Shown piece after piece: positions 1 through 64,000 of a DNA stretch of 64,000 bases. This DNA is from Shewanella phaeophyticola (GTDB lineage Bacteria > Pseudomonadota > Gammaproteobacteria > Enterobacterales > Shewanellaceae). Both the position numbers and the translations under genes were made by a program. Position 1 is the stretch's first letter. Each line of letters starts with the position of its first letter. Under the pieces are notes generated by a model. That model was not told where the DNA came from. It made no database searches and worked only from the letters and a program-made list of their open reading frames with translations. The stretch covers positions 1,054,001-1,118,000 of the forward strand of contig NZ_JAODOQ010000001.1 of the NCBI RefSeq assembly GCF_025398315.1, read 5' to 3'.

Positions 1-763
1 CCCGCTTGATGTTCACAGCCGAGTTTAATATGCGGTGAAGCTTGACGGTTAATCACATTAGCAAAGTGAGCCAAAGCTTGATCGAGTTGCTCCACCATTA
101 AGTGAGTTGCCCCTTTTTGAGGGCCAAAAATAGCGCTAGCCCCTCGAGGTCACATAATGGATTATCGACATCGCAAGCGACTTCAATTATACATTCACTG
201 ATGTAAGGATGAAGTAAATCAAGGTCGATATTATGCAGTGTTGCTAATGCCGCACCACCCAAAGCAATGTTGTGGCCATTCACATCAGTGAGCTTAGCCC
301 CAAGTGCTTGTATCATACCAGCGCCAGCGTCATTGGTGGCACTGCCACCAAGGCCTAAAATGATATGTTTGATACCATTGTTAAGTGCATCTGCTATTAA
401 CTCACCCACACCATAGCTGGTGGTCAACAGAGGGTTACGTTGAGTTGTTGAGACTAAATGAAGCCCTGATGCCGCAGCCATTTCAATTACGGCTGTGCGG
501 CGGCTATTTGCATCTGCCAGTCCAAGAATGCCGTAAAATGCTTCAACAGGTTCGCCTAATGGGCCTGTGACTTGGCATTCTACAATTTGTCCACCTGTGG
601 CATCAACCATTGCTTGCACTGTGCCTTCACCACCATCGGCCATGGGCACTTTGCAATATTCTATATTAGGGAAAACCTGTTTAAATCCCTGTTCAATGGC
701 GTTAGCAACCTCAAGTGCACTAAGGCTTTCTTTAAACGAGTCTGGTGCAATAACGATTTTCAT
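1..763 (-). CDS. glxK: Glycerate kinase (3' end outside window; one frameshift)
   Basis: Phosphorylates glycerate to phosphoglycerate, a cytosolic step feeding glycolysis. The N-terminus ([16 protein letters not shown]) and the segment around [15 protein letters not shown] are the hallmark motifs of the GarK/GlxK family, which is usually about 380 residues. The first frame stops at position 98, but the conserved reading continues in another frame to the window edge ([18 protein letters not shown]..., then [15 protein letters not shown]). Only one base is missing, near 148-152, inside the expected Gly-Pro codons (GGNCC). The gene is therefore probably intact in the cell and is cut here by the window edge. 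It lies 18 bases downstream of a GntP-type permease on the same strand, which suggests a glycerate utilisation operon. The exact paralogue name is uncertain. Confidence 0.88.
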
Positions 764-781
764 AATAGTCTCTATTAAGGG

Positions 782-2139
782 TTACAGTAAAAATAAGCTG
801 AGGATGTACACAACTATCATTGCGGTGACACCCTGGACTAAGGTTGCTGCAGTTTGTGCGCGATAAGCTTGTTTAACGCTCATGCGGCTAAATTGGGTCA
901 CAACCCAAAAGAAGCTGTCATTGGCGTGTGATACTGTCATTGCGCCAGCCCCAATCGCCATCACGGTCAGTACGCGACCCATTTCAGAATTTAGGCCAAT
1001 ATCACCGAGTAATGGTGCAACTAATGCTGAGGTTGCAACCAGTGCCACGGTTGAAGAACCCTGAGCTGACTTTAACGCACTGGCAACAATGAATGGCATA
1101 AATATACCCACACCTAATGCCGATAAGCTGCTACCTAAAAATGCGCCAATTTCAGTGGCTTTTAACACCGAACCAAATGCACCACCGGCACCGGTGATCA
1201 GTAAAATTGGTGCTGCAACGACAAGCCCCTGGCTGATACGTTCACTAAACTCGGCAATTTTTTTATCGCTTTTTAAAAGTGATAGCGACAATAGCAAACC
1301 AATCATTAAAGCGTTAACCGGTTGGCCTAAAAATACCAATACTGAGAATATACCTTCTTCGCCAAGTGGTTTAGAAGGGAAGTTGGCTATCGACCCTAGG
1401 CAAATAAGTAAAATTGGTACAAAAATAGGGGCAAATGCTTTGGTTGGACTTGGTAGTTTACCGTAAGCGTTTTTAAGGTCATCGAGTTGATCAAGTTGTT
1501 GATTTAACTCTTCTGCGCCTTCACCATCTGGTTCTTCATTTTTAAATCGGTTTGCCCATAACATGCCAGCAAATGCGGCGATTGCAGCAACAAATACACC
1601 CACTGCAATGACTAAACCTAACTGTGACTCTAGGCCTAAGTTACCCGCGGCGGCAATGGGCCTGGTGTTGGCGGTACAAAAGTATGGGTTGCATACAGGC
1701 CAGTCGCTAACGCAACACTCATTGCCACGTTAGACACTTTCATGCGGCTGGCCATTGATTGTTTGAGCGAGTTTAAAATCACAAAACCAGAGTCACAGAA
1801 TACCGGAATAGACACCAGGTAGCCGATGATCGACATGGTTAACGTTGGAAAGCGTTGACCAAACAGTTTGATCACCACTTCTGCCATTGTGATCGCCGCG
1901 CCGCTTTTTTCTAAAATGGTGCCAATGATTGTCCCCAAGACAATCACTAAACCAATATAGCCTAAAATACCGCCAAAACCACCGGTGATGGTTTTCGCGA
2001 TTTCTTGACTAGGCAAACCATAAGCAAAAGCCGCGATAAACGAGGCTAAGATCAATGTTAAGAAAGGGTGTAGTTTAAACTTAGAGGTGGCGACGACGAT
2101 GAACGCAATTACGCCAAGTAGAATTAGTATTAGTCCCAT
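782..2139 (-). CDS. GntP-family permease, probably glycerate/sugar-acid:H+ symporter (one frameshift)
   Basis: A polytopic inner-membrane transporter of the GntP (gluconate permease) family, with many hydrophobic segments from LILILLGVIAFIVV at the N-terminus to the closing helix ending in VVYILSLFLL. The family motif FCDSGFVIL is present at about residue 113. Reading starts at 2139 and the frame breaks near 1656-1662. One base is missing from the Gly-Pro pair in TPGPIAAAGNLGL, after which the second frame runs to 782. Joined length is about 452 residues, normal for the family. It sits between a glycerate kinase and a CdaR/SdaR-type sugar-acid regulator, so glycerate or a related acid is the likely substrate. 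This is inferred from context, not from sequence. Confidence 0.87.
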
Positions 2140-2639
2140 ATATTACTCGTTATTTATACCAATCACATTAATGCTTTATTGTGCTCTGGTTATCATAAGT
2201 TGTTCAATTTATGTCGGATTAATGTTTAAAGGGTTGGCCTTTAACACTAATGTTCGTCACTCAGAATGCTAAAAGCGTTAGGTTTGGCGAGAAGGTAAAT
2301 CACTTTGTTTACGGCAAAGTGACTCAAGCTAACCACTGCAAGGTATATTGGTTTCCACTAATAAAGAACGTGCCTCTATTGGTAGCGCAATGATGCAGAG
2401 ATTAGACTCACAAAAAGCCAAATATAACGATGCCTCCAAGCCTCCGTATTGATTAACTTAATTTGAATCCCCATTACATGATCAAGTCATTAGTACGGTT
2501 GGTATTATTATTGTTTGAAGGTAGAAAGTACTCAATAATAGTAAATCATTAAGCTTAAATAGCTTTGTTCGTTTGCACCAACTGAGTGGCTATTAGTATT
2601 GATTTGTTGTGCGTTTGCACAAAATTAAGCGTAGGCGAG
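2140..2639. other. 500-base gap between permease and regulator, with a possible coding remnant
   Basis: No complete gene is seen. About 2350-2452 on the plus strand reads as a short open stretch (LVSTNKERASIGSAMMQRLD..., ending at a TGA) with protein-like composition but no start codon or recognisable family; it may be a decayed gene end. The first bases after the permease start (TATACCAATCACATTAAT, about 2154) resemble the outer end of the repeat found at 32557. The gap presumably also contains the permease promoter. Confidence 0.35.
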
Positions 2640-3796
2640 TTATTCAGGCTGATGGATTAATTGACCTAGGTATAAACTGAGTAAGCCATTGAAATTATGT
2701 AAGTCTACATTAGTAATCGATTGTATTTTATCAAGGCGATAGCGCAGGGTGTTACGATGAATAAACAAACTTTTGGCACAAGCCTGTAAATCACCTAAAT
2801 GTTCTAAGTATGCTGCTAAGGTTTTTTGCAGTTGTTGGTTGTTATCAGCTTCGATCAATTTTTGATACGGCACCTGCAAGGGCATTACCACGCCAATGAT
2901 GGCGCAACCCTGAAAGCAGCACTTGTAAGCTGTAGTCTTGATATAAATATTTGCTCTTATTGGGGTGATATTTTTTACCTATGTCGAGTGTTTCTTCTCG
3001 CGGTGCGGTAAGAATATGTAATGCCTAAGTCACCGCTAAAATAATGCCCTAATGAGATATGCAAGCTCAGTTGCATATTAGCCGGTAAACGTTTGAGTAA
3101 TTTATCTATGCGTTGGCTTTCAAGTTCAGGGTCAAATTGTTTACCGTCTAAAAAAGCGGGCTTTAAAATGACAAGCTGGGTTAATGATGTCATGGCGATT
3201 AGGTTATCGCGCATTGGATTTTGCAGTAAATACATCACTTGTTTGAGGGCTTGATTATCTTGCTGAAAAGACGGGTTATTGCTGTCTAATTCGATAATTG
3301 CAGCCACTCTTGGCATCGATAAATCAATGCCTAATTGTAATGCCCATTGTTTTAGCGAGGGGAGTTCTGCTTCGCTGGCCACAATAAACTGCGAGATAAA
3401 CTCTTCTTTTTGTCGGTTTTGCCATTGGAGTTGTTCTTGAAGGTTTGCTTGTTCAACAATCATTTCGGCGGTCATTTTTAGTAACTCACCATAATGACTC
3501 AAGCTTTCTGGCTCACCTGTTATGCCTATCACGCCAACCACTTGCCCTTGATAATGTAACGGCAAATTAAGCCCAGGTTTAACGCCGTGCAGTGTTGAGG
3601 CTATGGCTTGACTAATTTCGACATTACGATTTTGACTGATGGCTAATAAAGCACCTTCATGAATGGAGCCAATTCGATGTTTTTCACCTGAACCAAGGAT
3701 CACAGCTTGAGCGTTCATGACATTGATATTGTGGCCGATTATTTTCATGGTTCGGTCGACAATCTTGTTCGCAATATCCGTGTCTATTTGAAGCAT
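2640..3796 (-). CDS. cdaR: CdaR/SdaR-family sugar-diacid/glycerate regulator (two frameshifts)
   Basis: Transcriptional activator of sugar-acid or glycerate genes. The N-terminal half (about residues 5-130) is the putative sugar-acid recognition domain, with the motif NLPLHYQGQVVGVIGITG. The C-terminal end carries the PucR-type helix-turn-helix SLFIHRNTLRYRLDKI. The reading is broken twice. Near 2990 an extra A appears to sit in an A-run (SYRTARRTLDIG expected, as in E. coli CdaR). Near 2869-2874 GGCACC appears where GGACC is expected (ALAGPYQKL). Joined length is about 385 residues, the normal size. It lies next to the permease and kinase, its probable targets. The start at 3796 (MLQIDTDIANKIVDRTMKIIG) matches the family. 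Confidence 0.87.
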
Positions 3797-4127
3797 AATG
3801 CCCTCGAGTATTCCTCTAATGATGTTATCAAGAGGTCGTTAATAATTAAGCTATTTTTGTCAACGCGACACCATACTAATCGTTTGTTTGATAATGGGTT
3901 ATACCATAACAACAGCCGCAGAGCAGACGATGTGTTTTATGATAACGTATGTTGGATAGAGTGTAACAATCAATGTAAAAAAATATGCTGAGCGTAACGT
4001 GCAGGGCAGTGGAGAGGCAATAAAATGTGGGCACATCCTTTTGCCCAAATTTCAATCACAAGTCATTCAACTGTTAATGTAATGTTAATTGCAACTTGTT
4101 TGCAAGCTTTATGTATTGGCAGCTAAA

Positions 4128-4156
4128 AAATACCAGCATTTAACATGCTGGTATTT
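4128..4156 (-). terminator. Rho-independent terminator downstream of mtrB
   Basis: Perfect 12-base inverted arms (AAATACCAGCAT / ATGCTGGTATTT) around a 5-base loop, followed on the minus strand by a run of six T. It lies about 80 bases past the mtrB stop and probably ends the mtrCAB transcript. Confidence 0.8.
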
Positions 4157-4196
4157 AATAACCGAAGTAGTACGCGATTACGCATTATTTTTTCTT

Positions 4197-4220
4197 GTGA
4201 CGGTCACTAAAGACCGTTAC
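4197..4220 (-). other. Second hairpin just after mtrB
   Basis: Arms GTGACGGTC and GACCGTTAC pair over nine bases with one G-U, with a 6-base loop, starting 13 bases past the mtrB stop. There is no T-run on either side comparable to the terminator at 4128, so it may be an RNA-stabilising 3' structure rather than a terminator. The rest of the gap from 3797 to 4232 shows no gene. Confidence 0.4.
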
Positions 4221-4232
4221 AAGATGCAGCGA

Positions 4233-6320
4233 CTATAAGCGATAAGTCATACTCAGCATCACCATATGTGCGGTGTAATCATGATCTACATTGCCAAAAC
4301 TGACCACATTCCAGATGGTGTCTGCGCTGATGTCATTAGATGCGTCATTATCAAGATAGTTTTCCATTTGGTAGTCAACACGAACACTCATGTTGTCTGT
4401 AGCTTGATATTCACCATATAAGTTAAGGTTATGTACTTTTGCAAAATAGTCGCCGTAATCACCGGTTACCCCTTGGCTGACTTGAGTGGTACTGTCAGAG
4501 TCTGAGTAGGTGTAATCTAGGCCGAGCTTGAGTCGACTGTCCATTAAGTTTCTGTAGCTGATACCAGCGCCAATATAATCAATGGTGTCTTCAATATCAG
4601 CCTGCCAGTTTGCGACACTGAAACTTGAGCTACCCGATTGTTCAGACTCAATGGTTTGGTGGTTATAAAACGCATTCAGTGATACATCGGCATTAACGGC
4701 ATAATGGACATTGACATCATAATAAGTGTCGGTTGACTCCGTTAAGCCAATTTCTGTGTCGGTGTAATCGTCTAGGGAGTAGCGAGCACCAAAGTCGACG
4801 GTTAAGTCTGTTAATGGCGTATGGCTAAATCGAGCTTCAATTTGACTGCGGTCACGATCGGCAAGATAGTAACGGCGTAATAGGGCATTTTGTTCAGTGG
4901 ATGAGGTTTCAGATGCTTGATATTCTGAGCCATCGCGTTGGCTAAAGCTGCCTTTAAACCACATATTCCACTTGTCGAAACTGTTTACCCGCACACGAGC
5001 CCACAGGTTATTTTCGTCGGTGGTTTCTCGATCTTGGTAGCTGCGTTCATCCCGTTCAAAGTCGTAACCGGCATCCAGTTTAATTCCCTGAGAGATCCGG
5101 TAGTCAGCAGACAATTTTGCTCGTTGAGTGGTAAGGTCGTAAGGGGTGTTGTATTCAGCTTCACCAGTGACATCATTGATGCTGATTTGAGTCCATTGCT
5201 CTATTTGAGTTTTATTGTCTCTGTCGTTGTAATCATAACTACCACTGACTCGCCATTCACGGTTAAGTCGGGTCGTCGCTTTAAGGGTCATGCCAGTGAT
5301 ATCGACTTTGGCGTCGATACTTTCAGCCGGTAAATCATAACCATAACCTATGCTGGTGAGTGATTGATCTTGGGTCATTTGACCAATAAGTAAACGACCG
5401 CTTAAGTTGGTTTTAGCCAGATTATATTGACCTAATAAAGACACTGTATGCGCTTCGTTATCAGGATCTAATGACATATAGCCGCTTGTTTGAGCGCCAA
5501 AAGTTGGGTTAAAGGCACTGTCGAATCCTAGTTGGCTATTGTCATTTTTAAAGACTGAACCAGTATAATTAAGGCTAGTAAACCAGTTGTCGCCTTTAAG
5601 TTTAATGCCAGCATTTAGGATATCAGTGGTGTAATCAACGGGCTCGGCTAACATCATCGATTGGTTATAAATACTGCCTGATGTTGTTTTAGTGCCGGTT
5701 TTATCTTCACGTTGAAAATTCACATAAGTTGTTAATAGTGATTCGGTTTGGTACTCAACGCCCATGCCATAACGGTCACGGTTTAACGATAACTCTAATG
5801 GATTTAAGCTACTGTTGAGCATGGTCATGTCAGGGCTTGAGCCTGCTGTTACCCAATTATCTGGCAGCGTGAGGTAGTCGCTACCGATTTGTTGGTACGG
5901 GCTTAACGCACTGTTCGACTCATAATGGGCAAATGTGCGGTAATTGACATTGATGTTATACACACCTTGTTTACCCACATCGATGTCCATGCGGCCATTG
6001 TCCATCCCCAAATTATGGGCATTAACATTGGCTTGATAGCCTTTTTCGCCGCGGTAACGAATATCGGCATCAACTTTTCCTGTTACTTCATTACTGCTGT
6101 TAAATGCATTGGCTGAATAAATATCATCTTCACTGTTGTATGCAATACCTGCGCTAATGCTACCGGTCGTACCGGTTTCGACCACGCAGCGTTTGCATTT
6201 CCAGGCATCAAATTTTACCGAGTCTGTTTTTGCGTTGGCTAGGCCATAACCTTGTGCTAGCACGCCAAAACTGCAACTAGACAATAGGGCTAAGGTGATG
6301 AGGTTTATTTTTGTATTCAT
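4233..6320 (-). CDS. mtrB: Outer-membrane beta-barrel of the metal-reduction conduit, MtrB
   Basis: MtrB forms the outer-membrane porin sheath that lets the periplasmic decaheme MtrA touch the surface cytochrome MtrC, so electrons can cross to extracellular metals. The protein has 695 residues, close to the usual 697. It has a signal peptide (about residues 1-22, ending VLA-QG) and the diagnostic CXXC pair at Cys42 and Cys45 (WKCKRC). A long series of alternating polar/hydrophobic strands follows, ending in MLSMTYRL as in barrel proteins. The reading frame is intact. The start is preceded by a Shine-Dalgarno-like AAGGAG (the start lies 12 bases after the mtrA stop). It is co-transcribed with mtrC and mtrA. 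MtrE/DmsF paralogues look similar, but the neighbours argue for MtrB. Confidence 0.93.
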   Translation of the reverse strand: MNTKINLITLALLSSCSFGVLAQGYGLANAKTDSVKFDAWKCKRCVVETGTTGSISAGIAYNSEDDIYSANAFNSSNEVTGKVDADIRYRGEKGYQANVNAHNLGMDNGRMDIDVGKQGVYNINVNYRTFAHYESNSALSPYQQIGSDYLTLPDNWVTAGSSPDMTMLNSSLNPLELSLNRDRYGMGVEYQTESLLTTYVNFQREDKTGTKTTSGSIYNQSMMLAEPVDYTTDILNAGIKLKGDNWFTSLNYTGSVFKNDNSQLGFDSAFNPTFGAQTSGYMSLDPDNEAHTVSLLGQYNLAKTNLSGRLLIGQMTQDQSLTSIGYGYDLPAESIDAKVDITGMTLKATTRLNREWRVSGSYDYNDRDNKTQIEQWTQISINDVTGEAEYNTPYDLTTQRAKLSADYRISQGIKLDAGYDFERDERSYQDRETTDENNLWARVRVNSFDKWNMWFKGSFSQRDGSEYQASETSSTEQNALLRRYYLADRDRSQIEARFSHTPLTDLTVDFGARYSLDDYTDTEIGLTESTDTYYDVNVHYAVNADVSLNAFYNHQTIESEQSGSSSFSVANWQADIEDTIDYIGAGISYRNLMDSRLKLGLDYTYSDSDSTTQVSQGVTGDYGDYFAKVHNLNLYGEYQATDNMSVRVDYQMENYLDNDASNDISADTIWNVVSFGNVDHDYTAHMVMLSMTYRL

Positions 6321-6332
6321 TTTGTTATCTCC

Positions 6333-7320
6333 TTAGCGCTGCAATAACTTGCCAGATGGATGGTTAGAACCATGCACTTGGCTATGACAGTTTAAGCAGC
6401 TTCGGCCACCGGTAAATGCATTGTCATTAACCGAAGAACCCATGCTGGTATTGCCTAAATAAGCACTGCTTGTATGACCGTCGCCTGAGTGACATTGCTG
6501 ACATAATTGAGGAGCACGAGTTTTTAGCATTGCATCGTTTACTGAACCATGAGGATTATGGCAATTAACGCAATTCTCGGTCACGGGTGCATGCTCCCAC
6601 AGCTTTGGCCACGTTTCTCGGCATGACAGCTATAACAGGTTTCATTGACGGTAGGTTGTACTAGGTCATCATCACTTAAGCTGCCATGTGGATTATGACA
6701 GTCACTACAAGTCATTTGGTTCCATTTCATGGGATGACTGCTGCGCTTGTTCATGTCAGCTTTTTGCTTAGTGTGACAGCTTGTACACACGTCCATCTCA
6801 GTTTGCTTTGATAATACTGGGTCGTGAGACGCATGTACATTATGACAAGAGGCACAGGCAACATCGCCACTGGCATGATGGCTGCTTTCCCATGACATAC
6901 GCTTATCGTCAGTATGACAGCTCATACAAACACTGTTTTGTTTGTCTGCGGCTAGGGTTGAATCAGGCCAAAGGTAATCATTGGCTCTTTACCGCCTCGA
7001 TTATGTGAACCTAATGAGCCATGGCATGCTTCACATTGCAGGCCGGCCATTGGGCTTTTTGATGAGTCGATTGAACCATGAACACCTTTAAAGAGATCCA
7101 TGACTTTTTCTGATTTTTTATGGCACATTAAACAAGAATCTGCGCCTTTAGGGGAATATTTACCTTCAGCAAATTTTTTATCAAGCGTGGCTTCAACTTC
7201 TGCTGGGGTCATTTTTGCGTCCCATTTAGCCGCGTGTACTGGATTTGATAAAAATAAGGCAGATGCCGTAAGGCTAAGTAAGGCAAAGAGTAGAGTATTT
7301 ATTTGATTTGTGGTCTTCAT
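6333..7320 (-). CDS. mtrA: Periplasmic decaheme c-type cytochrome MtrA (two frameshifts)
   Basis: MtrA carries electrons through the MtrB barrel. The start at 7320 gives a clear signal peptide ([17 protein letters not shown]..., cleavage near VHA-AKW). Ten CXXCH haem sites are found when three frames are joined: CLMCH, CEACH, CMSCH, CASCH, CTSCH, CSDCH, CYSCH, CVNCH, CQQCH, CLNCH. The C-terminal text ([18 protein letters not shown]) is very close to my memory of the S. oneidensis protein. One base is missing near 6966-6969 (expected [13 protein letters not shown]) and one near 6607-6610 (expected [11 protein letters not shown]). Both lie in Gly-Pro codons, expected GGNCC. I treat the gene as functional with consensus errors; if the breaks were real, metal respiration would be lost. 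Confidence 0.92.
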
Positions 7321-7417
7321 AAGTAGACTTCCTAATTTGTCCATTTTGATGATCAACAGTTTGATAAAGTAAGTCATAGCATGGGAGATAAGTCAGGCTT
7401 ATCTCCCATTGAACAAA

Positions 7418-9376
7418 TTAAAATTTAACTTCGGTGTGATTTTCAATGCTTGGTGCGTGGCAGTAGAAACACGTTTCAAGTTGCGCGGCATCATTGGCTT
7501 CTTGGTAACTACCGTTAACAATAGCACCTTGACTAGTTGCATGTTGAGCGATGTCGTCAAAGCCATGGCAAGATGCACAAGTAGCTGTAATCGGTGTGGT
7601 ATATAGACCAGCAGAAGTAGCAAGTGCCCCTTTTAGTTTGAACGCATCAAGGTTGAAGTCGTCATGACATTGAGTACAGTCTTTAATAATGTCTTGTTCG
7701 CCATGCACACTGTGCAGTTTCATTTCAAGCGCGCCTTGGTTGCCGCCTGAAGCGTAAGTGCCGTCAGGAGTATGACAAGTCACACATCCATCAACACCCA
7801 CAGTAACCTCACCGTTTAGTTCACGACCTAGTTGTTCTGTCATGATAAAGCCTGCGTGGTAACCTTTATGTAGCTCGAAGGTTTCACCGTGGCAGCTTTC
7901 ACATGCACTGAAATTAACTGAGTCAATATGGCGGTAGCTCGGAGTATCACCAGATAATGTACCGTGTGCAAGTTCTGCTTTCATGCTGGTGGTGTCAACA
8001 CCGTCTACACAGTCAACAGCTTCGGTACCATCGTTACACATTTCTAGGCCGATAAAGCTAAATGCGGTATCGGTATCACCACTACCAAAAGGCAGTGAGT
8101 CAATGTTGTAAACCAATTTGCCGTCAGTCACGCTAACGTCAGTTTGAAGTTCACCTCCATTAACGAGGTCTTTAGTGATTTTAGCTAATCCACTACCTGG
8201 GCTTGCGTTGTATCCCATAATTGGGAAGTTTGGCTCAACGTTGGTAATAGTTTCGATGCGTTGGATTTTACTGATTAAGCTGCTTGCATCAATGGCTGTG
8301 CCGCTAGAGTCAGTAATGGTAAGCGATAAGGTTGCTGACATGTCGGCATCCGTTGCTTTATTTGCAACAAGTGTTGCATCCATACCGTATAGGTTGATAA
8401 AGCTTTGTTTGTCGCTAAATGCTGAGATGTGTAATGTTTCTGTCCAGCTAGCATTATGACAGGCAACACAGTTTGAGTTATCAGCTTGTTGTGAGTGACC
8501 ATCACCTGCTTCAAAGTCAATCTCAGTATGACAGCTGCTACAGGTTTCCATGGTAGGAATGCGTGACCAGTTTTCCCATTCTGCTAAGTCTTCAGATTCT
8601 ACATGGCAATTAGTACAGTTGTCTTGCACAATGGCATAAGCTGCTTCTGCGCTTTTATCAAGATTGCTACCATACATTTTGGCGTCGTTGTGAACATTGT
8701 GGATCAGGTGGCCAAAGTCGACTTGTACTTTATCTTTTTCGACGGCCATTTCGTTAGTGTGACAACTGAGACAGGTGGTTAAATCGGTATAGCTGTGGTA
8801 AATGCTTTCGCCTTCAGCATGACAGGTATTACATGTGGCATCGCTGACAACGTTTTTAGTGTAAGTTGCGTCATTACCTTCACCGTCAAAGTCTTCGGTG
8901 ATTTCAGCTCTAGGTGACGTGCTGATACCGTCAAGTAAGGTTGAAGCGCTAGAAATAACGTTGTAGCGTTGAGTTAGTTCTGGGTTGAAGTTTTCGACGT
9001 CGATGGTAAAGGTATATTTACCGTTACCTAAATCAGTAAATGCGTCTTGCGAACCAATATATTGCCATTGCGCAGCATTACCTGCACCAGATGCGCCAGC
9101 TGGAATAAGCTGAACCACTTTTTTAACTTCTAATTCTGTGAGACCAGCAATCGGTAAATCACTTTCGTTGGTGGCAAATACCGTTACGGTTGGTTTGCTG
9201 TCCTGATAAGTCACATCGGTAATATCAAGGTTTAATGTTTGGATTGTTTCAGCTGGTTCGCCACCAGGGTTACCTGCGTCGCCATCTTCACCGTCACTAC
9301 CGCTGCCGCAACCTACCAGTGTCATTGATGCTGACATAGCAAGTAATAATGCAATTTTTGTGTGTTTTATATTCAT
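7418..9376 (-). CDS. mtrC: Surface decaheme lipoprotein cytochrome, MtrC
   Basis: Outer-membrane, cell-surface cytochrome that passes electrons from MtrAB to minerals or flavins. From the ATG at 9376 the protein has about 652 residues (MtrC is about 670). It has a lipoprotein signal with lipobox LVGC (Cys23), then a Gly/Asp/Ser-rich linker, two clusters of five CXXCH motifs (ten in total), and between them a C-X8-C pair (CNDGTEAVDC). That pair matches the disulfide known in this family's third domain. Two adjacent ATGs occur at 9379 and 9376; I prefer the second, seven bases after AGGGA. The frame is intact. It lies upstream of mtrA and mtrB on the same strand and is separated from omcA by a terminator, so it probably has its own promoter. 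Confidence 0.9.
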   Translation of the reverse strand: MNIKHTKIALLLAMSASMTLVGCGSGSDGEDGDAGNPGGEPAETIQTLNLDITDVTYQDSKPTVTVFATNESDLPIAGLTELEVKKVVQLIPAGASGAGNAAQWQYIGSQDAFTDLGNGKYTFTIDVENFNPELTQRYNVISSASTLLDGISTSPRAEITEDFDGEGNDATYTKNVVSDATCNTCHAEGESIYHSYTDLTTCLSCHTNEMAVEKDKVQVDFGHLIHNVHNDAKMYGSNLDKSAEAAYAIVQDNCTNCHVESEDLAEWENWSRIPTMETCSSCHTEIDFEAGDGHSQQADNSNCVACHNASWTETLHISAFSDKQSFINLYGMDATLVANKATDADMSATLSLTITDSSGTAIDASSLISKIQRIETITNVEPNFPIMGYNASPGSGLAKITKDLVNGGELQTDVSVTDGKLVYNIDSLPFGSGDTDTAFSFIGLEMCNDGTEAVDCVDGVDTTSMKAELAHGTLSGDTPSYRHIDSVNFSACESCHGETFELHKGYHAGFIMTEQLGRELNGEVTVGVDGCVTCHTPDGTYASGGNQGALEMKLHSVHGEQDIIKDCTQCHDDFNLDAFKLKGALATSAGLYTTPITATCASCHGFDDIAQHATSQGAIVNGSYQEANDAAQLETCFYCHAPSIENHTEVKF

Positions 9377-9520
9377 CATATTGTCCCTGCAAAGGTCATC
9401 CATCTAACTTACTGGCAGTATGTTCTGCGATATTGATATCAGTTAAGTTGATGTAAATAATTTTCCCAACACTAAGACTACTTTACAATCAACAAGACGT
9501 CTGTAAGGCGAACGCAATAG

Positions 9521-9536
9521 TGTGATGATGATCAGG
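9521..9536 (-). promoter_or_regulatory. Possible CRP site upstream of mtrC
   Basis: On the minus strand this reads CCTGA-N6-TCACA, eight of ten matches to TGTGA-N6-TCACA. It lies about 145 bases upstream of the mtrC start. CRP is known to control anaerobic respiration genes in Shewanella; that this site is used is inference. Confidence 0.4.
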
Positions 9537-9594
9537 CTATTATTAAAGGTATATATTAAATAATGCTTTATGGTATATTAATTGTTCGTTATAT

Positions 9595-9629
9595 AAAAAA
9601 GACCCTAATTTTTAATTGGGGTCTTTTTT
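9595..9629 (-). terminator. Terminator between omcA and mtrC
   Basis: Sixteen-base arms (AAAAAAGACCCTAATT / AATTGGGGTCTTTTTT, one G-U) with a 3-base loop and flanking A/T runs. It starts 30 bases past the omcA stop, so omcA transcription probably ends here rather than reading into mtrCAB. Confidence 0.85.
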
Positions 9630-9658
9630 AATATTTCTAGATTAATCAGATGTTAAAT

Positions 9659-11818
9659 CTAAAACCCATGACTCTCTGTTAAGCGAGTGGGTGTGTGGCA
9701 TGTTGAACACATTTCAGCTGAACGTGTGCGCACATCTTCTTCACTCATACCGTCAACAATACCGCCGTTAGATTCAATATGCGACTGCGTTGATTCGGTA
9801 ATATATTGTTGGTGACACGTTAAACACGCACCAGTATCAGATGAAACCCAAACATCATCGCCAGTATCGGTGTCAGCAAAACGCCATACTCGGTCTTCAG
9901 AGCGGCCTAAGGTGAAACCATCTGAGGTGTGGCATGTCGCGCAATCTGTTTTTAATACTGTACCTGATTCAACACCAGCAACACTTAAATCGTGGCCTTC
10001 AGCACTGTGCGCTTTAAATGCAAAGCTGGTCGATTTTCTACCGCCTGGGTAAGTATCATCTGATCTTAGTGATTTATCAGGTGTATGACAGGTTTGACAG
10101 TTAACACCGTTATCATAGTGATACACTTCTTGGTTGTGACAACCTTGACAAGTTGTTGTATCAATGATGCTTCTGCGTTCAGCTGCTGTTTGGGTACTAT
10201 CTACAGCATCTTCCCCCATAACAAACTGATAAGCATTGCTTTTGATTTCAACGGTGCGAACATCGTCAGTATCACATGAAGTTAATTGCACTTCAGGGCG
10301 ACCATATCCGCCGTTGTTGTAACAGGCACTTACTGCTGACCAAAGTTCAAATGTTTTACCTACATAATCGCTTGGTAAGGTCACGTTGCTCCACACTAAC
10401 GTCCAGCTGTTGTCTTCATTGGCAACACCTTCGCTGAGTCTTAGGCGTCTTTGGCTGTAACTTGCATCATTATAGGCTGGGTAATCGATGTCAGTGTCCC
10501 ATGCCATGACAACACGGCTACTGGTGTCGATAAACTCGGCAGCAATCACATTGGCTGAAGCATCAGTAAATTGAACCTTGGTTGTGAATGCACCATCAGC
10601 CGTTACGCTGGTATCGCTAAAGACGACATTCATTGTTTGGGTTTCGTTATACGCGGTCATCACATCGCCGTGGGCTTCTTGTGCGCTGCGTGCATAGCCA
10701 TCTTCAATATGACATGAAGTACATTGGGTGCTTAAGCCAACATGGTGCTCAGAGGCTGATTCTGTATGACAAGCAATACAGGCAGTATCGCTTAGGTTAG
10801 CGGTATATAATCCGGCATCTTGTGGTGCGTCAGTTCCTTCAACGTGACAAGCACTACAGTCCGCGGCGGGTTTTTGTGGATACATTACGTTGCCATAATC
10901 ATGTAATCCACCACCATAGCCAATCACTTTATAAGGTGCGGCTTCTTCACCTGCAGCGGTATAAGTCACGCGGTCTTGGCCTTTGTGAATTGCATGGATC
11001 ATATAAGTAAAGTCAACACTGTTACCTGTTTCAGGGTCGCCTGATGTGGCGGTATGGCACGACGCGCAGTTTTCTAAATCGATACGACGACCACCGTGTA
11101 ACTCAAGACTGTCAGGTTGGTGACAGGTGTAACACGTCTCAATTGATACCACGTCACGAGAAGCGATATCTTCTGTTAACCCTGTTGATGGTTGGAAGTC
11201 ATAATGAGCATTGGCAGTAACCAGAGGTTGTTTTAGCTCAAGAGTAATACGTTGAGTATTATCCTGATTGTAGGTGATGGTTAATGGTTCAGTAACCTGA
11301 CTAATATTGGTTTGGAATGTATAGCTGTAGGTGCCATCTTCATTATCAACTAAGCAAGTTTCACAAGCTGATGCTACTTCTACTTCAGCTTGATATTGTT
11401 CTGATGGGGTAATGTTGGTTTCGTCATCTGGGATATAGCTTGTCGTCGGCTGTGTTAATACATTGATATACGACTGCCACTGATAGCCACGGTCAATTTC
11501 AGTATCATCGACAGTTTCGACAACAGGGGTCAATTGGGCAACACCAAAACGCAAGTCGTGATCTTTCGTTAACCCAAGTACCGCTACGCCATTGCCATTT
11601 TTTAGGCTGAAAGTAACATTCACACTACCTTCAGTGATGGTTGCATCGGTAAATGTGGCTTGTAATGTTGATGCGCTGTCAATATCAACACCGATGATGC
11701 CATCTGTACCATCTTCACCATCAGAGCCATCGCTGCCTCCACAGCCTGATAGTGCAAAAGCAAGAAGCCCTGCGCTTATTACCGCTTTTGTTGCGGGACG
11801 AACTGTCATTGTTTTCAT
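9659..11818 (-). CDS. omcA: Surface decaheme lipoprotein cytochrome, OmcA-type
   Basis: Outer-membrane terminal reductase that works alongside MtrC. About 719 residues (OmcA is about 735). It has a lipobox LSGC (Cys26) followed by a GGSDGSDGEDGTDG linker. Ten CXXCH motifs fall in two groups of five: CYTCH, CASCH, CSACH, CIACH, CTSCH, then CQGCH, CQTCH, CATCH, CLTCH, CSTCH. Between the groups is a C-X15-C pair (from ACYNNGG to TSCDTD), the counterpart of the C-X8-C in the neighbouring MtrC. UndA homologues carry eleven haems; ten here favours OmcA. Paired ATGs (11821, 11818) follow AGGGA exactly as at mtrC. It is first in the omcA-mtrCAB order but has its own terminator. Confidence 0.88.
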   Translation of the reverse strand: MKTMTVRPATKAVISAGLLAFALSGCGGSDGSDGEDGTDGIIGVDIDSASTLQATFTDATITEGSVNVTFSLKNGNGVAVLGLTKDHDLRFGVAQLTPVVETVDDTEIDRGYQWQSYINVLTQPTTSYIPDDETNITPSEQYQAEVEVASACETCLVDNEDGTYSYTFQTNISQVTEPLTITYNQDNTQRITLELKQPLVTANAHYDFQPSTGLTEDIASRDVVSIETCYTCHQPDSLELHGGRRIDLENCASCHTATSGDPETGNSVDFTYMIHAIHKGQDRVTYTAAGEEAAPYKVIGYGGGLHDYGNVMYPQKPAADCSACHVEGTDAPQDAGLYTANLSDTACIACHTESASEHHVGLSTQCTSCHIEDGYARSAQEAHGDVMTAYNETQTMNVVFSDTSVTADGAFTTKVQFTDASANVIAAEFIDTSSRVVMAWDTDIDYPAYNDASYSQRRLRLSEGVANEDNSWTLVWSNVTLPSDYVGKTFELWSAVSACYNNGGYGRPEVQLTSCDTDDVRTVEIKSNAYQFVMGEDAVDSTQTAAERRSIIDTTTCQGCHNQEVYHYDNGVNCQTCHTPDKSLRSDDTYPGGRKSTSFAFKAHSAEGHDLSVAGVESGTVLKTDCATCHTSDGFTLGRSEDRVWRFADTDTGDDVWVSSDTGACLTCHQQYITESTQSHIESNGGIVDGMSEEDVRTRSAEMCSTCHTPTRLTESHGF

Positions 11819-11938
11819 CATGTATTCCCTGCATTTTTAGTTATCACGCATTTCACTAAGGGTTAACAGTGTGCGGATTTTATTCATTACTTATGTTAGC
11901 TAACCTTTGCAAGTTACTCATCGAATTATGTGTAGAGT

Positions 11939-11954
11939 TGTGACTAAGATCTGA
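11939..11954. promoter_or_regulatory. Possible CRP-like site upstream of omcA
   Basis: TGTGA-N6-TCTGA, seven of ten matches to the CRP consensus, about 120 bases upstream of omcA. The stretch 11822-12164 otherwise holds only the omcA leader and the SRP RNA promoter. Weak evidence. Confidence 0.3.
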
Positions 11955-12094
11955 CTATTCATTTTGGTGTAATCAACTTTGACCGTTGAATAACACTAAA
12001 TTCTGATATTGCGGAAGTTTTAACGTGTTCGGATGACATTTGCGTAAGTATTGTGCAACTAAACACTTGATTGCAAAGTTATCAAGATTAAGAC

Positions 12095-12123
12095 TTGATC
12101 AAGCCAATGGGTTAGGGGATAAT
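12095..12123 (+). promoter_or_regulatory. Sigma-70 promoter of the SRP RNA gene
   Basis: TTGATC, 17-base spacer, GATAAT, then a GC-rich start region (CGCCCCG), typical of growth-rate-controlled stable RNA promoters. The -35 sits inside a perfect palindrome CTTGATCAAG (12094-12103). A nearby CTTGAT/ATCAAG pair (12066-12086) could be an FNR-like or other operator acting on ffs or on the divergent omcA. Confidence 0.55.
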
Positions 12124-12164
12124 CGCCCCGTTCTGAAAAACAACGATGTTTATCAGAAGTCAAT

Positions 12165-12275
12165 GGTGACCCTAGGATTCCCCCGCAATGATAACTTGTG
12201 AACTCGGCCAGGCTCGGAAGGGAGCAACCGCAGCAAGCGACTCGTGTGCCGGGGTGTCGGCTCTAGGGGAACCTC
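12165..12275 (+). ncRNA. ffs: 4.5S signal recognition particle RNA
   Basis: The scaffold RNA of the bacterial SRP, which binds Ffh and delivers ribosomes making membrane proteins to FtsY. The Ffh-binding hairpin is clear: the invariant CGGAAGGGAGCAACC stretch lies at about 12214-12228, flanked by pairing arms, and the 3' arm contains the conserved CGTGTGCCGGGGTGT. The apical loop should read AGGTCCGGAAGG, as in all close relatives, but here it reads AGGCTCGGAAGG (12210-12221). This changes the symmetric loop and is identical to the change in ppiC at 32424. I read it as a consensus error at GGTCC. The ends are estimated from pairing and are uncertain by about 10 bases. Confidence 0.9.
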
Positions 12276-12408
12276 CAAATTTGATCACCATCAATATTTC
12301 ACTAATACATTTCCATTTTCGCAAAAAGCAATCGCTTAACTCATTTGCACAAGTGTTTAATTTACTATATTAAACAATGGGCTACTTTTATGAAGCAACC
12401 CTGATAGT

Positions 12409-12711
12409 TTATATTTGTTGTGCTGCGGCTAACTCGGCTTCTTCTTGTAAGCGTTTTTGTAAATTGGCTTTTAAAAATTGACGAGACTTTTCGAGTGCAT
12501 CATAAATCTCGGTTTTCATCATGTGTAATTCTTGGTAGTTTTCAAAAAAATACGTGTCGACTAAATGGCGAATATAGCGCACTGGTAATTGATTTAAGGT
12601 GACGCAGCATAAATCAGCAATGTACTCTTCTGGCAACTCTTCCATTAAGCCTTCATCTCTCAGTATTTCCATTAATAGAACTTCATAATAGTTACGAATA
12701 TCTAAGTGCAT
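12409..12711 (-). CDS. ComFB-family (late competence development) protein
   Basis: About 100 residues. The N-terminal text (LDIRNYYEVLLMEIL) and the segment CCVTLNQLPVRYIRHLVDTYFF match the ComFB family (PF10719). These are small helical proteins, some of which bind cyclic-di-nucleotides; the role in Shewanella is not established. I chose the ATG at 12711 because GGAG lies seven bases upstream, rather than the ATG at 12732. The C-terminal third is charged and helical (LEKSRQFLKANLQKRLQEE), possibly a coiled coil. It stands alone between the SRP RNA and a histone-deacetylase-like gene on the same strand. Confidence 0.7.
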   Translation of the reverse strand: MHLDIRNYYEVLLMEILRDEGLMEELPEEYIADLCCVTLNQLPVRYIRHLVDTYFFENYQELHMMKTEIYDALEKSRQFLKANLQKRLQEEAELAAAQQI

Positions 12712-12791
12712 TATTTGCTCCATTGAGATCAAATTGGTGATCGACGTTCTGTCGAATACTTTGCGTATATGTGTCAGCTAAATAAACGAGG

Positions 12792-13691
12792 TTATTTGCA
12801 TAACCAAACCTCGTTTGCTGCAATGAGTAATTGACTATGTCGATGAGTTAACTCCGTTTCATTACGACTATAGCCTCCACCAATCACGGCTGCAAGGGGG
12901 ATATCATGGCTTTTAGCAATAGACATCACTTGAGTATCTCTGGCTAAAACGCCCTGGTCAGAAATATTGAAGTAACCTAAATCGTCATCCTGATGGATAT
13001 CTACCCCAGCGTCATAAATAATCAGATCAGGTTGATGCAGTCGAATAAGGTAGGGCAGGATTTGCTGAATATGTTCTAAGTATTCTTGGTCACTGCAGCC
13101 TTTATTTAAATCAATATCATGATCTGAGTCTTGCTTACGCGATGGAAAGTTTTGTGCGCAATGAATAGAGCAACTAATGATATCTGGATACTGTTGAGCC
13201 AACGTGGCAGTGCCATCTCCTTGGTGGACGTCACAGTCAAAGATTAACACTTTATCCGCTCGGCCGCTGTCGATAGCGGTTATAGCGGCAATAATTAAAT
13301 CATTGAAAATACAAAATCCACTACCAAAATCGTAGTGAGCATGGTGATACCCTCCGGTTAAATGCACCGCTATACCATGTTCTAATGCTAATTGAGTGCA
13401 AAGTACTGTGCCATTAACAGCATGAAGGGTGCGATTGACTAGTTGTTCACTCCAGGGAAAGCCAATACGCCGTTGCGCTTTGTGATTTAACGTTCCGCTG
13501 ATAAATCGCTTAACATACTCAGGACAATGAACGTCATGGAGCGTGTCGATGCTAATGGCACTGGGGATATGGCGTGATGCCTCGAACAATAATTGCTGCT
13601 CAATGGCATGTTCATACAGCAGTTGATATTTAGTTGTTGGAAATCGATGAGTGTGAGGTAACGCCAGCTGTGAATAGCTGGCGTGATACAC
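12792..13691 (-). CDS. Histone-deacetylase-family hydrolase
   Basis: A zinc-dependent amidohydrolase of the HDAC/acetoin-utilisation/polyamine deacetylase superfamily, cytosolic, about 300 residues. The catalytic landmarks are present in order: the tandem histidines in GGYHHAHYDFGSG (about residue 127), the metal ligands in DCDVHQGDGTA (about 166), and YDAGVD (about 237) before the closing GGGY. The substrate cannot be told from sequence; bacterial members deacetylate small amines or proteins. The upstream gene is DUF2057, 21 bases away. The start used is a GTG giving the text YHASYSQLALPHTHRFPTTKY. The usual few residues before it (a PLVYH-type opening) do not follow an ATG in frame, so the true start may be slightly further upstream. 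Confidence 0.85.
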   Translation of the reverse strand: MYHASYSQLALPHTHRFPTTKYQLLYEHAIEQQLLFEASRHIPSAISIDTLHDVHCPEYVKRFISGTLNHKAQRRIGFPWSEQLVNRTLHAVNGTVLCTQLALEHGIAVHLTGGYHHAHYDFGSGFCIFNDLIIAAITAIDSGRADKVLIFDCDVHQGDGTATLAQQYPDIISCSIHCAQNFPSRKQDSDHDIDLNKGCSDQEYLEHIQQILPYLIRLHQPDLIIYDAGVDIHQDDDLGYFNISDQGVLARDTQVMSIAKSHDIPLAAVIGGGYSRNETELTHRHSQLLIAANEVWLCK

Positions 13692-13712
13692 TAAAAGGGA
13701 TCGCAGCAGGCA

Positions 13713-14405
13713 TTACAGTTGTTTAATTGCCCAGCCCATAAATTCTTTACGGGTTTTTTCATCTGCTTGTAACCACCAATATTGCAGCATTTGTTCTGCT
13801 TGAGCAGGATTAGCGTTATTGGCAGCAGGTGCCGTGCTTGCTGTTGGCGCTACACTGGTTGCCACGGCAATGTCCGATTTTACTGGTGCCTGGGTAATCA
13901 CTTGCGGAGTATCTGTTGTGGCAGAAACAGATAAGTCTTCAAAATCTTGTTGCTGATTGGTTTTAAACAAATTACTGATGAATGTTTCTTCAGTAAAGTT
14001 AGTGTGTTCAACACTATAAGATACAGACCCATTATCTTTACGGCTAAGCTTTACTTGCGGCTTTTTAGCAAAGGTTTTTGGCTCCTTGATGACATTACCT
14101 TCAGCAGGTTTTAAATTGTATTGATAATCGCCATCTACGGCTAGCGTGACAATAAATGGGGTTGATTTAACAAATGATTGGCTGTCGCTAAATGAGTCAT
14201 CGATGACATCGTGATAACGTATAGCAATTTTATGCGTACCATTGGAGAGTGTTAAATCTGATTGATGCCTAAACATATTTGTTTCAATGGCTTCACCGTC
14301 AAGCGCTAAATATTCGAAAGACATTGGAATAGTTAAATTTGCTGCAAATACAGAAGATGAAGTTAATAATGCTAACAGCGCACTAGTGGTGAATACAGAT
14401 TTCAT
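13713..14405 (-). CDS. DUF2057 (YccT/CsgI-like) secreted protein
   Basis: About 230 residues with a clear signal peptide ([22 protein letters not shown]), so periplasmic. The mature N-terminal half fits DUF2057: [15 protein letters not shown], then [17 protein letters not shown] and a [18 protein letters not shown] core. The family includes E. coli YccT/CsgI, reported to inhibit curli assembly. The middle is a low-complexity Ala/Thr/Pro linker (about residues 165-205), followed by the C-terminal [23 protein letters not shown], seen in Shewanella and Vibrio members. It lies 9 bases downstream of priC on the same strand. The function here is not known. Confidence 0.75.
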
Positions 14406-14414
14406 TGTTGCTCC

Positions 14415-15077
14415 TTAACGAGGGTAACTTTGACGAGGTCGTTCAAATAATTGAATACGCTCTTCAATATAACTAATTGCTTGTTTGCATTTTCCTAAGC
14501 GACGATGCATCAAAAGGATGTCATGTTGCAATTTAATTTTGTCATCACTATGACAGAATTCAAGATTTGCTTCCATTTGTTCAATTTTTTGTTCAAATTT
14601 TTGTGCCCAATTAAGGTGTTTATTGAGCTCAGCATATAATTGATGGCTGTTTTGCATCACATTACTGGCAATCCAACCAAATCCATTATCTTGAGCAGAT
14701 TGCTGTTGTTTTTTAGCATAACGAGCACGATTACTGGCTTTGCGTTGTGCTTCGGCTTTTAAATTGATGTCAGTGGTTAATAGTGCTCTTTTTAAAGCAA
14801 TGAAGCGGTCTTGGATCCTATCACAGCTCAATTGAATGACTTGACCACCGAGTTTAAGTGATAACTGTTTTTCAAGCTTTTGAATATCTTGCCGAAGCTG
14901 GGTAATACATGGGCTTAAAAAGCCACCTTGTTGGGCAAACAGTTGGCTATTAAAACGCTCTATTTGTTGTAATGTTTGTCGATGGTTAGGGGTAAAGTTT
15001 TGGTCATGCGCGAGTGCATCACGTTCAAGTTGCGTGAGTTGCTGCTTTAACATTGAAACCAATTGTTGGGTATTCAT
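14415..15077 (-). CDS. priC: Primosomal replication protein PriC family
   Basis: About 220 residues, matching the PriC family used in replication fork restart: an alpha-helical, Gln- and Lys-rich protein ending in a YIEERIQLFERPRQSYPR-type tail. Helical N-terminal segments (QQLVSMLKQQLTQLERDA) and the central basic patch KASNRARYAKKQQQ support this. The start at 15077 overlaps the stop of the upstream permease gene (ATGA), indicating translational coupling. It shares its strand and region with dinG, another DNA-maintenance gene. PriC proteins are poorly conserved, so the family call is good but not certain. Confidence 0.75.
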   Translation of the reverse strand: MNTQQLVSMLKQQLTQLERDALAHDQNFTPNHRQTLQQIERFNSQLFAQQGGFLSPCITQLRQDIQKLEKQLSLKLGGQVIQLSCDRIQDRFIALKRALLTTDINLKAEAQRKASNRARYAKKQQQSAQDNGFGWIASNVMQNSHQLYAELNKHLNWAQKFEQKIEQMEANLEFCHSDDKIKLQHDILLMHRRLGKCKQAISYIEERIQLFERPRQSYPR

Positions 15078-15847
15078 CCCCAAGCACTCCAAGTTAAGTG
15101 AACCGCAATAGACAATACCATAATAATAAAAATGGGCTTAATGAAAGGGATCCCAAAACGAATGGCGCTTCTGGCGCCAATATAAGAGCCTGCCATCATG
15201 CAAAAACCCATCCACAAACCTAACACCCATTGTACTTGTCCCATAGAGGCAAAAATAATTAACGCGGTGATATTACTCACAGACGTCATTACTCTGGCTA
15301 AACCACAGCTGTATAAAAGAGGCAGCTTATGGAGAGAGACAGAGGTGACGGTCCAAAATGCACCAATACCTGATCCTGCAAAGCCATCATAACTACCAAG
15401 TAACAAGCCTTGGCCGATTTGTTTATGTTTGGGCGAATGCTCAACGGGTAAATTGATATTGCCATCGCCCATGGCCTTAGGGCTCAATAAGGTATAAATG
15501 GCAATAGCAATAATCAATAACGGTAAGAGTTTATCTAACCATTTGGGATCAACCATAAATACCAAGAAACAGCCAGTGATTGAACCGATGAAAGTTGCAA
15601 CAAAGCTGGCTTTCCATAATTTGGGGGTAAAAAGTTGCTGTTTATAAAAAGTGAAGCTTGAAGTGACAGAACCAAAACATGCTGCTAATTTATTGGTGCC
15701 TAAAGCAAGATGAGGCGGGATCCCAACTGTGAGTAACGCGGGAATAGATAATAAACCTCCGCCTCCTACGATGGCATCAATAAAGCCAGCAATGATGCCG
15801 ATGACCGCTAATATAGCCCAGTGGCTAGGGTCTAATAATAAATCCAA
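15074..15847 (-). CDS. TSUP (TauE/SafE, YfcA-like) membrane permease
   Basis: About 257 residues with seven or eight hydrophobic segments. The N-terminal signature GFIDAIVGGGGLLSIPALL and the motif LALGTNKLAA are classic for the TSUP family of sulfite/organosulfonate exporters (YfcA in E. coli). The internal repeat motif reads YDGFAGSGIGAFWT, where relatives have GPG. The GGATC at this point (minus strand, 15372-15376) is what GGACC would become by one C-to-T change, so the Ser may be artefactual. It lies directly downstream of dinG (8 bases) and overlaps priC. The substrate is unknown. Confidence 0.83.
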   Translation of the reverse strand: MDLLLDPSHWAILAVIGIIAGFIDAIVGGGGLLSIPALLTVGIPPHLALGTNKLAACFGSVTSSFTFYKQQLFTPKLWKASFVATFIGSITGCFLVFMVDPKWLDKLLPLLIIAIAIYTLLSPKAMGDGNINLPVEHSPKHKQIGQGLLLGSYDGFAGSGIGAFWTVTSVSLHKLPLLYSCGLARVMTSVSNITALIIFASMGQVQWVLGLWMGFCMMAGSYIGARSAIRFGIPFIKPIFIIMVLSIAVHLTWSAWG

Positions 15848-15855
15848 CTCAATAC

Positions 15856-17931
15856 CTATTCTATTACACGTCTAAATGGAGGAAGGGCATCAATTAATGA
15901 TTTGCCATAACGTTTGCTCACTAAGCGCCGGTCTAAAATTGTGACTCGGCCATAATCTTGCTCTTTACGTAATAAGCGACCACAACTTTGGACTAATTTA
16001 CGCGATGCGTCAGGAATTGTCAGCTGTAAAAACGGATTGCCGCCTTTTACTTTTATATATTCTGCATGTGCCTGTTCAACAGGAGAGGTTGGCACAGCAA
16101 AGGGCAATTTAGTGATAATCAGGTTAGTTAAGTAGTCACCGGGTAAGTCGAGTCCTTCAGAAAAACTGCCTGTACCAAAAATAATACTGGGCAACCCGTC
16201 ATCGCAACGCTGTTTATGTTTTTCTAAAATTTGTTGCCGTGGGATCTCGCCTTGTACAAATAGTTGATCTTTGGGAATTTTGCCTTCGACAAAATCGACA
16301 ACCTTTTCCATTTGCCAATAAGATGCAAACAACACAAGGGTAGCCATTTCGCCATCGACTAATGCGATAATGTGTTCAGCAATTTCGGCGGTGTAATTGT
16401 CATCAGTCGGCTCAGTGGCCATTTGTGGAATAAATAATGTGGCGTTGTTCTCGTAATCAAAAGGTGACAATAAGGCTAAAAAACGACTGCCATCATTAAT
16501 GCCTAAACCGACTTGATGAGCAAAGTGATTAAAGTTGTTTAATGCCCGTAATGTTGCACTGCAAAGTACCACGCCAGCCGCTTTTTGCCACAACATTGAC
16601 TCCAACATAAAACCAACTTCAATGGGAGATGAACAAAATAAGTAGTCTTGTTGCTTACCAGTGATCAGCTCTGCCCAGCGAGCCATTGGCGCCCCTTTTT
16701 TACTGTCTTCTTTGGCCATCATTTTCCACAGCTTATGTAAATTATCTAGACGCTGTAAAATAAAGCCTGTTTCAGACAATAAGCCTTCAGATTGATGCTT
16801 GGGCACTTCACCATCTTTAATGGCTTCACTTAATACTGACACCACTTTATTAAATTGTTTTACCGCAGAGCCGGATGCCGTCGCTAAATTTTCAGCTTGA
16901 ATTAGCAACGCTTGAGGTAACTGGCCGTGTTCAAAGCGCAAACGGCTTTCAGGATTGGCAAATAACTGTGGTTGGGTGTCGCAATAATGCGCCACTTGTG
17001 TCAGTAAGTTGGTTAAATCGCTGATGTGATCAAGCATGGCTTGCACGGGGGCAATAATATTATTGGTTTTAAGCTGATTTTGCAGTTTTGAGCAGGTCTT
17101 TGAAGCTTTTTCTAGCCAATCACAGGCGCCACGTAACGTTGCCTGCGCACTGGAAAAGTCCCTCGCAACTATGGGTAAGTGATGTGCTTCGTCTATCACA
17201 TAAAACATGTCTTCAGGTTCGGGTAAAATCACCCCACCGCCTAACTCTAAATCGGCAAACAATAAACTATGGTTAGCAATGAGTACATCCCAGGTGTCTA
17301 CGTCTTCACGTGCTTTGTGAAATGGACAATTGTGATGGGCTGACACTTGACGATGACAGCTGTGTTTATCACAACAAATTTGTTGCCATAAAAAATCCGG
17401 GATAGGTTGTTGCAGGGTATCAATTTCACCGTTCCAACGTTTCTGATGAAAATCTTGATGCAGTTTTTGTAATTCATTGATCTGGCTTTGATCGGGTTTA
17501 GTTTGCCACATTGCCATTTGCGAGCTGTCTTGAGTGCCGAGCATGGCTTCAAGTTTAGCTAAACACACATAGCGTTGGCGGCCTTTAACCAAGCCAAATT
17601 TAAAATCGACGCCAGACTGTTGTAAAAAAAACGGCAAGTCTTTATGCAAGAGTTGTTCTTGCAGGGCTACGGTAGCCGTTGCAATACACACCTTCTTTTT
17701 GCTCGCTATGGCTAAAGGAATGGTTCCAAGAATGTATGATAATGATTTACCAATCCCAGTACCTGCTTCAACCACAATAATGCGTCGGTCTTTGTCATAT
17801 TCACCCGCCAGAGTTTTTGATATCTCGGCTACCATATAGTTTTGTTCGCGACGAGATCGAAATTGCGGCATTGCATTGGCAATTTCTTTATAAATAGTGC
17901 GAATTTGACTTTTTATCGTATCCGGTAGCAT
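15856..17931 (-). CDS. dinG: ATP-dependent DNA helicase DinG
   Basis: An SOS-inducible 5'-3' superfamily-2 helicase with an iron-sulfur cluster, related to XPD, that removes R-loops and unwinds forks. 691 residues (E. coli 716). Motifs in order: Walker A EAGTGIGKSLSYI (about residue 55), the Fe-S cysteines around RYVC, CCDKHSC and HHNCPF (about 120-205), the DEAH box VIDEAHHLP (about 247), then FGTGSFSEGLDLPG and the C-terminal SCGRLLRKEQDYGRV. The start at 17931 (MLPDTIKSQIRTIYKEI) matches the family. It is divergent from polB with a shared LexA box between, which fits SOS control of both. Confidence 0.93.
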   Translation of the reverse strand: MLPDTIKSQIRTIYKEIANAMPQFRSRREQNYMVAEISKTLAGEYDKDRRIIVVEAGTGIGKSLSYILGTIPLAIASKKKVCIATATVALQEQLLHKDLPFFLQQSGVDFKFGLVKGRQRYVCLAKLEAMLGTQDSSQMAMWQTKPDQSQINELQKLHQDFHQKRWNGEIDTLQQPIPDFLWQQICCDKHSCHRQVSAHHNCPFHKAREDVDTWDVLIANHSLLFADLELGGGVILPEPEDMFYVIDEAHHLPIVARDFSSAQATLRGACDWLEKASKTCSKLQNQLKTNNIIAPVQAMLDHISDLTNLLTQVAHYCDTQPQLFANPESRLRFEHGQLPQALLIQAENLATASGSAVKQFNKVVSVLSEAIKDGEVPKHQSEGLLSETGFILQRLDNLHKLWKMMAKEDSKKGAPMARWAELITGKQQDYLFCSSPIEVGFMLESMLWQKAAGVVLCSATLRALNNFNHFAHQVGLGINDGSRFLALLSPFDYENNATLFIPQMATEPTDDNYTAEIAEHIIALVDGEMATLVLFASYWQMEKVVDFVEGKIPKDQLFVQGEIPRQQILEKHKQRCDDGLPSIIFGTGSFSEGLDLPGDYLTNLIITKLPFAVPTSPVEQAHAEYIKVKGGNPFLQLTIPDASRKLVQSCGRLLRKEQDYGRVTILDRRLVSKRYGKSLIDALPPFRRVIE

Positions 17932-17963
17932 AGAAGTATGATTTCTGCGTGGTCTGAATTATG

Positions 17964-17979
17964 CTGTACATAATAACAG
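17964..17979. promoter_or_regulatory. LexA (SOS) box between dinG and polB
   Basis: CTGTACATAATAACAG, an exact CTGT-N8-ACAG match to the gammaproteobacterial LexA consensus, placed 33 bases from dinG and 33-66 bases from the polB start candidates. Both flanking genes are SOS genes in E. coli. Confidence 0.9.
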
Positions 17980-18011
17980 TGAATTAGCATGCTACGAAGT
18001 AATAAATAAAA

Positions 18012-20447
18012 TTGAATCATTTAGCGACGCAAATTAAACCACAGATGAGTACCGAAGAAACACCACCAGAATTGCAAGTCATTAAAGGCAAGGTGTTGAC
18101 GCGTCATGCGATTTATCGCCATGGCCAGTTGGTACTGCAATATTTTATTAAAACAGCTAGTGATCCTGTTTTAGCCGAATTACATCACAGTGAAGTGATT
18201 TGTTTTTGTCGCCAACAGGATGTTGATATCTTAGCCAATAAAGTTGATTTCTCTTTGAAGGTTGAAGCTATCGCATTAATGAGCTTTGCCCACGAACCTG
18301 TGAGTGCGTTGTATTTAAAATCTAACACACAATTAAAATTACTTAGCCGCATCGCAAATGATTTAGGTATTACATTGTTTGAAGCTGACATCAGGGCTGA
18401 ACAACGTTACTTAATTGAACGATTTATCGCATTAGATTTCGAATGCATTGGTCATTTCCTGCCTCAACCCCACACAGAAACATTACCTAATCTTTTCATT
18501 CATCGTGCAAGGCAGTGGGTGGGAGAACCTACGGATGCCGATGTGACACTGAGTGTTATTTCATTGGATTTTGAATGCAGCTTTGATGGCGAGTTATATT
18601 CAGTTGGTTTATATGGTGATCAATATCAATGTGTATTTATGGTGGGTGAACCACAGCAAAATTGCCATGATTTTATTGTGTGGGTAAAGGATGAACTTGA
18701 CCTTATTCTTCATCTTATTGCCTGGTTTAAGCAGTACGACCCAGATATTATTATCGGTTGGGCTGTGGTGACATTTGACTTAGCTTTACTTTATCGACGT
18801 TGTGTTTTACATGGTATTCCTTTAATGATTGGCCGTGGTGGTACTGAACTGACCTGGAAGGTTGTTGATAAATTTAGGCTCGAAACACTGTCTTTACCGG
18901 GACGCGTGGTGCTTGATGGCATTGATTGGTTAAAAGCCGCATTTTATCAATTTGATAGTTTCTCTCTGGAGTTTGTTTCAAGACAATTGCTCGAAGAAGG
19001 CAAGGCGATTGAGCATGTTGAAAATCGCGGTCAAGAAATTACATCATTATTTAATAACGATAAAAACGCACTGGCTTTTTATAACATTACCGACAGCCGC
19101 TTAGTGTGGGACATTTTTGAAAAGACTCAGCTGATAGATTTTGCTATTGAGCGAGCCAAATTAACCGGCCTTGAATTTGGCCGTGTCGGTGCATCAATTG
19201 CTGCATTTTACCATTTATATTTACCGCACTTACACCGTGGTGGATTTGTTGCTCCAGCACATCCTGCTAGCCAAGGGTTAGAAAGCCCAGGTGGTTATGT
19301 CATGTCGTCAATTCCTGGGTATTACAAAGACGTGTTAGTGCTTGATTTTAAGAGCCTGTACCCTTCAATTATTCGTACATTTCTTATTGACCCTAAAGGC
19401 TTGGTAGAAGGATTGCAATTAGCTAAGCAGGGCAAGCTTACCGCAACTGTACCGGGCTATTTAGGGGCTCACTTTGCCCGCGATAACACTATTTTACCCA
19501 ATTTAGTGGCTAAGTTAGCAGCTCAAAGAGAAATCGCTAAAGCCGAAAATAATGCGCCATTATCTCAGGCGATTAAAATTATTATGAACTCATTATATGG
19601 GGTATTAGGCTCGCGAGGTTGCGTGTTTCATGATGCCAAATTGGCCAGCTCAATTACCATGCGCGGTCATCAAATTATGAAACTCACAAAGCAATGGATA
19701 GAAGGTGCGGGTTATCAAGTGATTTATGGTGATACCGATTCAACATTTGTGTGGCTTGGTGATAACCATGCGATTAAAGATATTAATGCGTTAGGTCAGC
19801 AATTAGCAACGAGTATTACGACACGCTGGACACAATGGTGTGAGCAAGAATATCAACTCAACAGTCACCTCGAACTTGAGTTTGAAACTCACTTTGACCA
19901 ATTCATTATGCCGACATTAAGAGGGTCTGAAGAGGGGAGTAAAAAACGCTATGTTGGAGCTTCATTAGGGGCTGACAGTAAGCTTAAGTTGACCTTTAAA
20001 GGCATGGAGCAAGTCAGAAGTGATTGGAGTCCGATTGCTCGAAAAATGCAATACGTCTTATATGAAATGTTTTTTAAAGGTGAAGATGTTATCGATTATC
20101 TACGCCAAGAATTAGATGCAATTAAACAAGGTGACAGAGATGCTGAGCTGATATTTAAAAAGCGACTCCGTAGGCACGTAGAAGACTATACAGCTAAATC
20201 ATCTCCTCATGTCAAAGCGGCAAAACAGTTAGCGCAAATAAAAGGTACAAATAAAGTGACCCGAAGAGGTCAACAAATCAAGTATGTGATAACCACCACA
20301 GGCGCGCAACCTATCGAGGCACATCCAACCAATATTGATTATGAGTATTACATCAATAGGCAAATTCAACCGATAGCCGAACCCATTTTGCAACTCTGTG
20401 GTCAGCGATTTGATGCTCTGGTCAATGACCAACTGTCACTTATTTAA
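18012..20447 (+). CDS. polB: DNA polymerase II (family B)
   Basis: Family B DNA polymerase used in SOS repair and fork restart. About 800 residues (E. coli 783). The 3'-5' exonuclease motifs include SLDFECSFDGELYSVGLYG (about residue 182) and DPDIIIGWAVVTFDL. The polymerase motifs are DFKSLYPSIIRTF (motif A, about 443), KIIMNSLYGVLG (motif B) and IYGDTDSTFVW (motif C, about 575). The tail YEYYINRQIQPIAEPIL is also family-like. Two starts are possible: TTG at 18012 or ATG at 18045 (MSTEETPPELQV); the ATG is more likely. The reading frame is intact. Confidence 0.94.
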   Translation: MNHLATQIKPQMSTEETPPELQVIKGKVLTRHAIYRHGQLVLQYFIKTASDPVLAELHHSEVICFCRQQDVDILANKVDFSLKVEAIALMSFAHEPVSALYLKSNTQLKLLSRIANDLGITLFEADIRAEQRYLIERFIALDFECIGHFLPQPHTETLPNLFIHRARQWVGEPTDADVTLSVISLDFECSFDGELYSVGLYGDQYQCVFMVGEPQQNCHDFIVWVKDELDLILHLIAWFKQYDPDIIIGWAVVTFDLALLYRRCVLHGIPLMIGRGGTELTWKVVDKFRLETLSLPGRVVLDGIDWLKAAFYQFDSFSLEFVSRQLLEEGKAIEHVENRGQEITSLFNNDKNALAFYNITDSRLVWDIFEKTQLIDFAIERAKLTGLEFGRVGASIAAFYHLYLPHLHRGGFVAPAHPASQGLESPGGYVMSSIPGYYKDVLVLDFKSLYPSIIRTFLIDPKGLVEGLQLAKQGKLTATVPGYLGAHFARDNTILPNLVAKLAAQREIAKAENNAPLSQAIKIIMNSLYGVLGSRGCVFHDAKLASSITMRGHQIMKLTKQWIEGAGYQVIYGDTDSTFVWLGDNHAIKDINALGQQLATSITTRWTQWCEQEYQLNSHLELEFETHFDQFIMPTLRGSEEGSKKRYVGASLGADSKLKLTFKGMEQVRSDWSPIARKMQYVLYEMFFKGEDVIDYLRQELDAIKQGDRDAELIFKKRLRRHVEDYTAKSSPHVKAAKQLAQIKGTNKVTRRGQQIKYVITTTGAQPIEAHPTNIDYEYYINRQIQPIAEPILQLCGQRFDALVNDQLSLI

Positions 20448-21025
20448 CATTGCTAAATTAATTTTGAGTGACGTAATCCCTTTTAGGTAGATGTTAAATA
20501 TTGAACTAACCATTTATTAACCGCTTAACAAATCCAACAACATTCCATGCCTCATGCAAGCACGTCATGGGCAAAACTTCACTCATCAGGTTAGTTTCGG
20601 CTAGCTAACATTCAAATATTTAACATTTTAAGTCTTTCCGTTGTTTAACATAATTTAACATTCTGTTATCGCATTCGTTTCAAAAAAAACACCTAGCACA
20701 TAAAATCATGCTGCAAAACAGGATGTTAAGAAATTTATTTTTTACATTCATTTTTTATGTAAATAAAACTAAAGTTCTATAAAGTGATGTTTTTTAGGCT
20801 TTTTTAGAATGGTTGTTCATTTTTGTGAACAAGAATGGATATTACATTTGATTAACTTTTGTGCTTATGGCATTTCAAATGTTGATTAGTTGTATTAAAT
20901 GTGATTTTATTGCATCTGTAATTGAGCGTTTGTAATGATTTCCTGTTGCACTCTCTCATTGTACTAACACCTAAGATAAGGTTGTTAGAATTATAAGAAA
21001 GAATTTAAGTCCAGGGAGATAGACA
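20448..21025. other. AT-rich regulatory gap upstream of the TonB-dependent receptor
   Basis: No coding signal. It contains repeated TTTAACA/TTAACAT words (20515-20660) and an inverted repeat TTGTTCA / TGAACAA with a 6-base spacer at 20813-20832, which could be an operator for the receptor gene. An AGGGAGAT ribosome-binding site lies just before the ATG at 21026. No good Fur box was seen. Confidence 0.4.
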
Positions 21026-23636
21026 ATGCATAAGAATATCCTAGCCAAGTCAGTGCGTTTAGCATTGATCGGTGGTGCTGCTGCAACAGCATTCACTGCA
21101 CCAGCTGTTTTTGCTGCTGATGAAGATGGCGCAAAAGTTGAACGTATCGAGGTTACTGGTTCGCGTATTAAGCGTTCTGACCTTGAAGGCGCTTCACCTA
21201 TTACCACAATTACTACTGAAGATATGAAGATGGAAGGTAACTTTACAGTTGCTGACGCACTTCGTAACAGTAACTTGAACTCTTTCGGTTCATTCTCTGA
21301 GCGTTCAGGTAGTTCTGCACAGTCTCAAGCAACGATTAACTTACGTGGTGCTGGTTCAAGCCGTACGTTGGTTCTTATCGATGGTAAGCGTTTCCCAGGT
21401 TCACCAACACTAGGTGGTGCATCTGCTAACTTAAACGCTATCCCAATGGCTGCTGTAGAGCGTATCGACATTTTAACTGACGGTGCATCTTCTACTTACG
21501 GTTCTGACGCGATTGCTGGTGTTGTAAACATCATCATGAAAAAGAACTACCAAGGTATTGAGTTCAACGTTGGTGGCGGTTCACGTGACCAAGATGGCGG
21601 CTTAACAAGTAAAGAATTCTCGGTTGTTGCTGGTTATCAAATGGATAAAGGTAACATTACTTTCTCGTTTGACCACCAAGACCGTAAAGGTATCTCAGAC
21701 GCTGACCGTTCATACACCGCTGCAAGTATGACTGACTTCAATGGCGATGGTGTTATCCAAGCCTATGAAGAAACTGCAGGTTGGAGTATTTATGGTGCAA
21801 CCGTAGCCGCTCCTGACTTCTCTTCTACTCAAGCATCACTGTTATGTGATGATTTAGAAGCTGAATATGGTTCAAACGTTTTCCAAACTGTTGCTGCTGA
21901 CAACGATTGGAGCGCAGGCTCAACTTATTGTATGTATGCATATGCTAACGTTTCTTACAACAAAGCATCTGTAGACCGTAACACTGTATACGTTGACGCT
22001 AACTATGAAGTTGCAGAGGACGTAGAATGGTTTGGTCGTGTAATGGTTACTCAAAACCAATCATTTGGTCGTTATGCTCCTCCAGCTGCAGGTTGGAATA
22101 ACATGGCTGCTGATAACGCACACAACCCATATGGTGAAGAAACTTATGGTTATTTCCGTTGGGTTGGTATTGGTACTCGTGATGGTGTTGTAGATGACTA
22201 CAACCAAGATTACTTAACGGGTCTACGCGGTACTATCAGCGCATTAAACGATGCAGAATGGGAAGTTTATTACCACCACAATATCGCTGACAACAAGTCA
22301 GTGGGTGAATACTACTTAAGCTACTCTGGTCTTGCTTACAACCAAGCAAATGATATTGATTTAGGCTCAGAAGCTGGTATCAATAACATGAAGGCAACTA
22401 CTTTAACTACCGGTCGTGCAACATTCGACCAGTGGAGTGCCGGTATTGGTTTTGATGCATTTGAATTACCTGGTGGCGCTGTTGCTCACTATGTAGGTAT
22501 GGAATACTTTGACCAAGATTTCAGCGAAGTTTATGACGCACAGTCAGAAGCGGGTCTAATTGGTGGTAGTGCGGGTAACTCTGCAGGTGGCGACCGTCAA
22601 GTATGGGCTGCCTTCTACGAAGCAGTATTACCATTAACTGACGATGTTGAGTTAAACCTTGCAGCGCGTTACGATGATTACAGCGACTTTGGTGACAACC
22701 TAGCGCCTAAAGCATCTGTTCGTTGGCAAGCGCTTGATAATGTAGTTGTACGTGCTTCTTATTCTGAAGCGTTCCGTGCTCCTTCATTAAGCCAGTTATA
22801 TGCAGCAACTACATTTAGTGCTGAAACAGGTACCGATTACCCATTCTGTACATCTGCAGGTACTTCTGAAGCAGATTGTAGCTCTAAGCAATACGATACT
22901 TACATCAGTGCTAACAGCGACTTATGATCCTGAAACATCTGAGTACATCAACCTTGGTGTTGCATGGGATATCGTAGATGACATCGGTGTTAAGGTTGAC
23001 TACTTCAACTTGAACATTGATGACGTAATCAGTCAGCGTACAATTACCAACGTTATGCGTGGTGTTGCAGCTGGTACTCTTGAAGAAACCGATACATTCT
23101 ATGTAACACGTGCTCCAGATGGAGCTGATGGTACATTAGGTCGTGCACTAGAAATCGGTACTGGTTATGGTAACGGTGATAAACTTGAAATTACTGGTGT
23201 TGACGTTTCTTTAAATGCCAAGTTTGAAACCGCAATTGGTGACATTGGCTTTAACTGGAACAACAGCTTTGTTCTAGAATACATCCAAGAAGTTGAAGGT
23301 GGTGCTGCAGCTGAAGATATTGCTGGTTGGAATGGTTTACCAGACTATAAGTCTAACTTCACTACTAACTACATGTTAGGTGACCATAGCTTCTCTTGGA
23401 ACATGAACTACACGTCTTCTACTTACGAAGATGATGACACGGGTCACTTAGATTCGTGGTTAATTCATAACCTAAGCTATGTATACGATGCAGGTAACTA
23501 CGGTTCAATCTTATTAGGTATCAACAACCTAACAGATGAAGATCCAGTATTAACCTCTACTGGTATCTACGACAACGCTGACCTATATAACAACTATGGT
23601 CGCGAATACCGTGCAAGCTATACTCTAAAGTTCTAA
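21026..23636 (+). CDS. TonB-dependent outer-membrane receptor (one frameshift)
   Basis: An outer-membrane gated barrel that imports a substrate with energy from a TonB system. About 870 residues. Signal peptide to about residue 30 (TAPAVFA-ADEDG), a TonB-box-like start (KVERIEVTGSRIKRSD), a plug domain with INLRGAGSSRTLVLIDGKRF and DGASSTYGSDAIAGVVNIIMKK, and a barrel ending in YREYRASYTLKF-like text with a terminal Phe. The frame breaks at 22925-22930: TGATCC stands where GGTCC is expected (NSDLGPETSEYINLGV). Its position just upstream of the TonB2 operon suggests that system powers it. The substrate is unknown; the plug type resembles large oligopeptide/carbohydrate receptors of marine bacteria rather than siderophore receptors. 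Confidence 0.88.
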
Positions 23637-23671
23637 ACACTAGTCACCATTTGCTAGTTATTTAGACTAAT

Positions 23672-23694
23672 AAGGCTCCTTCGGGAGCCTTTTT
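23672..23694 (+). terminator. Terminator after the TonB-dependent receptor
   Basis: Perfect 8-base arms AAGGCTCC / GGAGCCTT around a TTCG tetraloop, followed by a T-run, 36 bases past the stop codon. Confidence 0.92.
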
Positions 23695-23741
23695 ATTTAA
23701 TCAACATTAATAAAACAGTGAATTTGAAGTGAGTGATGTAT

Positions 23742-24704
23742 ATGAATAACCATTGGAGTGAATATTGGCAGCAAGGGCATACAACCTCTTTTGGCGAGGC
23801 ATTATCAGGTAACTATGAGGGGGTATTAAAGTCGATATGGCAACCTACGTTTGCGGGGTTGCAGGATGGCTTTATGGCGGTGGATATAGGCACAGGTAAT
23901 GGTTCGTTACCCCTATTAATACGTGAGGCATTAAACGGCGCTAATATTAAAGGCGAGGTGGTTGGAGTCGATTTAGCTGACGTTAAATTAACTGATAAAG
24001 CCCAGACTCAACAATCTAATATTGCCATTAAACTACTATCAAATGAAGCAAGTGAATCTTTGCCTTTCGCAACTGGCACCGTTGATTTATATACCTCGCA
24101 ATTTGGTTTTGAGTACTCAAATATTGATTTGTCATTGAAAGAGGCCTCAAGAGTGCTTAAAGACAATGGACAATTTTGCTTGGTTTTTCACCATGCCAAT
24201 TCGATGATCATTAATCGAAATCGTAAAATTCTACGCTTAGTTGAACAACCTCAGGCTGAAGAGTTAGTGACCTGTTTAAGTAATATTGCTATAGCAATGG
24301 GCAATGTTTCATCACCTAATGATATAGTAAGGATTAAACAGGATCCCAACTGTGAAAAAATTCGTGCAGAAATCAACCGACTGATAAAACATTTAGTTTT
24401 ATTTGACGAGAAAGCCGCACAAGACTGCCAACTTATGATGTTTGTGGCGCAATTTTTTAAAGATGGACTATTTTGGCTCATAGCAAAAAAGCAACAATTT
24501 ATCGAATTCATTAAATTACAGATGGATACATTGAAGTTAAGACTAACTGAACTATTAAATGCTTCTTTTGATGAGGATAAACTAGGTCATTTCATTAGTC
24601 ATTTTAGCCAAAATTTACTTTCTTTAAACGAGCTCAAAGTGTTAAAAAATGAACAAAATGAAGTGCTAGGTTGGTATTTAAGTGCTCAAAAAAATATCTT
24701 ATAG
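23742..24704 (+). CDS. Class I SAM-dependent methyltransferase
   Basis: About 320 residues. The SAM-binding motif I is AVDIGTGNGSLPLLI (about residue 47), followed by the acidic end of strand 2 (VVGVDLADVKL) and motif III-like SRVLKDNGQFCLVFHH (about 135), as in UbiE-type Methyltransf_11 enzymes. The C-terminal half is helical, Lys-rich and not recognised; the substrate cannot be assigned. ATGs at 23736 and 23742 are both possible; I prefer 23742, eight bases after GAG. It stands alone between a receptor gene with a strong terminator and the TonB2 operon, and has slightly more AT-rich codons than either neighbour. Confidence 0.75.
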   Translation: MNNHWSEYWQQGHTTSFGEALSGNYEGVLKSIWQPTFAGLQDGFMAVDIGTGNGSLPLLIREALNGANIKGEVVGVDLADVKLTDKAQTQQSNIAIKLLSNEASESLPFATGTVDLYTSQFGFEYSNIDLSLKEASRVLKDNGQFCLVFHHANSMIINRNRKILRLVEQPQAEELVTCLSNIAIAMGNVSSPNDIVRIKQDPNCEKIRAEINRLIKHLVLFDEKAAQDCQLMMFVAQFFKDGLFWLIAKKQQFIEFIKLQMDTLKLRLTELLNASFDEDKLGHFISHFSQNLLSLNELKVLKNEQNEVLGWYLSAQKNIL

Positions 24705-24722
24705 AATAGTTTTATAATAAAT

Positions 24723-24752
24723 AATCAAAAAAACATAAGTTATTTTTTGATT
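24723..24752 (+). terminator. Weak AT-rich hairpin after the methyltransferase
   Basis: Arms AATCAAAAAA / TTTTTTGATT with a 10-base loop, 19 bases past the stop codon. The stem is AT-rich, so termination may be weak. Confidence 0.4.
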
Positions 24753-24890
24753 AAGATCATGATTTTAAATAAGTAAAATTTTACCCATAGCACTAAATTA
24801 CTACAGATTTATGTTGAAGATGTCTATTAATTCACCTTTCATTTACATTCCTCGTCTTAACAGCTCTTTCCACTAGTTTTTACGCTTTGC

Positions 24891-24914
24891 AAATGTTGAC
24901 ACAGGTCAACATTT
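24891..24914. promoter_or_regulatory. Perfect palindrome upstream of the TonB2 operon
   Basis: Arms AAATGTTGAC and GTCAACATTT are exact reverse complements around ACAG. It contains a TTGACA that could be a -35 element, so a bound repressor would block RNA polymerase. No T-run follows, arguing against a terminator. A second small stem (CTGCGCC / GGCGTAG, 24936-24955) lies just downstream in the presumed leader. The stretch 24705-25086 has no gene. Confidence 0.55.
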
Positions 24915-25086
24915 TGTGAAATGATGCCAACGGGTCTGCGCCTTAACCGGCGTAGAAAAGGGAAGAAAAACTAACAATCACAAGAAAAAGACATACTTAG
25001 TAGAATTAACATTGGTAACAAATTTGTATCATCGTAATTTGTGCTTAAGTTGATCTTTTTAATTCACTTCAAATTGGTTGGGAACT

Positions 25087-25869
25087 ATGTCCAAGGTAAG
25101 CAATAGAACAAAAATCGCTACTGCACTTGTTGGCGCACTGGCTTTAGCTGGTAGCAACTTCGTTGTTGCAGATCCTCTAGCTGACGTTCAAAAAGCGGAT
25201 AGTAGCCTTCATGCTGCATCAGCTGCGTCACAACAGAAAGTCGACAAATATTTTGACCAAGCACAAGACATGCTTTTTGAGTATGGCAGCGTTGCTGATG
25301 AGCGTGAGTCATTAAAATCATATAATGACTACGTTGCAGGCTTGGTCGCTGATCAACAGAAAACACTTGATTCAATTCAGACAGACATCAATGGCGTTGA
25401 TAAATTACGTCAAGGTGTTGTGCCTTTAATGTTTAAAATGGTTGACGCTTTAGATCAGTTTGTAAATTTAGATCTTCCTTTCAACACTGAAGTTCGTAAA
25501 AATCGTGTTGAAAACTTGAAGAACATCCTAAATACAGCAGAGGTTACTCTTGCTGAAAAGTACCGTTTGATCCTTGATGCATACAGCATTGAACGTGAGT
25601 ACGGTAGCTTCGTTGCAGTTCACACCGGTAAGCTAGACTTAGACGGTAAAGAAGTATTAGTAGACTTCTTTAACCTAGGTCGTGTTGCACTATATGCGCA
25701 AAGCTTAGATCAAAAAACAGCATGGATGTACGACGCTGACGCTAAAACTTGGAACAAGTTAGAAGACAGCTATTTACGTGACATCACTAAAGGTATTCGC
25801 ATTGCTCGTAAGCAAGGCGCATTAGACCTATTCGGACTACCAATTCCTGCTGCGGAGACTGCACAATAA
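25087..25869 (+). CDS. DUF3450 secreted protein of the TonB2 operon
   Basis: About 260 residues. A signal peptide (RTKIATALVGALALAGSNFVVA, cleavage before DPLADVQ) places it in the periplasm. The mature N-terminal half is Ala/Gln/Asp-rich and helical (KADSSLHAASAASQQKVDKY), probably a coiled coil. The C-terminal half has a VDFFNLGRVALYAQSLDQKTAWMYD core that fits DUF3450. In Vibrio and Shewanella this family is the first gene of the TonB2 cluster, but its role is not established. The ATG at 25087 is preferred over the TTG at 25078. The stop overlaps the next start by one base, so translation is coupled. Confidence 0.82.
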   Translation: MSKVSNRTKIATALVGALALAGSNFVVADPLADVQKADSSLHAASAASQQKVDKYFDQAQDMLFEYGSVADERESLKSYNDYVAGLVADQQKTLDSIQTDINGVDKLRQGVVPLMFKMVDALDQFVNLDLPFNTEVRKNRVENLKNILNTAEVTLAEKYRLILDAYSIEREYGSFVAVHTGKLDLDGKEVLVDFFNLGRVALYAQSLDQKTAWMYDADAKTWNKLEDSYLRDITKGIRIARKQGALDLFGLPIPAAETAQ

Positions 25870-27224
25870 TGAAGAAGTTAATTACATCAGCTCTAGTGGC
25901 TGCAACTTTCTCTTTAACAGCCGGTATGGTTTCAGCTGCAGATGCACCTAAAACTATTGATCAGCTGTTGCAACAAGTTAAAGTTGACCGTGCTAACGAA
26001 GGCAAAACCAACGCTAAGCGCGAAAGAGAATTCCAAGCAGAACGTGGCGATAAAGCTGCCTTACTTAAGCGTGAAAAAAACGCTTTAGCAGCAGAAAAGC
26101 AACGTGGTAAAGACCTAAACCAAGCTTTCTTAGATAACGAGCGTAAAATTGCTCAGTTAGAAGAAGACTTAAAAACCGCTCAAGGTGACTTAGGTGAAAT
26201 GTTCGGTGTTGTTAAAGGTGAAGCTGGCGATTTCGCTGGTAAACTTGCGGCATCAAACATCAGCGCTCAATTCCCTGGCCGTGATGCATTCATTGCAGAA
26301 TTAGGTGCTCGTAAATCATTACCAAAAATTGAAGAGCTAGAACAATTCTGGGAAGCTCAATTATTTGAAATGGTTCAATCAGGCAAAGTGGTTAAGTTTG
26401 ACGGTGCTGTTACTGCAATTGACGGTAACGTAGTTAATACTGCAATTCACCGTGTTGATCCTTTCAACTTAACAGCTGAAGGCAAATATGTTGTTTATAA
26501 GCCTGAGCTAAACTTGATTCAGCAATTATCACAACAACCAGAAGGTTACCAAGTCAGTGCAGTTGCTAAATGGGAAGGCACTACCTCAGGTGTTGCTCCT
26601 TTTTATGTTGACCCTGCTCGTGGTGTGTTATTGAACATCTTCACTAACAAAGCAAGTCTTGAAGATCGTTTAGAAGCGGGTGGTACAATTGGTTATATCA
26701 TTCTTGCGCTATTAGCATTAGGTGCATTAATTGCGCTTGAGCGTTTAGTCACGCTTACTATCATTGGTGGTAAAGTTAACAGCCAACGTAAGAACATTGA
26801 TAACCCAGGCAACAATGCTTTAGGTCGCATCTTAAAAGTTTACCAATCTAATAAAGACGTAGACGTTGAAACCTTAGAGTTAAAACTTGACGAAGCAATT
26901 CTTAAAGAAACGCCAGCTTTGGAAGCGCGTATTTCAATCATTAAAGTTATCGCAGCTATCGCACCTATGATGGGTCTGTTAGGTACTGTAACGGGTATGA
27001 TTGCAACCTTCCAATCTATTCAGTTGTTTGGTACTGGTGACCCTAAACTGATGGCTGGTGGTATTTCTATGGCTCTTATTACAACGGTTCAAGGTCTAAT
27101 CGCCGCTCTACCGTTAATGTTATTACATGCTGTAGTTGTTGCTCGTAGCAAATCTATCGTTCAAGTTCTTGAAGAGCAAAGTGCTGGTATTATCGCAGAA
27201 CATGCTGAGAAGAGGGCTGACTAA
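25869..27224 (+). CDS. ttpC: Long ExbB/TolQ-type proton channel protein, TtpC-like
   Basis: About 451 residues. Signal peptide (to about residue 23, MVSA-AD), then a strongly charged coiled coil (about 30-115, AKREREFQAERGDKAALLKREKN region), a periplasmic domain, a transmembrane segment (TIGYIILALLALGALIALERL, about 275) and a MotA/TolQ/ExbB core with APMMGLLGTVTGMIATFQSI (about 365). This architecture matches TtpC, the extra inner-membrane component needed for TonB2 energy transduction in Vibrio. It starts within the upstream stop codon and its own stop overlaps the next gene. The assignment rests on domain layout and operon order. Confidence 0.85.
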   Translation: MKKLITSALVAATFSLTAGMVSAADAPKTIDQLLQQVKVDRANEGKTNAKREREFQAERGDKAALLKREKNALAAEKQRGKDLNQAFLDNERKIAQLEEDLKTAQGDLGEMFGVVKGEAGDFAGKLAASNISAQFPGRDAFIAELGARKSLPKIEELEQFWEAQLFEMVQSGKVVKFDGAVTAIDGNVVNTAIHRVDPFNLTAEGKYVVYKPELNLIQQLSQQPEGYQVSAVAKWEGTTSGVAPFYVDPARGVLLNIFTNKASLEDRLEAGGTIGYIILALLALGALIALERLVTLTIIGGKVNSQRKNIDNPGNNALGRILKVYQSNKDVDVETLELKLDEAILKETPALEARISIIKVIAAIAPMMGLLGTVTGMIATFQSIQLFGTGDPKLMAGGISMALITTVQGLIAALPLMLLHAVVVARSKSIVQVLEEQSAGIIAEHAEKRAD

Positions 27225-27751
27225 TGATGCTAATCCTGATGGACGTATGGGATTCCGTCAGGGGCTTCATGGCCTCCGGAGGCGATGTCCTCTGGTTGGT
27301 TGCAGCAGTGCTATTTCTAATGTGGGTGTTAATGCTTGAGCGTTATTGGTATCTTAACTGGATATCACCAAAACAACATCAAGCAGTAATCGCCTCATGG
27401 GAATCAAGAGAAGAGACGACTTCTTGGCATGCTCACCGTATCCGTGAAGCTTGGGTATCCCAAGCGAAGCAAGATTTGAATGCACGTATGCTGTTAATTA
27501 AAACCCTAGTAGCAATCTGTCCAATGATTGGTTTATTAGGTACCGTTACCGGTATGATTTCAGTATTCGATGTGATGGCAGTTCAGGGGACGAGTAATGC
27601 TCGTTTAATGGCGGCTGGTATCTCTATGGCTACAATGCCAACTATGGCAGGAATGGTTGCAGCTCTATCAGGTGTTTTCTTTAGCACCCGTTTAGACTCA
27701 AAAATGAGAATCAGTTTAGAAAAGCTAAAAGACAGCATGCCTCACCACTAG
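27224..27751 (+). CDS. exbB2: ExbB2 proton channel subunit
   Basis: About 175 residues, an inner-membrane subunit of the ExbB-ExbD motor that energises TonB. It has three hydrophobic segments: DVLWLVAAVLFLMWVLMLERYW, the MotA/TolQ/ExbB signature LVAICPMIGLLGTVTGMISVF (about residue 90), and ATMPTMAGMVAALSGVFFSTRL. The start overlaps the upstream TAA (TAATG); a second ATG three bases on is equally possible. It is followed 13 bases later by exbD2. Shorter than the neighbouring TtpC-like protein, it lacks the signal peptide and coiled coil. Confidence 0.92.
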   Translation: MMLILMDVWDSVRGFMASGGDVLWLVAAVLFLMWVLMLERYWYLNWISPKQHQAVIASWESREETTSWHAHRIREAWVSQAKQDLNARMLLIKTLVAICPMIGLLGTVTGMISVFDVMAVQGTSNARLMAAGISMATMPTMAGMVAALSGVFFSTRLDSKMRISLEKLKDSMPHH

Positions 27752-27764
27752 AGAGAGATTGAAC

Positions 27765-28169
27765 ATGGCACGTAAGAAGCATTCCAATATGGAAGAGGAA
27801 GCGCAAATTGATATGACCCCGATGCTAGACATCGTGTTTATCATGCTGATCTTCTTCATTGTAACGACATCGTTTGTTAAGCCATCTGGCTTAGACTACA
27901 ACAAGCCTAAAGCTTCACAGGCTACGTCTAAACCTTCGGCAAACATCTTTATTGGCATCAGTAAGTCTGGTGTCATTATGATGGAAAACCGTCAGGTTGA
28001 TATCGAACGTGTAACTGCAAACGTAGAACGTATGTTAGCAGAAGCACCAGAAGCAGCTGTACTGATTCAAGCAGACAAAGACACTACACATGGTTTAGTC
28101 GTTAAAGTCCTTGATAACGTAAAAGCTGCGGGTATTGACAAAATTTCAGTATCAGCGGGGAATGAGTAA
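27765..28169 (+). CDS. exbD2: ExbD2 motor subunit
   Basis: About 134 residues. A single N-terminal transmembrane helix (MLDIVFIMLIFFIVTTSFV) carries the conserved Asp of the ExbD/TolR family in IDMTPMLDIVFI, which takes part in proton conduction. A periplasmic domain follows with AAVLIQADKDTTHGLVVKVLDNVKAAG. The ATG at 27765 follows GAGAGAG. Its end overlaps the tonB2 start candidates by a few bases. Confidence 0.93.
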   Translation: MARKKHSNMEEEAQIDMTPMLDIVFIMLIFFIVTTSFVKPSGLDYNKPKASQATSKPSANIFIGISKSGVIMMENRQVDIERVTANVERMLAEAPEAAVLIQADKDTTHGLVVKVLDNVKAAGIDKISVSAGNE

Positions 28170-28790
28170 TATGCTAAGAGCACTCGTATCAATAATCATT
28201 GGTGCCACAGTGACTTTTGGGCTGTTTGCTTTCATGGCATTCTTGGTCGGCGGTGGCGCACAGCGCAACGCCGAGTCTGAGGATACCCCTGTTATTGAAA
28301 TTACGATGGATAAACAGGATTCGAAGGCACAGAAAAAACCAAGGGTTACACCTAAGCCACCTCCACCACCGGAGCAGCCACCGAAGCCGGATACTACTCC
28401 GCCTGACTCATCATCTAATATTGACACCAACTTGGCGTTTAATATGGGTGGAATTGAAGCTGGCGGCCAAGTACAGGCTTTAAGCTAGGCAACATGATGA
28501 CCCGTGATGGTGACGCTACGCCTATCGTTCGTATTGAGCCACAGTATCCAATTGCTGCTGCTCGTGATGGTAAAGAGGGTTGGGTTCAACTTACCTTTAC
28601 GATTAACGAACTGGGTGGTGTTGAAGACGTATCTGTTATCAAGGCTGAACCTAAGCGTTTATTCGATCGTGAAGCGATTCGCGCATTGAAAAAGTGGAAA
28701 TATAAGCCAAAGATTGTTGATGGTAAGCCATTAAAACAACCTGGCATGACTGTACAACTTGATTTTACTTTAGAGAAAGGAGGTAGATAA
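28162..28790 (+). CDS. tonB2: TonB2 energy transducer (one frameshift)
   Basis: Spans the periplasm to transmit proton-motive force to outer-membrane receptors. It has an N-terminal membrane anchor (ALVSIIIGATVTFGLFAFMAFLVGG, up to about residue 30), a Pro-rich arm (KPPPPPEQPPKPDTTPP), and a C-terminal TonB domain with RIEPQYPIAAARDGKEGWVQL and REAIRALKKWKYKP. Joined length is about 209 residues, the short TonB2 type. The frame breaks at 28465-28468: GGCC stands where Gly-Pro codons are expected (EAGGPSTGFKLGNMM), missing one base. Starts at 28162 (overlapping exbD2) or 28171. The stop overlaps the following TPR gene (TAATG). Confidence 0.9.
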
Positions 28791-30037
28791 TGCGTAAAGT
28801 TACTAGTATCGCTACTGCGTTATTACTTTCAGTCTGTTCAAGTGCAATGTTGTCTAGTTCAGCTTTGGCTGCTGAAAAGTGTGAGATTGACAAGCGTCAA
28901 TCTCGCGCAGTAGGTACCACTGCAGCTAAAAAAGTTCAAAAATCTTTTGAAGCCTATACAGAAGGTAATTTAGATCAAGCGATTTCAATATTGCTTGAAG
29001 CTAATACTAAAAACGATTTCGACAAAGCTTATGTCGATCGTATGTTAGGTAACTTCTATGCCGAAAAAGGTCAAATGGGCACAGCAATCAAATATTTAAA
29101 GACTGCTGTTGATGCTGACATTCTTGGTGGTACCGATCACGCTGCAACAATGCGTTTGTATGCTGATTTGTTACTACAAGAGAAAAAGTTCAAAGAAGCG
29201 ATTCCATACTATTACAAGTGGATGGAGTTTACCTGTAAGTCTGATTCTCAAATGTATCGACGTATTGGTATTGCTCACACTGAGTTAAAAGAGTGGAATA
29301 AAGTACTACAAGTAGCTGATAAAGGGTTATCTTTAGCTGACGCACCTGATAAAGGTCTGTATCAGATGAAGCTAACTGCTTACTTTAACCAGAAAAAGTA
29401 CAAAGAAGCCGTTAACGTATTAGAAGTTATGGTGCCTTTGTTCCAAGACGATAAGCGCTTATGGGTACAGTTGGCTCAGTTTTACTTAATGACTGAAGAT
29501 TATGATAAGTCATTAGCAACTTATGACCTTGCCTATAAAAATGGCTTTTTAGAGACAGACGGTAACATTACTCGTCTTGCTCAATTGTTAGCGCAAAAAG
29601 GTTCTCCTTATAAAGCAGCTACCATTTTTGAAAAGCACATGAAGTCTGGTCTTATTGCTGAAAACGAGAAGAGCTACAGTACTCTTGCTGGTTTTTATCA
29701 TAATGCTAAAGAGCTAAAAGAAGCTGCCTCCTATTATGGTAAGGCTGCTGCGGTTAGCAACAAGGGTGAGTTGTTCTTAAAGCAAGGTCGTATTCTAGCT
29801 TTAGATCAAAAATTCAATGATGCTATTCCTGTGCTTAAAAAAGCACTTGATGCAGGAATTGATAACCCTGGTGAAGCTCAATTCGAGTTAGCTTTAGCAT
29901 ACTTAAGTTTGAAAAAGTACAAGTCAGCTTATAACCGTGCAGTGCTTGCTGCCAACGATAAGAAGACTGAACGTAGTGCAAGAAGCTATATTTCTTATAT
30001 TAAAGAAAAAGCGCGTATTCACAACGTCACGCTTTAA
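28790..30037 (+). CDS. Periplasmic TPR-repeat protein of the TonB2 operon
   Basis: About 415 residues with a signal peptide (to SSALA-AEK) and a row of tetratricopeptide repeats from about residue 40 on (for example DQAISILLEANTKNDFDKAY, KKYKEAVNVLEVMVPLF and the closing GEAQFELALAYLSLKKYKSA). This suggests a protein-interaction scaffold in the periplasm. It is the last gene of the TonB2 operon in Shewanella and Vibrio and is translationally coupled to tonB2 through TAATG with a strong GGAGG. A strong terminator follows. The exact role in TonB2 function is not established. Confidence 0.85.
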   Translation: MRKVTSIATALLLSVCSSAMLSSSALAAEKCEIDKRQSRAVGTTAAKKVQKSFEAYTEGNLDQAISILLEANTKNDFDKAYVDRMLGNFYAEKGQMGTAIKYLKTAVDADILGGTDHAATMRLYADLLLQEKKFKEAIPYYYKWMEFTCKSDSQMYRRIGIAHTELKEWNKVLQVADKGLSLADAPDKGLYQMKLTAYFNQKKYKEAVNVLEVMVPLFQDDKRLWVQLAQFYLMTEDYDKSLATYDLAYKNGFLETDGNITRLAQLLAQKGSPYKAATIFEKHMKSGLIAENEKSYSTLAGFYHNAKELKEAASYYGKAAAVSNKGELFLKQGRILALDQKFNDAIPVLKKALDAGIDNPGEAQFELALAYLSLKKYKSAYNRAVLAANDKKTERSARSYISYIKEKARIHNVTL

Positions 30038-30053
30038 CTGCTTAAAGCATGTA

Positions 30054-30081
30054 AAAAAAGCCCCTTTTTAGGGGCTTTTTT
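30054..30081 (+). terminator. Terminator ending the TonB2 operon
   Basis: AAAAAAGCCCC / GGGGCTTTTTT arms with a 6-base loop, 17 bases past the TPR gene stop. No other candidate terminator was seen inside the operon. Confidence 0.93.
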
Positions 30082-30289
30082 ATTGCTCTTTATCAATAGA
30101 TTTTTAAGCGTTAAATGTTAAATTGTTAATTTATGTGTATTTGAATAAGTTTAGTTTCATGTATGGCTTGGCATCGATACAATATAAGTATCGTGTTTTG
30201 GTTTCTGTTTGTTACCAATGATTAACGTCAGGCATGTGTACTGACTACTCAAAGTTAATGAGCTTGTGCTGTGTTAAGGAATAATAACA

Positions 30290-32119
30290 ATGAATAAAAC
30301 TTTTTTGGCACTGTCTGTGTCATTATTATTAGCGACTCAGGGGTGTTCTGATAGCGCTAAAACATCTGAGCCAGTCAATTCAGCTCAAGCTTCTGTAGTG
30401 CAAGCTGTAGAGCAAACGACCTCAGAGAAGTATCTCGCAATGGTTGATGCTTTTTTTAATGAACAACTAAAGCTAGAACCCATATACGCCACTTTTGTGG
30501 GTGTAAATGAATATAACGACCAATTTGGTGGTTCATTAACTGAAGAGTACTTAAAGCAACGTCATGAACTCAACAGTCGCTACTTCAGTCAAGCAAAATC
30601 CATTGATGTAGATCAGCTCTCTGCATCGCTAAAATTAAGCTATGACATGTTTATTTATGATCGCAATATGGCGTTGATTGGCGAATCCTATCCTGAACAT
30701 TTTTTACCGATTAACCAGTTCTACAGCACTGTATTTACTATGGTGCAACTTGGTACTGGTGAAAGTGCACAGCCTTTTAAAACGGTTGAAGATTATCAAC
30801 ATTGGTTATCTCGTTTACGTGGTTTCATTAAATGGACTGAATTAGCCCAACAGCGTATGGATGAAGGTATTGCCAGCAAAGTCGTTCTGCCTAAAGTGTT
30901 GGTGGAACGGATCATTCCTCAATTAGATGCTCAGCTCGTCGACTCGGCTCAAAATAGCTTATTTTATTCCCCAATCAATTTATTGCCAGACAGTTTTACT
31001 GCAGAGCAAAAAGCCGAGCTTACACAACAATATACTGCGATTATTGACTCCGAATTATTACCCGCATTAAAAGGGTTACGTGATTATATTCAACAAGTGT
31101 ACTTACCTCAGTCACGAGCATCTGACGGGTGGTGGGGATTACCCAATGGCAAAGATTGGTACCAACATCTTGCTAATAGTCATACCACAACCACACTTCC
31201 AGTAGATGAAATTCATCAAATAGGTCTGTCTGAAGTGGCTCGTATTTTATCTGAAATGGATAAAGTCAGAGAGCAAGTTGGCTTTAAAGGTGATTTGACA
31301 GCTTTTTTTGCATCGCTCTCGTCTGAACCGCAATATTTCTTCACCGATAAACAAGATTTGATTGATGGTTATATGACCATTAAAGATAAGATCAATGCAG
31401 TATTACCGCAATATTTCGATGTTATGCCAAAAGCTGATTACATCGTCAAACCGGTTGAAGCATTTAGAGAAAAATCGGCGGCTGGGGCATCTTATGAAAG
31501 CCCTGCGGTTGACGGTTCCCGTCCAGGTATTTTCTATATCAACACCTATAATTTAAAAGCTCAACCTAAATGGGGCATGACAACGCTATCATTACATGAA
31601 GCGGCTCCGGGTCATCACTTCCAGATTGCGATTAAGCAAGAGTTAACCGATGTGCCTGAGTTCCAACGTTTTCAAGGCTATACCGCTTTTGAAGAAGGTT
31701 GGGCTTTGTATGCTGAATACTTAGGTATTGAAATGGGTGTATTCAATGACCCGTACCAATACTTTGGTAAGCTTTCTGATGAAATGCTGCGCGCAATGCG
31801 TCTGGTTGTCGATACCGGTCTGCATGCTAAAGGTTGGAGTCGTGAACAAGCGATTCAATATATGAAAGATAACTCACCTATGGCGGAGTCTGATATCGTT
31901 GCCGAAGTAGAGCGCTACATGGCGATACCGGGTCAAGCTTTGTCGTACAAAGTGAGCCAGTTAACCATTTTACGCTTACGCGCAGATGCTGAAAAAGCCT
32001 TGGGTGATAAGTTTGATTTAAAAGGCTTCCACGATCAGCTATTAACGACAGGTTCATTACCGATGGCTGTTATGGAAGATAAAATTGCAGATTGGATAAA
32101 AACTGAGTTGGCTAAATAA
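30290..32119 (+). CDS. DUF885 lipoprotein, putative zinc peptidase
   Basis: About 609 residues. A lipoprotein signal with lipobox ATQGC (Cys19) suggests attachment to a membrane facing the periplasm. The body fits DUF885, a family related to zinc metallopeptidases. The HExxH-like motif is LHEAAPGHHFQIAI (about residue 436), with the downstream glutamate segment FEEGWALYAEYLGIEMG (about 465) likely supplying the third ligand, as in gluzincin peptidases. The N-terminal residues after the lipobox are a Ser/Thr/Gln linker. It stands alone, with a small parvulin gene 80 bases downstream. The substrate is unknown. Confidence 0.83.
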   Translation: MNKTFLALSVSLLLATQGCSDSAKTSEPVNSAQASVVQAVEQTTSEKYLAMVDAFFNEQLKLEPIYATFVGVNEYNDQFGGSLTEEYLKQRHELNSRYFSQAKSIDVDQLSASLKLSYDMFIYDRNMALIGESYPEHFLPINQFYSTVFTMVQLGTGESAQPFKTVEDYQHWLSRLRGFIKWTELAQQRMDEGIASKVVLPKVLVERIIPQLDAQLVDSAQNSLFYSPINLLPDSFTAEQKAELTQQYTAIIDSELLPALKGLRDYIQQVYLPQSRASDGWWGLPNGKDWYQHLANSHTTTTLPVDEIHQIGLSEVARILSEMDKVREQVGFKGDLTAFFASLSSEPQYFFTDKQDLIDGYMTIKDKINAVLPQYFDVMPKADYIVKPVEAFREKSAAGASYESPAVDGSRPGIFYINTYNLKAQPKWGMTTLSLHEAAPGHHFQIAIKQELTDVPEFQRFQGYTAFEEGWALYAEYLGIEMGVFNDPYQYFGKLSDEMLRAMRLVVDTGLHAKGWSREQAIQYMKDNSPMAESDIVAEVERYMAIPGQALSYKVSQLTILRLRADAEKALGDKFDLKGFHDQLLTTGSLPMAVMEDKIADWIKTELAK

Positions 32120-32201
32120 CTGTAGTAGGCAGTATGTCATCTTAGTGTCATTATGTTAGTGTTATTTTTTAATTTATAAATATTCGTTTAGGAGCCGTCA
32201 T

Positions 32202-32480
32202 ATGGTACAAGCAACAGCAAGACATTTACTGGTTAGCACGCAAGAGCAATGCGAAACGTTAAAACAACAAATCGAAGCAGGTGCTGATTTTGCTGATGTT
32301 GCAAAAGCGAATTCTTCTTGTCCTTCTGGTGCGCAAGGTGGTGAGTTAGGTTCATTTGGCTCTGGTATGATGGTTAAAGAGTTTGATGAAGTCGTGTTCA
32401 GTGCGCCGTTAAACGTAGTACAAGGCTCGGTAAAAACGCAATTTGGTTATCACTTACTTGAAGTGACTAGTCGTGGTTAA
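32202..32480 (+). CDS. ppiC: Small parvulin peptidyl-prolyl isomerase
   Basis: About 92 residues, the size of free-standing cytosolic PpiC. It speeds proline cis-trans isomerisation during folding. Family motifs: ARHLLV at the N-terminus, CPSGAQGGELGSFGSGMMVKEFD in the middle and KTQFGYHLLEV at the end. Where relatives have QGPVKTQFGYH this protein reads QGSVKT. The DNA GGCTCGG at 32424-32430 is the same change from GGTCCGG seen in the SRP RNA at 12211, so the Ser is probably a consensus error. AGGAG precedes the ATG. Confidence 0.9.
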   Translation: MVQATARHLLVSTQEQCETLKQQIEAGADFADVAKANSSCPSGAQGGELGSFGSGMMVKEFDEVVFSAPLNVVQGSVKTQFGYHLLEVTSRG

Positions 32481-32501
32481 TGTGTAAAGCATTGACTGTT
32501 T

Positions 32502-32529
32502 AAATGGCAGCTTAGGCTGCCATTTTTTT
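32502..32529 (+). terminator. Terminator after ppiC
   Basis: Perfect 10-base arms AAATGGCAGC / GCTGCCATTT, TTAG loop, then a T-run. Confidence 0.92.
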
Positions 32530-32556
32530 ATCCTTTTATTTAATCCGTTTAAAAAG

Positions 32557-32825
32557 TAATACCAATTCCACTAATTATCTGGTCATTCAGCGGGAATTCT
32601 GTGCCTTCTAGGCAAGTAATAGGATTGTAGGCATAGTTGCTCTACGTCAAAATACTATTAAGCAGCATAGAAGGCACAGAAACCCGCCTTGCAGGAGGCG
32701 CTCAGACAGTCCATTTCTTTGTTGCATTGCCTTAGAAGGGAATAACCATTATTTCAACAATGCGCCTCAAACTGAACAGTCTGAGCGACTCTGATTGGTC
32801 ACATAATTAATGGAAATGGTATAAT
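32557..32825. mobile_element. MITE-like inverted-repeat element, about 265 bp
   Basis: Non-coding element with imperfect 28-base terminal inverted repeats. The left end is 32557-32584 (starting TAATACCAATTCCACTAATT); the right end is 32797-32824, matching at 22 of 28 positions when reversed. TAAT at both edges may be the target duplication. Inside are further perfect inverted repeats: CTGTGCCTTCTA (32599-32610) with its complement at 32668-32679, and CGCTCAGAC (32699-32707) with its complement at 32779-32787. The RNA would fold into several hairpins. There is no open reading frame or transposase, so mobility would depend on an enzyme elsewhere. The right end supplies TATAAT seven bases before the next gene. 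Confidence 0.75.
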
Positions 32826-32831
32826 GATCCG

Positions 32832-33371
32832 ATGATGAAAACCATACTTTATAGTGACAGGTTGCAGCTACGGGACTTAACGTCTGCTGATTGGCCTAAT
32901 TTTTTGCGCCTACACCTAGATAAGGACGTTCAGCAATATATACGGCCTGTCGATGCTGAAGACAACCTAAAAAAGAACTTCGTTCAACGCAATAGACCTT
33001 ATCAATTTGAAAGCGGTCAATGGTTATCATTGGTTATTGAGCGTCTCGATAATCAGCAATTTGTTGGGTTGATTGGGTTTCGATGTGACGATTTAGCGTT
33101 AAAGCGGGCTGAGGTCGGTTATCTGATTGCTCCTGAGCAGCAAGGTAATGGTTACGCAACTGAGAGTTTACGCGCCGTTATTGACTGGGGGGCGTTGCAA
33201 TTTGAAATGCATAAATATATTGCTATTTGTTGCTATGAAAACCTAGCGTCACGTAAAGTGCTCGAAAACGTTGGCTTTGTGCAAGAGGGGACGTTGAGAC
33301 AAAATACCTGCATCAACCAGCAATGGTTTGACGATTGTTACTTCGGTTTATTAACTTCGCAACGAATGTAA
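32832..33371 (+). CDS. GNAT acetyltransferase (RimJ/RimL-like)
   Basis: About 179 residues of the Acetyltransf_3 type. It opens with RLQLRDLTSADWPNFLRLH, has the acetyl-CoA-binding motif AEVGYLIAPEQQGNGYATESL (about residue 100; the Q/R-x-x-G-x-G/A signature) and closes with NLASRKVLENVGFVQEGTLR. Family members acetylate ribosomal-protein N-termini or small molecules; the substrate here is unknown. Two ATGs (32832, 32835) follow almost directly on the repeat element, leaving little room for a normal leader. The element may have replaced the native promoter region. Confidence 0.88.
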   Translation: MMKTILYSDRLQLRDLTSADWPNFLRLHLDKDVQQYIRPVDAEDNLKKNFVQRNRPYQFESGQWLSLVIERLDNQQFVGLIGFRCDDLALKRAEVGYLIAPEQQGNGYATESLRAVIDWGALQFEMHKYIAICCYENLASRKVLENVGFVQEGTLRQNTCINQQWFDDCYFGLLTSQRM

Positions 33372-33460
33372 CCTTTTAGTTAACACATTTCAGAATATAA
33401 AAATATTTACTCTTTAGACTGTTTTCTATTGGACATTTGTCACATAATACGTAATACAAG

Positions 33461-33475
33461 TGAAAACTATTCTCG
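33461..33475. promoter_or_regulatory. Fur-like box upstream of feoAB
   Basis: Reads CGAGAATAGTTTTCA on the minus strand, about 10 of 14 informative matches to the TGATAAT-N-ATTATCA Fur core, 94 bases before feoA. Fur control of feo genes is established in enterics; this site is inferred. Confidence 0.5.
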
Positions 33476-33568
33476 TTAGCAGCTTAAACTTTGATCTAGA
33501 TTCGAGTTTAACTTGCAAAGCTCAGATAAAATTTCAGACGTTATTAATGTTGTTGAAGGTAGTGCTAC

Positions 33569-33808
33569 ATGAAACTGAGTGAACTCAAACCCGGAGATCG
33601 CGCAATCATCTCTCAAATAGGTCAATTAACGTTACCACAAACCGTAAAGCGTAAGTTGTTATCAATGGGCATCACTCCCAACACGCATTTTTCTTTTATC
33701 CGCCGAGCACCAATGGGCACAGGTGTTGAACTTAACTTACGTGGTAGTAAGTTATGCATGCGTCGCGATTTAGCCGATATCATTGAGGTAGTAATAACGA
33801 ATGACTAA
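33569..33808 (+). CDS. feoA: Ferrous iron transport protein FeoA
   Basis: A 79-residue cytosolic SH3-like protein required for FeoB-mediated Fe(II) uptake. It has the family opening KLSELKPGDRAII, the central KRKLLSMGITPNTHFSFIRRAPMG and the close LNLRGSKLCMRRDLADIIEV. It overlaps the feoB start by eight bases, so the two are translated together. Iron supply here matters to a bacterium with a large c-type cytochrome content. Confidence 0.95.
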   Translation: MKLSELKPGDRAIISQIGQLTLPQTVKRKLLSMGITPNTHFSFIRRAPMGTGVELNLRGSKLCMRRDLADIIEVVITND

Positions 33809-36113
33809 ACAATTCCATTGCGTCACCGTCGGTAATCCTAATGCCGGTAAATCAACCCTTTTTAATGCATTAACTGGTTCAAGCCAGCAAGTGGGTAATT
33901 GGTCTGGCGTGACTGTCGAGAAAAAAACCGGTAAATTTAGCTATTCAGGCAACGATATTTTATTAACCGATTTACCCGGTATTTATGATTTGCTTCCAGC
34001 TGGCAACAGCTGTGATTGTTCGTTAGATGAACAAATTGCACAAAACTACTTAGCGAATCAACAGGTCGATGCGATTATTAACTTAGTTGATGCCACAAAC
34101 GTAGAGCGTCATCTTTACCTGACCACGCAGCTACGCGAGCTAGGTATACCCGTTATAGTGGTGATTAACAAAATTGATGCGGCTAAAAGGCTCGGGATCA
34201 CTATTGATGTCGAGCAGATGTCAGCGCGTTTAGGTTGCCCTGTGATTGCGATTTGCTCTCGTCGTCAAGCAGATGTTGAACAGGTTCAATCTAACATTCT
34301 TACATTATTGCAAAGCAATACCGCGACAGAGCCTCTTACGTTGCAATACCCTGCAGACATTGAAGCCAGTATTAAAGCGTTACAGCTTCAAAATGGCAAT
34401 CAAGGTCTTGGCGCATTAAGTCGCGGGCAAGCATTATCTATTCTAGCCAATTGCCATGGCAATGCATGTGGTACAAGTGAAGTACAACTGCATGACACTG
34501 TACAGCAATGCACTCAACGTGCAGAGCAAAACGGTGATGATATCGAAATTATGATTGCGACTACGCGTTATGATTTTGTACAACAAGCATTTGAAGCTGC
34601 AGTTAATCAAGGTAAACACATCAGTGTGTCAGACCGATTAGATAATGCGGTTCTGCATCCTGTTCTGGGTATTCCTGTGTTCTTGTTCGTTATGTACTTG
34701 ATGTTCTTATTCAGTATCAACGTGGGTAATTCGTTTATCGACTTTTTCGATATTACTGCAGGAGCAATATTTGTTGACCACTTTGGGGCGTTATTGGTCT
34801 CTATGGGCTCTCCCGATTGGCTAGTGACTATTTTAGCCGGTGGTGTAGGGCAAGGTATTCAAACGGTTGCGACATTTATTCCTGTTGTAGCCGCATTATT
34901 TTTAGCATTATCAGTGTTAGAAGCATCAGGTTATATGGCTCGTGCAGCCTTTGTGGTTGACGGTTTAATGCGCCGTATTGGGTTACCTGGTAAAGCATTC
35001 GTCCCTATGATTGTCGGTTTTGGCTGTTCTGTACCAGCGATTATGGCGACCAGAACTCTAGGCAGTGAACGCGAGCGTATTGTGACTGGCATGATGGCCA
35101 CCTTTATGTCATGCAGTGCTCGTTTACCTGTTTACGCGTTATTCGCTGCAGCGTTTTTCCCACAGTCAGGACAAAACTTAGTCTTTTTACTTTATATTAT
35201 CGGTATTTTGGCTGCTATTGGGATCGGTTTGTTATTGCGTAAAACGGTATTGCCTGGCACAAGTAGTGCAGTGGTTATGGAACTGCCTAGTTATGAAATG
35301 CCTAAAGCCAAAGCGGTATTTTCTCGAACCACTAAGCGAACCAAAAGTTTTATTAAAGGTGCCGGTAAAACCATTATTATCGTTGTTACCCTGCTTAACT
35401 TTGTTAATGCAATTGGTACCGATGGCTCTTTTGGTCACGAAGACAGTAAAGAGTCGCTATTGAGTGTGGCTAGTCAACAAGTTACACCATTATTTGCGCC
35501 AATGGGTATTGAGCAAGACAACTGGGCTGCGACGGTGGGGATTATTACTGGTATTTTCGCGAAAGAAGCCGTAGTGGGTACATTAAACAGTTTGTACAGC
35601 AGCAGCGAAGGCGATGAAGAAGAAATGCTAACAATATGGGAGAGTGTCAAGGTCGGCTTAGCTACCATACCCACTAACTTGTTAGGTATTGAACCTGATG
35701 ACCCTTTGTCGATTGCCATTGCCAGTATTACTGACTTAGACGAGGCTGCTGTTGAGTTGTCGGTTGATTCATCAACATTCAGTGCTCTACAGACAGGCTT
35801 TAAGAGTCAGTTAGCCGCTTTCTCTTATCTACTGTTCATTTTATTGTATACCCCTTGTGTGGCTGCTATGGGCGCATTAGTGAATGAGTTTGGTGCTAAA
35901 TGGGCGCGATTTGCCGCAGTTTGGACTTTTTCTTTAGCATATGGTTCAGCTACGGTGATTTATCAAGGCGCCACTTTCTCACAGCATCCATTACAATCGG
36001 CAAGTTGGATTGGCTTTTTTGCTGTTGCTTTAGTTGGTTTCTACATGTGGTTGAGCAAAAAAGGCAGACAAGCACAGCAAATTATTCCTGGTATTCGTAT
36101 TGTCACAGAATAG
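33801..36113 (+). CDS. feoB: Ferrous iron transporter FeoB
   Basis: Inner-membrane Fe(II) transporter with an N-terminal G-protein domain. About 770 residues, normal length. G1 is VGNPNAGKSTLFNALTG (about residue 9), G3 is LTDLPGIYDL (about 55) and G4 is VVINKIDAAKR (about 120). The membrane part includes two Gate-like regions: GYMARAAFVVDGLMRRIGLPGKAF with the GFGCSVPAIMATRTL motif (about 412), and later LLYTPCVAAMGAL. The frame is intact. There is no feoC after it; a terminator follows at 36141. Confidence 0.96.
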   Translation: MTKQFHCVTVGNPNAGKSTLFNALTGSSQQVGNWSGVTVEKKTGKFSYSGNDILLTDLPGIYDLLPAGNSCDCSLDEQIAQNYLANQQVDAIINLVDATNVERHLYLTTQLRELGIPVIVVINKIDAAKRLGITIDVEQMSARLGCPVIAICSRRQADVEQVQSNILTLLQSNTATEPLTLQYPADIEASIKALQLQNGNQGLGALSRGQALSILANCHGNACGTSEVQLHDTVQQCTQRAEQNGDDIEIMIATTRYDFVQQAFEAAVNQGKHISVSDRLDNAVLHPVLGIPVFLFVMYLMFLFSINVGNSFIDFFDITAGAIFVDHFGALLVSMGSPDWLVTILAGGVGQGIQTVATFIPVVAALFLALSVLEASGYMARAAFVVDGLMRRIGLPGKAFVPMIVGFGCSVPAIMATRTLGSERERIVTGMMATFMSCSARLPVYALFAAAFFPQSGQNLVFLLYIIGILAAIGIGLLLRKTVLPGTSSAVVMELPSYEMPKAKAVFSRTTKRTKSFIKGAGKTIIIVVTLLNFVNAIGTDGSFGHEDSKESLLSVASQQVTPLFAPMGIEQDNWAATVGIITGIFAKEAVVGTLNSLYSSSEGDEEEMLTIWESVKVGLATIPTNLLGIEPDDPLSIAIASITDLDEAAVELSVDSSTFSALQTGFKSQLAAFSYLLFILLYTPCVAAMGALVNEFGAKWARFAAVWTFSLAYGSATVIYQGATFSQHPLQSASWIGFFAVALVGFYMWLSKKGRQAQQIIPGIRIVTE

Positions 36114-36140
36114 TCTTTGTTGATCTGAATGATTCTTTTA

Positions 36141-36164
36141 AAACCCAGCATTGCTGGGTTTTTT
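36141..36164 (+). terminator. Terminator after feoB
   Basis: Arms AAACCCAGC / GCTGGGTTT with a 3-base loop and a T-run, 27 bases past the stop codon. Confidence 0.9.
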
Positions 36165-36329
36165 GTTTATATTCCTGGTAAATACCCTCACAGCACGAGT
36201 TTGTTTACGCTAATTGGCATTTTTTGTTTATCTGACTAACTTTTTCGATACTAGTAGTTGTAACTACTGAAGATCTGTAGGATCATCTGTTTTTTATTCA
36301 TATTGCCATTGTGTGCCAAGAGGAATTCC

Positions 36330-38000
36330 ATGAGTCATGTGGACACCGAAGTACGTCCTAGTAACTTCATTCGTAATATCATAGACGAAGACCTAAGTAG
36401 CGGTAAGCACAACCATGTTCATACTCGTTTCCCGCCAGAACCTAACGGTTTTTTGCATATTGGACACGCTAAGTCTATTTGCTTAAATTTTGGTATTGCG
36501 AAAGATTACCAAGGTCAATGTAACTTACGTTTTGATGATACTAACCCTGAAAAAGAAGACATCAACTATGTGAAGTCTATTCAGGAAGATGTGCATTGGT
36601 TAGGCTTCGAATGGGCTGGCGATATACGTTATTCATCGAATTATTTTGATCAATTGCATCAATATGCTGTTGAACTTATTAGCAAAGGGCTTGCTTATGT
36701 TTGTTTTTTAAATAGCGAACAAACTCGTGAGTACCGTGGCACTTTAAAAGAGCCAGGTAAAAATAGCCCTTACCGTGACACCACCCCTGAAGAAAACCTC
36801 GCTCTGTTTGAAAAAATGCGTAAAGGTGAATTCAAAGAGGGTGAATGTGCATTGCGTGCAAAAATTGATATGGCATCACCCTTTATGTGTATGCGTGATC
36901 CGGTGATATACCGTATCCGTTTTGCACACCATCACCAAACCGGTGACAAGTGGTGTATTTACCCAATGTACGATTTTACTCATTGTATCTCTGATGCGAT
37001 TGAAAACATTACTCACTCAATTTGTACGTTAGAGTTCCAAGATAACCGTCGTTTGTACGATTGGGTGTTAGATCATTTAGATGATTTCCAAACTCCAAAC
37101 CGCACTCGTCAATATGAGTTTTCTCGTTTAAATCTTGAATACACATTGATGTCAAAACGTAAGCTAAATGATTTAGTGACCCGCAAATTAGTCGACGGCT
37201 GGGATGACCCACGTATGCCAACCATTGCAGGTTTACGTCGTCGCGGTTATACACCAGCTTCTATCCGTGAGTTTTGCTTACGTATTGGTGTCACTAAGCA
37301 AGAAAACTTAGTTGAAGTCGGCATGTTAGATGCGTGTATTCGTGAAGAGTTAAATGAACATGCACCTCGTGCAATGGCCGTGTTAAGACCCATCAAAGTG
37401 GTTATTGAAAACTATCCAAATGCACAGCCAGAAACTATCACGGCACCAGCGCACCCAAATAATCAAGCAATGGGTACCCGTGAACTGTCTTTTGGTCGTG
37501 AATTATTTATTGATGTTGAAGACTTCAAAGAAGAAGCCAATAAGCACTTTAAACGTCTTGTGTTAGGTAAAGAAGTTCGTTTACGTAATGCTTATATCAT
37601 TAAAGCTGAACGCTGTGACAAAGATGCTGATGGTAATGTGACGACAATCTACTGTACCTATGATGCAGATACGTTAGGCAAAAATCCTGCTGATGGACGC
37701 AAAGTAAAAGGCGTTATCCATTGGGTGGAAGCGAGCACAGCCAAACCTGCCGAGTTCCGTCTGTATGACCGTTTATTTACAGATGTAAACCCTGCAGCAT
37801 TTGACACCGTAGATGAAGTGATTAACCCACAGTCGTTAGTGGTTGTTCAAGGTTTAGTTGAGCCTAGTTTGGTTAATGCTCCTGCTGAAAAAGCATATCA
37901 GTTTGAGCGTGAAGGTTACTTCTGTGCAGACAGCAAAGATTCGTCTGCTGAACATTTAGTCTTTAATTTAACCGTACCACTACGTGATACTTTCTCTTAG
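36330..38000 (+). CDS. glnS: Glutaminyl-tRNA synthetase
   Basis: Charges tRNA-Gln; a class I synthetase of about 556 residues (E. coli 554). Class signatures: [15 protein letters not shown] (HIGH, about residue 33) and LMSKRKL (KMSKS variant, about 270). The text [15 protein letters not shown] and the segment [15 protein letters not shown] are GlnRS-specific. I chose the ATG at 36330 because AGAGGA lies 6 bases upstream and the protein then opens [19 protein letters not shown], as in relatives. The frame is intact. Confidence 0.97.
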
Positions 38001-38023
38001 TGTTTACCGTTAAATAACCCAAT

Positions 38024-38050
38024 AAAAAAGGCGCTCAAAGCGCCTTTTTT
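38024..38050. terminator. Bidirectional terminator between glnS and the Yip1-family gene
   Basis: Perfect 12-base arms AAAAAAGGCGCT / AGCGCCTTTTTT with CAA loop, serving the converging glnS and the minus-strand gene ending at 38067. Confidence 0.92.
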
Positions 38051-38066
38051 ATTGTATTGAAACCAC

Positions 38067-38663
38067 CTATTGCAACATTGAGCCAAAGCCAACGCTCCAT
38101 AAAATAACACTGCTTGCCATCAGTGCAACTAGCAACACCAATCCTGCCGTGACAACTGAACTTGCGTAAATAAAGCCTTTTTCTTCAGGTATGTTCATGA
38201 TGATTGGCACACCTGCGTATAGAAGGTAGACCGAATAAGTTAAGCCAATTAACCCCACAACCATAATAAACCACAATACAGGGTATAACGCGGCTAATCC
38301 CACCATAAATAAAGGGGTAGCAGTGTAAGCTGCCAGTTCTAATGCTTGAGTGTAGGTTGGGTCTGCATCAAATGTTTTACCCATCCAATAGGCTAAGTAG
38401 GCCAATGCCATTACCCCAAATATTAAGCCAAAGTACATGCCAATCGACATAAACATGGCGCTTTTAGGTGTTAAAAACAGCAATTCGCCAGCCCCTGGAT
38501 GCCACCCAATGTGCGCGGTAGCAAAATAAGAGCAGATGGCCGGGATGAGCGCGATAAGTAATACATGACTTAAGCTGCTTTTCAGCGCTTCATGGTTTTT
38601 TTCAATTGTTTGCCACTCTTGTTTCGGATGAGTGTATAGCCCCATTAAGTGATTCAGTACCAT
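38067..38663 (-). CDS. Yip1-family inner-membrane protein
   Basis: About 198 residues with five hydrophobic segments (for example LSHVLLIALIPAICSYFATAHIGWH, GMYFGLIFGVMALAYLAYWMG, LYPVLWFIMVVGLIGLTYSVYLLY, SVVTAGLVLLVALMASSVILW). It fits the bacterial Yip1 domain family (YohC-like). The opening HLMGLYTHPKQEWQTIEKN is typical. No function is established for the bacterial members. It converges on glnS and diverges from miaE; the 387-base gap to miaE (38664-39050) holds only regulatory-looking AT-rich sequence with small palindromes (GTTAGCA/TGCTAAC near 38775 and CAATAT/ATATTG at 38900-38915). Confidence 0.75.
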   Translation of the reverse strand: MVLNHLMGLYTHPKQEWQTIEKNHEALKSSLSHVLLIALIPAICSYFATAHIGWHPGAGELLFLTPKSAMFMSIGMYFGLIFGVMALAYLAYWMGKTFDADPTYTQALELAAYTATPLFMVGLAALYPVLWFIMVVGLIGLTYSVYLLYAGVPIIMNIPEEKGFIYASSVVTAGLVLLVALMASSVILWSVGFGSMLQ

Positions 38664-39050
38664 TATAATTATCCTTGTTTAGCATTTCTCAACCTAGCTC
38701 GCCAAACAATAGACGAACTGACTACAGCTTTTAATCAATCGCCTTCATCAGTTCACAGTACTTTACAATGAACGGTTAGCAGACTCCTTGCTAACAAGTT
38801 ATTGCTCAGTGCTCACCTCATCCCAACAGGAGGTGTTTAAAGGAGATTGACCTTACTTTTTCAGTTTAGCACAAACCTGAAATTTCGTTTGACGACATGC
38901 AATATTCTGATATTGAAATTTACTATCTGAATATTGGACATTTATTGAACATAAATGTTAATTCGTCAAGTTGTAGTACGTTTGAGCTTTAGAAAAGATC
39001 AGCCAAACGGTAAAATAACGACAGATGTTTTATAAAGGGTCTTTAGTAAC

Positions 39051-39814
39051 ATGCAGCAAATACTTGAACCAATTAATCACTTTTTAGGTTGTGAAACACC
39101 AGATGACTGGGTCAATTTTGCCAAGCAGCCAGCGCAACTGAATGCATTATTAATTGATCACTGTAATTGTGAACTTAAAGCGGCACAAACTGCAATGATG
39201 ATGATCCGCAAGTATGCCATTGATAAATCGAGTGCAGCTATTTTATTAGCGTGGTAAAGCCGTATGAAACGTTCGTTTATAATAAAGAACGCGATGCTAA
39301 TGTGTTTTTGAATCGAGATATCAAAAAAAATGACATTACAAGCGAGCTTGTTGCCAGCCAGTCACTATCAATTAGTGTGGACTTAATGACTAAAATGGTT
39401 CGCTTAATTAAAGAAGAGTTTCATCATTTTGAGCAAGTCTTACAAATCATGACCTCGCGTGGGATAGAATACAATAATATGAGAGCAGGGCGCTATGCCA
39501 AACAATTAATCACTCATGTTCGTACTCATGAACCCTCAACGATCATCGATAAATTAATTATTGGTGCATTTATTGAAGCGCGCTCATGTGAACGCTTTGC
39601 CAAATTAGCCCCGCACCTAGATGATGAACTTAATAAGTTTTATGTGTCTCTACTTCGTTCTGAAGCTCGACATTATCAAGATTATCTTGCTTTAGCACAA
39701 GATATAGCAGGTGAAGATATTAGCGACCGAATTGCCTATTTCAGGCAGCAAGAAGCCGCATTGATATTGTCTGAAGATAATGAGTTTCGGTTTCACAGCG
39801 GGACTCCAGTGTAG
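39051..39814 (+). CDS. miaE: tRNA 2-methylthio-N6-isopentenyladenosine hydroxylase MiaE (one frameshift)
   Basis: A non-haem di-iron monooxygenase that hydroxylates ms2i6A at position 37 of tRNAs reading UNN codons. Joined length is about 254 residues, normal. Iron-ligand regions: DHCNCELKAAQTAMMMIRKY (about residue 44), IKEEFHHFEQVL (about 123) and EARSCERFAKLAP plus RSEARHYQDYLALAQ. The frame breaks at about 39255, where LLAWVKPYETF is expected. A G is missing from what should be TGGGTA, a homopolymer, unlike the GGWCC pattern of other breaks in this window. Probably intact in the cell. Confidence 0.92.
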
Positions 39815-39849
39815 AGTCCAAATGTAGATAAACGGTAGTATTTACAACG

Positions 39850-40575
39850 TTAGGTTGCTAAAAAAGGCCTTTGTTCTAGCTCACAACCTTGTGGTGTAAC
39901 CGATAACACGCTGCCCTGAGTGTACCAATCTCCTACAACGACACGTTGTTTATTGCCGTTAAGTTGATGAATATCGGGGCGATGGGTATGACCATGGATC
40001 ATACGTTGGCAGTTAGTTTTAGTAAGGAGTTCATCCACGGCTGTAGGTTCAACGTCCATGATTTCATAATGCTTTTGCTGATTACCCTGGACACTTTTTT
40101 GTCTAATTTTTGCTGCAATGTTTAAGCGGGTTTGTTTAGGCAGTATATGTGCGTAGATCCATCTCACCATCGCAATGCTACGAAAACGTCTAAAGCGCTG
40201 ATAAGCTTCATCAAGTGTACAAAGACTGTCGCCGTGTAAAATCACTGTGCGCATGCCATATAAATCGATACAGTGTACTTCAGGTAAAATTTGCATGCCC
40301 GCTCGTTTGCAAAACGCGCGACCGATCATAAAATCACGATTGCCATGAATGAAATACACCGGCATTTTAGCGGAAACGACTTTTATTGCTTTGGCAATTT
40401 CATTGGTAAATGGCTCTGCAATATCATCGCCCATCCACACTTCGAATAAATCCCCAATAATATAAAGTGCCTCGGCATCGTCTAAACCGTTCGCGAGAAA
40501 GTCTACAAAAGCATGGGTGATATCTGGACGATCTGCACTTAAGTGCAAATCGCCCACAAAGACAGTGCGGCGCAA
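39850..40575 (-). CDS. lpxH: UDP-2,3-diacylglucosamine diphosphatase LpxH
   Basis: Makes lipid X in the lipid A pathway; a membrane-associated metallophosphoesterase of 241 residues (E. coli 240). Metal-binding motifs in order: [11 protein letters not shown] (about residue 8), [14 protein letters not shown] (about 38), [14 protein letters not shown] (about 77), [19 protein letters not shown] (about 113) and [11 protein letters not shown] (about 195). The frame is intact. It starts two bases after the ppiB stop, so the pair is an operon, as in many gammaproteobacteria. Confidence 0.96.
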
Positions 40576-40577
40576 AA

Positions 40578-41072
40578 TTATGCTTTTACACTAACATTGT
40601 TGATAATAACAGCTTCTAATGGCACATCTTGGTGCATGCCACGGTTGCCAGTGGCAACGGCTTTAATTTTTTCAACCACATCTAAGCCTTCAACGACCTC
40701 ACCAAATACACAGTAACCCCAGCCTTGGCTTGTTTCTGATTTAAAATCAAGGAAAGTGTTGTCGTTGATGTTAATAAAAAACTGAGCTGTTGCAGAGTGC
40801 GGATCAGAAGTACGAGCCATCGCAACGGTGCCTTTACGGTTTGATAAACCGTTGTTTGCTTCGTTTTTCACAGCTTCGTTACTACGCTTTTGCCCCATAT
40901 CTTCGGTAAAACCACCACCTTGGATCATAAAACCGTCAATTACACGGTGAAAAATGGTGCTGTCATAAAAGCCGTCTTCAACATATTTCATGAAGTTAGC
41001 CACAGTCAAAGGAGCTTTTTCTGCATCAAGTTGTAAAGTAATGTCGCCAAAATTTGTGTGTAAAGTAACCAT
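40578..41072 (-). CDS. ppiB: Cytosolic cyclophilin peptidyl-prolyl isomerase B
   Basis: 164 residues, the size of E. coli PpiB. Cyclophilin motifs: [15 protein letters not shown] (about residue 40), [11 protein letters not shown] (about 95) and [19 protein letters not shown]. No signal peptide, hence cytosolic. It is divergent from cysS, with a 143-base shared promoter region, and leads into lpxH. Confidence 0.96.
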
Positions 41073-41215
41073 TCGTATTCACCTAGAAAAAATAATTTGC
41101 GCGATTCTAACTTATCTTAGTTGCGGCATAAAGTGCAGTGTTCAAAACAGGTGACAACATGGTAGACTCACGACTAACATTTACCATAATAATTTAGTGT
41201 AAAAGAGAACTTTCG

Positions 41216-42596
41216 ATGTTGAAGATTTACAATAGTATTAGTCGTGAAAAACAAGAATTTAAACCAATAAATCCTGGCAAAATTGGCATGTACGTATGTG
41301 GCGTGACAATTTACGATTTATGTCATATTGGTCACGGACGTACTTTTGTATCGTTTGACATGATAGTCCGTTACTTACGTTACATAGGTTACGAGGTTAA
41401 CTTTCAACGTAACATTACTGATGTAGATGACAAAATTATTAAGCGTGCAGCTGAAAACAACGAGTCATGTGAAGCGCTAACAGAGCGTTTGACCGCTGAA
41501 ATGCACCGCGACTTTGATTCGTTAAACATGTTACGCCCCGATTTTGAGCCTCGAGCAACCTTGCATATGCCTGAAATTATCGACATGGTACAACTACTTC
41601 TTGACCGCGGTCATGCCTATGTCGCACCTGATGGTGATGTGTTGTTCAGCGTGGCGTCATACAAAGATTATGGTCGCTTATCAGGCCAGAACCTTGACCA
41701 GTTGCAAGCCGGCGCCCGAGTTGAAGTTGATCAAAGCAAGCAAAACCCAATGGATTTTGTATTGTGGAAAATGTCTAAGCCGGGTGAGCCTACTTGGGAT
41801 TCGCCTTGGGAATCAGGTCGCCCAGGTTGGCACATTGAATGTTCAGCAATGAACAGCAAACATTTAGGTGTGCATTTTGATATTCATGGTGGTGGTAGTG
41901 ATTTGCAGTTCCCGCATCATGAAAACGAAATTGCACAATCTTGCTGTGCCCATGACACGCCTTATGTTAACTATTGGATGCATTCAGGCATGGTGATGGT
42001 TGATCGCGAGAAAATGTCTAAATCATTAGGTAATTTCTTTACCATTCGTGACGTGCTTGAGCATTACGACCCAGAAACCGTACGTTACTTCTTGTTATCA
42101 GGTCATTACCGCAGCCAGTTAAATTATTCTGAAGATAATTTAAAGCAAGCCCGCGCTGCATTAGAGCGGTTATATACTGCACTTAAAGATTTAGATTTAA
42201 CCGTTGCCCCAGCCGATGCTGAGCAATATGTGGCTAAGTTTAAGCAAGCAATGGATGATGATTTTAATACACCAGAAGCATACTCAGTACTATTTGATAT
42301 GGTTAGAGAAATCAACCGTCTTAAATTGACTGACATGGCAGCAGCATCAGCCTTAGGCGCTAGCCTCAAGCAGTTAACAGATGTATTAGGCCTTGTGAGT
42401 CAAACACCTGAAGCATTCTTCAAAGGTGAAGGTACAGACGATGAAGTGGCCGAAATTGAGGCATTAATTGTTGAGCGTAACCGTGCCCGTACGGAAAAAG
42501 ACTGGCCAGCAGCCGATGTAGCACGTGATCGCTTAAATGAGCTTGGGGTGGTTTTAGAAGACGGCACCAGCAGGCACCACGTGGCGTAAAAAATAG
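41216..42596 (+). CDS. cysS: Cysteinyl-tRNA synthetase (frameshift near the 3' end)
   Basis: Charges tRNA-Cys; about 460 residues. Zinc and class I motifs: [19 protein letters not shown] (about residue 22; HIGH), [10 protein letters not shown] (about 205), and [12 protein letters not shown] (about 265; KMSKS). The expected C-terminus [12 protein letters not shown] is present but out of frame. GGCACC at 42563-42568 has one base more than the GGACC needed for Gly-Pro, so the uncorrected frame stops at 42589 with RHHVA. I extend to the TAG at 42594-42596. WESGRPGW at about residue 199 is WGPGRPGW in many relatives and may be a second altered GGACC. Confidence 0.94.
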
Positions 42597-42614
42597 TTCG
42601 GGATTGCCATAAAC

Positions 42615-42641
42615 AAAAAGCCTGCAATTTGCAGGCTTTTT
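42615..42641. terminator. Terminator between cysS and folD
   Basis: AAAAAGCCTGC / GCAGGCTTTTT arms with an AT-rich 5-base loop, usable in both directions between the converging genes. Confidence 0.9.
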
Positions 42642-42682
42642 GTGTCAATTTAGCGTATTGTTGAACTGATTCGAATGGCTAA

Positions 42683-43538
42683 TTAGCTATGGTATTTCTC
42701 GCAAGCATATAAAGTGTTTTCTAATAAACTCGCAATCGTCATAGAGCACTACTCCGCCTGGGACGGGGGTAATGAATGCCGCATTTTGCGCCGCCACGTC
42801 ATATTCAACATCACCGACTAAACGGCCGTCTTCTGTACGGTTAATACCAACATCAATCACAATCGCACCAGGTTTAATCCATTCGCCAGGAATAAACCCT
42901 GGCTTGCCTACCGCAACCACTAACAAATCTGCCTGACGCACTTTTTGCTCTAAGTTTTTAGTAAAACGATGGCATGTTGTCGTAGTACAACCAGCAAGTA
43001 AAAGCTCTAACGTCATCGGACGGCCTACAATGTTAGAAGCCCCAACAACTGTTGCGTCTAATCCATATGTATCTACACCAGTAGACTTGATTAATGTCAT
43101 GATACCCATTGGCGTACATGAACGCAGCACGGGGATGCGTTGAGCTAAACGGCCAACGTTGTAAGGGTGAAAACCATCTACGTCTTTATCTGGGCGAATA
43201 TGCTCAATGACTTTTGAGTCATCAATATGTCCAGGGAGCGGCAGCTGAACCAATATGCCATCGATTGCTGGGTTATCATTGCACTGGTCTATTACTGCCA
43301 ATAATTCAGCTTCTGATGTTGATGCATCAAGGTCAAACGATTGCGATTCAAAACCGACTTCTTCACAAGCGCGGCGTTTACTACCTACATAAACCTGTGA
43401 CGCAGCATCGCTACCCACTAAAATAACTGCGAGTCCTGGTGCCCGAAGGCCAGCTTCTTTTCTCGCGGCGACTTTTTGTTTAAGGGTACTGCGAATAGAT
43501 TGTGCAATGGCTTTACCGTCAATAAGTTGAGCAGTCAT
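42683..43538 (-). CDS. folD: Bifunctional methylenetetrahydrofolate dehydrogenase/cyclohydrolase (frameshift near the 3' end)
   Basis: Interconverts 5,10-methylene- and 10-formyl-tetrahydrofolate in one-carbon metabolism. About 284 residues. The conserved [14 protein letters not shown] (catalytic Lys, about residue 50), [10 protein letters not shown] and [21 protein letters not shown] are present. The family ending [25 protein letters not shown] is readable, but one base too many sits at about 42743-42749 (GTGCTC on the minus strand where GGTCC or GGACC is expected). The uncorrected frame therefore ends at 42687 with an unrelated tail; the corrected stop is at 42683. A textbook case of the GGWCC defect in this window. 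Confidence 0.94.
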
Positions 43539-43726
43539 GGCTGTAGAGTTTCCTTTGAATGGCGCAGGTTGTGGCTGAAGTGTAAATCGGGAGTATTCTA
43601 ACAGGCGATTAAAAGAGTGTCATTTGCTAGACAAGGAAATACGGTGAATAAACTATTCGCGCTTTGATGCTAATCACTCTTTTTGCTGTTAAATTCAACA
43701 GATAGACAAATAGCTCAAAAAAATCG

Positions 43727-43755
43727 TTGACGATAACAAAGTGACTCGTTAAGAT
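43727..43755 (+). promoter_or_regulatory. Promoter of the tRNA cluster
   Basis: TTGACG, 17-base spacer, TAAGAT, then a GC-rich discriminator (GCGCTCCG), the pattern of stringently controlled stable RNA promoters, 66 bases before the first tRNA. Confidence 0.8.
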
Positions 43756-43820
43756 GCGCTCCGTTCTCGAGACAACATGGTTACAGTGTATTTCTGCGAT
43801 ATGTTGAGAACAGATAAACT

Positions 43821-43897
43821 CGGTGATTAGCGCAGCCCGGTAGCGCATCTCGTTTGGGACGAGAGGGTCAGAGGTTCGAATCCTCTATCACCGACCA
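43821..43897 (+). tRNA. tRNA-Pro (TGG)
   Basis: 77 bases with encoded CCA. The acceptor arms CGGTGAT/ATCACCG pair, the anticodon loop TTTGGGA gives TGG, and the T-arm is GAGGTTCGAATCCTC. First of three tRNAs in one transcript. Confidence 0.97.
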
Positions 43898-43991
43898 AAT
43901 TCAATTATTTGTTTATGTGTTAACTAAACAAATAATCAAACAAGTGTTAAGCTTGTTTAGCCAGACAGGAAACAGCAAATTGCTGTGCCAT

Positions 43992-44068
43992 GCGCCCGTA
44001 GCTCAGTTGGATAGAGCACCCGCCTTCTAAGCGGGTGGTCGCAGGTTCGAGCCCTGCCGGGCGTACCA
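43992..44068 (+). tRNA. tRNA-Arg (TCT)
   Basis: 77 bases with encoded CCA. Acceptor arms GCGCCCG/CGGGCGT (the last pair G-U), anticodon stem CCGCC/GGCGG-type around CTTCTAA giving TCT. Confidence 0.95.
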
Positions 44069-44075
44069 TTTCAGT

Positions 44076-44152
44076 GGTGATTGTAGCTCAGTTGGTAGAG
44101 TCCCGGATTGTGATTCCGGTTGTCGTGGGTTCGAGCCCCATCAGTCACCCCA
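44076..44152 (+). tRNA. tRNA-His (GTG)
   Basis: 77 bases counting the extra 5' G (position -1) that pairs with C73 in all tRNA-His. Acceptor arms GTGATTG/CAGTCAC contain a G-U pair, the anticodon loop TTGTGAT gives GTG, and CCA is encoded. It starts only 7 bases after the tRNA-Arg; a T-rich tract follows. Confidence 0.95.
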
Positions 44153-44336
44153 TTTTTCTTTGATTAAATCAATCTCTAGGTTGTAAATCCGCCAGAGTGT
44201 GACACCCATCATCAAAGAAACCCTCGTGTAAAATAATTCATCGGTTACCTCATAAAGTAATTAGCACATTAAACGTGCAAACACGTCAAAATGGCTCAAA
44301 GTCGGCCTTTTATCGCCTAAATCGACCTTTTCAGGC

Positions 44337-44365
44337 TCGACTATGCGAAAAACGGTAGCTATAAT
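44337..44365 (+). promoter_or_regulatory. Probable tig promoter
   Basis: TCGACT, 17-base spacer, perfect TATAAT, about 170 bases upstream of the tig start. The stretch 44153-44336 shows nothing else recognisable. Confidence 0.55.
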
Positions 44366-44536
44366 GTCGCGTCTTGATAAATATCAAAAATAAGCTACCT
44401 GAACCAACAGCGTCTTCAGCATCATTAATATCGCTGTGCTGGCGGCCTTAGCTAAACACACGGTCAAGAAACGAATATCAAATAGTTGAGTTGTCGACTA
44501 TTACAAAGAACGTTAGACATATTTCGAGGTAAAACA

Positions 44537-45841
44537 ATGCAAGTTTCTGTTGAAACAACTCAAGGCCTAGAGCGTCGCCTAACTATTTCTGTACCTGCTG
44601 AGCAAATCGAGAAATTGGTTAAAGACAACGTATTACGCGAAGCAAAGCGTGCACGTCTTCCTGGTTTCCGTCCTGGCAAAGTACCAGTCACTGAAATCAA
44701 TAAGCGCTACGGTAAAGCGATTCGTCAAGACATCACTGGTGAAGTGATGCAACGTAACTTTATTGAAGCCATCGTAGCTGAAAAATTAAACCCAGCAGGC
44801 GCGCCAGTATTTACACCAGGTGCTACTGAAGGTGACACGTTTGAATTCGTTGCGACGTTTGAAGTCTACCCTGAAGTTGCATTAACGGGTCTAGATACTA
44901 TTGCCGTTGAACAGCCACACGCTGACGTAAACGAAGCCGACGTTGATACCATGATTGAAACATTACGTAAGCAACATGCAACTTATGCTGTTGTTGAACG
45001 TGAAGCTGCTGATAGCGACAAAGTGAAAATGAACTTTGTGGGTTCTATCGACGGTGAAGAGTTTGAAGGCGGCAAAGCTGACGATTTCGAACTTCAAATC
45101 GGTTCAAACCGTATGATCCCAGGTTTTGAAACAGGTGTTGTCGGTCATAAAGCGGGTGAAACTTTCGATATCGAAGTGTCATTCCCAGAAGATTACCACG
45201 CTGAAAACTTAAAAGGTAAAGCGGCTAAATTCGTTATTACCCTAACTGAAGTTCAAGGCGCAAGCTTACCAGAAGTGAATGACGAATTTGCTTCACTATT
45301 TGGTATTGCTGAAGGCGGCTTAGAAGCGCTTAAAGCTGAAATCCGTAAAAACATGACTCGTGAACTAGAGCAAGCGCTTAAAGCTAACGTTAAAGAGCAA
45401 GTGATTACTGGTTTACTAGCTGCTAATGAAATTGCTATCCCTAAAGCGCTAGTTGATGGCGAAGTTGACGTGTTACGTCAGCAAGCTATGCAACGTTTTG
45501 GTGGTCAAACTGAAAACATGCCTGAGCTTCCTGCTGAATTATTCACTGAGCAAGCAGAGCGTCGCGTTAAGATTGGTTTGCTATTAGGCGAAGTGATCAA
45601 AACTAACGAGCTTAAAGCTGAAGATGATCGCGTTAATGCATTGATCGAATCTATGGCTTCTGCGTATGAAGATCCATCTGAAGTTGTTGCTTACTACAAC
45701 TCAAACAAAGAACTCATGCAAAACATGCGCAATGTAGCGCTTGAAGAGCAAGCTGTTGAAGCCCTACTAAAATCGGCTCAAGTAACGACAAAAGAAGTTG
45801 CTTTTGAAGAATTTATGAACAAGGCTACAGGCAAAGCGTAA
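44537..45841 (+). CDS. tig: Trigger factor
   Basis: Ribosome-bound chaperone and prolyl isomerase meeting nascent chains. About 434 residues (E. coli 432). The ribosome-binding signature GFRPGKVP is at about residue 43. The FKBP-type domain (about 160-245) includes [26 protein letters not shown] and [17 protein letters not shown]. The C-terminal chaperone arms follow ([15 protein letters not shown]). I start at 44537 ([15 protein letters not shown]), preceded by CGAGGT. The frame is intact. It heads the tig-clpP-clpX-lon series, the usual gammaproteobacterial order. Confidence 0.97.
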
Positions 45842-45876
45842 GCTTAGCTTGACTTAACAAGGCGTTCGCCATTTAT

Positions 45877-45918
45877 AATGGCTCGTATGAGGTTCCTCAT
45901 GCGGCCATTTTTATTTTT
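45877..45918 (+). terminator. Terminator-like hairpin between tig and clpP
   Basis: A 15-pair stem with one bulged T (AATGGCTCGTATGAGG / CCTCATGCGGCCATT), a 2-base gap at the loop, then a T-rich tail. It may only partly end tig transcripts. Confidence 0.8.
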
Positions 45919-45931
45919 AGGGAAATGAATA

Positions 45932-46544
45932 ATGCATAAAGCACCAGAATCAGTACTCAATGCGCTTGTACCTATGGTTGTTGAACAAACAGCGAAAGGT
46001 GAACGTTCTTACGATATCTATTCTCGTTTATTAAAAGAACGTGTTATTTTTTTAGTTGGCCAGGTTGAAGAGCATATGGCTAACCTCATTGTGACTTCAG
46101 TTATTATTCTTAGAGTCAGAAAGCCCAGACAAAGATATCTATCTTTATATCAACTCGCCAGGTGGCTCAGTCACAGCGGGTATGGCTATTTATGACACCA
46201 TGCAATTTATTAAGCCAAACGTCAGTACCGTATGTATTGGCCAAGCGGCAAGTATGGGTGCATTCTTATTAGCTGGCGGCGCAGAAGGAAAGCGTCATTG
46301 CTTACCTAACTCACGTGTGATGATCCACCAACCACTAGGTGGTTTCCAAGGTCAAGCATCAGACATCGCTATTCATGCCCAAGAAATTTTAGGCATTAAA
46401 AATAAGTTAAACCAAATGCTAGCTGAACACACAGGTCAACCGCTTGAAATTGTTGAGCGAGACACAGACCGTGACAACTTCATGAGCGCGTCACAAGCGG
46501 TAGAATACGGCCTCGTGGATTCTGTATTAACGACTCGTAGTTAA
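45932..46544 (+). CDS. clpP: ATP-dependent Clp protease proteolytic subunit (one frameshift)
   Basis: Serine protease chamber that works with ClpX or ClpA. Joined length is about 204 residues. The first part runs from [28 protein letters not shown] to HMANLIV. The second part (readable from [22 protein letters not shown]) contains the catalytic Ser in [15 protein letters not shown] (about residue 110), the catalytic His in [13 protein letters not shown] (about 135) and the Asp in [10 protein letters not shown]. The break is at 46093-46098: GACTTC stands where Ala-Gln codons (GTGGCNCAG) are expected, one base too many. If the codon was GCC this is again a GGNCC site. Probably functional. Confidence 0.94.
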
Positions 46545-46676
46545 TACAGGCTGATTTTTTGCTGTGACTGGGTTATTCTTCATTCTAATGAACGAATAAT
46601 CCAGATATACAGCCAGTATGCATATCGACAAGCAGAGCTCAGATGTAAGGTCTAGGCTGCAACCAGAGGTAGAATA

Positions 46677-47957
46677 ATGGGCGATAACAAAAATAACGGT
46701 GACAGCGGCAAATTGCTGTACTGCTCTTTTTGCGGAAAAAGTCAGCATGAAGTGAGAAAACTGATTGCTGTACCATCGGTATACGTGTGCGATGAATGTG
46801 TTGATTTATGTAATGACATCATTCGTGAAGAAATCAAAGAGATTTCTCCTAAGCGTGATGAAGATAAATTACCGACACCACATGAGCTGCGCCAGCATTT
46901 AGACGACTACGTCATTGGCCAAGACCAGGCTAAAAAAGTATTGGCTGTTGCGGTATACAACCACTACAAACGCTTACGTAATGGCACGGTCAAAGGTGGT
47001 GTAGAGCTAGGTAAAAGTAACATTTTGCTTATTGATCCTACCGGTAGTGGTAAAACTTTGCTGGCGGAAACTTTAGCTCGTTCACTTAACGTGCCGTTTA
47101 CCATGGCTGATGCAACCACATTAACTGAAGCCGGTTATGTGGGGGAAGATGTAGAAAACATCATTCAGAAGCTACTGCAAAAATGTGATTACGACGTTGA
47201 AAAAGCTGAACGTGGGATTGTTTATATCGATGAAATCGATAAAATTAGCCGTAAATCAGACAACCCATCGATCACCCGTGACGTGTCTGGTGAAGGTGTA
47301 CAGCAAGCCTTGCTTAAGCTAATTGAAGGCACTGTTGCTTCTGTGCCACCACAAGGCGGCCGTAAACACCCACAACAAGAATTTTTACAGGTTGATACCT
47401 CTAAAATTTTGTTCATTTGTGGTGGTGCATTCGCAGGACTTGAAAAAGTGATTGAGCAACGTGCTCACACAGGTACTGGTATTGGTTTTGGCGCAGAAGT
47501 GAAAGGCGAAGCTGACAAGGCAACGATTTCACAGATCTTAGGCAAAGTAGAACCCGGCGATTTAGTTAAATTTGGTTTAATTCCTGAATTTATTGGCCGT
47601 TTACCTGTTCTTGCAACATTAACAGAGTTAGACGAAGCTGCGCTGGTACAGATCTTATCTGAGCCAAAAAATGCGTTGACTAAGCAATATGGTGCATTGT
47701 TTGAAATGGAAAACGTAGAACTTGAGTTCCGAGAAGATGCATTACAAGCCATTGCTCATAAAGCCATGTCACGTAAAACCGGAGCACGTGGATTGCGTTC
47801 AATTGTTGAAAGCATCTTGCTTGATACTATGTACGACATTCCGTCTACAGATGGTGTCATTAAAGCGGTCATTGATGAGTCTGTGGTTAAAGGCGAATCT
47901 GCACCAATTTTAATTTACGAAAACACCGACACTCAGGCTGCCTCAGGCGAACAATAA
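46677..47957 (+). CDS. clpX: ATP-dependent Clp protease ATPase subunit ClpX (altered Walker A)
   Basis: Hexameric AAA+ unfoldase feeding ClpP. About 426 residues. The N-terminal C4 zinc finger is [26 protein letters not shown] (cysteines at about 16, 19, 38 and 41). The Walker A motif reads [15 protein letters not shown] (about 120), where every close relative has IGPTGSGK. GATCC at 47034-47038 is one base from GGTCC. Walker B is [10 protein letters not shown], and the pore loop GYVG is in EAGYVGEDV. The Gly-to-Asp change would be unusual in an active enzyme and is most likely a sequence error at GGTCC. The frame is intact. Confidence 0.95.
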
Positions 47958-47986
47958 TTGTTCTAAAAGCTAATAAACTGAAAAAT

Positions 47987-48011
47987 AAGGAGTCCATTGG
48001 GCTCCTTTTTT
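47987..48011 (+). terminator. Terminator after clpX
   Basis: Arms AAGGAGTCC / GGGCTCCTT (one G-U) with ATT loop and a T-run, 29 bases past the clpX stop; lon therefore has its own promoter. Confidence 0.85.
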
Positions 48012-48021
48012 CGTATTGGCC

Positions 48022-48049
48022 ATTGAAACTGACAACAACACCCCAATAT
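48022..48049 (+). promoter_or_regulatory. Sigma-32-type heat-shock promoter of lon
   Basis: ATTGAAA, 12-base spacer, CCCCAATAT, close to the CTTGAAA-N12-14-CCCCATNT consensus. It is correctly placed about 40 bases before the lon ATG and directly after the clpX terminator. lon is a classic sigma-32 gene in E. coli. Confidence 0.75.
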
Positions 48050-48087
48050 ACTCAGTATTAGTCTATTTCATTAAACGGAATCGAGCC

Positions 48088-50442
48088 ATGACCCAAGAGC
48101 GTGAAGCGCATATCGAACTCCCCGTATTACCACTGCGAGATGTGGTGGTTTATCCGCATATGGTAATTCCGCTATTCGTAGGACGGGAAAAATCCATTCG
48201 TTGCCTAGAATCGGCAATGGAACAAGACAAACAAATTTTACTGGTCGCTCAGCGTGATGCTGACTTAGACGAGCCAACCAAGGACGATATTTTTGATATT
48301 GGTACCGTAGCGTCCATTTTGCAGCTATTAAAACTTCCTGACGGCACGGTTAAAGTGCTCGTTGAAGGTGGTCAGCGCGCTAAAATTACTCGCTACACTC
48401 AAGAAGAAGAATTTTTTTCTGCAACTGCCGAATACCTTGAGTCGCAAGAATTAAGCGACAAAGAAGAAGAAGTACTGGTTCGCAGTGCTATCGGTCAGTT
48501 TGAAGGGTATATCAAACTCAATAAGAAAATCCCACCAGAGGTGCTTACTTCATTGTCGGGTATTGATGAAGCCGCACGTTTAGCCGATACCATGGCTGCG
48601 CATATGCCGTTAAAGCTTGAAGACAAGCAATCGGTATTAGAAATGATCAACGTGGGCGAACGTCTAGAATATTTAATGGCGATGATGGAATCGGAAATCG
48701 ACTTATTGCAAGTTGAAAAACGTATCCGTACCCGCGTTAAAAAACAGATGGAAAAAAGCCAGCGCGAATACTATTTGAATGAGCAAATGAAAGCGATTCA
48801 AAAAGAATTAGGCGACATTGACGAAAGCCACGATGAATTTGAAGTACTGGCGCGTAAAATTGAAGAAGCGGGCATGCCAAGCGATGCCAAAGAAAAAGCC
48901 AGTGCTGAATTGAATAAACTTAAAATGATGTCACCGATGTCAGCAGAAGCCACGGTAGTTCGTAGCTATGTAGACTGGATGACATCAGTGCCTTGGAAAC
49001 AACGCTCTAAAATTAAGCGTGACTTAGCCAAAGCGCAAGAAGTGCTCGACACTGACCATCATGGTCTTGAAAAGGTCAAAGAGCGTATTCTTGAGTATTT
49101 AGCAGTACAAAGCCGAGTTAAACAACTTAAAGCTACTCAATTTTGTGCTTAGTGGGACCACCAGGTGTTGGTAAAACCTCGCTGGGTCAATCAATCGCAA
49201 AAGCCACTGGTCGTAAGTATGTGCGTGTTGCATTAGGCGGCGTACGTGATGAAGCAGAAATTCGTGGGCATCGCCGTACTTATATCGGTTCAATGCCGGG
49301 TAAAGTCATCCAAAAGATGTCTAAAGTGGGGGTTAAAAACCCATTATTCTTACTCGATGAAATCGATAAAATGAGTTCTGACATGCGCGGCGACCCATCG
49401 TCGGCATTATTAGAAGTGCTTGACCCAGAGCAAAATGCGACCTTTAACGACCATTACTTAGAAGTCGATTACGATTTATCTGATGTAATGTTCGTGGCCA
49501 CGTCAAACTCAATGGATATTCCATGATTCCTTACTTGATCGTATGGAAGTGATCCGCTTATCGGGATACACCGAAGACGAAAAGCTAAACATCGCTAAGC
49601 AACATTTATTGCCAAAGCAAGTTGAACGCAATGGTCTTAAAGCTAATGAGATCAAGGTCGATGACAGTGCTATTTTAGGCATTATTCGTTATTACACCCG
49701 AGAAGCGGGTGTGCGTTCATTAGAACGTGAACTCTCGAAAATATGCCGTAAAGTGGTTAAGCAAATCTTGTTAGACAAAACCGTTAAAGTGGTTGAGGTC
49801 AATCAAGACAACCTTAAGTCATTCTTAGGTGTGCAGCGTTTTGACTTTGGTAAAGCAGAGTCGAATAACCAAATTGGCCAGGTAACCGGCCTTGCATGGA
49901 CTCAGGTTGGCGGTGATTTATTAACAATCGAAGCCACCTCGGTTGCCGGTAAAGGTAAGTTAACCTATACCGGTTCGCTTGGCGATGTGATGAAAGAGTC
50001 GATTCAAGCTGCGATGACGGTAGTGCGTGCTCGCGCTGACAACTTAGGCATCAATAGCGACTTTTATGAAAAACGTGATATTCACGTGCATGTGCCAGAA
50101 GGGGCGACACCAAAAGATGATCCTTCAGCCGGTGCTGCAATGTGTACTGCGTTAGTATCGAGTTTAACCGGTAATCCTGTGCGCAGTGATGTTGCCATGA
50201 CAGGCGAAATAACCTTGCGTGGTGAAGTACTTCCAATTGGTGGATTAAAAGAAAAATTACTCGCAGCACATCGCGGTGGAATCAAACACGTGTTGATTCC
50301 TAAAGAAAATGAACGCGATTTGGAAGAAATTCCAGCTAATGTGATTGCAGATTTAACCATTCATCCAGTGCGCTGGGTTGATGAAGTCTTGAAACTGGCG
50401 CTCGAACGACCAGTTGAAGGCTTCGAAGTGGTTAAAAAATAG
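48088..50442 (+). CDS. lon: ATP-dependent protease La (Lon), with two frameshifts and one substitution
   Basis: AAA+ protease degrading misfolded and regulatory proteins. About 785 residues when joined. N-terminal substrate domain ([27 protein letters not shown]), Walker [16 protein letters not shown], sensor/Walker [12 protein letters not shown], and the protease part with [21 protein letters not shown], which contains the catalytic Ser, and the Lys in [14 protein letters not shown]. Three Gly-Pro sites are damaged: 49132-49138 (KGPILC expected), 49524-49530 (DIPGPLLDRME expected) and 50119-50123 (KDGPSAG expected, Asp read). The start at 48088 ([14 protein letters not shown]) is family-like. 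Three hits in one gene at the same motif argue for artefact. Confidence 0.95.
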
Positions 50443-50533
50443 CTTATTAGTTAAAAAATTGCTGTAGAGCATAAAAAAAATGAAAAAAGGGGCTTAACAA
50501 AACGCTGACCTGTGGTAGCCTAGGTCTGTGGAG

Positions 50534-50567
50534 AGTCAGACGCACCAAGCCCTTGGGGCATCTGACT
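50534..50567. other. Long hairpin between lon and hupB, unexplained
   Basis: Fifteen-base arms starting AGTCAGACGC and ending GCATCTGACT, with two mismatches, around a GCCC loop. No T-run follows on either strand, so it is not a standard terminator. The gap 50443-50705 otherwise has no gene. Confidence 0.5.
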
Positions 50568-50705
50568 TTGAGCTGTATCCAATTTCATTTTTTTGGTTTT
50601 CATACTAAGTTTGATGTGTTATCAAGCTTATTAAAATAAAGCCTCCGCAGACCGCTCTAAACACGGATTTGGTTGCGGCGCGACAATAACATTCAAGGGG
50701 ATGAC

Positions 50706-50978
50706 ATGAACAAATCTGAACTAATCGAGAAAATCGCATCTGGTGCTGATATTTCTAAAGCTGCTGCTGGCCGCGCACTAGATTCTTTTATCGCTGCTGT
50801 TACTGAAGGTCTTAAAGAAGGCGATAAGATTTCTCTAGTTGGTTTTGGTACATTTGAAGTACGTCAACGTGCTGAGCGTACTGGCCGTAACCCACAAACG
50901 GGTAAAGAAATTAAAATTGCTGCTGCGAACATTCCTGCGTTCAAAGCTGGCAAAGCGCTAAAAGACGCTGTTAACTAA
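50706..50978 (+). CDS. hupB: Nucleoid protein HU-beta
   Basis: 90-residue DNA-bending histone-like protein. It opens [19 protein letters not shown] and has the DNA-binding arm signature [21 protein letters not shown] (about residue 46) and [14 protein letters not shown] at the end. I start at 50706, seven bases after AGGGGAT, rather than at the in-frame ATG at 50673. Standard neighbour of lon and ppiD. Confidence 0.97.
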
Positions 50979-51018
50979 ATCGTTAACAACGTAGCCTTTG
51001 TAAGGCATTCGTAAAGAC

Positions 51019-51043
51019 AAGCACTGCTTATGCGGTGCTTTTT
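51019..51043 (+). terminator. Terminator after hupB
   Basis: Arms AAGCACTGC / GCGGTGCTT (one G-U), TTAT loop, short T-run, 40 bases past the stop. Confidence 0.8.
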
Positions 51044-51137
51044 ACGAAAAGCAATATTGTTATGCAAAGCATAATGAATATTGGGAGTATTGGGTCATAC
51101 CCGTGGTAGCGTCTGATAACTCCATATAATTTACATT

Positions 51138-51168
51138 AAGGCGCATCCACAAGGTGATGCGCCTTTTT
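51138..51168 (+). terminator. Second terminator-like hairpin before ppiD
   Basis: Perfect arms AAGGCGCATC / GATGCGCCTT, 8-base loop, T-run; it ends 31 bases before the ppiD start, so ppiD must be transcribed from within or by readthrough, or this hairpin acts in the ppiD leader. Confidence 0.75.
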
Positions 51169-51199
51169 ATTTTATTAATCGCAACAAGCGAGAATTCAG

Positions 51200-53077
51200 A
51201 TGTTAGAAAAAATCCGTGAAGGTTCACAAGGGGTTGTTGCTAAAACAATTCTTGTCCTCGTGATACTTTCTTTTGCTTTTGCCGGTGTGAGCAGCTATTT
51301 AGGCTCTAACACGGGTGTTCCTGCCGCCATCGTTAATGGTGAAGAAGTTAGCGCTAGCGAATTGGAAAATGCTTTTCAAAATGAACGCTCACGCATTGAG
51401 CAGCAGTTAGGTGACATGTTTAATACATTAGCCGCTGATGACAACTACATGAACGGCATAAAGCAAGGTGTTTTAGACCGTTTAGTGGCCGACAAGTTAA
51501 TTGATCAAGCAGCAGCCAAATTAGGGTTACGTGTTTCTGATGATCAAATTAAAAAAGCCATTATTGAAGAACCTGCATTTCAAACAGATGGTAAATTTGA
51601 TAACGAGCGATACTTAGCGGTACTTCGTCAATTAGGTTATCAAACCACCAGTTTTAGAAACATGATGCGCGTTGATATGACACGTCGTCAGTTATTAAAT
51701 GCGATTGTAGGCAGTGAGTTTGTATTAGACGGTGAAGCAAAACAGCTTGCCCAAGTACAAGGCCAAACACGTGACATTCGTTACTTAGTGGTTGACTCTA
51801 CACCATACTTATCAAGTGTTTCAGTGTCTGATGAAGAAGCTAAAACTTATTATGATGCTAACTTAGCTCAATTTATGAGCCCTGAACAAGTTAGCGTAGA
51901 GTATGTTGAACTTAACGCTGCTGAAATGGCTAAAAATAGCCAAACCACAGACGAAGAAGTTAAAGCCTATTATGACGAGCACAAATCACAATACCAAACA
52001 GCAGAAAAACGCTTAGCTGCCCATATTTTCGTTGCTGCAACTGACGATGAAAGTGCTGATAAAGCAAAAGCTGATGCGATTGTTGCTAAGTTAAACCAAG
52101 GCGAAGATTACGCTGAAGTGGCTAAAACTGACTCTGATGACCAGTTAAGTGCTGAACAAGGTGGTCAATTAGATTGGTTTGAACAAGGTGTGATGGACCC
52201 AGCTTTTGATGAGGCATTATTTGCACTTCAGCAAGATCAAGTCTCACCAGTGGTTAAAACTGAGTTTGGTTACCACATCATTAAGCTGCTTGATGTGCAA
52301 GCGAGCCAAGCAACTGCGTTTGATGATGTAAAAGCCAAAATTGTGGCTCAGCTGCAAGAGAATGAAGCATTAGATGTATTTTATGGCTTACAAAGCAAAC
52401 TGGCTGACACCAGCTATGAGATCCCTGATACCTTAATCGACACAGCGCAAGCAGTCGATGCTAAAGTGCAAACGACAGCGTTGTTCTCGCGTGACAATGT
52501 ACCAGCTAAATTCAATAACCCTGAGTTTATTAAAGCAGCATTCTCTGACCAAGTATTGGCCAGTGGCATGAACAGTGACGTGATTGAGTTAGCGCCAAAC
52601 CATGTAGTTGTTATTCGTGTTAAGCAACATAACATGGCTGGAACACAACCATTTGCTGACGTTAAAACGGCTATCGTAGCGCGCTTAAAACAAGATAAAG
52701 CTAACGAAACTGCACGCGAAAATGCGGCAGAGTTTATGGCTCAGTTAAAAGCGGGTAACGACACATTAACGGGTGCCACATTAACTTCATTACCGGGTTT
52801 AGGTCGTTTTAATCAAGATATTGACCAAGCCATCACCAACAAAGCTTTCAAGATTGCCGCACCAGCTGAAAACAGCGTGTCAATTGATACTGCTGCACTA
52901 GCGACAGGTTACGCAGTGATTGTGGTTGATAAAGTGAATGAAGCTCAAGGCATTAACGACAATTTAATTAATACCCTTAAGCAACGCTTAGCACCACAAA
53001 ACAGCGAAGCGGATTACCGTGCTGTGATTGCTACACTTAAAGCTGATGCTGAAATTGAATATCCAGTAGTTGAATAA
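51200..53077 (+). CDS. ppiD: Periplasmic folding chaperone PpiD
   Basis: Inner-membrane-anchored periplasmic chaperone near the Sec translocon. About 625 residues. A single N-terminal membrane helix (TILVLVILSFAFAGVSSYLG, about 17-36), a SurA-like domain (NGEEVSASELENAFQNERSRIEQQ), a parvulin domain (about 265-360, AAHIFVAATDDE to GYHIIKLLDV) and a long C-terminal region. The frame is intact. Normal fourth member of the clpX-lon-hupB-ppiD row. Confidence 0.95.
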   Translation: MLEKIREGSQGVVAKTILVLVILSFAFAGVSSYLGSNTGVPAAIVNGEEVSASELENAFQNERSRIEQQLGDMFNTLAADDNYMNGIKQGVLDRLVADKLIDQAAAKLGLRVSDDQIKKAIIEEPAFQTDGKFDNERYLAVLRQLGYQTTSFRNMMRVDMTRRQLLNAIVGSEFVLDGEAKQLAQVQGQTRDIRYLVVDSTPYLSSVSVSDEEAKTYYDANLAQFMSPEQVSVEYVELNAAEMAKNSQTTDEEVKAYYDEHKSQYQTAEKRLAAHIFVAATDDESADKAKADAIVAKLNQGEDYAEVAKTDSDDQLSAEQGGQLDWFEQGVMDPAFDEALFALQQDQVSPVVKTEFGYHIIKLLDVQASQATAFDDVKAKIVAQLQENEALDVFYGLQSKLADTSYEIPDTLIDTAQAVDAKVQTTALFSRDNVPAKFNNPEFIKAAFSDQVLASGMNSDVIELAPNHVVVIRVKQHNMAGTQPFADVKTAIVARLKQDKANETARENAAEFMAQLKAGNDTLTGATLTSLPGLGRFNQDIDQAITNKAFKIAAPAENSVSIDTAALATGYAVIVVDKVNEAQGINDNLINTLKQRLAPQNSEADYRAVIATLKADAEIEYPVVE

Positions 53078-53147
53078 TTAAATGACAATGAATTGCGTTA
53101 ATCTCATTAGCGTCTATTCGTTTTAGTCAGTTAAATTAGTGAAATAG

Positions 53148-53178
53148 AAAAGACCTAGGCATACTGTCTAGGTCTTTT
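53148..53178 (+). terminator. Terminator after ppiD
   Basis: Perfect 11-base arms AAAAGACCTAG / CTAGGTCTTTT with a 9-base loop, 70 bases past the stop; the next gene starts 26 bases on. Confidence 0.85.
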
Positions 53179-53203
53179 TATTTTAGGCCATTAAGGAAAA
53201 CAA

Positions 53204-54111
53204 GTGAGCCATAAACTCGATCAAGCATTTGAAAAAGCACTCGCCTATATCGATTCTAATATTGCAGCGCCATTGAATATTGATACCCTGGCAACGATTG
53301 CAGACCTGCCAGCGTGTCATTTTCAACACTTGTTTTACTCGCTATACCGTTTGTCGATTGAGGAATACGTCGAGTTACTTAAAAGTTTGCAGGCAGCTCA
53401 TCAATTGGGGTTTGGCGAACAAATTTCACTTGAGGCTATCGCGACAAATTTAGGTTATAACAATGAATCAGACTTTGTTGACTCGTTCACCCATAGTATT
53501 GGTCAAAGCCCACAGTCATTCAGGCAAGCGCCCGATTGGAACAATTTCTTTGCCAAACAACAACCGCTTAAATCGTTTGAGTCACCTCAAGATGGAATGC
53601 TCACTGCTGATGTAGAGATAGTGTCAATGGATGCCTTAACGCTGGCTAGTGTTACGCACAATGCACTCTGCCAAGGCAATGCCTAAGACGATCGAGCGCT
53701 TTATTCAATGGCGGCAAAAATACGCAGTGGAAGCCTAACGTTGGTCGAACGTTTAATCTCGTGCACAGTCTGCCACAAGCGCAGCCATATCATATGGATA
53801 TTGGCGTCTCACTTGATGAAGCAACATATTCGAGGTTAGCGTCAACGGGTTTAACACAAGAGGGGATTGATACCAACATTATTGTTGCAGGTCGTTATGC
53901 AAAGCTATCGGTAACAACCGATAAGCAAAATAGCAATATCAATGTGCTGTTGCATGCTGGAGTTGATTACCTTTACCGTATTTGGTTAAACGAGCAGTTA
54001 TATTCATTACGCAATAGCCCATTGATGTTTGAACGCCTTAACGTTGGCCAAGTTGTTGAGCCCGGCACCGAACTGCAACAAGCAGTCGATATCTACTTAC
54101 CTCTGCAATAG
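53204..54111 (+). CDS. AraC-type regulator with GyrI-like effector domain (two frameshifts)
   Basis: About 303 residues when joined. The N-terminal third is an AraC double helix-turn-helix (DTLATIADLPACHFQHLFYSLYRLS and LEAIATNLGYNNESDFVDSFTHSIGQSPQSFR). The rest is a GyrI-like small-molecule-binding domain (ADVEIVSMDALTLASVTHN..., VDIYLPLQ at the end), as in Rob/SoxS-type multidrug regulators. The frame breaks at 53663-53666 (THNGP expected) and 53733-53735 (a Gly-Pro before NVGRTFNLVHS), both at predicted GGNCC. A GTG start at 53204 follows AAGGAAAA. The target genes are unknown. Confidence 0.82.
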
Positions 54112-54173
54112 CTTTAGTGTTTTTAGTCAATGAGCCGTCGTTAATGATTGGCGGTCATTTAGGGACGAATTCT

Positions 54174-55417
54174 TTATTGATTAATCATGCGCATTAACTC
54201 GGCACAAATCCACACCATGTAATTGGCCCAAGCATAGCCAAACACCGAGAACATCACCGCAACGGGAGCTAAGTGGCGGTTAAACGCCATAGCCACAATT
54301 GGCGATGATGCCGCGCCGCCAATGCAACATTGGCTGCTAATGGCCATATACGCTAATGGCGCTTTTATGATTAATCCTGCAATCAAAATCAGTAATGCGT
54401 GAAAGCCAAGCCAGACAAAGCCAATGGCAAAATAGATTGGAAAGTCATTGATCATGGTTAAGTCCATTTTTAATCCCATGGTGGCGATTAATAGGTATAG
54501 CAATACAGACGAAATTTTCGATGCGCCCTGGCGCTCTAGTCGCCTGACTTTGGTGTAAGACAATATAATACTGACGCTGGTGACAATGATGACAATCCAA
54601 AAAAAGTGCGATGTAAAGCTGAGTTTTTCCGATTGAGGGTAGTGATGACTAAAAAATGGCACCAAGAGATCTGCGCCGAAATGGGCTAAACCGGTAACGC
54701 CAAATGCCACCGCAAAAATCGCCATATAACTCGATAGGGTGGGTATAGGTAACTTAAACTTCGACAATGCTTTATCGCGCAAGTTAATACTTTCAACCAG
54801 CTTGTTTATGCCATTATTATCAGCCTTGAGCTTGCTATCAATAGCATTAGCGTGATTAGCGCAAAAAAGTAAAAATGACATCCAAAGCGCTGAAAATACT
54901 ACGTTCACAGAAATCATGATGGCAAACATATTGTCATCAACAGCATAGACTTCTTTCATGGCCAGTTGATTAGCTGTACCGCCCACCCAGTTACCTGCTA
55001 GCGTTGCCATCGCACGCCAGGCTGCTTCCGCGCCATGCCAGTTTAGCAACTCAGGAGACAGTATTGAAAAAACATACAGTGAAAAATGCCACCTAGAATA
55101 ATCCCAATACTGCCGACAATAAACAGTACAATTATTTTGGAGCCAAGCATTAATATGGACTTAATATCGACGCTAATAATAAGTAAGGTGAGACACGCTG
55201 GCATAATATAGTGCGCGGCAATATTGTTCAGTTGACTTGCTGAGGTATCAACTAGCCCGAAGGTGTTAAACAATGATGGCACCACATAGCATGCCACCAT
55301 GACAGGCATATAACGATAAAAGGTTTGCCAGTAACGATGGGGACTCTCGCTGGTATAAAAAATAAGCCCTAATGTAATGGCAAGTAGGCCTAAAATAACC
55401 GGGTCTTGATTAATCAT
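54174..55417 (-). CDS. DUF819 (YjcL-like) membrane protein (one frameshift)
   Basis: A polytopic inner-membrane protein of about 415 residues. The first part has about five hydrophobic segments from PVILGLLAITLGLIFYTS to IIVLFIVGSIGIILGG. The second part begins readably at FSLYVFSILSPELLNWHG and includes GAEAAWRAMATLAGNWVGGTANQLAMKEVY, the DUF819 signature, and AMAFNRHLAPVAVMFSVFGYAWANYMVW at the end. The break is at about 55086-55090, where GGP is expected. The family has no proven function; YjcL-like proteins resemble transporters. Followed by the LysR gene, 13 bases upstream on the same strand. Confidence 0.8.
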
Positions 55418-55430
55418 TGGGCGTAAAAAT

Positions 55431-56309
55431 TCATTTTGGTAGGCTAAAGTCTAAAAACTCACGGGTTAAGCGGTCTAATGGTGCTTCAGAGCGATAAATT
55501 GACCAATAATGGCGAGAATAGTCCCAGCAATTTAATGGTAGTTCGACTAAGTCACCCCGAATGATTTCTTCTTCAACGGCTAAAAGCGGTAACACACTCA
55601 CGCCCACTCCGGTGCCGATAGCGCGTTTTATCGCCCCCATGGTATTCATGGATAGCTCTTGGTTAATGGTAATATTGGCACTTTTAAGCAATTGAGTATT
55701 TCTGAGTCGTGATACCGAGATGGTTTCATCCATTACCCACAATTGCTGTGACAGTAATTCACTGGTGATGAGCTCTGACACGAGTGGATTGTTAGCGCCT
55801 GTGACGATACACAAGCGGTCTTTTAACCAAGCCTCATGGGATAAATTTTTATGCACAGGTTTGGCGTCAACAAAGCCAAGGTCGAGTTCTTTTTCGGCGA
55901 CCATTTGTTCAATGGTTAAGCTGTTATTGATGACTAGCTTCACATCAACAGAAGGATGCTGTTGCTTAAATAAGGGGATCTTGCGTGATAATACGTAATT
56001 CCCCGCGGTTTTACTGCAACCGACTTTAATCGTGCCTCTAATGGCCGCACCTTGCGCGAATACATGTTCTAATTCTTTGCCTTTAGACAGCATTTCATTG
56101 GCGTAAGGTAAAATAACTGCACCATTGTCATTAATGGTGAGTCCAGTACTGCTGCGTTCAAACAAGCGGCTACCCAATGAGTCTTCTAAATCTCGCAGCG
56201 CCATACTGACGGCGGGCACTGACATGTGCAACTCTTTGGCGGCTCTAGAAATTTGCCCACAATGATGGATGGCTTTAAAAATAGCTAATTGTTTTAAAGT
56301 AATTCGCAT
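55431..56309 (-). CDS. LysR-family transcriptional regulator
   Basis: About 293 residues. N-terminal winged helix (LKQLAIFKAIHHCGQISRAAKELHMSVPAVSMALRDLEDSLGSRLFERSSTG, about residues 4-55, standard LysR signature). A PBP-like effector domain follows (IKVGCSKTAGNYVLSRKIPLFKQQHPSVDVKLVI). I chose the ATG giving MRITLKQL at 56309; further upstream ATGs give a non-family extension. It is in line with the DUF819 gene and next to a porin and flavocytochrome, so it may control either set. The ifc locus of S. frigidimarina has a LysR regulator beside a porin and flavocytochrome. Confidence 0.9.
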   Translation of the reverse strand: MRITLKQLAIFKAIHHCGQISRAAKELHMSVPAVSMALRDLEDSLGSRLFERSSTGLTINDNGAVILPYANEMLSKGKELEHVFAQGAAIRGTIKVGCSKTAGNYVLSRKIPLFKQQHPSVDVKLVINNSLTIEQMVAEKELDLGFVDAKPVHKNLSHEAWLKDRLCIVTGANNPLVSELITSELLSQQLWVMDETISVSRLRNTQLLKSANITINQELSMNTMGAIKRAIGTGVGVSVLPLLAVEEEIIRGDLVELPLNCWDYSRHYWSIYRSEAPLDRLTREFLDFSLPK

Positions 56310-56431
56310 AAGCATATTGATAATGGCTGATATACAAAGTATACATCGCACATTATGCACTCGCACAGAAAGGTAAGTGAAAATGTTAGAAACGTTAACA
56401 AGAGCAAGTTCCCAAGGTATTTGCGTTATAA

Positions 56432-56472
56432 AAAGCCAGGTTAAACAGTAATCAATTGTTTAACCTGGCTTT
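56432..56472 (-). terminator. Terminator after the porin
   Basis: Perfect 16-base arms (AAAGCCAGGTTAAACA / TGTTTAACCTGGCTTT) with a 9-base loop, T-run on the minus strand, 28 bases past the porin stop. Confidence 0.92.
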
Positions 56473-56499
56473 GCGGGGAGCGGTATATAATGTTTGGGA

Positions 56500-57552
56500 T
56501 TAGAAGTTAAATCTTACCCCAACAGTGGCAATGTTGTCGTCTTGCAAGTCGATAACAGTACCTGAGTTGTCGATTTGGTACTCACCGTCATACATGGCGT
56601 AATGCGCTTGTAGCATGGTTGATTTTGATAATTTATATTCAGCACCAAATACCAATGAGGTCACTTCAACATCAGTTGCTGAATTATAATCAGCTGTAGA
56701 TGCGACTTCTGAGTTATATTTGATGAATTTACCAAATCCAGCTTCGTCACGGCCGTACTCGACTTTTAAATCAACACCGTTTAAATCATATGTCACAGTA
56801 AAAAAGTACGAGTTACCTTCTTTTTCAGCGTTGGTTTGGCTTTCCGTGTTTTGGAACAGGCCACCCACTTTAAAGTCGCCCATTTTAACTTGACCAACAG
56901 CACGGTAAGCATCAACACCACCGATAGTATTGTATGCACCTGCTACATAATAATTTTGTTTTTTGAGTTTTTTGTCACCCGCAATCACACTGATAGCATA
57001 TTGGGTTTCATCACTACCTTCGTAGTTGTCATCGACTAAATAAGTACCGTTAACGGTAAATGCGCCAGCAATAGTTGGTGAGTAATAAGTAATGCCGTCT
57101 GCCTTTCTGTCTTGGCCAGCAATCATACGGTTATAGGCCGCGTTGGTCAGATCGAATGCTTCAACATTACCTTTAGATGATTTCATTACCGTGTCATTAC
57201 GACCGACTAGTACGGTACCCATCGTTTTTGATGCTATACCTAAGTAGGTACTTCTTGATTTGAATACGTCGTCATCACCTTCATTTGTAGCACCATTTAC
57301 TTGCACTTCCATCTGATAAAGCAGTTCGTAATCGTCATTGATTTTCTCACTTCCCTTTACACCCACACGGCTAAAGTTGTTCTCTAAAACGGTGCCAGCT
57401 TTTCTATTTTGAGTGGTAAAACCGTGGTCAGAATTGGTTAGTGTTATGTCTAAACGGCCGTATCCTGTCGGTGAATCAGCTAGCGCACTGACTGAGGTTA
57501 GTGATAGTGCAGATAGTAAAGCTACTGATAGTAAAGATTTTTTTGTGTTCAT
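56500..57552 (-). CDS. Gram-negative outer-membrane porin
   Basis: About 350 residues with a signal peptide (KKSLLSVALLSALSLTSVSALA-DSPTG), then alternating beta strands (GYGRLDITLTNSDHGF, SRVGVKGSEKINDDYELLYQMEV), ending in GVRFNF with the C-terminal Phe used by the BAM machinery. It is a trimeric-type general porin. The ATG at 57552 is six bases after AGAG and preferred over 57558. It diverges from the flavocytochrome c gene across 277 bases, suggesting it admits that enzyme's substrate to the periplasm, as proposed for ifcO beside ifcA. This is inference from context. Confidence 0.88.
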   Translation of the reverse strand: MNTKKSLLSVALLSALSLTSVSALADSPTGYGRLDITLTNSDHGFTTQNRKAGTVLENNFSRVGVKGSEKINDDYELLYQMEVQVNGATNEGDDDVFKSRSTYLGIASKTMGTVLVGRNDTVMKSSKGNVEAFDLTNAAYNRMIAGQDRKADGITYYSPTIAGAFTVNGTYLVDDNYEGSDETQYAISVIAGDKKLKKQNYYVAGAYNTIGGVDAYRAVGQVKMGDFKVGGLFQNTESQTNAEKEGNSYFFTVTYDLNGVDLKVEYGRDEAGFGKFIKYNSEVASTADYNSATDVEVTSLVFGAEYKLSKSTMLQAHYAMYDGEYQIDNSGTVIDLQDDNIATVGVRFNF

Positions 57553-57829
57553 AGTCATCTCTTCTCATTAATTTAATGTTTTTGGAATGAGTGGGCTTTC
57601 TCGTTGTGTTGAAAGCATGGGCTAATGCTAAAGACTAATTTCAGAGGGAACATGAACGTGGGTCACAGCACGAATTTTAAAGCAGCATTTTAAGAAACAC
57701 TGAACAGGGTTTCACAATAACTTAACCCATTTCCAAGTTTGATGTGTGTCTAAGTTTTGGTATCTCTTTGTGGGTAACCTTGCACTCAACAACAGCAAGT
57801 AAAAATCTACATAAGAAAAGGAACGAACA
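57553..57829. other. Divergent promoter region between porin and flavocytochrome
   Basis: No gene. It must contain promoters for both directions. An AAGGAACG ribosome-binding site lies before the flavocytochrome ATG. I could not assign a convincing CRP, ArcA or LysR operator by eye. Confidence 0.45.
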
Positions 57830-59592
57830 ATGAAACTAAAATACTTAGTCTCAGCGATGGCGGTGATGATGCTATCTTCTGGTGCTGCAGTGGCGAAGTC
57901 TGACAACTTAGCCTCATTTCATGCCGAAATGGATAGTTGTCAGTCATGTCATACTAAACCGGTAAAAGTGAGCGACAGCGAAACTCATGAAAATGCCCAG
58001 TGTAAATCATGTCATGGTGATTATGCTGAACTCGCAAATGACAAATTACATTTTGATCCACACACATCTCATCTAGGTGATATTAATTGTACGTCTTGTC
58101 ACTCTGGTCACGATAAACCTCAGTTAACCTGTAACAATTGCCACAACTTCGATATGGAAATGCCTTTTGCAGAAACCAAAGCGAAGAAAAAATGGGACGG
58201 TGCTTGGGATCAAGAAAAAATCCAAAAAGCCATTGATAAAGCCACTCTGTAGAAACCGTTGATGTGATTGTTGTCGGTGCGGGTTCTGCTGGTTTTAACG
58301 CTGCTATCTCTGCCAAAATGGCGGGTGCAAAAGTGGTTTTATTTGAAAAAGCCGCATATACAGGTGGTAACTCAATGCTAGCTGCTGGTGGTATTAACGC
58401 CGTGGGTACACCACAGCAGAAGAAAAAAGGCATTGAAGATAAAGTTGAATGGTACTACGAAGATGCGATGAAAGGTGGTCGTTACCAAAATGACCCTAAA
58501 TTAGTCCAAATCTTAGCTGAAGAGTCTGCGGATGCAGTTAAATGGCTTGAGTCATTGGGTGCAAACCTAGATGACTTAAAACGCTCTGGTGGTGCTCGTG
58601 TTGAACGTACTCACCGTCCATCAGGTGGTGCTTCAGTAGGACCACACATCGTTGATACATTACGTAAAGCAGCAAAAGAACGTGATGTTGATGTACGTTT
58701 GAACTCTAGAATTGAAAAAATCGTATTAAATGACGATAAGTCAGTTGCAGGTGTTGTGGTTCACGGTCGTCATTCAGGTTATAACATGGTTGCTGCAGAT
58801 TCTGTCGTATTAGCAACCGGTGGTTACGGCATGAACAAAGAAATGATTGCTTACTACCGTCCAACAATGAAAGACATGACCAGCTCAAACAACGTAACCG
58901 CGACTGGTGACGGTGTATTACTGGCTAAAGAAATTGGTGCGTCAATGACTGATATTGACTGGGTTCAAGCGCATCCTACCATTGGTAAAGACAGCCGTAT
59001 CTTAATCTCTGAAACCGTACGTGGTGTTGGCGCAATCATGGTAAACACTGATGGTGAGCGTTTCATCGATGAATTAACCACTCGTGACCGTGCATCTGAT
59101 GCCATCTTAAAGCAAAAAGATCAATATGCTTGGTTAGTATTTGACGAGCAGCTTGTTGCTAAGAAGAAAATGGTACGTGGTTATGATCACTTAGGCATGC
59201 TAAGTAAAGGTAACACTATCGAAGAGCTAGCTAAAATCACTGGCATGAGCAAATTACCTAAAACTGCAGGTGACTACAATAAGTATCAAGCAGCGGGTAA
59301 AGACGACGCGTTTGGTCGTGACGATATGCCACTTAACTTAACTAAGCCTCCTTTCTACGCTGTAAAAGTCGCTCCTGGTATTCACCATACTATGGGTGGT
59401 GTAGCAGTAGATACTGATGCTAACGTATTAAACCTACAAAGCTGGAAAATGTCTGGTCTATTTGCTGCGGGCGAAGTGACTGGTGGTTTACATGGCTTTA
59501 ACCGCCTAGGTGGTAATGCGATTGCTGACACTGTTGTGTTTGGTCGTATTGCAGGTGAAAATGCTGCTAAGCATGCTTTAGAGAAAAAATAG
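57830..59592 (+). CDS. fccA: Tetraheme flavocytochrome c, fumarate-reductase type (one frameshift)
   Basis: Periplasmic enzyme with four haems and FAD that reduces fumarate (or a related unsaturated acid). About 587 residues when joined. Signal peptide (MKLKYLVSAMAVMMLSSGAAVA-KSD). Haem sites CQSCH, CKSCH, CTSCH and CNNCH. FAD motif VIVVGAGSAGFNAAISAKMAG, then the fumarate reductase active-site text VQAHPTIG, TTRDRASDAIL, IHHTMGGVAVD and FNRLGGNA. The break at about 58246 lies where relatives have AGP between haem and flavin domains: about four bases of a GGNCC site appear lost, giving a TAG. Closer to FccA of S. oneidensis than to Fcc3 by memory. Other flavocytochrome c roles (ifcA, urocanate) cannot be excluded. 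Confidence 0.9.
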
Positions 59593-59632
59593 TAAACCGT
59601 AACACTCCATCTTTTATCCCTTGCGTTACTTT

Positions 59633-59663
59633 GGGTTAAGCCATCTGGCTTAACCCTTTTTTT
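59633..59663 (+). terminator. Terminator after the flavocytochrome gene
   Basis: Perfect arms GGGTTAAGCC / GGCTTAACCC, ATCT loop, seven T. Confidence 0.93.
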
Positions 59664-59795
59664 ATGTCTAATATGGAATGAATATAATCCTTTGGCGTAG
59701 CGACTAGCATCATTGTTTGTTGATCTTGACGATGGGCAGAACATACAAAACAGGGAATGGTATTAACGTGAGTTTAATGGTTCTTTTAAATACAA

Positions 59796-59825
59796 AAAAG
59801 CCGCAATGCGTGCATTGCGGCTTTT
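59796..59825 (-). terminator. Terminator after fabV
   Basis: Perfect 14-base arms (AAAAGCCGCAATGC / GCATTGCGGCTTTT) with a 2-base loop gap, T-run on the minus strand, 31 bases past the fabV stop. Confidence 0.92.
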
Positions 59826-59855
59826 CGCTAATGAGATGCTAATTCTAATTAAACG

Positions 59856-61058
59856 TTACAGTTCAATAACCTCAAATGTCACGTTAGGATCGACATCCGC
59901 TTCGTAATCGATACCCTCAATGCCAAAACCGAACAGTTTTAAAAACTCTTCTTTGTATTCATTGTAATCGGTCAATTCACTTAAGTTTTCAGTGGTTACT
60001 TGTGGCCATAAATCACGGCAGTGTTGCTGAATATCTTCGCGTAATTCCCAATCGTCTAAACGCAGTCTGTTTTCGCTATCAACCACAGGAGCTTGGCCAT
60101 CTTCACGGTATAAACGTTCGGTAAACAAACGGTAAATTTGTTCCATACACCCTTCGTGAAGGCCTTCTTGACGCATCTTCTTGAACACCATAGCGATATA
60201 TAGTGGCATTACAGGAATTGCTGAACTGGCTTGTGTCACAACGCTTTTTAGTACCGCGACGTTAGCAGAACCACCTTTAGAAGCTAATTGGTTATTTAAC
60301 GCATGTGCAGCACGGTCTAAATCCATCTTGGCTTGACCTAATGCACCATGCCAGTATATTGGCCAGGTTAACTCGGTACCAATGTAGCTGTAAGCCACGG
60401 TTTTACAGCCGTCAGCTAAAACGCCAGCATCACTTAACGCGCTCATCCATAATTCCCAATCCTGTCCACCCATTACGGTTACAGTGTCGGCAATTTCTTG
60501 CTCGGTTGCTGGTTCTACCGAGGTTTCGATAATGGCATTTTTATTGGTATCAACTGCAGTTGCAGAGTAGGTTTGACCAATGGGCTTTAGTGATGAACGA
60601 ATAACTTCGCCAGTGTCTGGTAATTTACGCACAGGTGAAGCTAATGAATACACCACCATGTCGATTTGACCTAAATCTTGCTTAATCAACTCTATCACTT
60701 GTTGCTTAGCTTCATGGCTAAAGGCATCGCAATTAATACTTTTAGAGTATAAGCCTTCAGCTTTAGCAAATTTGTCGAAGGCAGCGGTGTTGTACCAACC
60801 AGCCGTTCCGGGTTTGGTTTCTGTACTTGGTTTTTCAAAAAACACGCCGATAGTCGCAGCGTCACTACCAAATGCTGAGGCAATACGTGATGACAAGCCA
60901 TAACCACTAGAAGAGCCTACAACAAGGACTTTTTTGGTACCATTGGCTATTTTGCCTTTGGCTTTAGTGAGTTCAATTTGCTCTTTGACATTGGCTTCAC
61001 AGCCAACAGGGTGAGTTGTTGTACAAATAAAGCCACGGATCTTAGGTTTAATAATCAT
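59856..61058 (-). CDS. fabV: Trans-2-enoyl-ACP (CoA) reductase FabV
   Basis: NADH-dependent enoyl-ACP reductase completing each round of fatty acid elongation; a triclosan-resistant type. About 400 residues. Signatures: [21 protein letters not shown] at the start, the NADH motif [21 protein letters not shown] (about 45), and the catalytic Tyr-X8-Lys in [11 protein letters not shown] (about 235). The ending [17 protein letters not shown] is family-like. I chose the ATG at 61058 (MIIKPKIRG), with AAGGAAG upstream, over the long extension from 61142. Intact. It lies downstream of the sap genes. Confidence 0.95.
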
Positions 61059-61163
61059 ATTTTGGTTTCTTCCTTTAACATTGGCTCTAGGATAATTAGT
61101 TCGACGACTAAATGGCACTGATTTTTGCAAAAAACAGGGCAAAACCGCAGTGGTTGGAGCAGT

Positions 61164-61949
61164 TTAGCGTCGTTGCATAAATTGACTTTGCTCTTGGATC
61201 AGCCGTTGTGTGTACTCATGCTGAGGGGAATTAAACAGTGCTTCAGTGGTGGTTTTTTCCACCATTTGACCATTTTGTAGCACCATAATCTTATCACTCA
61301 CATGGCGGATGATATTCAGATTGTGTGACACAAAAATATACGACAAGCCCAACTCTTTTTGTAGCTTTAACAGTAGGTTAATGATTTGAGAACGCACCGA
61401 CATATCCAATGCTGTTAATGCTTCGTCAGCAATAATAATTTTAGGGTTGAGCATTAATGCCCGCGCAACGGCAACACGTTGTTTTTGACCTTCAGACACC
61501 ATATGCGGATAAAAATCGGCATGCTCTGGCAGCAACCCGACTTTACGCAGTGTTTCATAGACCAGCGTTTTACGTTCATTTGAGCTAAGTTGGGTATTAA
61601 AGCGCAGAGGTTCTTTTAATAAATTACCAATCGATAAGCGTGGATTGAGCGAGGTGGTTGGATCTTGGAAGATCATCCTAATTAAGCGGCAACGCTGTTT
61701 TTGGTTACGGGTTTCTAAGGCTTCACCTTCAAAAAATATTTCACCACCGCTACGTTGTTCTGCACCCACTAAAATACGGGCTAGGGTGCTTTTGCCAGAA
61801 CCCACAGAGCCAACAATCGCCATCGTTTCGCCGCGCCCAAGTTCAAATGATACTGGCGATAATGCTTGGTAGTATTGTGGTTTGAAACGTTTATAACCGG
61901 TTAAGTATTGTTTACTTAAATCGGTGACTTTAAGCAATGGCGTCGTCAT
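61164..61949 (-). CDS. sapF: Peptide/antimicrobial peptide ABC transporter ATPase SapF
   Basis: Cytosolic ATPase of the Sap importer (sensitivity to antimicrobial peptides; also putrescine in E. coli). About 261 residues. Walker A is AIVGSVGSGKSTLA (about 46), the ABC signature SEGQKQRVAVARALML (about 151), Walker B IIIADEALTALD and the H-loop VSHNL. The start at 61949 (MTTPLLKVTDLSKQYLTG) lies inside the end of sapD, so the two are translationally coupled. Confidence 0.92.
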   Translation of the reverse strand: MTTPLLKVTDLSKQYLTGYKRFKPQYYQALSPVSFELGRGETMAIVGSVGSGKSTLARILVGAEQRSGGEIFFEGEALETRNQKQRCRLIRMIFQDPTTSLNPRLSIGNLLKEPLRFNTQLSSNERKTLVYETLRKVGLLPEHADFYPHMVSEGQKQRVAVARALMLNPKIIIADEALTALDMSVRSQIINLLLKLQKELGLSYIFVSHNLNIIRHVSDKIMVLQNGQMVEKTTTEALFNSPQHEYTQRLIQEQSQFMQRR

Positions 61950-62937
61950 CTTCTTGCTCACTTTGATAAGGGAAATGGCAGGCAAAATAGCGATCTTTTA
62001 TGTGTTCAAGATGTGGCTGTTTTACACACTTACGTTGTGCTTCTGGGCAGCGTGCATCGAGACGACATCCTGCAGGTAAGTGCTGCATCGACGGTGACGA
62101 CCCTTGCAATGTGGGTAAATCGGCTTTGTGGCGCATTTTTTGGGTGTGATCGGGTAAGTTTTTCAATAATGCTCGGGTGTAAGGATGAAAAGGTTGCTCG
62201 GCCATCGCAGCAGCAGTGCCCGACTCCATTACCTGGCCGCTGTATAGAATGGTTAGGTTATCACACCAATTCACCATAATTTCAAGTTCGTGACTCACCA
62301 GTAATATCGACACATTTTGCAATTGATTTAATTGTGACAACAACCTAAAAATTTGTGCTTGAGTGTTCAATTCCATTGAGTTTGTTGGTTCGTCAGCTAT
62401 TAACAGTTTTGGATGGTTAGCCACCGCCATAGCGATCATGACTTTTTGGCATTCGCCTTCAGAAAGCTCCCACGGGTAACACTTCATCAATTTTTTAGGG
62501 GTTTTAATGCCCACTTTATGTAACCATTTTTGAGCATTTAAATAAGTATCGCGGTTACGTCGCCAAAAGGGCACGTTCTTATTAGGCATCATGGCTTCAA
62601 TAAGTTGGCTGCCAATGGTTTTAACTGGATCTAAACTGCCTGAAGGGTCTTGAAATATCATCGCCATGTCGCAGCCCATTAAACAACGTCGTTCTTTGGC
62701 TGTCATTTCAAGTAAATTACGGCCGTCCCACATCATTCGGTCTGCAAAAATGTGCCAATTATGGCCAAGTACGCCTAAAATAGCTTTTGCAAATAAGCTA
62801 CGCCCCGAGCCAGACTCACCAAGCAAGCCATGAATTTCACCTGGGTTGATGGTTAAACTGACTTTTTCGAGTACTTTGACTCTACCCTGTGGGGTATCAA
62901 GTTCGATGGTAAGGTTACGCACGTCGAGTAATGGCAT
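61930..62937 (-). CDS. sapD: Peptide ABC transporter ATPase SapD (Walker A Lys replaced by Arg)
   Basis: Second Sap ATPase, about 335 residues. The Walker A reads GLLGESGSGRSLFAKAIL (about 34), with Arg in the place of the usual catalytic Lys (E. coli SapD has GSGKS, from memory). The ABC signature is SEGECQKVMIAMAVA, Walker B LLIADEPTNSME, and the oligopeptide-type C-terminus is GCRLDARCPEAQRKC. There, relatives read GPRCP; GATGC on the minus strand at about 62053-62057 may be an altered GGTCC. The frame is intact. It follows sapC by two bases. Confidence 0.9.
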   Translation of the reverse strand: MPLLDVRNLTIELDTPQGRVKVLEKVSLTINPGEIHGLLGESGSGRSLFAKAILGVLGHNWHIFADRMMWDGRNLLEMTAKERRCLMGCDMAMIFQDPSGSLDPVKTIGSQLIEAMMPNKNVPFWRRNRDTYLNAQKWLHKVGIKTPKKLMKCYPWELSEGECQKVMIAMAVANHPKLLIADEPTNSMELNTQAQIFRLLSQLNQLQNVSILLVSHELEIMVNWCDNLTILYSGQVMESGTAAAMAEQPFHPYTRALLKNLPDHTQKMRHKADLPTLQGSSPSMQHLPAGCRLDARCPEAQRKCVKQPHLEHIKDRYFACHFPYQSEQEDDDAIA

Positions 62938-62939
62938 AG

Positions 62940-63830
62940 TTAATTTCTTATTGGCGCAAGAGCTGAGCGTAAACCGTCGCCGACTAAATTTACCGACAAC
63001 ACCGTAAATAAAATGGCCACTCCAGGTATGGTCACCGTCCAGGGCGCAAGTAATAAATTATCCAGCCCTTGTGCCACCATGGCACCCCATTCAGGGCTTG
63101 GCGCCTGAGCGCCTAAATTTAAAAAACCCAGTGCAGCAATGTCGAGAATAGCGGCCGAGATTGCCATTGTGACCTGAATAATCACTACATCCCAAACGTT
63201 AGGCATAATGACATACAAAAAAATCTGGAACGAATTGGCACCGTCTAATTTAGCCGCGGTAACGTATTCTTTTTGTAACTCTTCGTGAACCGCTTGATGA
63301 ATGGCGCGCACAAATTGTGGGACCATTGCAATACCTACACCCCAAAATACATTGTTCAGCCCCGGTCCCATGACCGCTACCACTAAAATGGCCATCAATA
63401 ATGAAGGGATAGAAAGTAGAGCATCAAGTAAGTGGCTTAATACACTCGACTTTATGCCGCGCATCATGCCTGATAGAGAACCAATGATAAACCCAAAAAA
63501 TAACGATACCGCAACTATCAGTAATGACATGCCAAAGGTCAGTTGCACGCCATGCAAGATACGGCTAAAAATATCACGGCCTAAATCATCGGTACCCAAA
63601 AAGTGCTCAACACTGCCTGCGGGATCCCAAGATGGGGGTAAAAGCAAGACTTGTTGGTCTTGTGCTTCTGCGGAGTAAGGGGCAATAAGCGGTGCAAAAA
63701 TGGTTAATACTAATAAAAAAATCACTGCCCATAAGCCAATCACCGCAAATGGATTTGCCGAGAAGCTGTTCCATAAGCGCCACATTGGCGATTCGATATG
63801 GTCTTCGTGGTAGATTTTAATGCGCGGCAT
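62940..63830 (-). CDS. sapC: Peptide ABC transporter permease SapC
   Basis: Inner-membrane permease subunit, about 296 residues with about six hydrophobic segments. It has the DppC-type signature FLGTDDLGRDIFSRILHGVQLTFGMSLLIV (about 80) and the EAA loop EYVTAAKLDGANSFQIFLYVIMPN (about 188). The family-typical ending SVNLVGDGLRSALAPIRN is present. It overlaps the end of sapB by about 14 bases and is two bases from sapD, giving a tight operon. One intact GGACC lies here (63362-63368 region, MGPGLNN), an exception to the damage pattern. Confidence 0.93.
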   Translation of the reverse strand: MPRIKIYHEDHIESPMWRLWNSFSANPFAVIGLWAVIFLLVLTIFAPLIAPYSAEAQDQQVLLLPPSWDPAGSVEHFLGTDDLGRDIFSRILHGVQLTFGMSLLIVAVSLFFGFIIGSLSGMMRGIKSSVLSHLLDALLSIPSLLMAILVVAVMGPGLNNVFWGVGIAMVPQFVRAIHQAVHEELQKEYVTAAKLDGANSFQIFLYVIMPNVWDVVIIQVTMAISAAILDIAALGFLNLGAQAPSPEWGAMVAQGLDNLLLAPWTVTIPGVAILFTVLSVNLVGDGLRSALAPIRN

Positions 63831-64000
63831 ATAAGTCCTTTCTACTTATCGGATTGATTATAGTGTGCATTAAGTCAATTAAAATGCTCAAAAAGATAAT
63901 CAATAACGATACAGATAAGATACCTGCTTGAATCACAGTATAGTCGCGCTGATAAATACCTGACACTAACCAGCTGCCGACACCGAGCCATGAAAAAATC
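63817..64000 (-). CDS. sapB: Peptide ABC transporter permease SapB, C-terminal end only
   Basis: The last 60 residues of a membrane permease, reading FSWLGVGSWLVSGIYQRDYTVIQ..., then a final hydrophobic helix (GILSVSLLIIFLSILIDLMHTIINP) and stop at 63817-63819, overlapping sapC. Position and the closing helix fit SapB; the rest lies beyond the window. Confidence 0.85.
   Translation of the reverse strand, partial: IFSWLGVGSWLVSGIYQRDYTVIQAGILSVSLLIIFLSILIDLMHTIINPISRKDLYAAH

Follow-up and report, generated by a model that had tools for sequence, protein, structure and literature searches.

Are the broken genes in one stretch of the Shewanella phaeophyticola chromosome real mutations, or were they introduced by sequencing? 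We addressed this question in a window of 64,000 nt (GCF_025398315.1, contig NZ_JAODOQ010000001.1, positions 1,054,001-1,118,000, forward strand), which we compared site by site with the closest relative sampled (G068; aligned blocks 91.9-93.5% identical). A preliminary description of the window had listed 23 damaged positions (15 indels, 5 substitutions, and 3 weaker candidates), and every one of them lies at most 5 bases from a GGNCC of the relative that is altered in the window. These positions were picked via Gly-Pro codons, which makes a chance p-value unsuitable for them. The altered sites are listed here gene by gene, with the TSUP-type, ppiC-like, and sapD-like names carried over from the preliminary description.

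148..152: glycerate kinase gene, frame-breaking indel at a GGNCC site
1659..1663: GntP-family permease gene, frame-breaking indel at a GGNCC site
2869..2874: cdaR-type regulator gene, frame-breaking indel at a GGNCC site
6607..6611: DmsE-family (mtrA-like) decaheme cytochrome gene, frame-breaking indel at a GGNCC site
6966..6970: same cytochrome gene, second site, frame-breaking indel at GGNCC
12172..12269, plus strand: SRP RNA gene (ffs; Rfam RF00169), GGNCC sites altered at 12176 and 12211
15372..15376: TSUP-type permease gene, nonsynonymous substitution at a GGNCC site
22925..22931: TonB-dependent receptor gene, GGNCC site substituted, with an adjacent insertion
28465..28469: tonB-like gene, frame-breaking indel at a GGNCC site
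32424..32428: ppiC-like gene, nonsynonymous substitution at a GGNCC site
41810..41814: cysS, GGNCC site substituted (GGNCC in 27/29 relatives)
42563..42568: cysS, near its end, frame-breaking indel (GGNCC in 27/29 relatives)
42744..42749: folD, near its end, frame-breaking indel (GGNCC in 27/27 covering relatives)
46093..46098: clpP, frame-breaking indel at a GGNCC site
47034..47038: clpX, nonsynonymous substitution at a GGNCC site
49132..49138: lon, first site, frame-breaking indel at GGNCC
49524..49530: lon, second site, GGNCC substituted, with an adjacent insertion
50119..50123: lon, third site, substitutions in GGNCC
53663..53668: AraC/GyrI-like regulator gene, frame-breaking indel at a GGNCC site
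53730..53735: same regulator gene, second site, frame-breaking indel at GGNCC
55087..55091: DUF819 gene, frame-breaking indel at a GGNCC site
58241..58247: flavocytochrome c gene, frame-breaking indel at a GGNCC site
62054..62058: sapD-like ABC transporter gene, substitutions in GGNCC

The substitution in clpX falls within what we take to be the ATP-binding loop. The damaged motif had originally been described as GGWCC, and we corrected it to GGNCC because the 23 positions divide in the relative into 9 GGWCC and 14 GGSCC sites. Across the window, GGWCC was rejected as the motif since GGSCC is equally damaged (3/34 kept, versus 3/23 for GGWCC), and the Dcm-type motif CCWGG was also rejected, with 45 of its 80 sites kept and 2 indels. 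Six GGWCC are intact in the window (15350, 49155, 52195, 58639, 63320, and 63364), rather than the four reported earlier, together with four GGSCC; these 10 GGNCC compare with 45.8 expected from a Markov model (the sum of four values), and 6 of the 10 are identical in the relative. The relative itself has 57 GGNCC sites, of which 51 are altered in the window, 15 with indels and 36 by substitution (2 of the 36 also have an adjacent insertion), leaving 6 unchanged. For CCNGG, 58 of the relative's 105 sites are retained, and the mean retention across all 5-mers is 72%. The neighborhood of GGNCC, which makes up 505 of the 63,595 aligned bases, holds 17 of the 94 indel events (binomial p = 2e-18). 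We conclude that the errors are concentrated on one short motif. Part of the 51 losses is ordinary divergence, judging from a comparison with many relatives that covered 4 of the 57 sites (41810, 42563, 42744, and 43151): at 43151, GGNCC is found in just 1 of the 27 relatives covering that place.

The many broken frames, and a mean ORF length of 300 aa in the stretches sampled from this genome versus 334-385 aa in the five relatives sampled, could mean that the lineage is degenerating and its genes are truly decaying. Decay would not be restricted to one pentanucleotide, and outside GGNCC 76% of coding substitutions (3,011/3,957) are synonymous; therefore, these genes are under ordinary constraint, and we regard decay as the least probable of the explanations considered, and as very improbable. 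Changes at GGNCC are blind to coding constraint in the same comparison. The ratio of nonsynonymous (stops included) to synonymous changes is 34:24 at GGNCC versus 946:3,011 elsewhere (Fisher p = 2e-8), and all 16 indels near GGNCC in coding DNA break the frame. Coding indels that change the frame away from GGNCC number 26, and we read their list by hand: 15 belong to mutually compensating groups, 10 are close to the end of a gene or within one short ORF of doubtful status, and one, at ∼2997, clearly breaks the frame of the cdaR-type gene at a place without the motif.

Among 61 bases substituted at GGNCC, 36 show a transition at the inner cytosine, on either strand, the commonest substitutions being inner C-to-T and its mirror. 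Such a spectrum could also arise by real deamination, if this lineage had a high rate of mutation from methylated inner cytosine to T. Deamination yields no indels, which are present at 15 of the 57 sites, nor would it evade selection in lon, clpX, cysS, and the 16S genes. We consider deamination very unlikely as the general cause, and a small contribution from it is possible.

To look beyond the window, we counted the motif in sixteen 20-kb stretches, a sample of 320 kb from the 4.76-Mb contig. The preliminary description had expected the motif to be scarce throughout the genome, and it is: 59 GGNCC were observed versus 291.8 expected, a ratio of 0.20, with individual stretches at 0.07-0.34 of expectation. 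Both small contigs are also poor in GGNCC (1 versus 3.6 expected and 2 versus 10.6 expected). In the eight 16S copies, 37 of 80 GGNCC site copies are kept; both GGACC sites are intact in all copies (16/16), and several conserved GGNCC sites are changed differently from copy to copy. The lengths of G runs also differ among the 16S copies, as nanopore homopolymer errors would.

Depletion across a genome that carries a GGNCC-type system could alternatively represent restriction avoidance, in which endonucleases select against their sites and GGNCC is truly missing. Two relatives with an RE_Eco47II gene (G087, 0.78 of expectation; G040, 0.67, and 0.45 for GGACC/GGTCC alone) do have lower ratios than the three relatives sampled that lack it (G068, 0.86; G025, 0.92; G049, 0.94). 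A third carrier (G089) stands at 0.95, and none of the three carriers, whose methylase specificity is assumed, comes near 0.20; because carriers range over 0.95, 0.78, and 0.67 against 0.20 here, avoidance alone explains little. Avoidance would moreover proceed through synonymous or neutral changes, whereas those seen here are mostly nonsynonymous or frame-breaking, and it sits poorly with 16S changes that differ between copies. We therefore give it only a slim chance.

Searching the strain's own genome for methylase families PF00145 and PF01555, we found one gene of PF00145 (cytosine-5 methylase; E = 5e-87), and it sits between genes for RE_Eco47II (PF09553, E = 2e-46) and RE_TdeIII (PF09520, E = 2e-23) nucleases, in agreement with the earlier prediction of a matching methyltransferase and restriction partner. 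As an alternative cause, an N6/N4-type DNA methylase was represented in the genome by one weak match below the cut-off. The catalytic Pro-Cys and ENV motifs of cytosine-5 methylases were seen by eye in the translation. The methylase and Eco47II-like reading frames are open, and the TdeIII-like frame is broken near its start, beside a run of seven T. The Eco47II family is taken to cut GGNCC (PMC10305163). The TdeIII family presumably has this target too, and from the neighboring nuclease families together with the error motif the methylase is predicted to be specific for GGNCC as well; very probably it is this strain's own methylase that tags the motif.

Related systems have been described. A methylase accompanied by an Eco47II homologue has been assigned GGNCC as a prediction, with nanopore scores just above the cut-off (PMC10305163), and a 5mC methylase of GGNCC protects from Sau96I (PMC9465063). 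The present locus resembles the GGNCC type II systems (Eco47II, TdeIII, and Sau96I) in that a cytosine-5 methylase adjoins RE_Eco47II and RE_TdeIII genes; unlike them, it has a single methylase flanked on either side by a nuclease gene, the two being unrelated, and is followed by a MazG-like gene. Some 75 residues precede the methylase domain, an arrangement that resembles the bifunctional M.SsoII, whose residues 1-55 regulate transcription and whose target, CCNGG, is different (PMC6100179).

The gene order MazG-Eco47II-methylase-TdeIII recurs on two Vibrio plasmids, and on a Vibrio fluminensis contig both nucleases flank the methylase. We tentatively propose, at slightly less than even odds, a mobile defense cassette whose single GGNCC methylase would protect the host against two endonucleases that share this target and are unrelated to each other. 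The Vibrio campbellii plasmid pIFL1_4 was considered as a second damaged case on the strength of a methylase match in two pieces and 11 GGNCC versus 29.9 expected. Damage there was not supported: among the 16 GGNCC sites of plasmid p1-ED002 that align to it, 9 are unchanged, 7 carry substitutions, and none contains an indel. In the limited literature collection searched, no paper named both Eco47II and TdeIII, none named TdeIII, and none joined Shewanella, nanopore, and GGNCC.

We conclude, with a probability of roughly 95%, that a consensus error, probably from nanopore reads, at GGN(5mC)C explains the broken genes; the breaks at GGNCC most likely arose in sequencing, and thereby betray a methyl tag, rather than by real mutation. 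The error mechanism proposed in the preliminary description is supported in this form by the scarcity of the motif and by the methylase locus, with the motif widened from GGWCC. The presence and position of 5mC, like the platform used for sequencing, are inferred. In a type II restriction-modification locus of this kind, the cytosine-5 methylase would protect the strain's chromosome, most likely by marking both strands of GGNCC at the inner cytosine. Native long reads (nanopore) probably underlie the assembly, processed by a basecaller and a polisher whose training had not included this mark. GGN(5mC)C would then be miscalled systematically as C-to-T, as the mirror G-to-A, or as an indel of one or two bases, miscalls that would be carried into a consensus wrong at most GGNCC sites. 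The sites that stayed intact (6/57 in the window and 37/80 site copies in 16S) need a context effect under a consensus-error reading; we tallied the bases flanking intact GGNCC sites, and no clear context rule emerged.

Errors of this type are already known; what is added here, modestly, is a methylase accompanied by two nucleases. Nanopore sequencing of Neisseria misread G/C as A/T, for the most part where 5mC occurs, and 74.76% of the erroneous indels coincided with a methylated site or were one base away (PMC12506013); low-quality Listeria assemblies had errors at pentanucleotide motifs linked to modification (PMC10687267); and consensus errors have been linked to Dcm (PMC6591954). Our case is like these in its short motif, its G/C-to-A/T changes with indels, and its dependence on the strain, and unlike the cases described there, which concern other motifs and species, in that the motif is GGNCC and the case is built from the assembly and the methylase gene.

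Extrapolating from the 16 stretches and from the ratios seen in three relatives, ∼2,900-3,200 sites would be wrong genome-wide. Such errors generate spurious pseudogenes and 16S variants, probably depress the completeness estimate (90.97%), and would mislead any taxonomic, pangenome, or selection analysis based on the assembly. Even without reads, the errors in an assembly can suggest which motif a strain methylates, and a methylase gene can then be matched to it. If the proposed cassette is real, its two nucleases would be redundant, so that a phage blocking one would still meet the other, and loss of the methylase would be punished twice over.

We compared the window with G068, which of 96 further genomes sampled from the genus is the closest at cysS–folD (90%); the two align in three collinear blocks at 91.9 to 93.5% identity. 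G068 has 57 GGNCC sites in this region; the window preserves 6 unchanged, carries an indel within 15 and has base substitutions at 36 (with an adjacent insertion at 2 of the 36), against a retention baseline, from G068 to the window, of 72% for all 5-mers pooled and 58/105 for CCNGG. In the reverse direction, 6 of the 10 GGNCC in the window are identical in G068. All 23 positions that the preliminary description listed as damaged are among the altered sites. Four sites were compared across 29 relatives (G068 included) and the remaining 53 with G068 only. GGNCC, with any middle base, is present in 27 of the 29 relatives at both cysS sites (41810 and 42563) and in all 27 relatives covering the folD site (42744; two loci stop short of it), and it is absent from the window at each. 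At 43151, GGNCC is found in only 1 of 27 relatives, which makes G068 the exception at this site.

The changes at GGNCC are blind to coding constraint. With G068 ORFs as the coding frame reference (n = 61, minimum 80 codons, overlaps resolved by length), all 16 coding indels near GGNCC change the frame, and 7 of the 33 coding indels away from GGNCC are multiples of three. When the list of the other 26 was read by eye, 15 fell in compensating groups and 10 near gene ends or within one short doubtful ORF; the single clear break (window ∼2997) is in a cdaR-type gene, at a position where G068 has no GGNCC site. Bases substituted within GGNCC comprise 24 synonymous, 34 nonsynonymous and 3 noncoding changes, versus 3,011 synonymous, 924 nonsynonymous, 22 stops and 463 noncoding outside it, and 36 of the 61 GGNCC substitutions are the transitions that misreading of an inner 5-methylcytosine would produce.

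The shortage extends along the main contig of this 4.79-Mb, three-contig genome (completeness 90.97%, contamination 3.61%); the window occupies 1,054,001–1,118,000 of that contig. Decaheme cytochrome and flavocytochrome genes point to Shewanella as the probable genus. The window holds 10 GGNCC (6 GGWCC and 4 GGSCC) versus 45.8 expected under a Markov model (sum of four values), and sixteen 20-kb stretches distributed along the main contig hold 59 versus 291.8 (ratio 0.20; 0.07–0.34 per stretch). In these stretches no 5-mer pairs stand lower than GGCCC/GGGCC (0.14) and GGACC/GGTCC (0.31), and the next lowest is at 0.68. Ratios in other genomes of the genus are 0.86 for G068 (80 kb) and 0.92 and 0.94 for G025 and G049 (100 kb each); G087, G089 and G040, which have an Eco47II-type gene and are imperfect controls, give 0.78, 0.95 and 0.67 (100 kb each). 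GGACC/GGTCC in G040 (L121–L125) stands at 0.45 of expectation, which could be real avoidance of GGWCC.

We located eight 16S genes in the genome. Reference copies from G064, G025 and G044, one each, share the same ten GGNCC sites (two overlapping), and GGNCC is kept at 37 of the 80 corresponding site copies of the genome itself. None of the eight copies retains one of the sites, only one copy retains each of three others, and two GGACC are intact in all. At several sites the changes are unlike from copy to copy. The alignment of the eight copies has 51 variable columns, 17 at GGNCC and 34 elsewhere, of which 27 are due to copy L057 alone and 3 are G-run lengths. The L057 differences form compact blocks around columns 383–493 and 1004–1046, as natural copy variation does. 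Three 16S copies each from G064, G025 and G044 are identical within each genome. Between three of the seven copies in G049 (L067, L071 and L075) 12 columns vary, 3 of these through missing G's, hinting at consensus errors in that genome too.

A Sau96I-like methylase had been predicted, and a PF00145 search of the genome returned one gene (∼C1:95,647–96,918, 423 aa), lying between two unrelated nuclease genes:

C1:94757–98143 (locus L001): four consecutive genes, for a TdeIII-like nuclease, the methylase, an Eco47II-like nuclease and a MazG-like protein

One flank of the methylase has an RE_Eco47II match (PF09553, E 2e-46) followed by the MazG-like gene, and the opposite flank an RE_TdeIII match (PF09520, E 2e-23). 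TdeIII cuts GGNCC. Neither nuclease had a match in NCBIfam; PADLOC called both REase_II, weakly for the TdeIII-like one. Close to its beginning the TdeIII-like frame breaks beside a run of seven T (L001 ∼500); this could be either a homopolymer error or genuine. The 3,978-base methylase locus now contains zero GGNCC. GGNCC has been predicted for a methylase with an Eco47II homologue, with GGNCC methylation scores barely over the cut-off (PMC10305163), and a 5mC methylase of GGNCC is reported to give protection from Sau96I (PMC9465063).

An Eco47II-type gene occurs in 4 of 97 genus genomes, this one included, and adjoins a PF00145 methylase in G087 and G089; in G040 it is a more distant form, likewise beside a methylase. 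A one-genome-per-species scan gave 40 loci encoding methylase relatives, many truncated by contig ends; the TdeIII-like protein has a relative in 5 and the Eco47II-like protein in 20 (21 with two further Eco47II queries), and among these often truncated loci both nuclease types occur together only in Vibrio fluminensis (L076). That contig (L077) carries, besides this separate methylase between both nuclease types, a 680-aa open frame in which a cytosine-5 methylase domain is joined with that of an Eco47II nuclease (L077:2006–4048). MazG, Eco47II, methylase and TdeIII stand in the same order as in L001 on two Vibrio plasmids (L144 and L145). On one of them, pIFL1_4, the methylase match is in two pieces, with no gene listed at that place. 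In L036, integrase ORFs of the transposase type and one of the phage type surround the methylase locus (2162–2899, 7476–8213, 13288–13905 and 14359–15264), which suggests a mobile origin.

We conclude that consensus error at GGN(5mC)C is the most likely source of the breaks. The preliminary description is upheld in its mechanism, consensus error, and in its prediction of a Sau96I-like methylase; its motif, GGWCC, is too narrow, with GGNCC in its place. This is an artefact of a known kind, since ∼70% of consensus errors by then-current ONT basecallers were reported within Dcm motifs in one Klebsiella genome (PMC6591954), motif-specific modification errors were reported in Listeria (PMC10687267), and G/C-to-A/T errors were reported mostly at 5mC sites, with 74.76% of erroneous indels lying on or adjacent to methylated sites (PMC12506013). 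The living cell probably carries intact versions of the named genes.
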